Assembly (NCBI RefSeq): GCF_910592395.1
Contig: NC_088320.1
Coordinates: forward strand, 4,712,001-4,776,000
DNA length: 64,000 nucleotides
Reading direction: 5' to 3'
Origin: Lineus longissimus
Taxonomy: Eukaryota > Nemertea > Pilidiophora > Heteronemertea > Lineidae
Positions within the stretch are counted from its first letter, which is position 1, and every line of letters starts with the position of its first letter. This document shows, one piece after another, positions 1 to 64,000 of this stretch. Under the pieces are notes generated by a model, which was not told where the DNA came from, did not search any database, and saw nothing but the letters and a program-made list of their open reading frames with translations. A program made the translations under genes and the position numbers.

Positions 1-3000
1 ATCTCCAGCGCGACCTCGGTCTCCTCTCAACCCTGGTGGACCAGCATCTCCTGGATCTCCAGCAGGACCTGGTGGGCCAGGAATACCGGGACCGCCATCT
101 TTGCCACTTTCGCCCTGTAAGAGAGAAATTTTGAGTACTCATAATTACATGGGGTGAGGTGCAGTGGAACTCTCTCATTGGGAACACTTCTCGCAGGACA
201 TTGTGGGACTTTGTTTAGACAACAAAAATGAGAGATACATGTAATATACTAGCAGCTAATTAGTTGTTCTACCGGCTTTTCCTAAGCCGCATGCAAAACC
301 GACACCACCTCTTGCAACATCAAAAGAGCAAACAAGATAAAAGCAGTCAGTACGAATGGACAACGCCAACAGCGGACTGCACCATATCATAGTCATAATA
401 TGAGTCAACTTACAGATGAGCCCCTGCCTCCGGGTGCACCTTGCGGGCCAGGTAGACCAGGTTGTCCAATCTGACCGGGTTCGCCGTTCTTTCCGTCTTG
501 ACCTGCTGCACCAGATGGACCGCGTGGGCCGGGCTTTCCGTCAGAACCTGCAAGGTCACAGAATATTGAATGGTATGAGGGAAGGAACTTGTCAACGTCG
601 TATTATCAGCTTGTAGATCAAGGCATCTGTTGGCGTTCAAAGATCACTTCATTTTATCATTTCATGGTCCACTGGCAGATGTTCTTGTTCATCAGGCCCA
701 GCTCGATGTATATATACGAAACTTTGGCCCGTAATGGCCGTAAATTTAATTACAATGAATACATTCATACCTGCAGTTCCTGGACTTCCGCGTGGGCCGG
801 GGGCGCCTTGTATACCAGGTCTGCCCATGTCTCCTGGTGGTCCCTTGTCTCCGTCTGTACCCGCTTTTCCTGCTGAACCGTCCTCTCCCTTGGGTCCTGG
901 TGGTCCGTCATTACCAGCAGGTCCACGACCGCCGGGCTGTCCTCGCTCTCCTTGGAATCCTGGGGGGCCGGGTTGGCCACTGCTGCCACGGGAGCCCTAA
1001 CAAAGAAACAACGATATAATCTATTTAGATCTGTGGCTCGCTTCTACCGCTAACCCTTACCCTTTACCCACTAGGATGAATTCGCCTTGTAATCAGACAG
1101 GAGGAGTTGTGTGTATCAGACATTCGAAGGTGGTTTTGTCGAAATCACTTAAAGGGCGATATCTGATCATTGTGTCAGAGAGAAAACTGTCAAAGTAGCT
1201 CCAGTTCCAGCAGCCCAGATCGGGGAGTCTTCTGCAAATGTGCGGCAAACGTGACAATGAATCGACAGGAATGGTGTACCCACTGCTATCAAGCTCGTTG
1301 AGAAGTAAAATTAAGAAGATACTCGTATCTGGACTGGACAATGAATACCAGAGTGACCAACGCACTTGTTTCATCACGCTTATAGATTTCCAAAATGGCC
1401 CTTGCTTTATATTGAGATTTTATACCAAATTGTGAATTTCGGTGTCTTCAAAAAGACAACGCCAAAATAGAGGGGATCACTCCCGTACTCAAATCTCTCC
1501 ATTGGTATCGGCCGGTAAATAAAATGCAGCAAGTTGGAGAAGCTCACTTCAATGAGAATTAAATCCTTACCCTCTTTCCAGCGGGCCCTCGGGGACCTCG
1601 TGCTCCTGACTCGCCTGGTAGACCGTCCTTTCCATTTGTTCCTGCATCTCCGGCGAAGCCGGGGCTACCCTGTGGACCAACGTCTCCCTTCAGACCTGAG
1701 GATCCTGAGGGCCCTTGTGAGCCTGTCAATCCTGTGGGTCCGGGGAATCCTGGGGCTCCGGATGGACCAGGGGGGCCCATTCCTCCCTTTTCTCCCGACT
1801 CACCGGGGCTACCGTCAGGGCCAGCCTGACCAGGATTTCCTGGTTGACCTGGGGAGCCAGACTCACCACGGGGACCTTGCAGACCTACACTTCCCTTAGC
1901 TCCTGTCGGACCAGAATCTCCCTGTTTAAAATTAGAAAAAGAAGAACATGAGAACAAACATTTGGTAAAAATGTTTTATCGCTGTGAGAAGCTTTATCAA
2001 AGGTAAGAGGCTTTATCAACACCTTGTTGATTTTAACAATACATACTTGATAGATGTTTTTGAAGTCATTGCAATGTATCATTACATTGACTGATTATAA
2101 ATAAGTCAACATTTGCTGATGGCATCTGCTTGTATGATAAACATGATTCCTACCTTCCCTCCGGCTGGGCCTGAGAAGCCTGGTGGACCTGGTTGACCGT
2201 TTGGTCCCGGTGGTCCTGGTGAGCCAGACAGACCATCTATACCGCGCAGACCAGCTGGACCAGGGGAGCCATCACGTCCTCTCTCTCCGGGTGCACCACG
2301 GGGGCCGATAGCTCCGGGGGGTCCAGGCTGACCGATCTCTCCCATAGGACCTTTGGAGCCAGTTTTACCCTCGTTTCCCTTCTTGCCAGGAAGGCCTCGG
2401 AATCCCATGTGTCCCTTGTTGCCAGGCATACCTGGCATACCAGGCATACCTCTGCTGCCGGGCTGTCCTGGAAGACCTCGGGGTCCTGATTCGCCGTCGC
2501 GTCCTTGCTCTCCCTGAAACACAACAGCAGGAGGGGATTGGAGGGGCTTTCATGTCTGTACAAAAGTGGTTCGAGTGGTGCGTTTCACTAACACGCCCAG
2601 AATGTCCTCCTTCTCAATATACTGTACTTCCTAACCTAAGGTTAACAGTGAGAAATATGGCCGCCGAGAATAATTTATTCCGGTAATGCCCATTTATAAT
2701 TTAGTGATAGCCAAGGCCATCACGTGGCGTGATAGAGGTTTGACTGGTTCAATCTGTGTTTCAATAGTGAAACTAACAAATCTGAAGTAGAGTGAAATTA
2801 ACAACTGTCACGAGCTTTGAGTGGAAATGAACATTGTTGCATGGTATAAAGACCATGACTGCTTGAAAGACTTCATAGAAGTCCTAGCTTAGCTTGCATA
2901 ATCATGGCACGCAGAATGTTCGCGTCTTACTCTTTAAAAGAAAAGCTGAAGTACATAGACGGGTACCGAAACCAACAAAGATGCGTAAGGCTGTATTCAG

Positions 3001-6000
3001 AAGAGCACAACATCAAGAAGGCCACGTTCCTGTCTTGGTTGCGCAAGGAGGAGACAATTCGCCACAATTTTGACCACAGCAAAAAAAGGGGCCAAGAGCG
3101 CAAGGTCAAGGACCGCGATGTCGGTGAGTTGCACTTTAACCCTTCACTCTGAAAACTAGGGGTACAATGGAGGTGCTATGGCGTGTACATGTGGAGCAAT
3201 TTTTTTGCTGTATAGCACCTTTTTTACCCATCAGCCCGACGGGTATTGTCGTAGCGTCCGATGTCCGTCTGTACGTTTGTGGACAATTTTGCCATGAAAC
3301 TTGTTGTTGTGTATCTTGGGGTGACTATAGAGGAAGGTTCCTTGCGAAATTTGGCGTGATCCGATATTCAATATGGCTGTCAGTTGGCAAATAATGAATT
3401 ACTATGTTTTGTCTTTCAGGGTATTGGCCTGAGATGGAAGTTGAGATGTCGGAGTGGTTTCGTGATAAAAGACAAATTGGTATGCTAGTCAGTATCGAAG
3501 ATCTAAAGGAGAGGGCGATGATCGAGTTTCAACAGTGGTGGGACCAGCTTCCTGAAGAAACCCAAGCCGACATTGTAACTAGTAAACCTGAACGCTCAAA
3601 CCTTGCTGCATCAAATGGTTGGTTTGAAGGTTTCAAGAAAAGATAAACTCAGAATGAGTCTATTGTTTTCAAGTGAAACAACAATTCTGCTGATAAGCTG
3701 TTTCTCTTAGTATACCTCTCAAAATGCTTAATGCTAAAATGGTTAAATAAAGTGTATAGCGCTTTCATCATGTTCATCCCAATCATGTTAACATCTCTGC
3801 TATTTCAATTTCTAGACAAAACATTTCCCTGCGGAAAGTGACGAAAGATACCAGGGGCCATATTTACAAAGCCCTCGCAACTTTTCGACCACGCTAATCT
3901 TTTGTCTGACAGTCAGTGAACAATAGGGTGTATGCAGGTGAAAAATAGATTTGCGTGGTCGCAGAGATGCGAGGGCTTTGTAAATACGGCCCCAGGACGA
4001 TACCTAGGACGCTGAGAATCTCATTGCCGAGTTCCGTGCCAACTTTTTTCAAACAGTTGGAGAGATGGCATTCCGCATCATCGGCAACATGGACGAAACG
4101 TTCATGCAGATGGACAGTATACACAACAGGACGTATGAACAGATCAACATCAAGAGCAGTCGGGGAAGCAGGTGGACTAGTGCAGTTCATTCCACCTGGC
4201 TGTACGGCATTTGTGCAGCCGTTAGACTGCACCGTTATGCGCGCATTCAAAGCCAGGGCACGCAATGCGTGGAAAGCATGGAAAACAACCAACACTGGTG
4301 AGGATGGACAGTGTCCACGAATTCCATGGGAAGCTGTCCTTAAAATTGTGTCTGCATCATGGGATGGGATTGCCTTGGAGGCTATTGTCCGAGCTTGGGG
4401 CGCGGCAGGGCTCTTGCACTATCCAGCTGATGTGGATGATTTACTGATTGGCAATGAGGAATTGGATGATGAAGACGACCTTGAATTTGACATGGATATA
4501 GAGTAATTACAGACTGAGAATAGGCCTACGTTTTCCAGTAATGTAAAGATTCAGTGCACAGCGATCCTATTTACGCCAATTTGTCAATAAAGGTTGCAAT
4601 CAAGAAATTTCGTTCAAGTGTTTTACCTCAATGATTAAACAGTTGCTCCTTAAGAGCACCCAACAATTGAAAAGCCAGGGGCTTTCGCACGAGCGTACAA
4701 TGGTTAATGACTAGTGTCTGTCTAGCCACAATACCAGCCCGATTATCAAGAAATGCGGAAATGATCACCAGGCCTCGGATAACATTTCCTGTAATGCACA
4801 CGTCCATTGTTGGCACGCATGACTACTGAATTAAAATCACTATTGAAACGCAAATTGAACCCTCAAACCCCTATCAAAGGGAAATTACAAACAGTGGGCA
4901 TTACCTGAAATAATTTATTCTTGGCGGACATAATCCTTACTGTTAACCTTAGGTTAGGAAGTACAGTAGTTTGTCTTTTACTTTTACATATCCATACATA
5001 TCATAATACGTTTTCCCCTTCCATTGCTACCAAATTTCTTCTCGATATTTCACCTCAAATTATGATACAAATATCATGAATTCAAATATTGGTTGCACTG
5101 AATAAAGCGCATGAACAAAATGAAGAATAACTTACGTCCTTGCCAGCGAATCCGGGTGGTCCTGGTGGTCCTCGTGCACCATTGGGGCCTGGTGATCCTG
5201 AGTCTCCGGGCTCGCCTCGCAGTCCTTGGAATCCTGGTGTACCGGCTGGTCCAGGTGGTCCTGGGGGTCCTCGGGCGCCTGGTGGGCCCTGCAAAATAAA
5301 GTACAGTATATTTTTAGGATCAACAGACACGGTTCTTACTCAAATTTGGACGTGATCATGCCAAGTCGAAATTGTGGATTTAAAGCGGGACTATAGACAG
5401 ACACAGGAGACACTGGCTATAATGTTTTCGCAACCTAAGTCTAGATCTTCCAGACTTATGTAGATCTTTTACCAAAACTAAAAAACCCATTTAGGAACAG
5501 GACGCAATATCAAACCAGTAATTACTGCATCCTACAATTCAAGTAAAGTTAGAGCCCGATTTCAATGAACGTACTGGACGAGCAGTCATAGTGGCAGCCT
5601 GTCCCCATCCTGCGTTTGGTCCGGGTCCTTTCTCGCCCTGCTGGGCCTGGTATTGACTGAGATAGCCCCACCACGTCTCACGAGAAGGCTCGGGTCCTCT
5701 GCTTCCGGTCTCTCCGGGGATACCATTATCTCCATCCTCGCCGGGGTCACCAATGGGTCCTTGTTTGCCCTGGCGGCCGGTTCGTCCGGGTGGGCCGGTA
5801 GGGTCAGGTCGTTTTTTGGCTTCTCGGTGGGTGCCGCTAGGTTGTGCCTCGGCTTCGGTGTCAGCCTCGAGTTGGCCCTGTAGATTTTCATAATGCTGCC
5901 TCTGAGGAAACAAAGAAGAGGTGAATAAAATGAGTTTGGCCGTATGTATTTTCTTCCAATAGCAAGAGTGACACACGTCTTTCAGTAATCCGACCTTGCG

Positions 6001-9000
6001 TCTGGACCACTGGTCATTTCTGATGGATTTGTCAATACGATACTTGTCCAAGGAGGGGCAATCTCACCTTTTTTGAGAATTGAAACAATGCGACTTCATT
6101 ATCTGAGCTTACTTAGGATCTCGTGAATCAAGCAACCTTTAGGCCCCTCTCTGAAATCTTCTTCAAAATCAATTGACGTAAGCTCCCACCTAATTTATCT
6201 CTTCATCCAATATCAAAGGACCATATTCTTTGTTTCATATTGTTTACCCGAATATTGCCTTGTGTGGGATACCGGGTGCTTACCTCCGCTGCCGCCATTT
6301 GACCGCCGGCCGCGCACTGACCGCAGCACTCCTCGAAGGCAGGGTGGTATCCATCCCCACTACATGGGAGGTCACGGCAAAGGTATTTATCACATGTGAA
6401 TTCTCCATTTTCGCAAGTGCATACAAAGCAGGGGTCCTTGACACCGTATGGAGTCCATTTGTCCAAATGTTCGTATGTTTCTCCCATATAATTACAGCTT
6501 GAACCTGCATCTGGAGAGAGAAAATGTTGGAAACAAGGTGTGAAATATATTATTGACCTTTTCTGCACGGGCGGGAATTTGAACCCAAAATGCGAGAATG
6601 AGCCAAACGCCAGAACTCGCAATATCTGACAATCATTGTCTCATAAGAATATCTAAAGAGCTTTTCAGATATTTACAAAAATACGTCAATTAGGTTACCC
6701 CTGTGGCGAGGTCGTCTCGACTTTTTGAGAATGTGTTTACATAATCTCATTGTTCAAAACTAATGAGATAGGCCTATTGGCTTTTTTAGTCATCGTTTTC
6801 ATGGAGGTCTACAGGATGCTGATGTTTGGGATTAGGTCATGTTCTACATATTTGTTCTTTATACGACTCAAATCGTACACAAGAACTGCTTCTTGAACTT
6901 CGGTGATAATCTTTCATATCTTTAGTGGCGATTTTTCTTGGGAGAATTGTCGATTCCTGTCGCATGCAAAGCTATGATCACAGCGAACAACATTTCGTCG
7001 CATGCGATCTTGATTGCAGGTGATAGCGACAAAACTGCGTTCACAGAGAATTGAAATTACTAAGAAGGCTTATCATAACAAAGTCTTCTTTCAAATTTCA
7101 TGTGTTCCATGTCTGATAAAAAAATATCTTTGAACTACATGAACCTGGGTGACTTTCTGCGTCACCCGTGGTCCTTTCCTACAGCTCTGCGAACTGCATG
7201 CAGCGGGATGACTCGATTCTCATACCAAGGTTGACCTAAGGCCACATTTTCACGACAGCTGACATTGGCAAAATGGGTCGTGAATCAAGCACAACGGTGA
7301 CTGCCGAGTGTCCTGAGATAAGGTAACATCCCCGGATGACACTGAAGTTTGCTGCGTGCAGATATTTTGATAATTGGAAACAGGCAACTGGTACGATCAT
7401 TACCGGCTGTCCTGAAACGTGAGCATTGAGGACAATGTGAACTGTTTTTGATTACATTTGCAATCTAGCCAAGATAAAGTAAGGCGTCCCTGGGTCAGCT
7501 AACCAGAGTCACTTTCAAAACGAAGTAAATGCAAATTTTAAGGGTGAATCTGTTCTTTGTTTTCCAGAGAACAGCCTCCCATGTTTTAGGAGGCATTCAC
7601 TTCATTTTGATGGAGTTCTAAATGCTTTAGGATTTCAAGTTCTTGCCAAAATGGCAGTGCCTATGTTCAGCCCTATAAGACAAAAGCAGCGACTTCTAAT
7701 TCGTAAAGACTAAAAAGATATACATTGATAAATGAAAGGACCAGACGAATTAACCAAATTAAGGCCTTCTTGGTTAATTACTCATAATTACGGCCGGGCC
7801 ATGTCTGGGTCTGCGCAAGAAGAAGAATGGATTTTTTTCAAATTATACTTAACACGAGTAAATTTTTTTATATAAAGTGGGTCGCGCGATAATAGATTGC
7901 AGTCTTGCCGTCTTCGAAGCAATGGGACCAATTAACTCTCATTCTAAATACCATTAAACCAGTAGCCCCATTCTTTCTTATATACCTCTTGACACGTAGC
8001 AAGAACAAGTACAAGGCTGACCCAGACTGACCCTAATCAGGATTGCAAGCGTGAGTTGTCCCAAGCCCAGAATCTCGATTCCAAATCGGAAATCTCGAGA
8101 TGCAGAACAAAAAGTCCGGAAAGCCGAGAATACAGCTGAGATTACAACTGGAAGCTGAAAAAAATCGTATCCTCTGCTAAGGAGAGTGCAGCAGCAGTAG
8201 TAACAAATTTTCATTGTTGTCTAGGCCATGGTTTTGATATAGTTTTTATCATCGCTTATTTCTGGACCACCAACCTTTTTTCTACCGATTTGTTTTTTTA
8301 ACGAATCGACAGATCGGGTATCATGAAGAACCGTGCAATGAACATAAAAACATTGGGTTCTTGGGTTCATAATGCGCACTGTGGAGAACGCCACTTAAAA
8401 AATGGTAAAAGGGTACAAAGAAATGTCCAAGTGTTATCACATTTTTTGTCATATATATAATCAATCTTTTGAAAATAATTTTTGAAAAACAGACTTTTAT
8501 ACAATCCTTGCAAAAAAATGTCCGTGGTCATTGAATTAAGCATTACTATTAAAAAGCGATGTCTTATGACAAAAATAATGCAATAAAGTGATCTTATGTA
8601 ACATATGTGAATGTTCCCCATATTTCAGTGTTCCCACACAACATGTAGAGCAGTAGAACGGAAATCCGAAGATCTGTGGTTCGAATCCCAGGCAAGGAAA
8701 CTTTTGTTTACAGTAATAATTCCGCTCTTTCATTTCATGCAGCAGACAGCCAGTGAGACCAAGATTTTTCAATTTAGTAGAAAACCGAGAAAAGTAGCAC
8801 CGATCGATGGGAAGAGATCCTGTTACTGAGCGATGATGGCACAACAGAATTAAGCGAAAGAACACAGCCCAAACGGTTAAGTTTCAGGTCCGCCGTAAAC
8901 AGCAGCACGCAAAGAGACTGATGATCATTGTCGTCACATGTTAACCTCACACTTAATACGTTGCAGTTGGAGAGAATTTTGATTGACGAAATCATAGGCA

Positions 9001-10053
9001 ATAGCCTCGACAAGGTGAATCCCAAGATTCCGATGAACATGTATTTTGATATTTCAATCACTAGGCCTAAAACTTGCTTTGTAACAGTACAACATCAATA
9101 AGCTTTTCCCTCACAAACTAGGCATATCTCCAGGGCGAGACTGAAGAAGAATAACGCCAAGATAAAGATAGCGCCAAGTTGTCTTCTTTTAAACCACTCT
9201 GATAGCAGAACATTGCAGGATAATCCAACGGCGAACATGCAAGCGGTAAAACGTGTTGGAAAACGTGTGTAATAATCATATAAAATTGCAACAATATTCA
9301 TAAAATTAAAACATGAACAGTGAACATGTTCTATGCGAGAAAGTGAGCGCTGCTATTAGTAAGATCCGCTATTGGGAAAAAGGTTAAATGGTTTTCCTTC
9401 CCACCCCGGGCCCATTTGAATATTCAATAGAAGCGCATTTTCTTTTGCAGAATGCAGGGATAAGTTTAAAATTACATGTTGTCCATCAATGGGTGCAACA
9501 TGTGTTAACAACGAAATGATATATACCAAATTGGTGTCGTTGCATTCTGATTATGACAACATTTGCTTACAAAGCCTATGTCTATGGGAAGGAAATTCAA
9601 TAGTCGAATGCGAACATTTCTGACAAACGCAAAAATGTCCTCTAGCTTTGCTTTTGGGACTTTATCTGTGTATTACACGCCCGCAGGGCTTTCATGAACG
9701 ACGCAACAATGCTATGGTGTAATCGGTCGCAAGCCACACCCATTTCGTGCTATCGTAAGCAGTATATGAAGTGCTTTGTTCCATTTTACAGAGTAGTTTG
9801 TTCGATAGTCCAATTCTGCTTAATGATAGTCCAAAAACGCCAAAGAGCCCAAGAGACGATGAGTCATGTAATCCCAGTTCCTTTGTTCTATTCCATGTTC
9901 ACTATCCTGAAACCTGGAAGCTTTGGAAAGCAATGTTGTACGGAATGGACGCATGCTGATAATATGTGATAGCTTACCCTTTACCACTCCTGCTGCTGCT
10001 AACGTGACCACGGTCAAAAGCCCTAAGGCTTGCATCACTGCGTCCCGCGTCAT
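1..10053 (-). CDS. Fibrillar collagen alpha chain, clade A-like, 5' part (nine exons, continues past left edge)
   Basis: Structural extracellular-matrix procollagen chain. Exons in transcript order: 9978-10053, 6284-6510, 5575-5901, 5136-5288, 2154-2513, 1571-1921, 771-996, 414-547 and 1-114 (open at the edge). Every junction has GT/AG ends and matching phase, and the exons join into exactly 656 codons without a stop. Order of parts: signal peptide; VWC domain with ten cysteines; N-propeptide with a minor Gly-X-Y helix; a non-helical segment; then an uninterrupted Gly-X-Y major helix from 5288 onward. The first helical exon resembles the start of the main helix in clade A fibrillar collagens (types I, II, III), and the N-terminal VWC domain agrees with that clade (family knowledge). 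The C-terminal propeptide, which would settle the class, lies outside the window. An earlier start codon in the same frame is only GTG; the ATG at 10053 directly precedes a good signal sequence. Confidence 0.93.
2904..3645 (+). pseudogene. Transposase N-terminal part (psq/CENP-B type HTH), truncated
   Basis: Two exons, 2904-3123 and 3420-3645, join in phase 1 across a GTGAGT...TTTCAG intron. The first encodes a psq-like helix-turn-helix ([20 protein letters not shown]). The second encodes a Tc5/CENP-B-type DNA-binding domain ending GWFEGFKKR just before a stop. In intact pogo-family transposases the DDE catalytic domain follows that motif, so the protein is cut short here. The intron could instead be decay; the clean phase favours a real one. 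Confidence 0.7.
3853..3993. mobile_element. Small inverted-repeat element (MITE, hAT-like ends) nested in the transposon
   Basis: About 140 bp whose two ends are inverted copies of each other over roughly 45-50 bp: CAGGGGCCATATTTACAAAG at the left and its near complement at the right, converging on a short spacer. The CAGGG-type start and a loosely matching 8-bp flank (AAAGATAC against GACGATAC, 6 of 8 bases) suggest a non-autonomous hAT element. The flank match is weak, so the superfamily is tentative. Confidence 0.6.
4065..4506 (+). pseudogene. Transposase DDE-domain remnant with internal deletion
   Basis: The first DDE motif region ([11 protein letters not shown]) is read in one frame from 4065. 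The C-terminal region ([14 protein letters not shown] and onward to a very acidic end at 4506) is read in another. In intact pogo-like transposases these two regions are separated by a stretch carrying the second catalytic Asp; here they nearly touch near 4170. The element has therefore lost catalytic residues and shifted frame. Confidence 0.75.
5575..5901 (-). CDS. Collagen exon 3: N-propeptide minor helix and N-telopeptide region
   Basis: A 109-codon phase-0 exon. An acidic, Gln-rich stretch leads into about twelve Gly-X-Y triplets (the minor helix, [20 protein letters not shown] and following). A non-helical segment rich in Trp, Tyr and Gln ([13 protein letters not shown]) comes next, and the main helix starts in the next exon. 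This is the layout of an N-propeptide plus N-telopeptide. I cannot place the N-proteinase cleavage site with confidence. Confidence 0.85.
6284..6510 (-). CDS. Collagen exon 2: von Willebrand factor C domain
   Basis: Encodes a chordin-type VWC module with ten cysteines, including the diagnostic C-x-C pair (FVCTC) and the CC-x2-C end (ECCGQC). It is preceded by a polypyrimidine tract and AG, and ends in phase 0 at GTAAGC. In fibrillar procollagens this domain sits in the N-propeptide, where it can bind growth factors (family knowledge). Confidence 0.92.
6511..9977 (-). other. Collagen intron 1, no gene recognised
   Basis: A 3.5 kb AT-rich intron between the signal-peptide and VWC exons. I see no coding sequence. 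Two short stretches resemble a tRNA internal B box (8678-8688 on plus; around 6565-6585 on minus), possibly decayed SINEs. Large first introns often carry enhancers, but nothing specific can be named. Confidence 0.5.
8678..8688 (+). repeat. tRNA B-box-like sequence, possible SINE remnant
   Basis: GGTTCGAATCC matches the RNA polymerase III B box exactly, about 40 bp after a sequence that only loosely resembles an A box. No cloverleaf forms around it, so it is not called a tRNA gene. Confidence 0.25.
9978..10053 (-). CDS. Collagen exon 1: signal peptide
   Basis: Short first coding exon beginning [20 protein letters not shown], a charged start followed by a hydrophobic core, typical of a secretory signal. 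It ends in phase 1 at a GTAAGC donor. The leftover G joins the AT of the VWC exon to make GAT (Asp), which confirms the 3.5 kb first intron. Confidence 0.85.
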
Positions 10054-10243
10054 GGTGGTTAATAACGAACCTGGCGTTGCCAGGTCTTGACTAAGTCTTA
10101 ACACACTGTACCCTCGCGGGCAATCTCTTGATCCTCAGAGCCGTCCGTAGGCCCTAGTGCCACCTTAGAGCATCACTAGACGATTCCCGCGGAAAGACTT
10201 GAGGTTCTCTTGGCTACTAGCGATAGGTACACGCCTTACACAG

Positions 10244-10253
10244 GCTTTTAAAG
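10244..10253 (-). promoter_or_regulatory. Possible TATA-like element upstream of the collagen gene
   Basis: On the minus strand CTTTAAAAG lies about 195 bp upstream of the collagen ATG. It is the only TATA-like word I noticed near the start; the transcription start is unknown. Confidence 0.25.
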
Positions 10254-13200
10254 CGCCTAGTTGGCAGACGATAGGATGGACCAATCAGAATCAAGACGAT
10301 GTCCCCAATTTGCAAACTCCACGCAGCAGTGCTGACCTATCTAATGCACTTCAGTTCAAGCGGTAACCATTGTTTCCTTTCTTAAATTCCACATGGAGTT
10401 TGTTTCCACCCGTTTGGGCTGATGGTGGGATGCTGGATTTTAACCTCGTTCCTATGTGATCTCGTGACAAGTTTTCATGTGCAGACAGCACACATTGAAC
10501 CAACACCTAATTAACTGTTGGCGAGGTAATGTAAATAATCTTTGTCCTAGACGCTACAACTTTTTTTTACAAAATTCTTCAGACGAAAACTGATAATGGA
10601 AGACAGAAGCAGACCATTCCATGAATCAATTGTTTCACAGCGTCTCGTTATTCAAGAGTACAATGCTTTCCTGCCTGTATTTAGGCCAGTAGTTGCCCCG
10701 CAAATTAACATCTAAAGGTTATCTTAGTGATACGGGGCAGCAATAGATACTAATAGCAGACCTACAAGCAAAGTAGCCCAATAAATCTTGACAAAGAAGC
10801 TGTCCCTCCAAGAACGAATTTGCTAAAGAATCTTGGAGTGAAGGTCAGAGAAAGATCGTAATCTCGTGCATATCAGCAGCATTATACAGAGGACCCGGTT
10901 ACACATCTAGAAGTCCATCGTGCCCTGGAAAATGATTGGAGCAGATCCGCGCTGTCCACACTAAAAAAGCTCAACGTTAACCTAAGCTTGAGGTGGCCTA
11001 CAGGCTATTTTCAACAATAAGCCTGTGCTGTTCGTCAAAGTAAATACTTAATTTCTTTTCTAAGAGGTCAGTGACTAAACCGGTCTAGACCTGTTGATCG
11101 ACCTCTTAGAAGGGAATGTATGGTATATGCCTATCACAGACCACATCTTAAGTGTCGTCAAGAGGCCTCGCAAAGAACTCCAGTCAGACTTGGTTAAAGC
11201 CAGACACTGTCTCACACATTTTCTCAATCGAGTGTTCTAATGCGCCGTTTTTTCTTCAACTATCTCGATAACATCGCGGGAAAAAGTGCTGAGACAGTCA
11301 AGTCATGATCATCAAGTCCCGGCATCAAGTACAATAGTCTAAAGTATATATCGATATCAGCTAATTCAGGTCAATCTTTTCTTTCCACAACACTGATTAA
11401 ACTGAATTATTAGTAGGGCGATGTACCCTAAAATCGGGTGATGCTGATGAGACGGACGACTACATGCCAATGAGAAAGATCTGGATGATAACAAAAAGAA
11501 GATTTTATATACCTCGCAGAACTCAGGCCTCGCCCAATACACTGTCTATTGTCTTCAAACAAACCCTTCGGCCTAAATTCCCATTGCTCTGGTGTTGGTA
11601 ATCAGCGCGAAATTTTAATCACATCGACACCCCGAAAAGCTTTCATGGGGGTCAGTCGATAGGCAATTAAACAGTAAGGTTGAATAAACTTAATGTTAGC
11701 GATCAGAAAATGACCGAATTTTGGCCACATGAAGCTGAGATCAATACTGGTTGTTGGCAGTTTGTTTGATCTCATTACCTGCCTTGATTATTGCGCAATA
11801 GCACTTACAGTTTTTGACACGTCGGCATCCGAGCAGGTTTACTTGGGTGTAACTGGTCACCAATCAAATTCTTGGACCACAGTAACATTGAGAAACAGTG
11901 ATATGCCACAGAGCAAAACATCTCTTGCAAAGGCGTCACAGATCGGGCGTTTTGCTTTGGTAGCAATCTGAATCATCATCGTCATCATCATCATCCTCAC
12001 CGGCATCATCATCATCATCACCATTATCATCATTGATTTACGACATTTGTAAAGTTGGCCGTTTTCCTGTTTCAGCCGCATAATTCATGAATGGCCAGTT
12101 ACTGAGAGAGGCCTTGATTTCTCTTGATCAGTAAGACTTTTTCACATTTCTGATGGACCACCTACACTTCCGAATAAAGTTAGTCAGACTCCCCTTGGTA
12201 TATTATTGTCTCACTCGTTTTTAGCATTTCTCGTTGTAGTGTGGATAACATAAATTAGATTTTTTGCTGATACCCACATCATCTAATTGAGTTGTCGTTT
12301 CGTTTACATGCATATACAATGTATGCTGTAAGACAAAAATCTATGTTTTGGTTGGAATTTTATTGGTATTTTGTCTTTCATAAAACGGAAGGGAACCCGG
12401 AAAGATCTGGGCATGAGGTCCAGTATATCGCCTACTCACGACATGCCTTGGAAACAATGCAAATAATGAATCAGGCTAAAGGGTAAAACCGTTTTGTTTT
12501 GGCGGAGTGAACCGAAGATACACCACGCACCAAAGAGTTGAAACATCGGCATGGATTTTATCTCTTAGGGATACCTTACCAGACATTCCATTCAATCAAG
12601 TCTTTATCCCTCATCTCCTTTGACCACCCTCGCTTCCGTTTGATGCTGTATGTCGTGGGCCTTCATGCCATGATCGTCGTCGTTGCCGTACTTGTGGAAT
12701 GTCATATTGCTAAAAGCTACACCCGTTTTAATTTAATTTAATTTTGTATTTGGGGGCTATGTTCAATCGTCAACCCTATTTCTATGGTTCTATTTTGTGG
12801 GATGTCTTCATGTAACTTTTGACTGCCGGGACAGTCCATTTCGTCATCCTGAACGTCTCTTCTCATGGGTTATAGGCGACAAGGTAAGGCTGGTCCACTG
12901 CGTCCGGAGTGTAATATCTACATGTACCCGATGAGGTGTTGTGAGGTCATTGGCCCCGCTATTCACACATTTTCATGAAAATCAGTACAGCCCTATATTA
13001 GTAGCCTCTCTTACACTTACGCCAAAAGGACTTGCCTTGCCTACATGATTGCTGGTACAGGTTACTTTCAAAGGCCTATATTCCAATAATTAACATCATT
13101 AGGACGTAGTTTGAAATAATTATACCAATTTTATTTCAAAATGCATGACAATAACCTCAAGTATTTAAACTTTGACCCAATGAATGTCTGCAAGATGCTA

Positions 13201-14399
13201 GACAAATACAGGGCGTCCCTGAAAAGATGCACGTAGCCTAATCCATGTGATAAGGAAGGATTCATTAGAGGTTTGAGTTATTTTGCCTTCTATCAAATGC
13301 AAAAGCAAACCTCAAATCTTTTTGCGTTTGTAAAAATGTTTGCATTCTTATGCCATATTTGTCAGACAAACCCAGGCTCCATATTTGTCTCACAAACTCA
13401 TGCTCGATCCACGGCCTCTCCATAAGCCGGAGCAATCAATGATTCAATGCATTTCGCACCCGCAACTTTGCATTAAAACCCAATGCTATTCGTGTGTATA
13501 GATATTTTCTCTAGAAATAAACATTGCCGTATTACAGTTATTATACACGCAAATGCGCTGAAACTTATTGTTTATAGTATTTGTATATCGGTCTACGCAA
13601 CGGGATTTTTAAAAGTGATTTTTATACATGGCGTAAAACATTTGGAAATCTTCGAATTCAAGTTCAGTTTTCAAATATTTGAACGATTGGAGTTGGTCTT
13701 TAACCTGTGTGTCTGAAGCCCATTTGCATATTAAGATCTATGAAATAAACAAAAGGTGGGTCGCATATGTGGTCTTCCATCAACGATATCAATAAAAGAT
13801 GTTGCGTTGTATCGATCCACTGCTCCACACTTCGTCATATACAAATGTACACAGCTGAAGAACCAAATACTGAATGTCGAAGAAACTGATTGGGGTAAGT
13901 TCGCCCAACAAAAAGGCCTGCAGTGGATCTTTCGCACGCCCTGCGCGAAAGGCCTGCTGCAGTGGATCTTAATTTTTGCTATTTCTTCCCGGTTTTTCTC
14001 AACAATGCTTGAATATGTCAGTGTGGAACATTTCCAAATGGCGGTCCTTTCTTGCGCTATCCTTCGATTGTTTGGTTTCGATAAGATAATGGAACCGGTG
14101 TTGATGTAGCGTATGCTCTACATGTAAACCTTTTTATCCCCCAGGTGGAACCATTACGCAAGAAGGATAGTTATCCTTAACCCTACGTGACAGTTAAGAC
14201 GACCCTCTTGCAATCGAAAGTGAAAGGCTATTCCGCATTGGAATAATCCACTCTAGCTTGGAAGATACACTCTGATGTTAGGGCAAACGGCTGAACCAGT
14301 GACGTTTGGATAAGAGGACCTCTTCGGATCTCAATGAATTGACAGGTGGTTTTCAGTAATTGACCCAGTCAAATTTTAACACCCATTGACTTGAGCAGT
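10254..14399. other. Intergenic region between divergent collagen and MFS genes
   Basis: A 4.1 kb non-coding stretch between the collagen start (minus) and the MFS start (plus), so it should hold both promoters. It contains a perfect 12-bp hairpin (11058-11069 with 11100-11111) and a CAT-type microsatellite near 11975-12035. There is also a short local duplication near 13915-13970, where a GGCCTG...CAGTGGATCTT block is repeated. No gene is supported. Confidence 0.5.
11975..12035. repeat. Imperfect CAT/ATC trinucleotide microsatellite
   Basis: Roughly 60 bp made mostly of CAT triplets, interrupted by CGT, CCT and CAC variants. Confidence 0.9.
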
Positions 14400-17300
14400 A
14401 TGCCTAACCCCTTTGCTTCATCACACCGAACACTTTCAAAGTCCTTCTACCTTCTCCTTTATGCCGCCATCGGTGCTGTGGTTCCATTCTTGAGCATCTA
14501 CCTCAAGTTCCTGGGCATGCGCGCTGACCAGATTGGCGCCATTATCGGGGTGCGCCCCCTAGTGTCAGCAATACTCTGTCCAGTCTGGGGATGGATTGCG
14601 GATAAATACCGCTGCAGGAGATCGATAACATTGATTTCTATTTTGAGTTGGATCTTGTTTGTTACGTTTCTGTTCCTGTGTCCACTTATAGCAGACGTCT
14701 ACGAAGTCTCGGCTGGAAATCATTCTGATCACCTGACTAACGCGACTGGTGTCGATGGCGTCATTGGTGACAGCGCATCGACAAGAACGCCGCCATTTAT
14801 GAAGAGACACTGGAGTAAACAGAAGACAAAGCATCCTCATCGGCAGCACATAAAAGATCGCTTAAAACAGGAGGCAAACACAGATAAAACAGGCAGCTTG
14901 TCTCAGTCAAAGAATGGTGGGAATACGGAATATGGTCCCAAAGCAAAATGGCAGCCATCTGACATTTCCTTGCCAACGGAGACACCCAATGTCAACCAAT
15001 CACTGTCGGAGATATTTGAAAGTAATGTGTCCAATCAGGAGAGGCGATTCGTGTTCATCAGTCTCTTGATCGGTTTTGGCGCCATGCAGATATTGCTTGC
15101 ACCCGTGTTTCCAATTGCTGACGCGGTGGCATTGCAGTCGCTTGGCCCGGACACCAGTCAATGGGGTTTACAGAGGACCATGGGATCATTTGGCCATGGC
15201 ATGAGGTAAACACAATACTTTCGTATATACATGTAGTTGGTTCATATACCTACTGAAGTCGATTCCCTTAAAGCTGAACTGAAATTTTAGCCCCAAAAAT
15301 GAGACACTGACCACATTATGACATTTAGAGGGAACTGAAGGATGCAGCAACATCATCGCTTATTTTATCGTTGGGCTTTTATTAGAAAACAAACTTTTGG
15401 TATGAGCTGGTGTAATCTAAGGTTTACATACTGTTAATTTCCTAAATGTTCCTACTCGTTCTCATCAGTACATACATTTGACCAACGTTGTCTTCCAGTT
15501 GCGCCCTTGTAGGCCTTGTCCTCACCCATGTCGCTCCCTCTATCGGCCCAGCACACATCGGAACAGAACTGAAGCGCTACCTCCCGGCCTTTTGCGTGGC
15601 AGAACTCTTCTTGTTGCTCGCCTTTCTCGTAGCAACCCAGGTCCGCTTTCACATGACCGATCTCCGTTGCCATGAGTACAAGGTGACCTTGGTATCCAAG
15701 ATGTTGGCTTCCTGTTCCTATGGCTCCTTCATAGCAACGGCGCTGTATTTTGGAATAGCCATGGGCTGTATGTGGACCTTTCTCTATTGGCACCTGCACA
15801 ACATAGGTAAGTGCCTAGTCCTTCGCTAATGCACTTTGGTCAGTGCTCCAGCACGCAAAGACTACACTCCGGACGCAGTTAACCGGCCTCTCGATTGTTG
15901 CACCTCCTGAAATAAAATAATGCCAATTAAATGATCCAGTTGCAATACAGCTGCTTAAAACGTTTGCTGTTTCAAATTTAGCGATCACATTAATACAATT
16001 AAATCTAAAAAATCAATGTCTGATAGCTTTTTTGCCATCAGAGTATTTTCAGCTTTATTATGTAGGGCAGTTCAAAAAAAACCACATTACGTTCTTGATA
16101 TATTTAGACGGCCAAGAATTAGGATGTGTTTATGATTCGTTCATTGTGTTTGCAATATCAATATCAACGAAAGAAACGATTTTGTTAAAGGGGAAATTTC
16201 TTAAAGGTAATCTGTAGGTAGGAGCGAGGTAGATCGGATCAAGTTACACGAAGTCGCCGACTAAGCTAGATTTCAATTTCACAATGACGATTTGTTTCTT
16301 AACCAGGCGCGACCTATACCCAGCTTGGTTTGGCGACCGCTGCGTCCTCAATCGGGGAAGTCATCGGATTCTTGACCGTCTCCAAGCTCATCACCAAACA
16401 TGGCTGTGCAGCCATGTTGGTGCTCGCATTGAGCTGCTACAGTCTAAGGTTTATCATCTATGGTTACCTGACCGAGCCATGGCTGGCTGTCCCGACGGAG
16501 TTACTACAAGGTGAGAAAATGAAGCATCACATTTTATCGGCTTAATTCCACGTAGAGGAAAAACATTGCGCTTTCCCGCTGCGTTGCCACCATGCTTGGC
16601 CCCCAAGTAGGTATTTGGGACACTATAGGCGTGGTTGGTGGAAGTGGAAGTATCATCAAAAGACACCCATGCCGATCTACCGTCGTTGTGCGTGTCAGCC
16701 ATCGACTTTAGGATTGATGTTCACCGCCGGTAAGTCGGCGTGGCCGCCACCTAGCGTTGAACATGACATGAACGCGAAGGTCATTTTGATCTTGTTCACA
16801 AAATCGTTCATTCTGATGTTTTTCAGGGATAAGTTTTTCGTTGGTGTGGGCTTCTTCGACTTTCTCTGTTTGCGGATCAACGGCTAACAAGGCTCTTGCC
16901 TCCATAACAGGAATCCTGTACGGGATTCTGGCAGGACTTGGATTAGGTGAGTAACGATTATCACAAAAAATAATATCAATCATATGATTAATTGTGAGAA
17001 TGCCCCATATACTTAATCACCGGACACAGATGGCGAATCATAAGTGAGTCCTTTACTTTGATTCCTCTATGGTAACTTCTATTTATTCCCCGGAAACTAC
17101 TGTACTGTTAAAGCAAATGTTGGTTCCCGATTTCGCCGTCATATTTTTCTCTCTCCGTTGGGGGAAGGGAAGAGGCCAACACCACTGCTTCCAGCGTGTA
17201 CCGTATACAAATACTGATGACGCCCCAACCATGCGAGTACAGTGCTCGTTTAGCTTTTCTTGTAGAGGGGTTTTCACTGGTTACGCCAAGTTGCTCTTCC

Positions 17301-17989
17301 TCTATTGTCTTAATCCACATTTCATATTTCCCGTTCCAGCGATTGGAAGCCAACTGGCCGGCCTCCTGATTACCAACTACGGAGCTCCGACGACGTTCCT
17401 TTATTTCGCCTTCGCAACAGTCTGTGTTCTATTAGTATTTTTGGTCACACATTTGGTAAGAACTCACCACTTCCTTGATAGTTTTTATTGGTGGATAAAT
17501 CCGCTGATCGTACTGTCGAGGTTTGGCAGCATTCAATACCTACTCAGGTCCCAGTTGTCCAATCGGCTTTGGCGACAAACTCCAGCGTAAGCCCAACTAG
17601 GCGTAATTTCTTCATTAGCATGAGAAAATAACGCCAACGTTAGCAGCTAACACCCATAGGGCCCTGCTGTATAAGTTAGTCTGGGGACGACTGGGGTTTG
17701 CAATGCTCCTTTAAGGATAAGTTTGGCCAAAGGATCCTGAGCCAAAGGATCCCCCAAAGGTTTTTCAGAAACTCAAAAACTTTATTTCTAAGAGTGCACG
17801 AGGGGGAATACATGTACATGTACATAACCCCTGGTGATGAGATTCATTTTTCCATCATTCCAGGTGACCAAGCGTCCTCTCGTCCAGCCCGATTTCCCAG
17901 CCGAGTTCTCAGTCTCGGCCCAAGACTTGGAAAAGATACACGAGACGGGTGATAGTGACGACAGCGACAACATTTGGGCTCAGAGCTGA
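14400..17989 (+). CDS. MFSD6-like major facilitator superfamily transporter (six exons, complete)
   Basis: Multi-pass membrane carrier of the MFS_1-like/MFSD6 family; the substrate cannot be read from the sequence. Exons 14400-15205, 15499-15806, 16307-16510, 16827-16946, 17340-17455 and 17864-17989 all have GT/AG borders and join without a stop into 559 codons plus TGA. Helix 1 (SFYLLLYAAIGAVVPFLSIY) is followed by the MFS loop signature between helices 2 and 3 (WGWIADKYRCRR). A long hydrophilic loop at about residues 105-205 is rich in Ser, Lys and Asn. Later helices and a family-like GEVIGF stretch follow, and the C-terminal tail is acidic. The length resembles vertebrate MFSD6L and is shorter than MFSD6. 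I chose the ATG at 14400; the same frame begins three codons earlier only with TTG. A duplicate of part of the loop lies at 24935-25140. Confidence 0.93.
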
Positions 17990-18042
17990 TTCAAGAGATC
18001 CGCTGCTGGAGAATCTACCATTACGTTTCTTTGCCCTTGCCG

Positions 18043-18048
18043 ATTAAA
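18043..18048 (+). terminator. Possible polyadenylation signal of the MFS gene
   Basis: ATTAAA, the common variant signal, 54 bases after the TGA. No AATAAA is seen nearby. Confidence 0.35.
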
Positions 18049-21000
18049 GGCCTATCGACCTCCATGAGAGCAGTTTCGTGGGGTCAATATTGTCTTGATT
18101 TCCCATGATGACCCTTTGATTAGACTTTGTGCATGTATTGGGGTAGGCAAGAGTTCTTTTAAACGCGAGGTGGGGGGCAAAATAATGAAAGGTTTGTGCA
18201 AACCAATTAACTTTAGTCTAGCAAACGTAGTATATGTTCTTTCCTAGGACGTCGTTTCCTGAGACCTAATACTCCTTTCACACCGTCATACAGTGATATG
18301 TGAACATCATGCCGCCTTCCATTCCTCAAAGCAGACGTAATGCCCGGCCGCCTGCCGGGCACCTCAATGCGGGGCGGGTAATTTTGCCAATGGACCATAT
18401 AATATGTTCTGATCTTGCATATCAACGCCAGTGACGTTGCGAGCTTGTATTCCCCAGGTTTACTGCTAGCGTATCTCAACCACTCTATTGTGGCGAGACT
18501 CTTGAGGTAATTTTCACTAATGTGTGTAGGCCCGTGGAACGTCCTATTCGGAAGTAAAGATAATTAAATGCACATCTTCTTATTTGTTTTATTACATTCT
18601 TTATTTTTAATAGCTGACCTACAGACATTGTGGGAACCAAAGAAATCGAACAAAAGGCATCCTTGGCAAACTTTATACTGTTGTTTTATGATTCATTTGC
18701 GTGATTATTAGGAGTCTGAAAATGTCTTCGACCAGAGGAGGTAACGGAATTACATCATTCCGGGATACACAGAGAACGACCCCTCGGGAAAATTGTTGAA
18801 ACGACCAAGAAAAGCTGGAGCTAATAGTAAAAACTTTTTCAAAATTGACTGGAGTTCCCTTTGTTGATGTTGGGAAAAGACCTACTAGAAGTTTGTGTGC
18901 TTTATTTTCTTCGAGAGGTATCACATCAAAAATAGGATGGATGGTGACACTCCAGAAAAATATGATATCTTTGCCCACTTCGAGAAATCCGAGGGTAGCC
19001 CTGCAAAGATGCTACAAAAACCGCTCGCTTGCGGTGGTTATCGTAGCCATAGGCACCTGTGGCAACCAGCGATTGCGATAACCTGTTCTACCCGCGTGGC
19101 AGATGATCGAGGAACTTTCTGTTACGCGTAGCAACGGCAGGTCGCAGCGATTTAAATCGCTCGATTGCTGGGCGCTTTAGAACCAGGCCTCTAGTTTTGA
19201 ACGAACGTTAGTTTAGATCTGGCCTAGATAATTTTTTAACTCTCTTTTTACTAACGACGGAAGTTTACCCCGTCTTTCGCTCCAGACGCTACAGCTGGAT
19301 GACATTACAATGTCTCAGACAGTATAGCCCAGAATTTTTTTCAATTAGCGTCTTCATATCCAGGTGCTGCAAAGTTAAAGTGTCCTTTCCCCGCCATGCA
19401 AATATTCAACAACAGTCCAGGCCTAGGCCTATTCCCTCTTCCTCAAAGAATAGGACCACTGTGGGTAACGGGGAACTTGTGAACAGGAAATATATTTCTG
19501 TTAACCATTTTCGTTGCCTGATTCGGTCAGGAATATGTCCACCGATTTATCTCGGCCGCATGTACGTTGTTGCCGCGGAGGCCAAAATCGCAGCTAGCCG
19601 GTATTAGTTTAGGATCACTTTAACTTAACAACAGATTTTCCGACACCAATCCTGTCATCCCCAGGGACTGGAGACTGTGTAACTGGCCAAGATTCAGGGG
19701 CGAAAGAAATACATGTATACCGGAACCAGAATATTTGTTTGAATCACCTCTGCCCTGGAGCTGTTGGTCAAGCGGCAAAATCATTAGTAATTCAATCTAT
19801 GACCCACATGTAAATACGGGCGGGGGATGGGAATGGTAATAAAGATAACGTGATCGCTGCAATTACAAAGAAGAAAAAAACACAGTATTTGTAACAGTCG
19901 GCAATAAATCTTTATTGTAACAACAATGTTAGGCTATCAGTTGTGAGCATAATCATAATCTTAATCAATCATTGGCTTAAAGTACTCTTGCTAAGTAATC
20001 TTCCCTTGATGTATTACTCGCCCTCCCCCCACACGCACACGCACTGATTTCCAATAAAATATCTTGGTGGGCAGTGACGTACGCGTGGTATTTATGTTTT
20101 CATCAATCTTAACAATGCCCCCGATGGTGTCGCTAAATTTCACGTCGTGTACAAGCTGACCTGGACTTGAACCGATTGGAGAAATCAATGATGAATATTC
20201 CTAATTGCTGTTCAATAGTGTGTCATAGGATATCCATCGATTAGTCAATACTTACTCTCGACGATGATTCTCACATCTGTCTGCGTCACGACTTTAGACT
20301 TAGTTGAATTTGGATATAATCTTAACCACATATTATATACAATGCCTTTTTTTACTCAATACAATATATGTAGTGCTAGTGCATTGCTACGTTTGTAAAA
20401 TATAGGTATTTAAATGACCTCATTTGTGTGAAGCCCCCACCATTGTTCGGTCGTCGCTTCGCAACCCTTTACGTGAGCTACGAACGACGAAGTATGAAAT
20501 ATGTGTATATACTTAGGTACTTAGGTAATCGACGACATTATTTCGAATTTCCCCGATTCCCTGTACGACTAGGTATAGAAGATAACTTCCAATTGTCGTG
20601 GAAGTGAATTATCTCAGGACATGATGACTTGACAGACTTTTGTACTTCGTGCTTCGTCGGTTGGTAAACGCAACCGAACCTGACCTACATGCCCTCATAT
20701 CGTCGTTCACCACCATGCCTGTCCGGAGTCGGCATTAAATCAGAATCGACGCCCATTTGAGTCGAAATAAGATGCTTACAGCTTTACATAAGTCAAGATA
20801 TTTTTCAGTTTAAAATGAATCTTACAATATATTATTCTTTGTAAAGATTGAACACTTCTGCATGTATAAGAAACTAATAAGACCTATCTTACATTCCTAT
20901 AAGAATTCGATTGATGTTTTGGGCCCAATGGGTCCGAGTTGCTTTACAACCTGAACAAAATACAACACAAGCAACTGGTTTTCGGCCACTTATGAATATT

Positions 21001-21458
21001 GTGAGGTGGTCGTACGATAAATAGGAAGCGCAGCAAAATAACGGCAGCTATTTATAAAATGACGAGAACTGGCTATGATTTTAAAAAGACGAACAGTGAT
21101 TTCAAGACAATTTAAATGTTACAATTTGCCGAATATTGTGAGTTATGCGCAAAATTAAGTGATTCGTACAATAACATTGAATACGGAGAACAGGCCACAC
21201 CCGCAGAAGACTGCTCAAGGTACTTCTGCAACACTAACCAGGTTTACCTTAAATTTGAGTCAAAATATCGTCCTACATGTACAAAAACTCATTACGTAAT
21301 GTCGGTTTAACAAAGGCAAAAATCACAGTAGTTTACCTTCGCTGCATGCGACAAATATCACACGAAACACTGCATTATCAAAAATACATGGCTTGTTCGC
21401 TTTCGGTCATACCAGTAGGATGTTCAGGCTGTTTAGTCTCTTTCACATACTTCCTCAG
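18049..21458. other. Intergenic DNA, no gene recognised
   Basis: About 3.4 kb between the convergent MFS gene and the membrane-protein gene. Open frames here are short, do not resemble any protein family I know and lack convincing splice partners. A short inverted word pair (GGTTATCG/CGATAACC near 19037-19083) may belong to a decayed repeat. Confidence 0.45.
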
Positions 21459-24079
21459 TCAGTCGTGCACGCTGTGCTCAAACCCCGCGTTAACTGCAGC
21501 ACCGTTGAAATCAGTGACGTCATCATAATAATGGTATGTTTCGTCTCCACCCTCTATGTAATCTGCGGGATGTATTATTCTGTCATGGGAACGAGTCCGT
21601 TTCTGAGGTACCTTATTATTATTGACATTTGTAAAATAACTACTGACAGCCAATTCATAAGACAACCTCGGCCCTAGCCGAGGTTTTTCATTCTGATTAG
21701 CACGTGTAATCCCATTTTTGGTGAGTCCGTTTTTCATGACGTCATGGTCTGATGTAATACTGGCGTCCCGTTTGGAGTTTGTGTTGCTATACTGCCGTGA
21801 ACCCTTGCCCATTAAGTTACCGTTATTTACATAGTGTTCTGAATACGCTTGGTGCACTGTGGCTTCAATGGTGTGCTCCTCAGGTGTTCCATCGTCGTCA
21901 TCCGATAACTCATGCTGAAGGCGACCATTACTTATGGTATTTACAGTTGCCTCCATCTCTTGATCAAACGATGCGGCTCTCAATGCTTCTTCTATAGCTT
22001 TGCGATCGCGCCTCTTCTTCAATATACGTCGTCTGTCCCTGCAAGTATAAGGAACAATTCCATTGGCGTATTTTTCAAATGAAACAAAAGGCGTGCAAAC
22101 GCATCGTCACGAAGAATATTGATAAGAAGAGAGTGGGTAAAATTTTCAGATGATTTGACTGATATTTACAGGAAAAATATGTGTTTGGCTTCAAAAATGC
22201 AGTTTTCACTATCATACCAAAATTTTACAGTTTTAAATTTTTTACAGTGCAAATTACTGTTTAGCACGAACAGGAGTTGCATTCATCAATTTGATGTGTA
22301 CGACTGTCTGAACAGATTGATCGCATTGAAACGGCAGCTTGCACGCCATAAGCATGTGTTATTAACTGCAAGTAAGTCATAGAATCACATCACATATAAT
22401 CGAATATTCAAACATTGTCTTGAAATATCAAAATAAGTTAACTCTATATTATTATCCAACATTATATTTAAGAAGAAGTGAGAAAACACGTGGGACGTCA
22501 GCACATAATGCTTTGCTAAAAAATACCTTAACGTTCATCCATCCGCCGAAGGGCGTTAACTAAGACATATCATGAGGAAGATAGTACCTATTTCTCTAAC
22601 GCACTACTACGTAATTTAGTTGTCGATTCCAGATGTTAGTGTTGCGTTGAGACTTTCTGGGAACGAGGTCGTCAACATTTTCCTTTTTTCGATAATCACG
22701 GGGAGCATTACAAACACATTGGTATCGATTGCGAATGACTTCCAGGAAGAGTTTTCCCACAAAGCAATCAATAAATCGGTATCTAGAAGGCGGTGATTTC
22801 ATCATTTGTCTATCTTTTTATTAATTTTATCAAACTTCAGTGATTCTATCATTTCAATTCGCAAATTGGTGTAGTCTCTGATTGGTAGCATGAATAAATG
22901 AGGCCATGAAGGGGTTAATCAATGCTAAGACGCATATTACATGTATATCCGTCGAAATATGATAAGGCATAAAAAAATATTAACTCTATCGTCTTATCCG
23001 GTGTTGATGTTGTTTTCTCGAGTGATGAAAAAACCTTTCTAAACTGCTTGCTCCCTTAAAAATTTCGTTTTCATTCCTGACTAGCTAAAAAGAGCACTTT
23101 TCTAAAATTTCCGCCCTGATAGTGTCAATTAAAATATAAGATATGAAAAAAATATAATCATCAGTTTTTCAACAGAGACTGTTAGCAAAAATAAAAAAGG
23201 CTTGATTCTTTTTGGTTTACAGTATTGATAAACTTACGTTATAATTCGCTTTATGGAGCAACAGCATGTCATGAGAAAAAGAAAGGCAAAGATCCCTCCG
23301 ATTGATATCCCTGCAAGTTCTGTCTGTGTAAACGGCTTCGGTATTGGGTCCCAAAGCCAAATCACTCCAATTCTTACGCCAAGTTCTCTTTCCATCGAAC
23401 TAATGCTACTGATCATCAACGTTTTTAAGGCATTTTGTGAAACGTAGGTGTGCGTTTGACTTGATTGAGCGGCTCGTTTTCGCCGGCTGGTACCAGATGG
23501 AGAGGTGGTTTTGTAGACGAGTACCACGACGTTTAAATCCCTGAAAATCTTATACTTATCAACCGATTCGGTGTAATTTTCCGATTCGTATACCTCGATG
23601 ATAACGACATCCTCAAGCCGCACCGTTTTTGACACGCTGTCATTAACACCAAAACCACAATATGTCAATCTAGTTGCATTCAAACTGCAATAGTTTATAA
23701 TATTGTCTCGAACGACCTTTCGGAATTTTATCTCCAAATCACCATCAAACTGCTTTACGTCAAATCGCAGCAGCCTGACCACGACTCCCTGAACTATTGC
23801 CGACATGTTGTGCACATGCATGCAGCACTGATCAGTTCCGCTTATGCTTGGACATCCAGCACAAACACACGACCTGCTGACGTCTTCATTACAGCGATAT
23901 ACACCAGAATTAGGAGTTATTTCTATCGCTCTTTTCAGCCTATAGGACGAAGCGTGCATGGGATAGTCCTTATTTGATACTTCGAGGAAATTTGAACTGC
24001 TCACCATGACAATACTTAACACTAAACCGAATACGCAGCACACAATTTCGGTTGTTTTATCCATAACGAATATATTCAT
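21459..24079 (-). CDS. Unrecognised type I single-pass membrane protein (two exons, 473 aa)
   Basis: Exons 23238-24079 and 21459-22038 join in phase 2 (donor GTAAGT, acceptor TTGCAG) into 473 codons plus stop. A signal peptide occupies about residues 1-28. The ectodomain has a cysteine cluster around residues 63-86 (CNEDVSRSCVCAGC, then CC) and several N-glycosylation sites. It has two furin-like sites, RLKR before Ala at 47-50 and RRKR before Ala-Ala at 199-202. A transmembrane helix lies at about 255-275 and ends in a CCC cluster. The second exon is the cytoplasmic tail: a very basic start (RDRRRILKKRRDRK), an acidic DDDD patch and a Tyr-rich segment (ETYHYYDDV). I do not recognise the family and assign no function. 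Untranslated exons could lie upstream of 24079. Confidence 0.8.
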
Positions 24080-24934
24080 TCATACCAATCCAAATGACGA
24101 TATTCTAAAGCATCTGATAATCCACGACGCAAAAAAATAACGATTACTTTTTCGCGTGTGGAAAGAATATCCGTATGAGCAATGGGTCTTGTAGTTTCCA
24201 CTGCTGTGAACTAGTGCGAGTATTGTCTAATACGTGACAGAATAAATTCAAGTTACATCCCTACATGGTCATGTTGCATGTTATCGCCGCTTTGAAATCA
24301 TAGTCTCACACCACAGCTTTACATGACATTATTCTACCTTGTTTACATATCCATAGGGCGTTCACAGTTTTCACATCAAATACATTTTCTCCCTCCACGC
24401 ATCTATGTCGATCAATCCATATAACTGATAACCAATACAATGATATCATCACGTCAACCTTGGCTCCAGTACGTATAAACACCTTACCGCTGTGCTAAAT
24501 CTCCGTTCCGAATCAATACTTTAATGATTACTTTAATGATTTCGATTACACGCTGGGCTGAGGTTGTTTATTGATCACATTCGCAAAGCCACGTGTTACA
24601 TGGAATTGACAACACCCAGCTGAGCGTGTGCAATAGATGATAAAGCCTGCACTGAGCAACAGTTGGCGAAGACGGGGATAAGCAGGTATGCGCAGAAACA
24701 GGATACGACAGTAGATTGCCTTATAATCATATTGCGCAGTTATACTATACATTTGAAATTGTGCGGCCAACATAGCACTAACGCACACGTAGAGTCACAA
24801 CGATCATTGGATGTATTTTTTACATAGTGACTACCGGCTAGAGCATGCTGTGGTTACACTTCACTGGTGGTCGTCATGTTATGAATATAGTAGGAAAATT
24901 GTCTAATTCGACCGAACAATGAAAAGGTACATCC

Positions 24935-25140
24935 CCACCATTCTTTGACTGTGACAAGCCGCCAGTTTTATCTGTGTTTGCCTCCTGTGTTAAGCCATCT
25001 TTCATGATGCTGATGACGAGGATGCTTTGTCTTGTGTTGTTTATTCCAGTGTGTCTCTTCACAAATGGCGGCGTGCTCGTCGGTGCGCTGTCACCAACGA
25101 CGCCACCGACACCAGTCGCGCTAGTCACGTGATCAGAAAG
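24935..25140 (-). pseudogene. Fragment copied from the MFSD6-like loop exon
   Basis: Read on the minus strand, this stretch closely matches plus-strand 14721-14921 of the MFS gene, including SDH-TxATGV-x-GV-x-GDSA, TPPF-x-KRH and QEANTDKTG-x-LSQSKNGG. The middle is shifted by small indels whose net effect keeps the frame, giving unrelated residues there. There are no flanking transmembrane segments. It is either a duplicated coding fragment or a repeat also present in the MFS exon. Confidence 0.75.
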
Positions 25141-25927
25141 ATTTTCCATTGCACTCCTGACTCAATAGGTGGGGGAAATCAGCATATGTCAAAAGAGCAT
25201 AATGGGGTCGCGCTTGATACCTAATTAATCATTCACATTCCCCAGTCTCCAGTTGCTTATTACTCGTCAATCCCTCCTGCATCATCAGCCCTCACGTGGT
25301 TCTCGCACACAATGGTCGAGCAAGAATCACCGTATGGTGTCGCTTGTGATGTGACGGACAACATTATTGGACAACGTCACAACCAGGTGTGTCGCTGTGT
25401 GGTTGTCCATGTTTTTTATTTCTGGACGACACCAACTAATAGTGCAATGGCACAACCTGACATTGTCCAATGACAGACAACAACAGCCCTGGCAGTGTAC
25501 AACCAGATGTCTATTGATGTGGTTGTTCTTCCAATTCATGTGAGACTCAACTTGGACGAGATCTGAAGGTGTCTCACCATTTCGTCAGATGGGACATCCA
25601 TAGCCCTCCAAATGAAAACTGATGTTCCGAGACTACCTCTTTGAGATTAGCTGAAGCTCCACTTCCTGGTGTCTCGTTACAAGTGCATTACTTTGGATTA
25701 CCACACTGAGTTGGTGCATGTGGAGCATTTAGAAACGTGACAGCAGGAACCGTACCGGGAATCATTACTCGCACTCACTCGAGGGATCCAACGCGCCCCT
25801 CAGTGTTGTTTGAAACAAATAACAACGAGATATGTTAATGTCAAAGCCGTTTTTATCTTTATAATACATTGTTACAGCTCATTTTTTGGAGCGCAATACA
25901 TGTAATCAATGGGAGCTCATCAACATT
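25141..25927. other. Non-coding stretch before small PAN gene A
   Basis: No gene is seen. Around 25370-25530 there are several related words (ACAACCAG-x-TGTC, GTGGTTGT, GACAAC in both orientations), suggesting a decayed inverted or tandem repeat. From about 25660 to 25930 the sequence is homologous to 29230-29500, which marks the downstream part of the duplication that produced the two small PAN genes. Confidence 0.5.
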
Positions 25928-25933
25928 TTTATT
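25928..25933 (-). terminator. Polyadenylation signal of PAN gene A
   Basis: AATAAA on the minus strand just after the stop codon. PAN gene B reads AATATAAA at the equivalent place. Confidence 0.6.
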
Positions 25934-25942
25934 TCGTACTCT

Positions 25943-26890
25943 CTAGGCTTTAGCACCGTGTTTGCCACCTTTGGCGCCTCCTAAAATGTAAAATACATGT
26001 ACAGTTGGCATTAACAATATATCCGCTTGTGAAAAACTCGTTATGTTTGACGCAACGACAGTTCATGTGCCCGCATATTTAGTCTTCAATCTTATAGAAA
26101 TAAAAGCTATGTCAGTTTTTTTTTCTTAAAATCACATCATTCATTAGGGTTTTTTAGATTAGAATATTGATAACCCACTGTCATGACTGTCGTCATTGAC
26201 AATCTCACCAAAACCGCTCGGGAAGAGGTATGTGTGGGTCTAGGTTTTATCTCCAACCTCGCAGTTTTGTTGAAACAACCAATACCACCGGTTCGGTATC
26301 AATTCTTCAAACCAAACAGCTGAACTAGTATATGCTAAAAGGCATAAACTTACCCCTGCAAACATACGAGTCGACATCTTTATTATGTCTTTGACTCTTC
26401 CCCGCGACCGTATCGATCAGGTAACACTTGTGGGTGGTTTTGTTGAAGTCGACCGCCCCACACCCAGCTTTACAAGCTGCTTTACATGCTTTAGCATGGG
26501 AGATTCCTTTCTTTTCCACCCCGCCAAAATATTGGTGGTTGGGCTTCTTTTCCCATTTGGCGCATCCGTTGGCTGCAATGAAACAGAAAGACAAGCCATG
26601 CAATTTACCTTGTCGTAATTTCATAGCCACAAGACAAGCCATGCAATTTACCTTGTCGTAATTTCAAAGCCACACCCAAGGTCGACGACCTCTTTAAAAT
26701 AATAGATTGAGACCTTGTTTAAGTTCTTATACAATATGCTTCTGAAATCAGTATGTACCTTCCTTAAAAGACCCTTGTAATATATTTAATTAAAGCGATT
26801 TCTTGAAGTTAAATCGGAAATTCTATGTGACTTACCCAGGTTGCTAATCAGGACAATTGCCAGGAAGACAGACAATGCAAAGCGATTCAT
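25943..26890 (-). CDS. Small secreted PAN-domain protein A (three exons, 103 aa, basic tail)
   Basis: Exons 26836-26890, 26354-26572 and 25943-25980, all joined in phase 1, give 103 codons plus TAG. Exon 1 is a signal peptide (MNRFALSVFLAIVLISNL). Exon 2 is one PAN/apple-like domain with six cysteines, with the pattern C...CKAACKAGC then KCYLID and SYVC. Exon 3 is a 12-residue Gly/Lys/His tail (GGAKGGKHGAKA). PAN domains bind proteins or carbohydrates (family knowledge); the ligand is unknown. An AATAAA lies ten bases past the stop (25928-25933). Its paralogue B begins about 4.1 kb further right on the same strand. Confidence 0.88.
26206..26272. repeat. Intronic hairpin in PAN gene A
   Basis: Inverted arms CACCAAAACCGC (26206-26217) and GCAGTTTTGTTG (26261-26272), imperfect, in the second intron. 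The same hairpin with perfect arms lies at the same place in gene B. Confidence 0.6.
26590..26675. repeat. Tandem 43-bp duplication
   Basis: Two adjacent, nearly identical copies starting GACAAGCCATGCAATTTACC (26590 and 26633), in the first intron of PAN gene A close to the exon 2 acceptor. Confidence 0.9.
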
Positions 26891-29502
26891 GGTGAGATCT
26901 TGGCTGGCAAGAAAATAAAAAGAGAAAGTGAGTCAACCGATTTATTGCATTTGAAGAGGTTCGACGTGGGTACCAGGTCTAAGAGGAAGTCTTCTCAGCT
27001 CTTTAGCCTTGCCTTTTAGATTTTTCGAATTTTATTGGGGCATGTATTAAAATACAGGCGTATGATTAACTCTCGAACGCACTAGACATAAAAATGCGTC
27101 GAATAGCTACGTTACAGTTAATGTTAAGGTTCCGTAAAGTTGATTTCTCCTGTAACTTCACCTAGTTGGGCCAAATGCGAAATATGTTACCCTGGCACTG
27201 AAAATGTGTGTGCATATACGGTACGCCAAATATTTTGTCAATGATTTATCATTCCGGTTATCATTTCAGGTCAGGTCAGGCTAGCTACCTGCCACTGGTA
27301 GCCCTGTAATCCAGTGCCACCTGTCTCAGGTGGGTGACTAGAAATCAAGGTTACTAGTCACTCAGGGCGGATGAGCTCGTCATAGGGTCAACGGCCGACT
27401 AGGTTTCCCCTAGCATTGCCTAGCGGAAACTATGTCTCCCAGGTAACTAGACACACATGTGACTGGTCACCTAGGGGTAACCGGGTAGTCTAGGCTCTTC
27501 AGCCGGGTTATGGCAACCAGACTAGGAGACGGAAACTCCGATATAAAACCTGACCGAAGACGGAGCGCACCGGCCATACTGGCGTCTAACCGGGTACGCA
27601 CGCATTCACAACCTAAAATGCCTATACAAAGCACCTTATTATAAAGTTTTACTTAGGCAGGTTGAACGCTGAAGAAGAAGAAGAATTCCGTTGGAACGAC
27701 GCTCGGTGTCAACAGTTAACGTGTTATGTTGTGAAAGGTAACCAGATCCTTGTGATCTCTTCCAGCATTTTCACATCTAAACCCATTTCGTTAAAGTGTT
27801 CTGTAGCAATAGGAAGAACTTAGCGGCAGAGGGAAAATGCCAAGTGCCCGGAGAGAGACCGAGCTGTAAGACGAAATAACTACAACCTTAACTTTAAGAC
27901 TGGCAGGCTGGGGACGAGCCTATTCCCTGAGGCAAAGGACAGGAGAAATTGATTGATCAAAGCTCAAAGCTTGAAGCTTGGGGATTGGAGACTGGCGTTC
28001 TTAGCCTCGGTCAGCAGCCAGTTTAGGAGAAGGGAAACTCTGATATTTAACCCGGGCAGTAAAAACCGCCTGTGTGCCTGAAAATTCACCGAAATCGACA
28101 GGGTCCTGCCTGTGTGGTACTGCTGAAATGTACAAATTTGTTTACACCTACCTGAGAGAAGACTATGGACGTTGCTCTTTCGGGTTCCGAAATGCTAATA
28201 ACGTTGACGAGGAGAGGAGGGTTTATAACGAATCTCTAATTAATTTCCACATCTGTTAAAAACGGGATATAATTATAGTCATTGATTACATTTAATAGAT
28301 TTTAATGAATTTTTTTCAATTGACATGTCTCGAAAGTAAATTATGGTGATTGGGACCAGTGTAAACAATGCCTAGTCGTCAGAGTGACATATGGTCGATG
28401 GAAGACGAAAAATATATATACATTTATTATAAAACGGGACATAATTATAGTCATTTGATTATATTTAATAGATTTTAATGAATCCTTCTCAAATGGACAT
28501 GTCTCGAAAGTAGATTATGGTGATTGGGACCATTGTATACAATGCCTAGTCGTCAGAGTGACATATGGTCGATGGAAGACGAAAAATTTATATACATTTA
28601 TTATAAACGTGTCTTTCTTTATTCAGTCGTTCCGACAAACCGCCACACTAAAAGTGCAATAAGTATACAAAACCTATAGTCAGTCGTTTAAAAGTGCCAT
28701 TGCGGTAAAAAAGGAAACTCCCCTATCAAGGACATCTGGTTAATTGGGATATTTACCTTCGCAGTGTAGTTTTAAAAGGATTTACGCGGTAATGTTTCGA
28801 CTTTGTCCTCAACAGACCAGTATGGATACTCAGAGTACAAGGAAATGATACATGTACTTTACATCCTGAGAGCATAGGAATGATTCTTTCCAAGGGATAT
28901 GAAACCTTCTTTCCACCCCCGACGCCCAGTCACCCCAGACGCATACATGTATATTATAATGAAATATGTTCAGTTAACCGTAGACTTAACAGGTGTTACT
29001 GGAGATTAGCAACCTACATGTAATTAAAATGTTAATGAGGTGTCAAAATTTTTTTTAATGGGCACTGATAGTTAAAGTATAATCTATTGTGTTGGGTTTT
29101 TTTATCTAGATTTTATTTTTTAAGAAAATATCTGTATTTCGAGTGGCAGGCATTACTCCCAAAAGGTCCATTCCTACCTTAATAACACTAGCAGGAATTT
29201 TTTTTGCAGTTACACATGACCCGGTTTTTGATCAACTCCAGGTGTCCCGCAACAAGTGCATTACTTTGGATACCACACTGAGTTATTTAGAAACGTGACA
29301 GTAGGAACCGAATCGGGAATCATTACTCGCACTCACTCGAAGCATCATACCGCGCCCCTCAGTGTTGTTTCAAACAAATAACAACGAGATATGTTAATGT
29401 CAAAGCCCTTTTTTATCTTCATAATACATTTTTACAGCTCATTTTTCGGAGCGCAATACATGTAATCAATGGGAGCTCATCAACATTTATATTTTGTACT
29501 CT
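26891..29502. other. Spacer between the two small PAN genes
   Basis: It holds the presumed promoter of gene A on its left side. Around 27270-27550 the sequence is rich in CTAG-containing words in both orientations and ends in GATATAAAAC on the plus strand. A related block (GGAAACTCTGATATTTAAC) recurs near 28030, hinting at an old repeat family. A 172-bp tandem duplication lies at 28259-28604. No gene is supported. Confidence 0.45.
28259..28604. repeat. Tandem duplication, 172-bp period, two copies
   Basis: Copy 1 is 28259-28430 and copy 2 is 28431-28604. Both begin AAAACGGGA-x-ATAATTATAG and end CATTTATTATA, with a few substitutions and 1-2 bp indels. Confidence 0.92.
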
Positions 29503-30986
29503 CTAGGCCGGTGTCGCCCCGTCGTCGGTAGCAGCGTCTGTGCCATCTCCGGCAGAATCATCTGCAGGAGCTGAGTCATCTGCAGGAGCTGAGTCATCTG
29601 CTGAAGCGCCGCTCGAGTCATCCCCTCCTAAAATGTAAAATAGAATTGGCATTAACAATATATCTGCTTGTGAAAACTCGTCAGGTTTAATCAATCTACT
29701 GGACGCAACGACAGTTCATCTACTAGAAATAAAAGCTATGTCAGCTTTTTCTTTTTTCCTTTTTGTAGAAAGACAAACGATTACTACGAAGTGATGCTTT
29801 CAATGAGCACATGCAGCTTACTGCATATTAGAAATAATACACACCAGCAGTCTACCTATTCGTATTCCTACAGCAGGTGCCTCTGTTACACATTAAGCCT
29901 TTTACATGTATGAACCTTTTGTACAGGCTTCGCTCAACCGGCTTGATTTCATCGACGCAGTATATATACATGTATATGCAGATTATATTGCACCCTCACA
30001 CTCTTCAAAAATCTAAAATTAAAACTGAGGATAAGATTGGTTTCTCATCCATACAAACTGATAAATCTTTGAAAGATTAATCTTATATTGATTTGTGGCC
30101 TATATTCTGAGATTGTTACCATATCATCTCACCCCATGTACATGTACATGGATTTAAAATAAACCGCACTTCGCAGTGTAAACGCGCTATGCGCCTAGGA
30201 AGCCTCGTTTTGGTTGGGCAAGCCAAAACCGCTTAAGTTGGTGCAAAATACCGGAGTTCACCAAAACCGCTCGGGTAGGGATGAGTGTTGGTCTACAATT
30301 TAGCTCCACCCTCGCGGTTTTGGTGAGACAGCCAATATATACAGTTCGGTATCAATTCCTCAAACCAAACAGCTGGATAGGTATATTTAAGCATGCTAAA
30401 AGGCATAAACTTACCGCTGCAAACATACGAGTCGACATCGTTATTACTTCCGTCTTTTTTCCCCGCGACCGTATCGATCAGGTAACACTTGCTGGAGGTT
30501 TTGTTGAAGTCGACCGCCTCACAGCCATCTGCACAAGCTGCTTTACATGATTCAGCGTCGGAGATTCCTGACTCTTCCTTCCCACCAAAATATTGGTGGT
30601 TGGGCTGTTCGTCCCAGTTGGCGCATCCGTTTGCTGCAATAAAACAGAAAGACAAGCCATGAAATTTACCGTGTCGTAATTTCATAGCCACACCCAAGAT
30701 CGGCGACCTCATGAAGATACTAATTTGAGACATTGTTTACGTTCTTACACAATGTGCTTCTGAAATCAGTATGTGCCTTCCGTAAAAGACCCTCATTCTG
30801 ATTAGGACGACGTGGGGGTTCGAATTAAATCGTTTGGGATCTGATATACATTGAACTTTATGGATGATCCTCCCGATTTAAGTGTGGCGTAAACGCTTGA
30901 TTGATCAGTATACACGTGCTCTTACCTGTTTTTCTTGATAAAACAGCAAACGCAATCGCCAACAGGATACCGGTCTGAGCCTGCAT
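29503..30986 (-). CDS. Small secreted PAN-domain protein B (three exons, 134 aa, acidic tail)
   Basis: Exons 30926-30986, 30415-30633 and 29503-29627, phase 1 throughout, give 134 codons plus TAG. Exon 1 encodes a signal peptide (MQAQTGILLAIAFAVLS). Exon 2 has exactly the same length as in gene A (219 nt) and the same six-cysteine PAN pattern, with CKAACADGC, KCYLIDTVAGK and SYVC. Exon 3 instead encodes a 40-residue acidic tail with a tandem DDSAPA repeat followed by DG- and TDD-rich sequence. Intron and 3' flanking homology to gene A show a segmental tandem duplication, after which the tails diverged. Confidence 0.88.
30259..30325. repeat. Intronic hairpin in PAN gene B
   Basis: Perfect 12-bp inverted arms CACCAAAACCGC (30259-30270) and GCGGTTTTGGTG (30314-30325) with a 43-bp loop, in the second intron. 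A counterpart lies in gene A. Another AAAACCGC word just outside at 30221-30232 may be part of the same decayed element. Confidence 0.7.
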
Positions 30987-31877
30987 TTACTTGTAGTTCT
31001 AAATTTAAAGGAAAAAAAGTTACAAAACAATTATTCTAACCATTGTAAATCAGGAACAAGAATCTCATACGAGGAACTTAGTGGCATTTTCGTTCACGAT
31101 GACTCTGAATTAGGGTTAAATTCTATAATGATAATATACATACCTGCACCGTTTTTTCTTTCACGTCTGATGATCTGTAATTCTTTAAGTTATCTGATCA
31201 ATTCCCCCAGGGGATCATTAATATATGCATTCGATGGAGATTGGAAAGTTGCAGGTGGTTGCATTTGCACTATGAAGTGGTTCCCTCTTAGAATATTCGA
31301 TCCATCCTAACACTTCTCGTACACTGAGCAACTGACATGCACATCGCAAGCCTGAATCATGTACCGAATACTGCATGAATATTTGGGGAATGCAGCAAGA
31401 TGCATATAATTTATTTGATCGATTTCGTTCAGGGGGCAAATCTATTCAGAGTGCTATCCTTTCACGTACAGGTTTACGTACTATTAATGAAAAGATGAAT
31501 TGTCAACTTGACATTTTCCTACAAGACTATGCCTCTGATACACACACACTGTATGGAGAAATGCAGTAAGATACATAAAATGTATAAAGGCACAGCATGT
31601 TCTCGCAAAGGTTGTGTCTCGGCTCGGATGCAATATACGAACGTGTTTTTGCCACTCAATACAAGTGAAATAAGTGACTTGTGCAATCATTTGTATTTTC
31701 TACAGCATTAAATAAAGACCACAGGACCCTGTATCAGGAGATTGGCCAAGCGTTGGAGTAGTTGGGACATTCTACAAAGAGACTACCACGTGCCTAGTGT
31801 GCATGTTTATAAAATCCATGACAAACCGCATACAAGGAGATAGCATGAAAAACAATGGACGTTATTTGAATATTATG
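30987..31877. other. Spacer between PAN gene B and the giant gene
   Basis: About 0.9 kb, AT-rich, containing the presumed promoter of PAN gene B and the 3' end of the giant gene's transcript. I see nothing else in it. Confidence 0.5.
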
Positions 31878-31883
31878 TTTATT
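31878..31883 (-). terminator. Polyadenylation signal of the giant gene
   Basis: AATAAA on the minus strand about 90 bases after the stop at 31972. Confidence 0.65.
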
Positions 31884-31971
31884 ATATATGTTTGCATATC
31901 ATTCTACAGAAAACACGTTACGAGTCCCGGCCTATCCGGCTGTTAGATTATGCATTGCGTCGAAATCTTGT

Positions 31972-32000
31972 TTACTTCTTCGATTCGGAGACCGAGATGC
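31972..32000 (-). CDS. Giant gene, last coding exon
   Basis: After the acceptor TTTTCCAG it reads, in phase 1, R-ISVSESKK and a TAA stop. It accepts the split codon left by the exon at 32839-32868, and an AATAAA follows about 90 bases on. Confidence 0.65.
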
Positions 32001-35000
32001 CTGGAAAATAATGCGTTTAAACCATTAATGAAAAGATAAATTGTCAACTTTACATCTTCCTACAATTTTGACGAGAACACCGAAAAAACTCTGATTTTAT
32101 CTGCATGCAAGATATCTGTCGTATCTAAGACATCTCAATTTTAAGAAGTGCTCACTTTCTTTTAGAATAAGCATAAGGTCAATTGCATATTTTAAGACCT
32201 GTTTATTTCAACAATGCTGCATTGTCACTGTTGACGTTTGATTTAAATGCTTTGCTTATTGGTAATGATCAACCATGCACGCTGTTTGATGATTTCTTTA
32301 AACATCTTGGAAATTCGTTCTCTCTATATTTAAGATGAACATTTCCATTCTAAAGAGGACATTATTATGTCGACAAGAAATACTACCGTATTTTTCTCCA
32401 TTTTTCTTTACTGAAAATTAAAAGGAGGAATGCAATTAGAGAAGCAAAAATCAAAGGCTCTCGTCACCTGGGCTCCTAGGCCAAGGACACAATCTAGTCG
32501 GATAAATTCATGTATAGCAGCTATACGAAATACACTGAACACCTTCTATTAAGGTATCTATCGTGACTATTCCGTTAAACACTATCTTCCGTGACAACTT
32601 CTCCATAAAAAGAATAAGAAAATGGCTATTAGACATGTTAGAAGATTCGTTTAATATTATATGGAATTTCATAACCTTCAATTCATATTTCCCTGCTCTG
32701 ATCACACGCACTGTTATAAATCCTAGGTTTCAGATATGTTATTAGTGGCAATTAACATGATTAATGACGTTAGACAACAATGACGACCTTGATCGACTAA
32801 AGAGAGGTAATATGAGATCTGAACGAATTGCTACTCACGCCATGCCGTGAATTTCTCAGCATCATTGACTGAAAAAATAAGCCTGGGATTGAACTTATGA
32901 AACCTCATGATATGTGAATATTAGGCCTACCTACTAAACACATATTCATTGTATTTCTATTTATTTCGCCAACCTGCAAACATGTCATTAGTGTCTTGAT
33001 TTGCATTTTGAATTAGAGCTGTGGTCTGTACAATTGCGTTGGAATCCTGAAATACTCCTTTGTTTAACGGACATTTAGACACTAAACATTTTCAAATGAA
33101 CTTTTAAAATGTTTATTTTACTCTTTCAGCAGTTAAACGTACCGACACAGCTGCTACCTCTGGCTACAGTGCCGGATACACATGTTCCCTCGAACATAGT
33201 ATTGGGGAAGTCCTGGCCGACGGCAAAACCGCTACCGCCCTCAGTAGTGGTTGTAGTAGTGTAAGATGTTGTGGAACCAGCTTGATATAAAAATATATTT
33301 TGTTTAGATATTTGATCTAAAGTCGCTGTGTGGTAATAAACCATGACAACTCCATGACAGAGTCCAGAAATCACCGACAGAAATGCACATGACACGATAG
33401 TCGGGACTGACATCTCAATTTGAGCAGACACGATTTCAAAGACGTATATGCCTATCAAGCAGGATTAAATATATACCAAAGTATATGCCTATCAATCAGG
33501 ACATACTATCTCATACAAAGTACGCACGACATAGCAGGGTTGTCAAACGCGATTCATAAGGCTTGATTGCGGCTGCAGAATGTTCCAGGTACAGTTTCAA
33601 ATCAAGAAGCCATCACGTTACAGTTCATACAAACATACCAGCAGGCTCCTCAATTTCCTCAGATTTCTCAGATTCCTCAGATTTCTCTGGTTCCTCAGCA
33701 CTCTCAACTGCGGTAAAAAATGAAAATCAACTGAAGGCAGGCTTAAATTGGCAAACTATAAAGCCGGTTTCACAATATGCTGCTTCATTTACCGCATAGA
33801 GATATGGGACATTGCATACGGCAGAATCAGCTCAAATTTAGTTGTGGTGCACCGTAAAGTGAGGCATGCGATATACAGCAAATTAACACGTTTTTCTTCA
33901 GTGGTATGGGCGAAGGCAACAGAGGCAATACCGCTGGAAGTTCAGTATGCCATTTGTAGGTACTATGTATTTCTGAAGAATCGCTTTTTATCTTTCTTCT
34001 CGTCTTTCATTTATAAGATACATTATTGCCAGTTTGAGGTTATAGTGTGCACACGTTGTTTTTCTTTGGGATCGTATGATTCGAGTGTTTGCTTTTGAAG
34101 ATGTTAAGTGCCAATTAAATGTCGTTTCAGACCCTCCATCATCTGGGATACAGTTACGAAACACATCATACATCTATTATCCTTCTGGTGACAACAACCG
34201 AATACTGAATAAGGAAGTTGTCTTTCACATACCCTGATACTCAATGTCGTAAGCCTTGGCGTTCACCTTTACTGGAGAGAGAAAACAAAATAATATTTAA
34301 GGGGCAGGCATTTTATCACCCTAAGTGACTTGATCCGGCACACAGGACCATGAAAACCTCGTAAAAATGCACTCACATGAATAATTTACTTCTGTGCGGA
34401 CAGTTATTGCAGACCATCTGTGTTTGCAATATTCATTTTTATATTTTCTCTCTCCATTGAGTTGGGAGAAACTATCAAAAATTAAAAACTAACTTCGTTA
34501 AAACTACTTACACCATGCAAGAAACTTGTTGACATCATTGACTGAAAATATAGATAAGTAGATATTGAATAAGTTGTATTGCATTTATGTAGCAAAATCG
34601 GCGATTCCTATCAAAAAGTTATGATGATAAAAATAAATGGTTAGAATAGTTATTCTTTATTGTTAAAGTTATTTTGAAATTATGACTTACATTATGCTAC
34701 GAGTGATTCTATTGGTACAATATAATCTTTTATTGACCCATACATTTATTACTAGCAAAATCTTAGCCACCAATTTCCAGTAGAATTTATTTGGTTAATT
34801 TGAGATTGCCAAACAGCACTGTTTGAATTCAGAGTGTATTTCAATACCCTTAGTTAAAAATGTGGTACTTAATGTTCGGAACAACGCTGTGTGTGCACGC
34901 TGCATGTTCTAGGGTGTTTACCTTCACAGAATTTCCCCACGGTCTTGGTACCGCTTGGACAGTGACCTCTAAACATACTAATACCAAATCGCTGACCCAC

Positions 35001-38000
35001 GGAGAATTGGTTGGACGTGGTCGTTGTCGTGGTGGTGACTGAAATTACATGTTTTGTTCGAACATTGACAGACTGAGCGTAAACTCGACAAGCATTCATA
35101 CCCAGGTCGAAATATATCAATAATATAGTCAGTGAGAGTCCTCTTCTGTCTCAACGTGAAATTTTGATCTGCACTAACACACCGAATACAATATAATGAT
35201 TGTGATAAAAGAATTACTCGCGGCAAATCAGGTATAACTTATTTTACATCATGTAAGTGAACTCATCACCTGAATTTCCATTGCCACCTTTAACTGCAAT
35301 AAGATGAAAAATTGACAGGCGAACAGAACAAAAGATAGGCACGTGCAATGCAGTTGATAAATTCATCACACCACTTATAAAACCGTTGAATTATTCTTGG
35401 ACCAGCAAAGTGCACTTAAATGCATAGTACTTTATTAGAACTCATCAATTCAAAGAGGAACATCGATGTTTACAAGATTATTTCGAAAAGGTAATAAGAA
35501 TCCTGACACCCCTGATGGGTAGACATTGCTTTAGAATAAGCTAAAAATGAGCCCAGAATTGCACCGAAAAAAAACGGCAATAAGCATTAGCCTCAACGGA
35601 ACGTTCGTGCAAAATCAGCTGATCGAGGTCTGAATTTGAGTCCACCCATCAAAAGCTTAGCTATCTCATGCAAAGTACGCACGACATAGCAGGGTGGTCA
35701 AACGTGATTCATAAGGCTTGATTGTGGCTGCAGAATGTCCCAGGTACTGTTACAAATCAAGAAGCCAATCACGTTACAGTTCATACAAACATACCAGCAG
35801 GCTCCTTAATTTCCTCAGATTTCTCAGATTCCTCAGGTTTCTCTGGTTCCTCAGCACTCTCAACTGCGGTAAAAAATAAAAATAAACTGAAGGCAGGCTT
35901 AAATTTGCAAACTATAAAGCCGGTTTCACAATATGCTGCTTCATTTACCGCATAGAGATATTAGACATTGCATACGGCAGAATCAGCTCAAATTTTGTTG
36001 TGGTGCACCGTAAAGTGAGGCATGCGATATACAGCAAATTAACACGTTTTTCTTCAGTGGTATGGGCGAAGGCAACACAGGCAATACCGCTGGAACTTCA
36101 GTATGCCATTTGTAGGTACTATGTATTTCTGAAGAATCACTTTTTATCTTTCTTCTCGTCTTTCAATTATAAGATACATTATTGCCAGTTTGAGGTTATA
36201 GTGTGCACACGTTGTGTTTTTTTTGGGATCGTATGATTCGGGTGTTTGATTTTGAAGATGTTAAGTGCCAATTAAATGTAGTTTCAGACCCTCCATCATC
36301 CGGGATACATTTACGAAACACATCATACATCTATTATCCTTCTGGTGACAACAACCGAATACTGAATAAGGAAGTCGTCTTTTACATACCCTGATACTCA
36401 ATGTTGTAAGCCTTGGCGTTCACCTTTACTGGAGAGAGAAAACAAAATAATATTTAAGGGGCAGGCACTTTATCACCCTAAGTGACTTGATCCGGCACAC
36501 AGGACCATGAAAACCTCGTAATAATGCACTCACACGAATAATTTACTTCTGTGCGGACAGTTATTGCAGGCCATCTGTGTTTGCAATATTCATTTTTATA
36601 TTTTCTCTCTCCATTGAGTTGGGAGTAACTATCAAAAATTAAAAACTGACTTCGTTAAAACTACTTACACCATGCAAGAAACTTGTTGACATCATTGACT
36701 GAAAATATAGATAAGTAAATATTGAATAAGTTGTATTGCATTTATGTAGCAAAATCGGCGATTCCTATCAAAAAGTTATGATGATAAAAATAAATGGTTA
36801 GAATAGTTATTCTTTATTGTTAAAGTTATTTTGAAATTATGACTTACATTATGCTACGAGTGATTCTATTGGTACAATATAATCTTTTATTGATCCATAC
36901 AATTATTACTAGCAAAATCTTAGCCACCAATTTCCAGTAGAATTTTTTGGGTTAATTTGAGATTGCCAAACAGCACTGTTTGAATTCAGAGTGTATTTCA
37001 ATACCCTTAGTTAACAATGTGGTACTTAATGTTCGGAACAACGCTGTGTGTGCACGCTGCATGTTCTAGGGTGTTTACCTTCACAGAATTTCCCCACGGT
37101 CTTGGTACCGCTTGGACAGTGACCTCCAAACATACTAATATCAAATCGCTGGCCCACGGAGAATTGGTTGGACGTGGTCGTTGTCGTGGTGGTGACTGAA
37201 ATTACATGTTTTGTTCGGACATTGACAGACTGAGCGTAAACTCGACAAGATTTAATACCCAGGTCGAAATATATCAATAATATAGTCAGTGAGAGTCCTC
37301 TTCTGTCTCAACGTGAAATTTTGATCTGCACTAACACACCGAATACAATATAATGATTGTGATAAAAGAATTACTCGCGGCAAATCAAGTATAACTTATT
37401 TTACATCATGTAAGTGAACTCATCACCTGAATTTCCATTGCCACCTTTAACTGCAATAAAAGGAAAAATTGACAGGCGAACACAACAAAAGATAGGCACG
37501 TGCAATGCAGTTGATAAATTCATCACACCACTTATAAAACCGTTGAATTATTCTTGGACCAGCAAAGTGCACTTAAATGCATAGTACTTCATTAGAACTC
37601 ATCAATTCAAAGAGGAACATCGATGTTTACAAGATTATTTTGAAAAGGTAATAAAAATCCTGACACCCCTGATGGGTAGACATTGCTTTAGAATAAGCTA
37701 AAAATGAGCCCATAATAGTCCCGAAAAAAACGGCAGTAATCATTAGCCTCAACGGAACCGTTCGTGCAAAATCAGCTGATCGAGGTCTGAATTTGGGTCC
37801 ACCCACCAAAAGCTTAGCTATCTCATGCAAAGTACGCACGTCATAGCAGGGTGGTCAAACGTGATTCATAAGGCTTGATTGTGGCTGCAGAATGTCCCAG
37901 GTACAGTTACAAATCAAGAAGCCAATCACGTTACAGTTCATACAAACATACCAGCAGGCTCCTTAATTTCCTCAGATTTCTCAGATTCCTCAGATTTCTC

Positions 38001-41000
38001 TGGTTCCTCAGCACTCTCAACTGCGGTAAAAATGAAATTCAACTGAAGGCAGGCTTAAATTGGCAAACTATAAAGCCGGTTTCACAATATGCTGCTTCAT
38101 TTACCGCATAGAGATATTAGACATTGCATACGGCAGAATCAGCTCAAATTTTGTTGTGGTGTACCGTAAAGTGAGGCATGCGATATACAGCAAATTAACA
38201 CGTTTTTCTTCAGTGGTATGGGCGGAGGCAACAGAGGCAATACCGCTGGAACTTCAGTATGCCATTTGTAGGTACTATGTATTTCTGAAGAATCACTTTT
38301 TATCTTTCTTCTCGTCTTTCATTTATAAGATACATTATTGCCAGTTTGAGGTTATAGTGTGCACACGTTGTGTTTTTTTGGGGATCGTATGATTCGGGTG
38401 TTTGATTTTGAAGATGTTAAGTGCCAATTAAATGTAGTTTCAGACCCTCCATCATCCGGGATACATTTACGAAACACATCATACATCTATTATCCTTCTG
38501 GTGACAACAACCAAATACTGAATAAGGAAGTCGTCTTTTACATACCCTGATACTCAATGTCGTAAGCCTTGGCGTTCACCTTTACTGGAGAGATAGAAAA
38601 CAAAATAATATTTAAGGGGCAGGCATCTTATCACCCTAAGTGACTGGTTCCGGCACACAGGACCACGAAAACCTCGTAAAAATGCACTCACATGAATAAT
38701 TTACTTCTGTGCGGACAGTTACTGCAGACCATTTTTATCTGTGTTTGCAATACTCAATTTTATATTTTCTCTCTCCATTGAGTTGGGAGTAACTACCAAA
38801 AATTAAAAACTGACTTCGTTAAAACTACTTACACCATGCAAAAAACTTGTTGACATCATTGACTGAAAATATAGATAAGTAGATATTGAATAAGTTGTAT
38901 TGCATTTATGTAGCAAAATCGGCGATTACTATCAAAAAGTTATGATGATAAAAATAAATGGTTAGAATAGTTATTCTTTATTGTTAAAGTTATTTTGAAA
39001 TTATGACTTACATTATGCTACGAGTGATTCTATTGGTACAATATAATCTTTTATTGACCATACAATTATTACTAGCAAAATCTTAGCCACCAATTTCCAG
39101 TAGAATTTTTTTGTTAATTTGAGATTGCCAAACAGCACTGTTTGAATTCAGAGTGTATTTCAATACCCTTAGTTAACAATGTGGTACTTAATGTTCGGAA
39201 CAACGCTGTGTGTGCACGCTGCATGTTCTAGGGTGTTTACCTTCACAGAATTTCCCCACGGTCTTGGTACCGCTTGGACAGTGACCTCTAAACATACTAA
39301 TACCAAATCGCTGACCCACGGAGAATTGGTTGGACGTGGTCGTTGTCGTGGTGGTGACTGAAATTACATGTTTTGTTCGAACATTGACAGACTGAGCGTA
39401 AACTCGACAAGCATTCATACCCAGGTCGAAATATATCAATAATATAGTCAGTGAGAGTCCTCTTCTGTCTCAACGTGAAATTTTGATCTGCACTAACACA
39501 CCGAATACAATATAATGATTGTGATAAAAGAATTACTCGCGGCAAATCAGGTATAACTTATTTTATATCATGTACGTGAACTCATCACCTGAAGTTCCAT
39601 TGCCACCTTTAACTGAAATAAAATGAAAAATTGACAGGCGAACACAACAAAAGATAGGCACGTGCAATGCAGTTGATAAATTCATCACACCACTTATAAA
39701 ACCGTTGAATTATTCTTGGACCAGCAAAGTGCACTTAAATGCATAGTACTTCATTAGAACTCATCAATTCAAAGAGCAACATCGATGTTTACAAGATTAT
39801 TTTGAAAAGGTAATAAGAATCCTGACACCCCTGATGGGTAGACATTGCTTTAGAATAAGCTAAAAATGAGCCCATGATAGTCCCGAAAAAAAAAACGGCA
39901 GTAAGCATTAGCCTCAACGGAACAGTTCGTGCAAAATCAGCTGATCGAGGTCTGAATTTGGGTCCACCCACCAAAAGCTTTGCTATCTCATGAAAAGTAC
40001 GCACGACATAGCAGGGTGGTCAAACGTGATTCATAAGGCTTGATTGTGGCTGCAGAATGTCCCAGGTACAGTCACAAATCAAGAAGCCAATCACGTTACA
40101 GTTCATACAAACATACCAGCAGGCTCCTTAATTTCCTCAGATTTCTCAGATTCCTCAGATTTCTCTGGTTCCTCAGCACTCTCAACTGCGGTAAAAAATG
40201 AAAATCAACTGAAGGCAGGCTTAAATTGGCAAACTATAAAGCCGGTTTCACAATATGCTGCTTCATTTACCGCATAGAGATATTAGACATTGCATACGGC
40301 AGAATCAGCTCAAATTTTGTTGTGGTGCACCGTAAAGTGAGGCATGCGATATACAGCAAATTAACACGTTTTTCTTCAGTGGTATGGGCGAAGGCAACAC
40401 AGGCAATACCGCTGGAACTTCAGTATGCCATTTGTAGGTACTATGTATTTCTGAAGAATCACTTTTTATATTTCTTCTCGTCTTTCATTTATAAGATACA
40501 TTATTGCCAGTTTGAGGTTATAGTGTGCACACGTTGTGTTTTTTTGGGGATCGTATGATTCGGGTGTTTGATTTTGAAGATGTTAAGTGCCAATTAAATG
40601 TCGTTTCAGACCCTCCATCATCCGGGATACATTTACGAAACACATCATACATCTATTATCCTTCTGGTGACAACAACCGAATACTGAATAAGGAAGTCGT
40701 CTTTTACATACCCTGATACTCAATGTCGTAAGCCTTGGCGTTCACCTTTACTGGAGAGATAGAAAACAAAATAATATTTAAGGGGCAGGCATTTTATCAC
40801 CCTAAGTGACTTGATCCGGCACACAGGACCATGAAAACCTCGTAAAAATGCACTCACATGAATAATTTACTTCTGTGCGGACAGTTACTGCAGACCATTT
40901 TTATCTGTGTTTGCAATACTCAATTTTATATTTTCTCTCTCCATTGAGTTGGGAGTAACTATCAAAAATTAAAAACTGACTTCGTTAAAACTACTTACAC

Positions 41001-44000
41001 CATGCAAGAAACTTGTTGACATCATTGACTGAAAATATAGATCAGTAAATATTGAATAAGTTGTATAGCATTTATGTGGCAAAATCGGCGATTCCTATCA
41101 AAAAGTTATGATGATAAAAATAAATGGTTAGAATAGTTATTCTTTATTGTTAAAGTTATTTTGAAATTATGACTTACGTAATGCTACGAGTGATTCTATT
41201 GGTACAATATAATCTTTTATTGACCCATACAATTATTACTAGCAAAATCTTAGCCACCAATTTCCAGTAGAATTTTTTTGGTTAATTTGAGATTGCCAAA
41301 CAGCACTGTTTGAATTCAGAGTGTATTTCAATACCCTTAGTTAACAATGTGGTACTTAATGTTCGGAACAACGCTGTGTGTGCACGCTGCATGTTCTAGG
41401 GTGTTTACCTTCACAGAATTTCCCCACGGTCTTGGTACCGCTTGGACAGTGACCTCTAAACATACTAATACCAAATCGCTGACCCACGGAGAATTGGTTG
41501 GACGTGGTCGTTGTCGTGGTGGTGACTGAAATTACATGTTTTGTTCGAACATTGACAGACTGAGCGTAAACTCGACAAGCATTCATACCCAGGTCGAAAT
41601 ATATCAATAATATAGTCAGTGAGAGTCCTCTTCTGTCTCAACGTGAAATTTTGATCTGCACTAACACACCGAATACAATATAATGATTGTGATAAAAGAA
41701 TTACTCGCGGCAAATCAGGTATAACTTATTTTACATCATGTACGTGAACTCATCACCTGAATTTCCATTGCCACCTTTAACTGCAATAAAATGAAAAATT
41801 GACAGGCGAACACAACAAAAGATAGGCAAGTGCAATGCAGTTGATAAATTCATCACACTACTTATAAAACCGTTGAATTATTCTTGGACCAGCAAAGTGC
41901 ACTTAAATGCATAGTACTTTATTAGAACTCATCAATTCAAAGAGGAACATCGATGATTACAAGATTATTTTGAAAAGGTAATAAGAATCCTGACACCCAT
42001 GATGGGTAGACATTGCTTTAGAATAAGCTAAAAATTAGCCCATGATAGTCCCGAAAAAAACGGCAATAAGCATTAGCCTCAACGGAACGTTCGTGCAAAA
42101 TCAGCTGATCGAGGTCTGAATTTGGGTCCACCCACCAAAAGCTTAGCTATCTCATGCAAAGTACGCACGTCATAGCAGGGTGGTCAAACGTGATTTATAA
42201 GGCTTGATTGTGGCTGCGGAATATCCCAGGTACAGTTACAAATCAAGAAGCCAATCACGTTACAGTTCATACAAACATACCAGCAGGCTCCTTAATTTCC
42301 TCAGATTTCTCAGATTCCTCAGATTTCTCTGGTTCCTCAGCACTCTCAACTGCGGTAAAAAATGAAAATCAACTGAAGGCAGGCTTAAATTGGCAAACTA
42401 TAAAGCCGGTTTCACAATATGCTGCTTCGTTTACCGCATAGAGATATTAGACATTGCATACGGCAGAATCAGCTCAAATTTTGTTGTGGTGCACCGTAAA
42501 GTGAGGCATGCGATATACAGCAAATTAACACGTTTTTCTTCAGTGGTATGGGTGAAGGCAACAGAGGCAATACCGCTGGAACTTCAGTATGCCATTTGTA
42601 GGTACTATGTATTTCTGAAGAATCACTTTTTATCTTTCTTCTCGTCTTTCATTTATAAGATACATTATGGCCAGTTTGAGGTTATAGTGTGCACACGTTG
42701 TTTTTTCTTTGGGATCGTATGATTCGAGTATTTGCTTTTGAAGATGTTAAGTGCCAATTAAATGTCGTTTCAGACCCTCCATCATCCGGGATACAGTTAC
42801 GAAACACATCATACATCTGTTATCCTTCTGGTGACGACAACCGAATACTGAATAAGGAAGTCGTCTTTTACATACCCTGATACTCAATGTTGTAAGCCTT
42901 GGCGTTCACCTTTACTGGAGAGAGAAAACAAAATAATATTTAAGGGGCAGGCATTTTATCACCCTAAGTGACTTGATCCGGCACACAGGACCATGAAATA
43001 CTCGTAAAAATGCACTCACACGAATAATTTACTTCTGTGCGGACAATTATTGCAGACCACCTGTGTTTGCAATATTCATTTTTATATTTTCTCTCTCCAT
43101 TGAGTTGGGAGTAATTATCAAAAATTAAAAACTGACTTCGTTAAAACTGCTTACACCATGCAAGAAACTTGTTGACATCATTTTCTGAAAATATGGATAA
43201 GTAGATATTGAATAAGTTGTATTGCATTTATGTAGCAAAATCGGCGATTCCTAACAAAAAGTTATGATGATAAAAATAAATGATTAGAATAGTTATTCTT
43301 TATTGTTAAAGTTATTTTGAAATTATGACTTACATTATGCTACGAGTGATTCTATTGGTACAATATAATCTTTTATTGACCATACAATTATTACTAGCAA
43401 AATCTTAGCCACCAATTTCCAGTAGATTTTTTTTGGTTAATTTGAGATTGCCAAACAGCACTGTTTGAATTCAGAGTGTATTTCAATACCCTCAGTTAAC
43501 AATGTGGTACTTAATGTTCGGAACAACGCTGTGTGCACACGCTGCATGTTCTAGGGTGTTTACCTTCACAGAATTTCCCCACGGTCTTGGTACCGCTTGG
43601 ACAGTGACCTCTAAACATACTAATACCAAATCGCTGACCCACGGAGAATTGGTTGGACGTGGTCGTTGTCGTGGTGGTGACTGAAATTACATGTTTTGTT
43701 CGAATATTGACCGACTGAGCGTAAACTCGACAAGCATTCATACCCAGGTCGAAAATATCGATAATATAGTCAGAGAGAGTCCTCTTCTGTCTCAACGTGA
43801 AATTTTGATCTGCACTAACACACCGAATACAATATAATGATTGTGATCAAAGAATTACTCTCGGCAAATCAGGTATAACTTATTTTACATCATGTACGTG
43901 AACTCATCACCTGAATTTCCATTGCCACCTTTAACTGCAATAAAATGAAAAATTGACAGGCGAACACAACAAAAGATAGGCACGTGCAATGCAGTTGATA

Positions 44001-47000
44001 AATTCATCACACCACTTATAAAACCGTTGAATTATTCTTGGACCAGCAAAGTGCACTTAAATGCATAGTACTTCATTAGAACTCATCAATTCAAAGAGGA
44101 ACATCGATGTTTACAAGATTATTGGGAAAAGGTAATAAGATTCCTGACACCCCAGATGGGTAGACATTGCTTTAGAATAAGCTAAAAATGAGCCCATAAT
44201 AGTCCCGAAAAAAACGGCAATAAGCATTATCTTCAACGGAACGTTCGTGCAAAATCAGCTGATCGAGGTCTGAATTTGGGTCTACCCACCAAAAGCTTAG
44301 CTATCTAATGCAAAGTACGCACGTCATAGCAGGGTGGTCAAACGTGATTCATAAGGCTTGATTGTGGCTGCGGAATGTCCCAGGTACAGTTACAAATCAA
44401 GAAGCCAATCACGTTACAGTTCATACAAACATACCAGCAGGCTCCTTAATTTCCTCAGATTTCTCAGATTCCTCAGATTTCTCTGGTTCCTCAGCACTCT
44501 CAACTGCGGTAGAAAATGAAAATCAACTGAAGGCAGGCTTAAATTGGCAAACTATAAAGTCGGTTTCACAATATGCTGCTTCATTTACCGCATAGAGATA
44601 TTAGACATTGCATACGGAAGAATCAGCTCAAATTTTGTTGTGGTGCACCATAAAGTGAGGCATGCGATATACAGCAAATTAACACGTTTTTCTTCAGTGG
44701 TATGGGCGAAGGCAACGGAGGCAATACCGCTGGAAGTTCAGTATGCCATTTGTAGGTACATGTACTATGTATTTCTGAAGAATCGCTTTTTATCTTTCTT
44801 CTCGTCTTTCATTTATAAGATACATTATGGCCAGTTTGAGGTTATAGTGTGCACACGTTGTTTTTTCTTTGGGATCGTATGATTCGAGTATTTGCTTTTG
44901 AAGATGTTAAGTGCCAATTAAATGTCGTTTCAGACCCTCCATCATCCGGGATACAGTTACGAAACACATCATACATCTATTATCCTTCTGGTGACGACAA
45001 CCGAATACTGAATAAGGAAGTCGTCTTTTACATACCCTGATACTCAATGTCGTAAGCCTTGGCGTTCACCTTTACTGGAGACAGAAAACAAAATAATATT
45101 TAAGGGGCAGGCATTTTATCACCCTAAGTGACTTGATCCGGCACACAGGACCATGAAAACCTCGTAAAAATGCACTCACACGAATAATTTATTTCTGTGC
45201 GGACAGTTATTGCAGACCATTCTTATCTGTGTTTGCAATATTCATTTTTATATTTCCTCTCTCCATTGAGTTGGGAGTAATTATCAAAAATTAAAAACTG
45301 ACTTCGTTAAAACTACTTACACCATGCAAGAAACTTGTCGACATCATTGACTGAAAATATAGATAAGTAGATATTGAATAAGTTGTATTGCATTTATGTA
45401 GCAAAATCGGCGATTCCTATCAAAAAGTTATGATGATAAAAATAAATGGTTAGAATATTAATTATTTCTTTATTGTTAAAGTTATTTTGAAATTATGACT
45501 TACATTATGCTACGAGTGATTCTATTGGTACAATATAATGTTTTATTGACCCATACAATTATTACTAGCAAAATCTTAGCCACCAATTTCCAGTAGAATT
45601 GTTTTGGTTAATTTGAGATTGCCAAACAGCACTGTTTGAATTCAGAGTGTATTTCAATACCCTTAGTTAACAATGTGGTACTTAATGTTCGGAACAACGC
45701 TGTGTGTGAACGCTGCATGTTCTAGGGTGCTTACCTTCACAGAATTTTCCCACGGTCTTGGTACCGCTTGGACAGTGACCTCTAAACATACTAATACCAA
45801 ATCGCTGGCCCACGGAGAATTGGTTGGACGTGGTCGTTGTCGTAGTGGTGACTGAAATTACATGTTTTGTTCGAACATTGACAGACTGAGCGTAAACTCG
45901 ACAAGCATTCATATCCAGGTCGAAAATATCGATAATATAGTCAGTGAGAGTCCTCTTCTGTCTCAACGTGAAATTATGATTTGCACTAACACACCGAATA
46001 CAATATAATGATTGTGATAAAAGAATTACTCGCGGCAAATCAGGTATAACTTATTTTACATCATGTACGTGAACTCATCACCTGAATTTCCATTGCCACC
46101 TTTAACTGCAATAAAAGGAAAAATTGACAGGCGAACACAACAAAAGATAGGCACGTGCAATGCAGTTGATAAATTCATCACACCACTTATAAAACCGTTG
46201 AATTATTCTTGGACCAGCAAAGTGCACTTAAATGCATAGTACTTTATTAGAACTCATGGATTCAGAGAGGAACATCGATGTTTACAAGATTATTTTGAAA
46301 AGGTAATAAGAATCCTGACACCCCAGATGGGTAGACATTGCTTTAGAATAAGCTAAAAATGAGCCCATAATAGTCCCGAAAAAAACGGCAATAAGCATTA
46401 TCCTCAACGGAACGTTCGTGCAAAATCAGCTGATCGAGGTCTGAATTTGGGTCTACCCACCAAAAGCTTAGCTATCTAATGCAAAGTACGCACGTCATAG
46501 CAGGGTGGTCAAACGTGATTCATAAGGCTTGATTGTGGCTGCGGAATGTCCCAGGTACAGTTACAAATCAAGAAGCCAATCACGTTACAGTTCATACAAA
46601 CATACCAGCAGGCTCCTTAATTTCCTCAGATTTCTCAGATTCCTCAGATTTCTCTGGTTCCTCAGCACTCTCAACTGCGGTAAAAAATGAAAATCAACTG
46701 AAGGCAGGCTTAAATTGGCAAACTATAAAGCCGGTTTCACAATATTATGCTGCTTCATTTACCGCATAGAGATATTAGACATTGCATACGGCAGAATCAG
46801 CTCAAATTTCGTTGTGGTGCACCATAAAGTGAGGCATGCGATATACAGCAAATTAACACGTTTTTCTTCAGTGGTATGGGCGAAGGCCGGCAACAGAGGC
46901 AATACCGCTGGAAGTTCAGTATGCCATTTGTAGGTACATGTACTATGTACTTCTGAAGAATCGCTTTTTATCTTTCTTCTCGTCTTTCATTTATAAGATA

Positions 47001-50000
47001 CATTATGGCCAGTTTGAGGTTATAGTGTGCACACGTTGTTTTTTCTTTGGGATCGTATGATTCGAGTATTTGCTTTTGAAGATGTTAAGTGCCAATTAAA
47101 TGTCGTTTCAGACCCTCCATCATCCGGGATACAGTTACGAAACACATCATACATCTATTATCCTTCTGGTGACAACAACCGAATACTGAATAAGAAAGTC
47201 GTCTTTTACATACCCTGATAGTCAATATCGTAAGCCTTGGCGTTCACCTTTACTGGAGAGAGAAAACAAAATAATATTTAAGGGGCAGGCATTTTATCAC
47301 CCTAAGTGACTTGATCCAGCACACAGGACCATGAAAACCTCGTAAAAATACACTCACATGAATAATTTACTTCTGTGCGGACAGTTATTGCAGACCATTC
47401 GTATCCGCGTTTGCAATATTCATTTTTATATTTTCTCTCTCCATTGAGTTGGGAGTAATTATCAAAAATTAAAAACTGATTTCGTTAAAACTACTTACAC
47501 CATGCAAGAAACTTGTTGACATCATTGACTGAAAATATAGATAAGTAAATATTGAATAAGTTGTATTGCATTTATGTAGCAAAATCGGCGATTCCTATCA
47601 AAAAGTTATGATGATAAAAATAAAGATGGTTAGAATAGTTATTATTTATTGTTAAAGTTATTTTGAAATTATGACTTACATTATGCTACGAGTGATTCTA
47701 TTGGTACAATATAATCTTTTATTGACCCATACAATTATTACTAGCAAAATCTTAACCACCAATTTCCAGTAGAATTTTTTTGGTTAATTTGAGATTGCCA
47801 AACAGCACTGTTTGAATTCAGAGTGTATTTCAATACCCTTAGTTAACAATGTGGTACTTAATGTTCGGAACAACGCTGTGTGTGCACGCTGCATGTTCTA
47901 GGGTGTTTACCTTCACAGAATTTCCCCACGGTCTTGGTACCGCTTGGACAGTGACCTCTAAACATACCAATACCAAATCGCTGGCCCACGGAGAATTGGT
48001 TGGACGTGGTCGTTGTCGTGGTGGTGACTGAAAATACATGTTTTGTTCGAACATTGACAGACTGAGCGTAAACTCGACAAGCATTCATACCCAGGTCGAA
48101 AATATCGATAATATTCTCATGAGGGATTAGCTAAGGTCTTTTTGTTAATTCTTATGAGATTTTTATGAGACAAATCTTTACATTCATGGTTTAGATTTTA
48201 ACTGAGACTCTTCAAATTTTCTTACAAAAATTTTATAGAATTCTTACAAGGAGAGAATACAAGAATCTTACATAGATATTGCAAGAATCTTATGAAACAA
48301 AAAAGGTCTGAACTAAATCGTTTTGGGATTGTCGACTTGGTTAAATCAATAGACCAATACACTAGAACGTTTTTAGTAGCATGCTGTGATGTTACAATTT
48401 TGCCCGGAATTGAACACACTTTATAAATCTTCACGATTTTTTCTTGGCCTTTAGAACAAAGTTGTAAGAAGTGGCAACACCATTTTATACAATAAGTTTT
48501 TACACCGTAAAAACCTAACGCTTATCACGCAGTCTTTCGTCACATGCCTCTGCTATTTTCTTTGCTTCTCGTAAAGACAATTCATTGCTGAATATGTTAC
48601 AATTTGGTCGTGGATTTCTTACCAATTGGAAGCCTTTCAACTGAAAATGACGACACGAAAAGTTTGTTTACAGATTATCATCTGAAGAGCAACTTCGATT
48701 GTTACCATGATTACTATACACAATTATTGTTCTCACCTTTGGGGAATTATACATGGTGACTTCTTTTACGAACATTTTAAGTAGGTCATAGTTTATCGTT
48801 GATTGTTTGGTAATGCGATATGATAATGTTGAGCTAGGAAGTTGTCAGTTCTCCGGTGGTACGGGTTATTGGATGCAGTTCCAGCCAGAGTGGGCGTACT
48901 TTTGAAAGAGTGACACTCATCTCACTTGAATATATAGGTAGCTTCATTGTACTTACAGTCTATATGGTAGGATTTCGCGTGTTCTTTCACTGTTTAGTAG
49001 AAATCAACATATGGTTAGAAAGAAGTTACTCTGATATAATCCTGGTGAGCTGGTGTCTCTACCAGGATGTTTCTTATACAAATAGTTCTGGCATACGAAG
49101 TCATGCGAATTTGTTCAAAAATACCTGTGAAGGATAGAAAGAATACACCGCGCCGTGAATGTCATTGGAATTGACGAAATAACTTTTATATATATATATT
49201 AGATTATCGATGTCCAAAACGAGAAGAACCTATGTCAAATACCAAATACAGTGAACTGAAACGATGAAAATGAAATATTCCACTGTACTTACACCAAGTG
49301 ATGAAAAACTGATAGTGAGTAACTGCAATTGAAAGCATTTACGACGTTAATTACATGCAGGCGGTACTGCTCTCAGAACTTTCTAGTAGCATAATGCACT
49401 TACGGCTAGCGGGAGGCTTCTCTCGTGGATCGAAGGACAGTTTAATAGACCCCCTTGGTTATCAAATGTCAGTTTCACTTTATCTGGTCACTTTTTGGCA
49501 CCAACAACAATTAATTTGAACGTGTATACCTATAATCGTCTCATGACTCGACGAATGCTAACAATGGACAATTCACGAAAATAAGTACAAAAAAACCATT
49601 ACTTCATATATTATTCTGCCAGTGAAATAATTCAATTTCAAAAATCAATACTATGTTTAATACTCACTTTCACAGGCGTCTCCAACTGTCTTTGTTCCTT
49701 TAGGACACGATGTCAGTCCCTTGAAGACAGATGTCAAGTCAAATTTACCCCCTGCAATAATAAAACTAGCATGATAAACAGTGAGTTCAAAACAAAAAGA
49801 ATAGAAACAGAAAACACCAATTTTAAGAAAGCTAAGATATGAGAAAGCTAGTAATTGATGTTATGGCTATATAGGTGAAATAATAAGAAAGTTAGCGTTT
49901 GATAAAAGCGACTTCGCACAGTTGCACTAATTTTTCATAATCACTGACGGCATCGTTTTCGTAAACTTGAGCTGACATATCGATTACTTACAACTATGTA

Positions 50001-53000
50001 AACGTGACCTTTTTTCAGACACGATAAAAGGGAGATGACTGTTCACAAAAATATGAATTATGTATTGAGTAAAATACCTTTCTTAAGGTTGGACTTTGTT
50101 AGTTTCGTTGGGGCTGTAGCTAGATAGGAAAGAGGCATCATTTACATTATAAGGTTAAAAAAGAACAACTACAAAAGAACTGCCGGTGTTGAATTGAGTG
50201 TTTTACGCGGTTTGTCGATCTGCTTTTGGATATAGTCTTTGAAATCATTGCATGTACGACTAAAAGACTCCATATATTTACTAACAGTCTTACTTCATCA
50301 TTATCTTACGACATTGGGAGAAAGCAGGATGATTACATGTGATTGGTTTCGAGGACCCGATGGCCAAATTTCTTGTTAAAAATTCCTTCACAGTGAAAAA
50401 TCGAGCTAATAAAATATTTGGGATTCGTGAAAATTTCAAGAAGAAATTAACTGATCACAAATATGTTTTAGCTGCCTTTGATATTTCATTTCACTTTTTC
50501 GAACCAAAAATTTAAAGCTCGATGTGAGGACTGTAGACAACTACTAAACGATTGCCATTGAACAATGTCAGAATCGATACGAGTGAAACATGTCTTCTTT
50601 ACTACATGTATGTTTATTTACCGCAACCTGTCTTGCTCTAACAGTTCGCAACTAGATTAAATTTACAAATTTGCGAATTCCAACCGTAAAAAAACGCTAT
50701 TTTACTGTAGAGTATAGCTGCAGGGCACTACTTATGGCTTATTCAACATTTACTGTTATAGTCGGCACGGGATACTTACGTTTGGCCGGTGGTTTATTTT
50801 CAACTATTCAAAAAATATTCAAAAAACAAAATAATGAGGAAAATTTTGGCAGGGTCATCGAATAAACTATGCTGCCACCAGAAGTCTACGAACAAAATAT
50901 TTCACTGTTTTTTAATTGGGAAGGATTTTTCAACACCGGAGAATTCTATTTTTCGAGGCATAGTTAGTGTGCTTGATTAGACAGAGCCTTGAATATTAAG
51001 CTTTATGAATAGTGAGTTGGAAGAAGCATTGGATGGGTTATGGTTAGCCACTCCAGTTTTCAACGTTACATGTCATGTGGTACAAAAGAACCTGCAAAAT
51101 CATAGATTCGAAGTCGTCAATGACTACAAGTTTAAGTGGTTTTTAAAAAATTACAACAACATTGCAGGTCTCAGCAGGAAATGAGAATATCTATATAAGA
51201 AACTAAAAATGTTATGTTCCTTTTCACGCCTACCTTTGGGCAGAATATTTATTCCTGAAAATATAAAGGATATTAGGATACTGTATCAGTATCATCATGA
51301 CGACATAATGATGGAAATAGAAGACAGACATTATCATTTTGTTCGTTTGAAAATCTTCAGCTGATTGATACACTGTGAAATATGAAAGAAGAGTACGATA
51401 GAGCAAGTCGATGTTCTTTTCTGTGAAGGCTATGACGAGTAGTCTCAAAAAGACAATCTCTGCCGCCATACTGAAATAACATTACACAATCTCCATCTCC
51501 AAACCGTTTGAGCGTTTTTTTCTCGTTTTTTTACAGAACAACCTCGGCGGAGTTGTGCTGGCCAAAAAACATCTAAAGATTTTTCAGAAACCTAAAAACC
51601 TTTACTTCTAAGAGTGAGGCTGTGAATAAATATTGATCTTTGAATAACAATGCGTCTGTTGGGTCAACTCAATGCATTTGATAACTTACCAGTTGAAGGG
51701 TATCCTAACACTTCCACTTCGCAAAGTGTCAAGTAATTTGCTCTGGATTGAACAATAGCTACATATCTGCCGTCTCTCTGGCATCTGAATGCCTCATGTC
51801 CACCTTGTCTCAAAGCACCAGTCTTGTGAGCACACACCTCAGACCTGCTATACACGAGCTTTCTTCCTGGTGCTGGTCTTCTGTCGGATACAACGACATC
51901 AAAATTTGCCAGTCTATTACCTGCAATCAACAAACTTTCTGTTAGTATCGGAATCTAGGAAGATGCTTTAATAACAACTCAATGAAACTTTACTACACAC
52001 TTTGTCGATGTAGAACTGTTGCTGTACACTGTTAAAGATTGTTTATGATGTATTCGCTACTTACTGTTTCTTTTTATTAATTCATTCCAAAGAAGGTCAA
52101 ACGTTTGCGAGGTTTTAGTGCAATATTGTTTAACTTCATTAACTTCAATCTACTACACAACCATTGTGATTCTACAAACTATACAGAGACCTAACTTACC
52201 GCAACAGTCTGCTCTGTTGTAGACTACGACTGTGTGGATGGATGATTTTCTCGATAAATCCACCGCCCACCAGTTTTTGTTGACTCGGTCCCTCGTATTG
52301 ACGTTTGTGCATGTGCAATGTCTCGCCCCGTAGTTTTGATTGATGACTCCATCAACGGCCCGAGAAGCTACACCACCATAAGCAGTATCAAATTGCATAG
52401 CTGGTTTATGCAGTGCTAAGTCGACCAAATGTTTTGGTACCGCAACTGCGACTTGCTGGAAGCTGCGCAGGTTAATTCTGAATCTGCCAGCATTTCTCCT
52501 ACAACACAAAAGCAATCGTTATATTTCTGTAACGTTCGGTTGCTGTAAATACAGCAAACTTGATCTTTGCGAGGAGATTGAAGGAAGAGCAATATACATG
52601 TGACGCGAGCATTTTTCATTACCAAAAGAGGACGGCGGAACAAAATCCAACTTACAATAGGCCACAAACATGTCATTTATATATTTAGTATCAAACTATA
52701 ATATTATCCAAAACAAAGTCTATTTCTAAAACTACATGTAATCAAGCATGCAGTTGCAATGATGGATGGACAGAGCATACCTTATCCATTTTCGGAAGAA
52801 TCTCACATTGAAAACTCTGCAATTTTTACTCTTGCCAATTCTCTTGGTTCCAGGCATGCACTTGTTGAGGCGGAACCATCTGAGGCGTATGATACCACCT
52901 GAAATAACGAACGTGAATTATCAATTGTGATACGCGAAATACAAATTTCATTTTTTGATCTTCTCATTATAGTTAGTCGTGACATTTAAGTTTTTAATCA

Positions 53001-56000
53001 GTCTACCCTTAACTATAGCGAACAGGCACAGCTCTATTTAAGTATGGATATCATAAAGCAAATTAGGGTTATTTTTAGCAGGAACAAATAAAAGAGGCCA
53101 CCAATCAAACGCTCATTAATCTAATTATGGTTCGCGCAAAATGATCTCGCCAATTCTCTAAATTCGGCAATACTACGAAACTCCTTGTAGACAATGTGTC
53201 ACTCGAATACATCTTGAAAATTGATCGAATGCATGCATGTTGTAAGTCATGTTTAGCCTACCTTTTCTAAAGTTTCGCTTCAGAGTCGTCGAGTATTGGA
53301 AAGCACCTATCTTGTTGTAGAAGTGATAGTTTCTGTTATTAGTGTAGACCAGGCCTTTGCAGGCGGAGTTCTTCAGGAGGCAATAGCTGGCTTTACCACG
53401 ACTCACAAATATGAAGGTCTCGCAATCGGCTAAGCGCCAGCATTGTTTGGCACAGAATTTCACGTTGGTCTTGGTGTAGTGTGCAATATTGTTCTTTCCA
53501 GGGCAATCCCCGTAGCGTTGGCTAAATCCCGGAACGAAGAACTCTGAAATGATATCAGGGTGTGGAAATAACATTACCTGTCAAAGTCTGTATCAAACAA
53601 CTCCGAGGACTACACAAATATGCACCTTTTAGAGGTTTTCAGCAAAGTGTGAAACCTGTTGAAATATTTCACAATCTCCATCTCCAAACCGTTTGAGCGT
53701 TTTTTTCTCGTTTTTTTACAGAACAACCTCGGCAGAGTTGTGCTGGCCAAAAAATAAATCTAAACACTTTTCAGAAACCTAAAAACCTTTTCTTCTAAGA
53801 GTGAGGCTGTGAATAAATATTGATCTTTGAATAATAATGCGTCTGTTGGGTCAACTCAATGCATTTGATAACTTACCAGTTGAAGGGTATCCTAACACTT
53901 CCACTTCGCAAAGTGTCAAGTAATTGGCTCTGGATTGAACAATAGCTACATATCTGCCGTCTCTCTGGCATCTGAATGCCTCATGTCCACCTTGTCTCAC
54001 AGCACCAGTCTTGTGAGCACACACCTCAGACCTGCTATACACGAGCTTTCTTCCTGGTGCTGGTCTTCTGTCGGATACAACGACATCAAAATTTGCCAGT
54101 CTATTACCTGCAATCAACAAACTTTCTGTTAGTATCGGAATCTAGGAAGATACTCAATGAAACTTTACTACACACTTTGTCGATGTAGAACTGTTGCTGT
54201 ACACTGTTAAAGATTGTTTATGATGTATTCGCTACTTACTGTTTCTTTATATTAATTCATTCCAAAGAAGGTCAAACGTTTGCGAGGTTTTAGTGCAATA
54301 TTGTTTACATTTATTAACTTCAATCTACTACACAACCATTGTGATTCTACAAACTATACAGAGACCTAACTTACCGCAACAGTCTGCTCTGTTGTAGACT
54401 ACGACTGTGTGGATGGATGATTTTCTCGATAAATCCACCGCCCACCAGTTTTTGTTGACTCGGTCCCTCGTATTGACGTTTGTGCATGTGCAATGTCTGG
54501 CCCCGTAGTTTTGATTGATGACTCCATCAACGGCCCGAGAAGCTACACCACCATAAGCAGTATCAAATTGCATAGCTGGTTTATGCAGTGCTAAGTCGAC
54601 CAAATGTTTTGGTACCGCAACTGCGACTTGCTGGAAGCTGCGCAGGTTAATTCTGAATCTGCCAGCATTTCTCCTACAACACAAAAGCAATCGTTATATT
54701 TCTGTACACGTTCGGTTGCTGTAATACAGTAAACTTGATCTTTGCGAGGAGATTGAAGGAAGAGCAATATACATGTGACGCAAGCATTTTTCATTACCAA
54801 AAGAGGACGGCGGAACAAAATCCAACTTACAATAGGCCACAAACATGTCATTTATATATTTAGTATCAAACTATAATATTATCCAAAACAAAGTCTATTT
54901 CTAAAACTACATGTAATCAAGCATGCAGTTGCAATGATGGATGGACAGAGCATACCTTATCCATTTTCGGAAGAATCTCACATTGAAAACTCTGCAATTT
55001 TTACTCTTGCCAATTCTCTTGGTTCCAGGCATGCACTTGTTGAGGCGGAACCATCTGAGGCGTATGATACCACCTGAAATAACGAACGTGAATTATCAAT
55101 TGTGATACGCGAAATACAAATTTCATTTTTTGATCTTCTCATTATAGTTAGTCGTGACATTTAAGTTTTTAATCAGTCTACCCTTAACTATAGCGAACAG
55201 GCACAGCTCTATTTAAGTATGGATATCATAAAGCAAATTAGGGTTATTTTTAGCAGGAACAAATAAAAGAGGCCACCAATCAAACGCTCATTAATCTAAT
55301 TATGGTTCGCGCAAAATGATCTCGCCAATTCTCTAAATTCGGCAATACTACGAAACTCCTTGTAGACAATGTGTCACTCGAATACATCTTGAAAATTGAT
55401 CGAATGCATGCATGTTGTAAGTCATGTTTAGCCTACCTTTTCTAAAGTTTCGCTTCAGAGTCGTCGAGTATTGGAAAGCACCTATCTTGTTGTAGAAGTG
55501 ATAGTTTCTGTTATTAGTGTAGACCAGGCCTTTGCAGGCGGAGTTCTTCAGGAGGCAATAGCTGGCTTTACCACGACTCACAAATATGAAGGTCTCGCAA
55601 TCGGCTAAGCGCCAGCATTGTTTGGCACAGAATTTCACGTTGGTCTTGGTGTAGTGTGCAATATTGTTCTTTCCAGGGCAATCCCCGTAGCGTTGGCTAA
55701 ATCCCGGAACGAAGAACTCTGAAATGATATCAGGGTGTGGAAATAACATTACCTGTCAAAGTCTGTATCAAACAACTCCGAGGACTACACAAATATGCAC
55801 CTTTTAGAGGTTTTCAGCAAAGTGTGAAACCTGTTGAAATATTTCACAATCTCCATCTCCAAACCGTTTGAGCGTTTTTTTCTCGTTTTTTTACAGAACA
55901 ACCTCGGCAGAGTTGTGCTGGCCAAAAAATAAATCTAAACACTTTTCAGAAACCTAAAAACCTTTACTTCTAAGAGTGAGGCTGTGAATAAATATTGATC

Positions 56001-59000
56001 TTTGAATAATAATGCGTCTGTTGGGTCAACTCAATGCATTTGATAACTTACCAGTTGAAGGGTATCCTAACACTTCCACTTCGCAAAGTGTCAAGTAATT
56101 GGCTCTGGATTGAACAATAGCTACATATCTGCCGTCTCTCTGGCATCTGAATGCCTCATGTCCACCTTGTCTCACAGCACCAGTCTTGTGAGCACACACC
56201 TCAGACCTGCTATACACGAGCTTTCTTCCTGGTGCTGGTCTTCTGTCGGATACAACGACATCAAAATTTGCCAGTCTATTACCTGCAATCAACAAACTTT
56301 CTGTTAGTATCGGAATCTAGGAAGATACTCAATGAAACTTTACTACACACTTTGTCGATGTAGAACTGTTGCTGTACACTGTTAAAGATTGTTTATGATG
56401 TATTCGCTACTTACTGTTTCTTTATATTAATTCATTCCAAAGAAGGTCACACGTTTGCGAGGTTTTAGTGCAATATTGTTTACATTTATTAACTTCAATC
56501 TACTACACAACCATTGTGATTCTACAAACTATACAGAGACCTAACTTACCGCAACAGTCTGCTCTGTTGTAGACTACGACTGTGTGGATGGATGATTTTC
56601 TCGATAAATCCACCGCCCACCAGTTTTTGTTGACTCGGTCCCTCGTATTGACGTTTGTGCATGTGCAATGTCTGGCCCCGTAGTTTTGATTGATGACTCC
56701 ATCAACGGCCCGAGAAGCTACACCACCATAAGCAGTATCAAATTGCATAGCTGGTTTATGCAGTGCTAAGTCGACCAAATGTTTTGGTACCGCAACTGCG
56801 ACTTGCTGGAAGCTGCGCAGGTTAATTCTGAATCTGCCAGCATTTCTCCTACAACACAAAAGCAATCGTTATATTTCTGTACACGTTCGGTTGCTGTAAT
56901 ACAGTAAACTTGATCTTTGCGAGGAGATTGAAGGAAGAGCAATATACATGTGACGCAAGCATTTTTCATTACCAAAAGAGGACGGCGGAACAAAATCCAA
57001 CTTACAATAGGCCACAAACATGTCATTTATATATTTAGTATCAAACTATAATATTATCCAAAACAAAGTCTATTTCTAAAACTACATGTAATCAAGCATG
57101 CAGTTGCAATGATGGATGGACAGAGCATACCTTATCCATTTTCGGAAGAATCTCACATTGAAAACTCTGCAATTTTTACTCTTGCCAATTCTCTTGGTTC
57201 CAGGCATGCACTTGTTGAGGCGGAACCATCTGAGGCGTATGATACCACCTGAAATAACGAACGTGAATTATCAATTGTGATACGCGAAATACAAATTTCA
57301 TTTTTTGATCTTCTCATTATAGTTAGTCGTGACATTTAAGTTTTTAATCAGTCTACCCTTAACTATAGCGAACAGGCACAGCTCTATTTAAGTATGGATA
57401 TCATAAAGCAAATTAGGGTTATTTTTAGCAGGAACAAATAAAAGAGGCCACCAATCAAACGCTCATTAATCTAATTATGGTTCGCGCAAAATGATCTCGC
57501 CAATTCTCTAAATTCGGCAATACTACGAAACTCCTTGTAGACAATGTGTCACTCGAATACATCTTGAAAATTGATCGAATGCATGCATGTTGTAAGTCAT
57601 GTTTAGCCTACCTTTTCTAAAGTTTCGCTTCAGAGTCGTCGAGTATTGGAAAGCACCTATCTTGTTGTAGAAGTGATAGTTTCTGTTATTAGTGTAGACC
57701 AGGCCTTTGCAGGCGGAGTTCTTCAGGAGGCAATAGCTGGCTTTACCACGACTCACAAATATGAAGGTCTCGCAATCGGCTAAGCGCCAGCATTGTTTGG
57801 CACAGAATTTCACGTTGGTCTTGGTGTAGTGTGCAATATTGTTCTTTCCAGGGCAATCCCCGTAGCGTTGGCTAAATCCCGGAACGAAGAACTCTGAAAT
57901 GATATCAGGGTGTGGAAATAACATTACCTGTCAAAGTCTGTATCAAACAACTCCGAGGACTACACAAATATGCACCTTTTAGAGGTTTTCAGCAAAGTGT
58001 GAAACCTGTTGAAATATTTCACAATCTCCATCTCCAAACCGTTTGAGCGTTTTTTTCTCGTTTTTTTACAGAACAACCTCGGCAGAGTTGTGCTGGCCAA
58101 AAAATAAATCTAAACACTTTTCAGAAACCTAAAAACCTTTACTTCTAAGAGTGAGGCTGTGAATAAATATTGATCTTTGAATAATAATGCGTCTGTTGGG
58201 TCAACTCAATGCATTTGATAACTTACCAGTTGAAGGGTATCCTAACACTTCCACTTCGCAAAGTGTCAAGTAATTGGCTCTGGATTGAACAATAGCTACA
58301 TATCTGCCGTCTCTCTGGCATCTGAATGCCTCATGTCCACCTTGTCTCACAGCACCAGTCTTGTGAGCACACACCTCAGACCTGCTATACACGAGCTTTC
58401 TTCCTGGTGCTGGTCTTCTGTCGGATACAACGACATCAAAATTTGCCAGTCTATTACCTGCAATCAACAAACTTTCTGTTAGTATCGGAATCTAGGAAGA
58501 TACTCAATGAAACTTTACTACACACTTTGTCGATGTAGAACTGTTGCTGTACACTGTTAAAGATTGTTTATGATGTATTCGCTACTTACTGTTTCTTTAT
58601 ATTAATTCATTCCAAAGAAGGTCAAACGTTTGCGAGGTTTTAGTGCAATATTGTTTACATTTATTAACTTCAATCTACTACACAACCATTGTGATTCTAC
58701 AAACTATACAGAGACCTAACTTACCGCAACAGTCTGCTCTGTTGTAGACTACGACTGTGTGGATGGATGATTTTTTCGATAAATCCACCGCCCACCAGTT
58801 TTTGTTGACTCGGTCCCTCGTATTGACGTTTGTGCATGTGCAATGTCTGGCCCCGTAGTTTTGATTGATGACTCCATCAACGGCCCGAGAAGCTACACCA
58901 CCATAAGCAGTATCAAATTGCATAGCTGGTTTATGCAGTGCTAAGTCGACCAAATGTTTTGGTACCGCAACTGCGACTTGCTGGAAGCTGCGCAGGTTAA

Positions 59001-62000
59001 TTCTGAATCTGCCAGCATTTCTCCTACAACACAAAAGCAATCGTTATATTTCTGTACACGTTCGGTTGCTGTAATACAGTAAACTTGATCTTTGCGAGGA
59101 GATTGAAGGAAGAGCAATATACATGTGACGCAAGCATTTTTCATTACCAAAAGAGGACGGCGGAACAAAATCCAACTTACAATAGGCCACAAACATGTCA
59201 TTTATATATTTAGTATCAAACTATAATATTATCCAAAACAAAGTCTATTTCTAAAACTACATGTAATCAAGCATGCAGTTGCAATGATGGATGGACAGAG
59301 CATACCTTATCCATTTTCGGAAGAATCTCACATTGAAAACTCTGCAATTTTTACTCTTGCCAATTCTCTTGGTTCCAGGCATGCACTTGTTGAGGCGGAA
59401 CCATCTGAGGCGTATGATACCACCTGAAATAACGAACGTGAATTATCAATTGTGATACGCGAAATACAAATTTCATTTTTTGATCTTCTCATTATAGTTA
59501 GTCGTGACATTTAAGTTTTTAATCAGTCTACCCTTAACTATAGCGAACAGGCACAGCTCTATTTAAGTATGGATATCATAAAGCAAATTAGGGTTATTTT
59601 TAGCAGGAACAAATAAAAGAGGCCACCAATCAAACGCTCATTAATCTAATTATGGTTCGCGCAAAATGATCTCGCCAATTCTCTAAATTCGGCAATACTA
59701 CGAAACTCCTTGTAGACAATGTGTCACTCGAATACATCTTGAAAATTGATCGAATGCATGCATGTTGTAAGTCATGTTTAGCCTACCTTTTCTAAAGTTT
59801 CGCTTCAGAGTCGTCGAGTATTGGAAAGCACCTATCTTGTTGTAGAAGTGATAGTTTCTGTTATTAGTGTAGACCAGGCCTTTGCAGGCGGAGTTCTTCA
59901 GGAGGCAATAGCTGGCTTTACCACGACTCACAAATATGAAGGTCTCGCAATCGGCTAAGCGCCAGCATTGTTTGGCACAGAATTTCACGTTGGTCTTGGT
60001 GTAGTGTGCAATATTGTTCTTTCCAGGGCAATCCCCGTAGCGTTGGCTAAATCCCGGAACGAAGAACTCTGAAATGATATCAGGGTGTGGAAATAACATT
60101 ACCTGTCAAAGTCTGTATCAAACAACTCCGAGGACTACACAAATATGCACCTTTTAGAGGTTTTCAGCAAAGTGTGAAACCTGTTGAAATATTTCACAAT
60201 CTCCATCTCCAAACCGTTTGAGCGTTTTTTTCTCGTTTTTTTACAGAACAACCTCGGCAGAGTTGTGCTGGCCAAAAAATAAATCTAAACACTTTTCAGA
60301 AACCTAAAAACCTTTTCTTCTAAGAGTGAGGCTGTGAATAAATATTGATCTTTGAATAATAATGCGTCTGTTGGGTCAACTCAATGCATTTGATAACTTA
60401 CCAGTTGAAGGGTATCCTAACACTTCCACTTCGCAAAGTGTCAAGTAATTGGCTCTGGATTGAACAATAGCTACATATCTGCCGTCTCTCTGGCATCTGA
60501 ATGCCTCATGTCCACCTTGTCTCACAGCACCAGTCTTGTGAGCACACACCTCAGACCTGCTATACACGAGCTTTCTTCCTGGTGCTGGTCTTCTGTCGGA
60601 TACAACGACATCAAAATTTGCCAGTCTATTACCTGCAATCAACAAACTTTCTGTTAGTATCGGAATCTAGGAAGATGCTTTAATAACAACTCAATGAAAC
60701 TTTACTACACACTTTGTCGATGTAGAACTGTTGCTGTACACTGTCAAAGATTGTTTATGATGTATTCGCTACTTACTGTTTCTTTTTATTAATTCATTCC
60801 AAAGAAGGTCAAACGTTTGCGAGGTTTTAGTGCAATATTGTTTAACTTCATTAACTTCAATCTACTACACAACCATTGTGATTCTACAAACTATACAGAG
60901 ACCTAACTTACCGCAACAGTCTGCTCTGTTGTAGACTACGACTGTGTGGATGGATGATTTTCTCGATAAATCCACCGCCCACCAGTTTTTGTTGACTCGG
61001 TCCCTCGTATTGACGTTTGTGCATGTGCAATGTCTCGCCCCGTAGTTTTGATTGATGACTCCATCAACGGCCCGAGAAGCTACACCACCATAAGCAGTAT
61101 CAAATTGCATAGCTGGTTTATGCAGTGCTAAGTCGACCAAATGTTTTGGTACCGCAACTGCGACTTGCTGGAAGCTGCGCAGGTTAATTCTGAATCTGCC
61201 AGCATTTCTCCTACAACACAAAAGCAATCGTTATATTTCTGTAACGTTCGGTTGCTGTAAATACAGCAAACTTGATCTTTGCGAGGAGATTGAAGGAAGA
61301 GCAATATACATGTGACGCGAGCATTTTTCATTACCAAAAGAGGACGGCGGAACAAAATCCAACTTACAATAGGCCACAAACATGTCATTTATATACATGT
61401 ATTTAGTATCAAACTATAATATTATCCAAAACAAAGTCTATTTCTAAAACTACATGTAATCAAGCATGCAGTTGCAATGATGGATGGACAGAGCATACCT
61501 TATCCATTTTCGGAAGAATCTCACATTGAAAACTCTGCAATTTTTACTCTTGCCAATTCTCTTGGTTCCAGGCATGCACTTGTTGAGGCGGAACCATCTG
61601 AGGCGTATGATACCACCTGAAATAACGAACGTGAATTATCAATTGTGATACGCGAAATACAAATTTCATTTTTTGATCTTCTCATTATAGTTAGTCGTGA
61701 CATTTAAGTTTTTAATCAGTCTACCCTTAACTATAGCGAACAGGCACAGCTCTATTTAAGTATGGATATCATAAAGCAAATTAGGGTTATTTTTAGCAGG
61801 AACAAATAAAAGAGGCCACCAATCAAACGCTCATTAATCTAATTATGGTTCGCGCAAAATGATCTCGCCAATTCTCTAAATTCGGCAATACTACGAAACT
61901 CCTTGTAGACAATGTGTCACTCGAATACATCTTGAAAATTGATCGAATGCATGCATGTTGTAAGTCATGTTTAGCCTACCTTTTCTAAAGTTTCGCTTCA

Positions 62001-64000
62001 GAGTCGTCGAGTATTGGAAAGCACCTATCTTGTTGTAGAAGTGATAGTTTCTGTTATTAGTGTAGACCAGGCCTTTGCAGGCGGAGTTCTTCAGGAGGCA
62101 ATAGCTGGCTTTACCACGACTCACAAATATGAAGGTCTCGCAATCGGCTAAGCGCCAGCATTGTTTGGCACAGAATTTCACGTTGGTCTTGGTGTAGTGT
62201 GCAATATTGTTCTTTCCAGGGCAATCCCCGTAGCGTTGGCTAAATCCCGGAACGAAGAACTCTGAAATGATATCAGGGTGTGGAAATAACATTACCTGTC
62301 AAAGTCTGTATCAAACAACTCCGAGGACTACACAAATATGCACCTTTTAGAGGTTTTCAGCAAAGTGTGAAACCTGTTGAAATATTTCACAATCTCCATC
62401 TCCAAACCGTTTGAGCGTTTTTTTCTCGTTTTTTTACAGAACAACCTCGGCAGAGTTGTGCTGGCCAAAAAATAAATCTAAACACTTTTCAGAAACCTAA
62501 AAACCTTTACTTCTAAGAGTGAGGCTGTGAATAAATATTGATTTTTGAATAATAATGCGTCTGTTGGGTCAACTCAATGCATTTGATAACTTACCAGTTG
62601 AAGGGTATCCTAACACTTCCACTTCGCAAAGTGTCAAGTAATTGGCTCTGGATTGAACAATAGCTACATATCTGCCGTCTCTCTGGCATCTGAATGCCTC
62701 ATGTCCACCTTGTCTCACAGCACCAGTCTTGTGAGCACACACCTCAGACCTGCTATACACGAGCTTTCTTCCTGGTGCTGGTCTTCTGTCGGATACAACG
62801 ACATCAAAGTTTGCCAGTCTATTACCTGCAATCAACAAACTTTCTGTTAGTATCGGAATCTAGGAAGATACTCAATGAAACTTTACTACACACTTTGTCG
62901 ATGTAGAACTGTTGCTGTACACTGTTAAAGATTGTTTATGATGTATTCGCTACTTACTGTTTCTTTATATTAATTCATTCCAAAGAAGGTCAAACGTTTG
63001 CGAGGTTTTAGTGCAATATTGTTTAACTTTATTAACTTCAATCTACTACACAACCATTGTGATTCTACAAACTATACAGAGACCTAACTTACCGCAACAG
63101 TCTGCTCTGTTGTAGACTACGACTGTGTGGATGGATGATTTTCTCGATAAATCCACCGCCCACCAGTTTTTGTTGACTCGGTCCCTCGTATTGACGTTTG
63201 TGCATGTGCAATGTCTGGCCCCGTAGTTTTGATTGATGACTCCATCAACGGCCCGAGAAGCTACACCACCATAAGCAGTATCAAATTGCATAGCTGGTTT
63301 ATGCAGTGCTAAGTCGACCAAATGTTTTGGTACCGCAACTGCGACTTGCTGGAAGCTGCGCAGGTTAATTCTGAATCTGCCAGCATTTCTCCTACAACAC
63401 AAAAGCAATCGTTATATTTCTGTACACGTTCGGTTGCTGTAATACAGTAAACTTGATCTTTGCGAGGAGATTGAAGGAAGAGCAATATACATGTGACGCA
63501 AGCATTTTTCATTACCAAAAGAGGACGGCGGAACAAAATCCAACTTACAATAGGCCACAAACATGTCATTTATATATTTAGTATCAAACTATAATATTAT
63601 CCAAAACAAAGTCTATTTCTAAAACTACATGTAATCAAGCATGCAGTTGCAATGATGGATGGACAGAGCATACCTTATCCATTTTCGGAAGAATCTCACA
63701 TTGAAAACTCTGCAATTTTTACTCTTGCCAATTCTCTTGGTTCCAGGCATGCACTTGTTGAGGCGGAACCATCTGAGGCGTATGATACCACCTGAAATAA
63801 CGAACGTGAATTATCAATTGTGATACGCGAAATACAAATTTCATTTTTTGATCTTCTCATTATAGTTAGTCGTGACATTTAAGTTTTTAATCAGTCTACC
63901 CTTAACTATAGCGAACAGGCACAGCTCTATTTAAGTATGGATATCATAAAGCAAATTAGGGTTATTTTTAGCAGGAACAAATAAAAGAGGCCACCAATCA
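31972..64000 (-). CDS. Giant modular secreted-type protein: PAN / F-type lectin repeats then Thr-rich Cys-motif repeats (3' part, open at right edge)
   Basis: This is one multi-exon gene inferred from uninterrupted phase-compatible exons on the minus strand. In transcript order: six copies of a four-exon unit encoding PAN, cysteine-motif and F-type lectin domains (the first copy cut by the window edge); a spacer with small exons; seven copies of a five-exon, 93-aa unit; a divergent last module; and a stop. About 2,550 residues are encoded here. Nearly every junction is phase 1; only the one before the first lectin exon is phase 2. The 5' end, including any signal peptide, is outside the window. 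PAN and F-type lectin modules are typical of extracellular recognition proteins (family knowledge). Thr runs and KSEE repeats suggest glycosylated or charged linkers. An adhesive, mucus or lectin role is inference. The join between the two arrays rests on small exons and is the least certain part. Confidence 0.75.
32839..32868 (-). CDS. Giant gene, divergent terminal copy of the VND-x-FxAW exon
   Basis: A 30-nt phase-1 exon encoding VNDAEKFTAW. It has the same length, acceptor context (TTTTTTCAG) and pattern as the VNDVNKFLAW exon of the 93-aa repeats. Confidence 0.75.
33143..33280 (-). CDS. Giant gene, divergent terminal copy of the Thr-rich Cys-motif exon
   Basis: A 138-nt phase-1 exon. 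It has a Thr run (SYTTTTTTEGG), then FAVGQDF...MFEGTC and a second cysteine twelve residues on (SSC). It aligns with the repeated exon, where the matching text is FSVGQRF...MFRGHC and KFC, but it has lost the GTK-TVG core. The acceptor (ATATCAAG) has a weak pyrimidine tract. Confidence 0.7.
33506..35660 (-). repeat. 93-aa repeat array, unit 1 (five exons)
   Basis: Reference unit, about 2.16 kb. Exons in transcript order: B 35270-35293 (VKGGNGNSG); A 34922-35038 (seven Thr, then FSVGQRFGISMFRGHCPSG and TKTVGKFCEG); E 34512-34541 (VNDVNKFLAW); D 34233-34271 (KVNAKAYDIEYQG); C 33639-33707 (VESAEEPEKSEESEKSEEIE then EPAG). Each is bounded by AG and GT, and each begins and ends in phase 1. Together they make 279 nt or 93 aa. 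Intron sequence is as well conserved between units as exon sequence, pointing to recent duplication of whole genomic blocks. Confidence 0.85.
35661..37817 (-). repeat. 93-aa repeat array, unit 2
   Basis: Exons B 37427-37450, A 37079-37195, E 36669-36698, D 36390-36428, C 35795-35863. Splice sites and exon lengths are identical to unit 1. Module D reads DIEY with Asn at the preceding position variant (TACAACATTGAG), and module A has GG in place of RG before HC. Confidence 0.83.
37818..39982 (-). repeat. 93-aa repeat array, unit 3
   Basis: Exons B 39589-39612 (reads VKGGNGTSG), A 39241-39357, E 38833-38862, D 38546-38584, C 37952-38020. All splice sites are kept. In E the Leu-Ala-Trp end is preceded by FF (AACAAGTTTTTTGCATGG). 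Confidence 0.83.
39983..42146 (-). repeat. 93-aa repeat array, unit 4
   Basis: Exons B 41757-41780, A 41409-41525, E 40999-41028, D 40712-40750, C 40117-40185. Frame and splice sites are intact; differences from unit 1 lie mainly in introns. Confidence 0.83.
42147..44300 (-). repeat. 93-aa repeat array, unit 5
   Basis: Exons B 43911-43934, A 43564-43680, E 43155-43184, D 42876-42914, C 42281-42349. Exon E starts AAAATGATG instead of TCAATGATG, so its first codon becomes Glu while the acceptor AG is kept. D again carries the Asn variant seen in unit 2. Confidence 0.83.
44301..46471 (-). repeat. 93-aa repeat array, unit 6
   Basis: Exons B 46082-46105, A 45735-45851, E 45321-45350, D 45036-45074, C 44435-44503. 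In C the sequence before the acceptor reads CTACCGCAG rather than TTACCGCAG; the AG is unaffected. E has GTCGAC in place of GTCAAC (Asp for Asn). Confidence 0.83.
46472..48113 (-). repeat. 93-aa repeat array, unit 7 (first in the transcript, lacks exon B)
   Basis: Exons A 47911-48027, E 47499-47528, D 47214-47252, C 46606-46674. Homology to the other units stops abruptly at about 48113, before exon B. The small exon at 48623-48640 may serve in its place. Confidence 0.8.
48623..48640 (-). CDS. Giant gene, 18-nt candidate microexon
   Basis: Acceptor ATTTTCAG, then sequence for VERLPIG, then donor GTAAGA; phase 1 to phase 1. It lies where exon B would be expected upstream of array unit 7. Very short, so only moderately supported. 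Confidence 0.45.
49293..49322 (-). CDS. Giant gene, diverged VND-x-FxAW-type exon
   Basis: A 30-nt phase-1 exon reading x-THYQFFITW between ATTGCAG and GTAAGT. Length, phase and the final Phe-x2-Trp match exon E (VNDVNKFLAW) of the repeats. Confidence 0.65.
49668..49751 (-). CDS. Giant gene, diverged Cys-motif exon without Thr run
   Basis: An 84-nt phase-1 exon encoding GGKFDLTSVFKGLTSCPKGT followed by KTVGDAC. The FxGxxxCP-x-GTKTVG-x2-C pattern is clearly that of repeat exon A, but the Thr stretch is absent. Together with the E-like exon at 49293 it forms a diverged single copy of the 93-aa module. Confidence 0.8.
50078..50119 (-). CDS. Giant gene, 42-nt candidate linker exon
   Basis: Acceptor TATCTAG, donor GTATTT, phase 1 both ends. 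Encodes a basic, Thr/Pro-containing linker (ATAPTKLTKSNLKKG). Confidence 0.55.
50780..50803 (-). CDS. Giant gene, 24-nt candidate linker exon
   Basis: Acceptor TTGAATAG, donor GTAAGT, phase 1 both ends. Encodes VENKPPAKP once joined to the next exon; same length as repeat exon B. Confidence 0.5.
51234..51254 (-). CDS. Giant gene, 21-nt candidate linker exon
   Basis: Acceptor ATTTTCAG, donor GTAGGC, phase 1 both ends; encodes GINILPKG. It directly follows the last lectin exon (51690-51920) in the transcript. Confidence 0.5.
51485..53669 (-). repeat. PAN / Cys-motif / F-type lectin array, unit 1 (last in transcript)
   Basis: Reference unit. PAN exon 53262-53543 (C...CAKQC...DCETF...YC...C, ends with HFYN; phase 1-1). 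Cys-motif exon 52781-52898 (WFRLNKCMPGTKRIGKSKNC, very basic; phase 1-2). Lectin exon 1 52200-52498 (LHKPAMQFDTAYGGVASRAV, DGV, NWWAVDL, VVVYNRADCCG; phase 2-1). Lectin exon 2 51690-51920 (NRLANFDVVVSD...GRYVAIVQS...LCEVEVLGY; phase 1-1). Total 930 nt or 310 aa. RADCCGNR fits the F-type lectin pattern R-x-D-x4-R. The histidine usual in that sugar site appears replaced: the aligned text reads CTCT where fucose-binding members have C-x-H-T. Confidence 0.88.
53670..55844 (-). repeat. PAN / Cys-motif / F-type lectin array, unit 2
   Basis: Exons PAN 55437-55718, Cys-motif 54956-55073, lectin 54375-54673 and 53877-54107; 2175 bp. The PAN and Cys-motif proteins are identical to unit 1. Lectin exon 2 has AVRQGG where unit 1 has ALRQGG. 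Confidence 0.87.
55845..58019 (-). repeat. PAN / Cys-motif / F-type lectin array, unit 3
   Basis: Exons PAN 57612-57893, Cys-motif 57131-57248, lectin 56550-56848 and 56052-56282; 2175 bp. It differs from unit 2 by only a few bases, introns included (for example GTCACACG for GTCAAACG near 56447). Confidence 0.87.
58020..60194 (-). repeat. PAN / Cys-motif / F-type lectin array, unit 4
   Basis: Exons PAN 59787-60068, Cys-motif 59306-59423, lectin 58725-59023 and 58227-58457; 2175 bp. One coding change stands out: DLSKKSS in place of DLSRKSS in lectin exon 1. Confidence 0.87.
60195..62387 (-). repeat. PAN / Cys-motif / F-type lectin array, unit 5 (mosaic)
   Basis: Exons PAN 61980-62261, Cys-motif 61499-61616, lectin 60912-61210 and 60402-60632; 2193 bp. 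Its middle shares unit 1's intron variants (a TTTAATAAC insertion near 60680 and GTAACGTTCGG near 61239). Its left part carries unit 2's variants (CCTTTTCTTC near 60312, AVRQGG). It also has a private ATACATGT insertion near 61395. Confidence 0.87.
62388..64000 (-). repeat. PAN / Cys-motif / F-type lectin array, unit 6 (cut by window edge)
   Basis: Exons Cys-motif 63674-63791 and lectin 63093-63391 and 62595-62825 are present; the PAN exon should lie just past the right edge. The sequence is of the unit 2-4 type. The array therefore probably continues beyond the window. Confidence 0.87.

Follow-up and report, generated by a model that had tools for sequence, protein, structure and literature searches.

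Our analysis favours, as the overall explanation, a secreted mosaic protein that is encoded by one gene of ~50.8 kb and may cross-link mucus or a surface coat. Giant secreted repeat proteins make up mucus, glue and surface coats; to our knowledge, little has been learnt about them in ribbon worms. At this locus we describe a cysteine domain for which neither Pfam nor NCBIfam gave a match; in addition, three loci with common ends and differing amplified middles could serve as a natural series on how intragenic exon arrays alter a secreted material. The window, i.e. the whole stretch of 64,000 nucleotides that was analysed, belongs to chromosome 13 (C13) of Lineus longissimus.

Gene structure and the two arrays

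The minus-strand model comprises 98 exons with 13,518 coding bases and encodes 4,505 residues with zero internal stops and a TAA end. All 97 introns have AG/GT borders and the exon phases are compatible, so that the repeated exons, splice borders and phases described for both arrays in the initial annotation were borne out throughout. The extent of 31.9-64 kb assigned there was partly correct: the gene does reach past 64 kb, but only part of it lies in the window; its start is placed at about extended coordinate 82757 (C13:4794757), and on OU343004.1 it occupies 4743972-4794757. The clean stop and poly(A) signal are in place, the TAA ending at 31972 and the AATAAA beginning at 31883, both on the minus strand. 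From the N-terminus, the modules are a signal peptide (MGTFSSPTLLILCVTIVAVNT), four PAN domains, three Cys-motif domains, a LamG domain, another Cys-motif and a fifth PAN, after which follow nine PAN/Cys-motif/F-lectin units (array 1), a linker and nine Cys-motif units (in total, 22 Cys-motif, 14 PAN or PAN-like, 9 F-lectin and 1 LamG domains). The hydrophobicity and position of the signal peptide lead us to predict that the product is secreted. For several diverged 5' exons we chose the borders by eye, and the model may lack small exons; one intron, for instance, measures 1,920 bases. With these reservations, we regard the structure as modelled, with one gene, as very probable.

Features of the giant gene (window positions; strand; exon phases where relevant)
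Feature	Positions	Strand	Remarks
Window part of giant gene	31972..63791	-	68 of 98 exons, 7,700 coding bases; rest upstream
Array 1, window part	51690..63791	-	6 Cys-motif, 6 F-lectin, 5 PAN; 9 full units genome-wide
Exon A, last array-1 unit	53262..53543	-	PAN; phase 1-1
Exon B, last array-1 unit	52781..52898	-	Cys-motif; phase 1-2
Exon C, last array-1 unit	52200..52498	-	Cys-motif end and F-lectin first part; phase 2-1
Exon D, last array-1 unit	51690..51920	-	F-lectin second part; phase 1-1
Linker exon lk1	51234..51254	-	GINILPK; phase 1-1
Linker exon lk2	50780..50803	-	VENKPPAK; phase 1-1
Linker exon lk3	50078..50119	-	PTAPTKLTKSNLKK; phase 1-1; conserved at two other loci
Nd, diverged Cys-motif unit	48623..49751	-	Exons 49751-49668, 49322-49293, 48989-48957, 48640-48623
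Array 2	33639..48027	-	Seven Thr-rich linker/Cys-motif/acidic linker units; exons a-e
Ct, diverged C-terminal Cys-motif unit	31972..33280	-	Exons 33280-33143, 32868-32839, 32410-32387, 32000-31972; TAA stop
AATAAA poly(A) signal	31878..31883	-	Downstream of TAA

The minus-strand tandem array of at least six PAN/Cys-motif/F-lectin units lies where it had been proposed, and in the genome sequence it holds nine complete 310-aa units, with the first beginning at extended coordinate 70979. Its part in the window amounts to 23 exons (six B-C-D sets and five PAN exons, the other copies of exon A beginning at 62261, 60068, 57893 and 55718); the sixth PAN exon, 64436-64155, is situated just past the window end. 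As to array 2, the seven Thr-rich units are indeed present, but the length of 93 aa ascribed to them applies to six, while the seventh, lacking exon e, has 85 aa. Exons a-e are 117, 30, 39, 69 and 24 nt long, and the array is flanked by two further diverged copies of its domain (Nd and Ct).

The arrays had been taken for unrelated, which proved incorrect, because one Cys-motif domain occurs in both: array 1 scores 21.7 bits against the profile of array-2-type domains, the best of 2,000 shuffles scoring 8.9. At the DNA level they share similarity in short stretches only (the best of 25 bases), and we therefore take their similar periods of 2.16-2.19 kb for a coincidence.

Domain assignments

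Judging by its sequence, the Cys-motif is a small cysteine domain, and neither of the libraries scanned, Pfam and NCBIfam, returned a match to it. All three stretches used gave zero Pfam matches up to E 10 and zero NCBIfam matches up to E 1, and the whole array-2 unit yielded in Pfam a chance-level match to Spore_Cse60 alone (E 0.13). Cys-motif profiles found nothing convincing among 34 database proteins (best E 0.23), the search with array-2 units alone gave none of 3,012 candidates at E 0.1, and PDB searches using exon A and the array-2 unit returned no useful match. The three protein searches took candidates of ~170-540, 170-535 and 460-1,450 aa; an annotated giant homologue or the gene's own record was therefore outside their reach.

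The PAN call of the initial annotation is backed through a close relative and not directly by the profile score of exon A, which alone reaches 10.1-10.2 bits in Pfam PAN, below the cut-off. Exon A is 45% identical (E 2e-19) to the protein P0020 (LOC135491202 of L. longissimus, 572 aa), whose PAN_1 scores 22.5 (cut-off 21.4), and the 5' part that includes PAN1-4, scored in one piece, reaches 33.5 (PAN5, 19.8, just under the cut-off). Profile scores over the cut-off, obtained via P0020 and the 5' part, and the conserved cysteine pattern place these modules among the predicted PAN/apple domains. At pLDDT 45, the AlphaFold model of exon A by itself was not of usable quality. LamG was assigned by PF13385 (51.4 bits, cut-off 27.6).

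The F-lectin call is supported by direct profile and sequence matches, namely PF22633 (55.8 bits, cut-off 27.8) and the solved FBP32 structure 3cqo (E 1.3e-25), PF00754 staying under its cut-off (25 against 28.2 bits); they assign the predicted domain to the F-type lectin fold. Fucose-binding F-type lectins are described as carrying a His followed, after 24 residues, by RxDx4(R/K), and a cation motif h2DGx, where x is N, D or S (PMC5712786). In all nine copies the RxDx4R part is intact, the His is replaced by Cys (CTCT) with a spacing of 31, and the cation motif reads DGV; sugar binding through this fold is therefore doubtful. Thus the description of the protein as lectin-like stands for the fold, but not for these two motifs. 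Each domain has 7 cysteines instead of 6. The odd cysteine was considered as a cross-linking thiol and set aside, since some relatives also count 7 by the same script.

Proposed function

The signal peptide would send the protein out of the cell, where the many repeated Cys-motif, PAN, F-lectin and LamG domains would present many repeated binding surfaces. By residue count, the net charge of the 4,505-residue model is +485 (+504 in the first 3,705 residues and -19 in the last 800), and this charge, together with PAN, LamG and F-lectin-fold contacts, may allow the secreted protein to bind or cross-link polyanionic mucus or surface glycans; the 191 cysteines would give stability and perhaps form intermolecular disulfides. 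A multivalent glue, mucus or coat protein, as initially suggested, is a reasonable guess. The narrower proposal, that a cationic protein is secreted and cross-links mucus or the surface coat, is made tentatively, with slightly less than even confidence. The giant protein is not mucin-like, because it has few N-glycosylation sequons (4 in the whole model, none of them in array 1) and at most half of any 30-residue stretch (15 residues) consists of Thr/Ser/Pro. VWD domains and long Pro/Thr/Ser blocks, typical of gel-forming mucin/zonadhesin-like proteins, were not found (for VWD, Pfam was scanned with the 5' part, Nd, Ct and units 1 and 2).

The same domain mix, size and high cysteine content would also fit a protein with a structural role in the extracellular matrix or glycocalyx of the epidermis or proboscis, in place of a component of shed mucus or glue; the sequence does not separate the two, and we consider the matrix protein rather unlikely. 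Somewhat less likely still is humoral or mucosal immune recognition, in which PAN, LamG and F-lectin domains would agglutinate microbes: F-type lectins do include recognition proteins, often tandem or mosaic (PMC5712786), but the nine F-lectin copies with their broken fucose triad are near-identical (whole units show 3 residue changes altogether) and not diversified.

Returning to the mucus or coat cross-linker, the copy number in each array would set the length and valency of the protein. The unit lengths of 930 nt (array 1) and 279 nt (array 2) are both multiples of three, and whole units can therefore be gained or lost without a frame change. The nine array-1 units are 99.17-99.95% identical in DNA, three of the nine carrying one residue change each at the protein level. 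Such identity over 2.2 kb, in an array of ~19 kb that is as long as the fragments of 12-20 kb used for the assembly (PMC8593623), raises the doubt that copy number partly reflects an assembly artefact. We find this improbable: array-1 units can be told apart by single-site differences and by a length step of 18 bases (2175 or 2193), and the seven array-2 copies differ by 1.8-3.3% in DNA; besides, such an error would alter the unit count, not the structure.

Probable single gene and its paralogous loci

The single gene postulated by the initial annotation is supported, first, by the gap between the arrays, where three phase 1-1 exons were seen against 0.12 expected (three were reached in 1 of 300 shuffles), and, second, by two other loci, C13:3.05 Mb and C10:14.2 Mb. 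Both have a homologous signal-peptide exon at one end and a linker plus Cys-motif cassette (lk3-Nd-u2-Ct) at the other, with different amplified middles: PAN/Cys/F-lectin at the giant gene, LamG/Cys at C13:3.05 Mb and PAN at C10:14.2 Mb (module order at the paralogues comes from tblastn matches and exon scans, not from full exon models). The signal-peptide exon matches in 12 of 21 residues at C13:3.07 Mb and 17 of 21 at C10:14.19 Mb, the best other of 396 hydrophobic stop-free ATG-led 21-mers from the three loci reaching 7/21 and the best other of 1,668 ATG-led 21-mers unselected for hydrophobicity 6/21. At the C13 paralogue, lk3 has a match score of 48, the runner-up among 79,924 positions having 23. 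The recurrence of the end-to-end plan at two other loci is therefore a strong argument for one gene. Two u2-type matches and no other module at E 0.02 were found in C9:5120001-5140000, the part of the C9 cluster that was read, and a further match lies at C10:654 kb.

A signal-peptide exon in 48-51.5 kb, or a stop and poly(A) site just below 51.5 kb, had been named as evidence for separate transcripts. Of 6 ATG candidates between the arrays, nested ones included, none made a convincing signal-peptide-like first exon with a phase-1 donor, nor was there one in the corresponding gap of the C13:3.05 Mb paralogue, and a gene start inside the gap was rejected; candidates for the stop and the poly(A) site do exist. 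A pair of neighbouring genes for secreted proteins, an F-lectin/PAN gene that ends at ~51.4 kb and a Cys-motif gene that begins in the gap, could draw on a candidate acceptor at 51470, which would yield an in-frame stop and a shorter protein (VWRQRLSF), on an AATAAA at 51253 (minus strand) and on a hydrophobic ATG-led reading into exon e, repeated six times in array 2 and taken for chance, but such a pair is very improbable given both gaps without a convincing first exon, the 49751 exon open in phase 1 only, the conservation of lk3 beside Nd at all three loci, and the fact that each of these opens with the same signal-peptide exon and closes with the same cassette.

For the single gene and its paralogues, the chances seem to us evenly balanced that they represent an undescribed nemertean family of giant secreted genes with a new cysteine domain, fixed ends and interchangeable middles, where the conserved signal-peptide exon and the linker/Cys-motif cassette enclose an array that each locus has amplified on its own. 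If this is true, amplifying exon arrays inside the gene would let the worm tune the length, charge and valency of its secreted mucus or coat matrix.

Comparison with known systems

The close relative P0020 shares the order PAN then F-lectin, but has one of each, with canonical CTHT and RxDx4R, followed by matches to ShK and M12B-like metallopeptidase; no Cys-motif was found in it. L. longissimus also carries F-lectin domains on VWD-bearing zonadhesin-like proteins. In four of the zonadhesin-like proteins (P0021, P0022, P0024 and P0025) the F-lectin is 57-62% identical over the aligned part to that of the giant gene; unlike the latter, each has one N-terminal F-lectin, an exon-A-like PAN and the Cys-motif were not found, and in P0021 VWD, TIL, EGF and FN2 domains follow. 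In another nemertean, Antarctonemertes valida, fucolectin homologues are reported among the genes upregulated in the proboscis (PMC9132205). Repeated F-lectins per chain are known from tandem F-type lectins, such as MsaFBP32 and the Xenopus F-lectin/pentraxin with five tandem domains, although the partners named in that account are pentraxin, C-type lectin, CCP and FA58C, with no PAN or Cys-motif among them (PMC5712786). Finally, while the passages describing sea star footprint proteins (Sfp) do not mention PAN or Cys-motif repeats, and the likeness is one of analogy only, these proteins are likewise secreted, carry FA58C or galactose-binding domains and occur in a bioadhesive (PMC9382459).

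Organization of the gene and its arrays

The giant minus-strand gene was followed upstream from C13:4,776,001 (the window being C13:4712001-4776000), on the strand of the arrays, as far as a putative signal-peptide exon (Table). The joined model has 98 exons and 13,518 coding bases (4,505 residues), no internal stops and AG/GT at every internal border, with a median intron of 336 bases and a longest one of 1,920. Internal exon phases are 1-1 (75 exons), 1-2 (10), 2-1 (10) and 2-2 (one); as borders were picked by eye for open frame and matching phase, this agreement is partly by construction outside the repeats. After the signal-peptide exon come two small exons, four PAN domains (PAN1-4), three Cys-motif units, the third continuing into a LamG domain, then a fourth Cys-motif, PAN5 and array 1.

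The two intragenic arrays described in the initial annotation were confirmed, with their repeated exons, borders and phases and the terminal TAA and AATAAA. The array-1 unit consists of exons A (282 nt, phase 1-1), B (118, 1-2), C (299, 2-1) and D (231, 1-1), 930 nt or 310 aa in total. Within the window, exons B-C-D occur as six sets and exon A five times; with the upstream DNA added there are nine full units, 99.17-99.95% identical in DNA and differing by three residue changes in total across 9 x 310 aa. Array 2 repeats exons a-e seven times, each copy measuring 279 nt or 93 aa except the final one, which lacks e; the copies differ by 1.8-3.3%, every frame being intact. Its exons are slightly more conserved than its introns, as judged from variable sites (16/279 and 156/1,897, respectively), and the pairwise codon differences, 28 synonymous and 69 nonsynonymous, do not indicate strong purifying selection between copies.

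Features of the window and its upstream extension (extended coordinates continue the window numbering beyond 64000)
Feature	Position	Strand	Remarks
Putative signal-peptide exon	82757-82694 (extended)	minus	judged from hydrophobicity and position
Nd, diverged Cys-motif unit	49751-48623	minus	flanks array 2
Ct, diverged Cys-motif unit	33280-31972	minus	flanks array 2; last bases TAA
AATAAA	starts at 31883	minus	downstream of Ct stop
PAN_1 stretch, other gene directly downstream	30293-30736	minus	22.5 bits
Similar PAN_1 stretch, other gene directly downstream	26325-26663	minus	23.1 bits
Tandem repeat	28259-28607		174-base unit x2, 93% matches
MFS_1-like transporter stretch	14364-15209	plus	PF12832, 101.6 bits
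DDE_1 transposase-like ORF	3949-4506	plus	among collagen/VWC pieces
Collagen and VWC coding pieces	1-6640	minus	interspersed DDE_1 ORF

The arrays had been regarded as unrelated, which proved wrong, since both carry one Cys-motif domain. A profile of three array-2-type domains (an array-2 unit, Nd and Ct) matched residues 103-145 of the array-1 unit with 21.7 bits (E 7.4e-9, one sequence searched), the highest of 2,000 shuffles reaching 8.9 bits. The pattern is approximately C-P-x-G-T-K-x-x-G-x-x-C, then F-x-x-W-(L/I)-(K/R), then (Y/F)-x-I, and eight distinct versions within the gene can be aligned. A search of the model with a profile of four Cys-motif types found 22 copies; those four types match because they went into the profile. 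The four 5' copies are independent of it and scored 21.1-55.7 bits. The motif has no match in Pfam or NCBIfam and is thus a domain without counterpart in these libraries; the whole array-2 unit matched in Pfam a spore protein alone, at chance level.

One gene or two

That both arrays belong to a single gene is well supported by the reading of the region between them, by the finding of no signal-peptide-like start there and by the order shared with paralogues. In the stretch from array 1 to Nd, three small exons were first chosen by eye. A splice-site scan of 49752-51689, using general splice weights rather than ones trained on L. longissimus, returned precisely these three in phase class 1-1, for which 300 dinucleotide shuffles averaged 0.12 and one of them reached three. 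The opposite strand of this interval gave no phase 1-1 candidate, and the other eight phase classes gave four readings (1-2, 2-2, 0-0 and 0-2, one apiece), about 1.2 being expected for them combined. The introns across the gap measure 435, 430, 660 and 326 bases.

It is possible, though unlikely, that a shorter protein ends between the arrays, hence that there are two genes: a stop and poly(A) site looked for below 51.5 kb does have a candidate, as an acceptor at 51470 would terminate a protein after VWRQRLSF, and AATAAA stands at 51253. Against this are the three gap exons and the fact that none of the six ATG-led stretches with a phase-1 donor in 48650-51689 is signal-peptide-like, such an exon having been sought as a refuting sign; one gene is still favoured. 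A similar filter (hydrophobicity >=2) applied to the gene body gave eight matches, headed by the 5' signal peptide (3.4); the other seven, at 72.3 kb (2.09) and in six array-2 copies reading into exon e (2.19-2.44), are regarded as chance.

Paralogous loci

In the genome searched (391,118,348 bases), scoring of 150 of the 212 candidates for the array-1 Cys-motif/F-lectin query yielded at least 139 matches with E <=0.001, mostly F-lectin exons of other loci among the matches listed; the Cys-motif exon of array 1 had at least nine matches at the giant gene and at least one at C13:3.06 Mb. With the array-2 domain as query there were 13 matches, all 23 candidates having been scored: seven at the giant gene, one at C13:3.05 Mb, two on contig C10 and three on contig C9.

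The C13:3.06 Mb paralogue (minus strand) has, in order, a signal-peptide exon, Cys-motifs, a Cys-motif with LamG (62% identity over 225 residues), a Cys-motif and a PAN5-like domain (73%), followed by alternating Cys-motif/LamG (three further LamG), lk3 (the third linker exon between the arrays), Nd, one array-2-type unit (u2) and Ct. Of the other PAN queries used here (PAN1, PAN2 and PAN4), the first two had no match at E 0.02 and PAN4 a weak partial one (E 0.01). C10:14.19-14.23 Mb (plus strand) carries a signal-peptide exon, 11 PAN1-type domains, lk3 and Nd and, about 15 kb after this first Nd, lk3, Nd, u2 and Ct; F-lectin, LamG and array-1-type Cys-motif gave no match there at E 0.02. The signal-peptide exons of the two loci share 12/21 and 17/21 residues with that of the giant gene. 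Together the three loci contain 396 hydrophobic 21-mers that are led by ATG and free of stops (237, 69 and 90), of which the best other one reaches 7/21. Of 79,924 positions at the C13 paralogue, that of lk3 scored 48 and the runner-up 23.

Judged from sequence, the three loci have a common first exon, a common 3' cassette and differing middles, and the one-gene order of the giant gene is supported by this repetition of its first exon and 3' cassette. Paralogue order was read from matches rather than exon-by-exon models, and gene pairs in place of single genes would be a less likely reading of all three loci. C9:5.08-5.13 Mb and C10:654 kb, with more array-2-type Cys-motif matches, are likely further family members.

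Domain assignments and possible function

The domain search identified the array-1 F-lectin directly (PF22633, 55.8 bits; FBP32 among solved structures, E 1.3e-25) and the PAN domain of exon A through a relative: exon A alone is under the Pfam PAN cut-off, and it shares 45% identity over 75 residues (E 2e-19) with the N-terminal domain of L. longissimus LOC135491202 (P0020, 572 aa), which is over the PAN_1 threshold. Single-sequence AlphaFold prediction of exon A was too poor for use. In the 5' part, LamG scored 51.4 bits (PF13385), the stretch containing PAN1-4, taken whole, 33.5 bits (PAN_1) and PAN5 19.8 bits, slightly below the PAN cut-off.

Other F-lectin domains were met with as well. 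L. longissimus LOC135489122 is annotated with three of them and a Cys-loop receptor ligand-binding domain; G000:C8:20441012-20465285, on another contig, holds tandem F-lectin exon pairs spaced about 3-4 kb, part of the first-exon matches running through TGA; and the top match of a database protein search, from Bryopsis sp. (a green alga), has F-lectin-like domains with the canonical CTHT motif.

The lectin-like reading stood as to the fold, while sugar binding is doubtful. The fucose-motif test was based on the published F-lectin motif, which has His (PMC5712786); Cys replaces it (spacing 31) in 9/9 array-1 copies, all of which keep an intact RxDx4R and show DGV as cation motif. The His position is variable in the family, since another L. 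longissimus protein (P0002) has Arg there. The model protein contains 191 Cys. Counted as K+R minus D+E, its net charge is +485, to which residues 1-915 contribute +160, array 1 +344 and the last 800 residues -19. Its four N-glycosylation sequons lie in the 5' part (three) and array 2 (one), array 1 having none. Given the charge and Cys counts, the His replacement and the DGV motif, we favour over a fucose lectin a secreted cationic, disulfide-rich protein that would cross-link polyanionic mucus or surface glycans.

As to known systems, the architecture was found undescribed in titles and abstract openings, among the matches listed, of literature on F-type lectin with PAN, F-type lectin architectures, nemertean mucus lectins, adhesive proteins, nemertean fucolectin/PAN/zonadhesin and Lineus mucus, and the term "PAN domain" is absent from the main text of the nemertean secretion/toxin papers PMC11768458, PMC7460313 and PMC10674772. 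In one nemertean, the genes with raised expression in the proboscis include fucolectin homologues (PMC9132205), and in L. longissimus F-lectin domains are joined to zonadhesin-like proteins containing VWD. The predicted product is a giant secreted mosaic repeat protein, which is a known kind.
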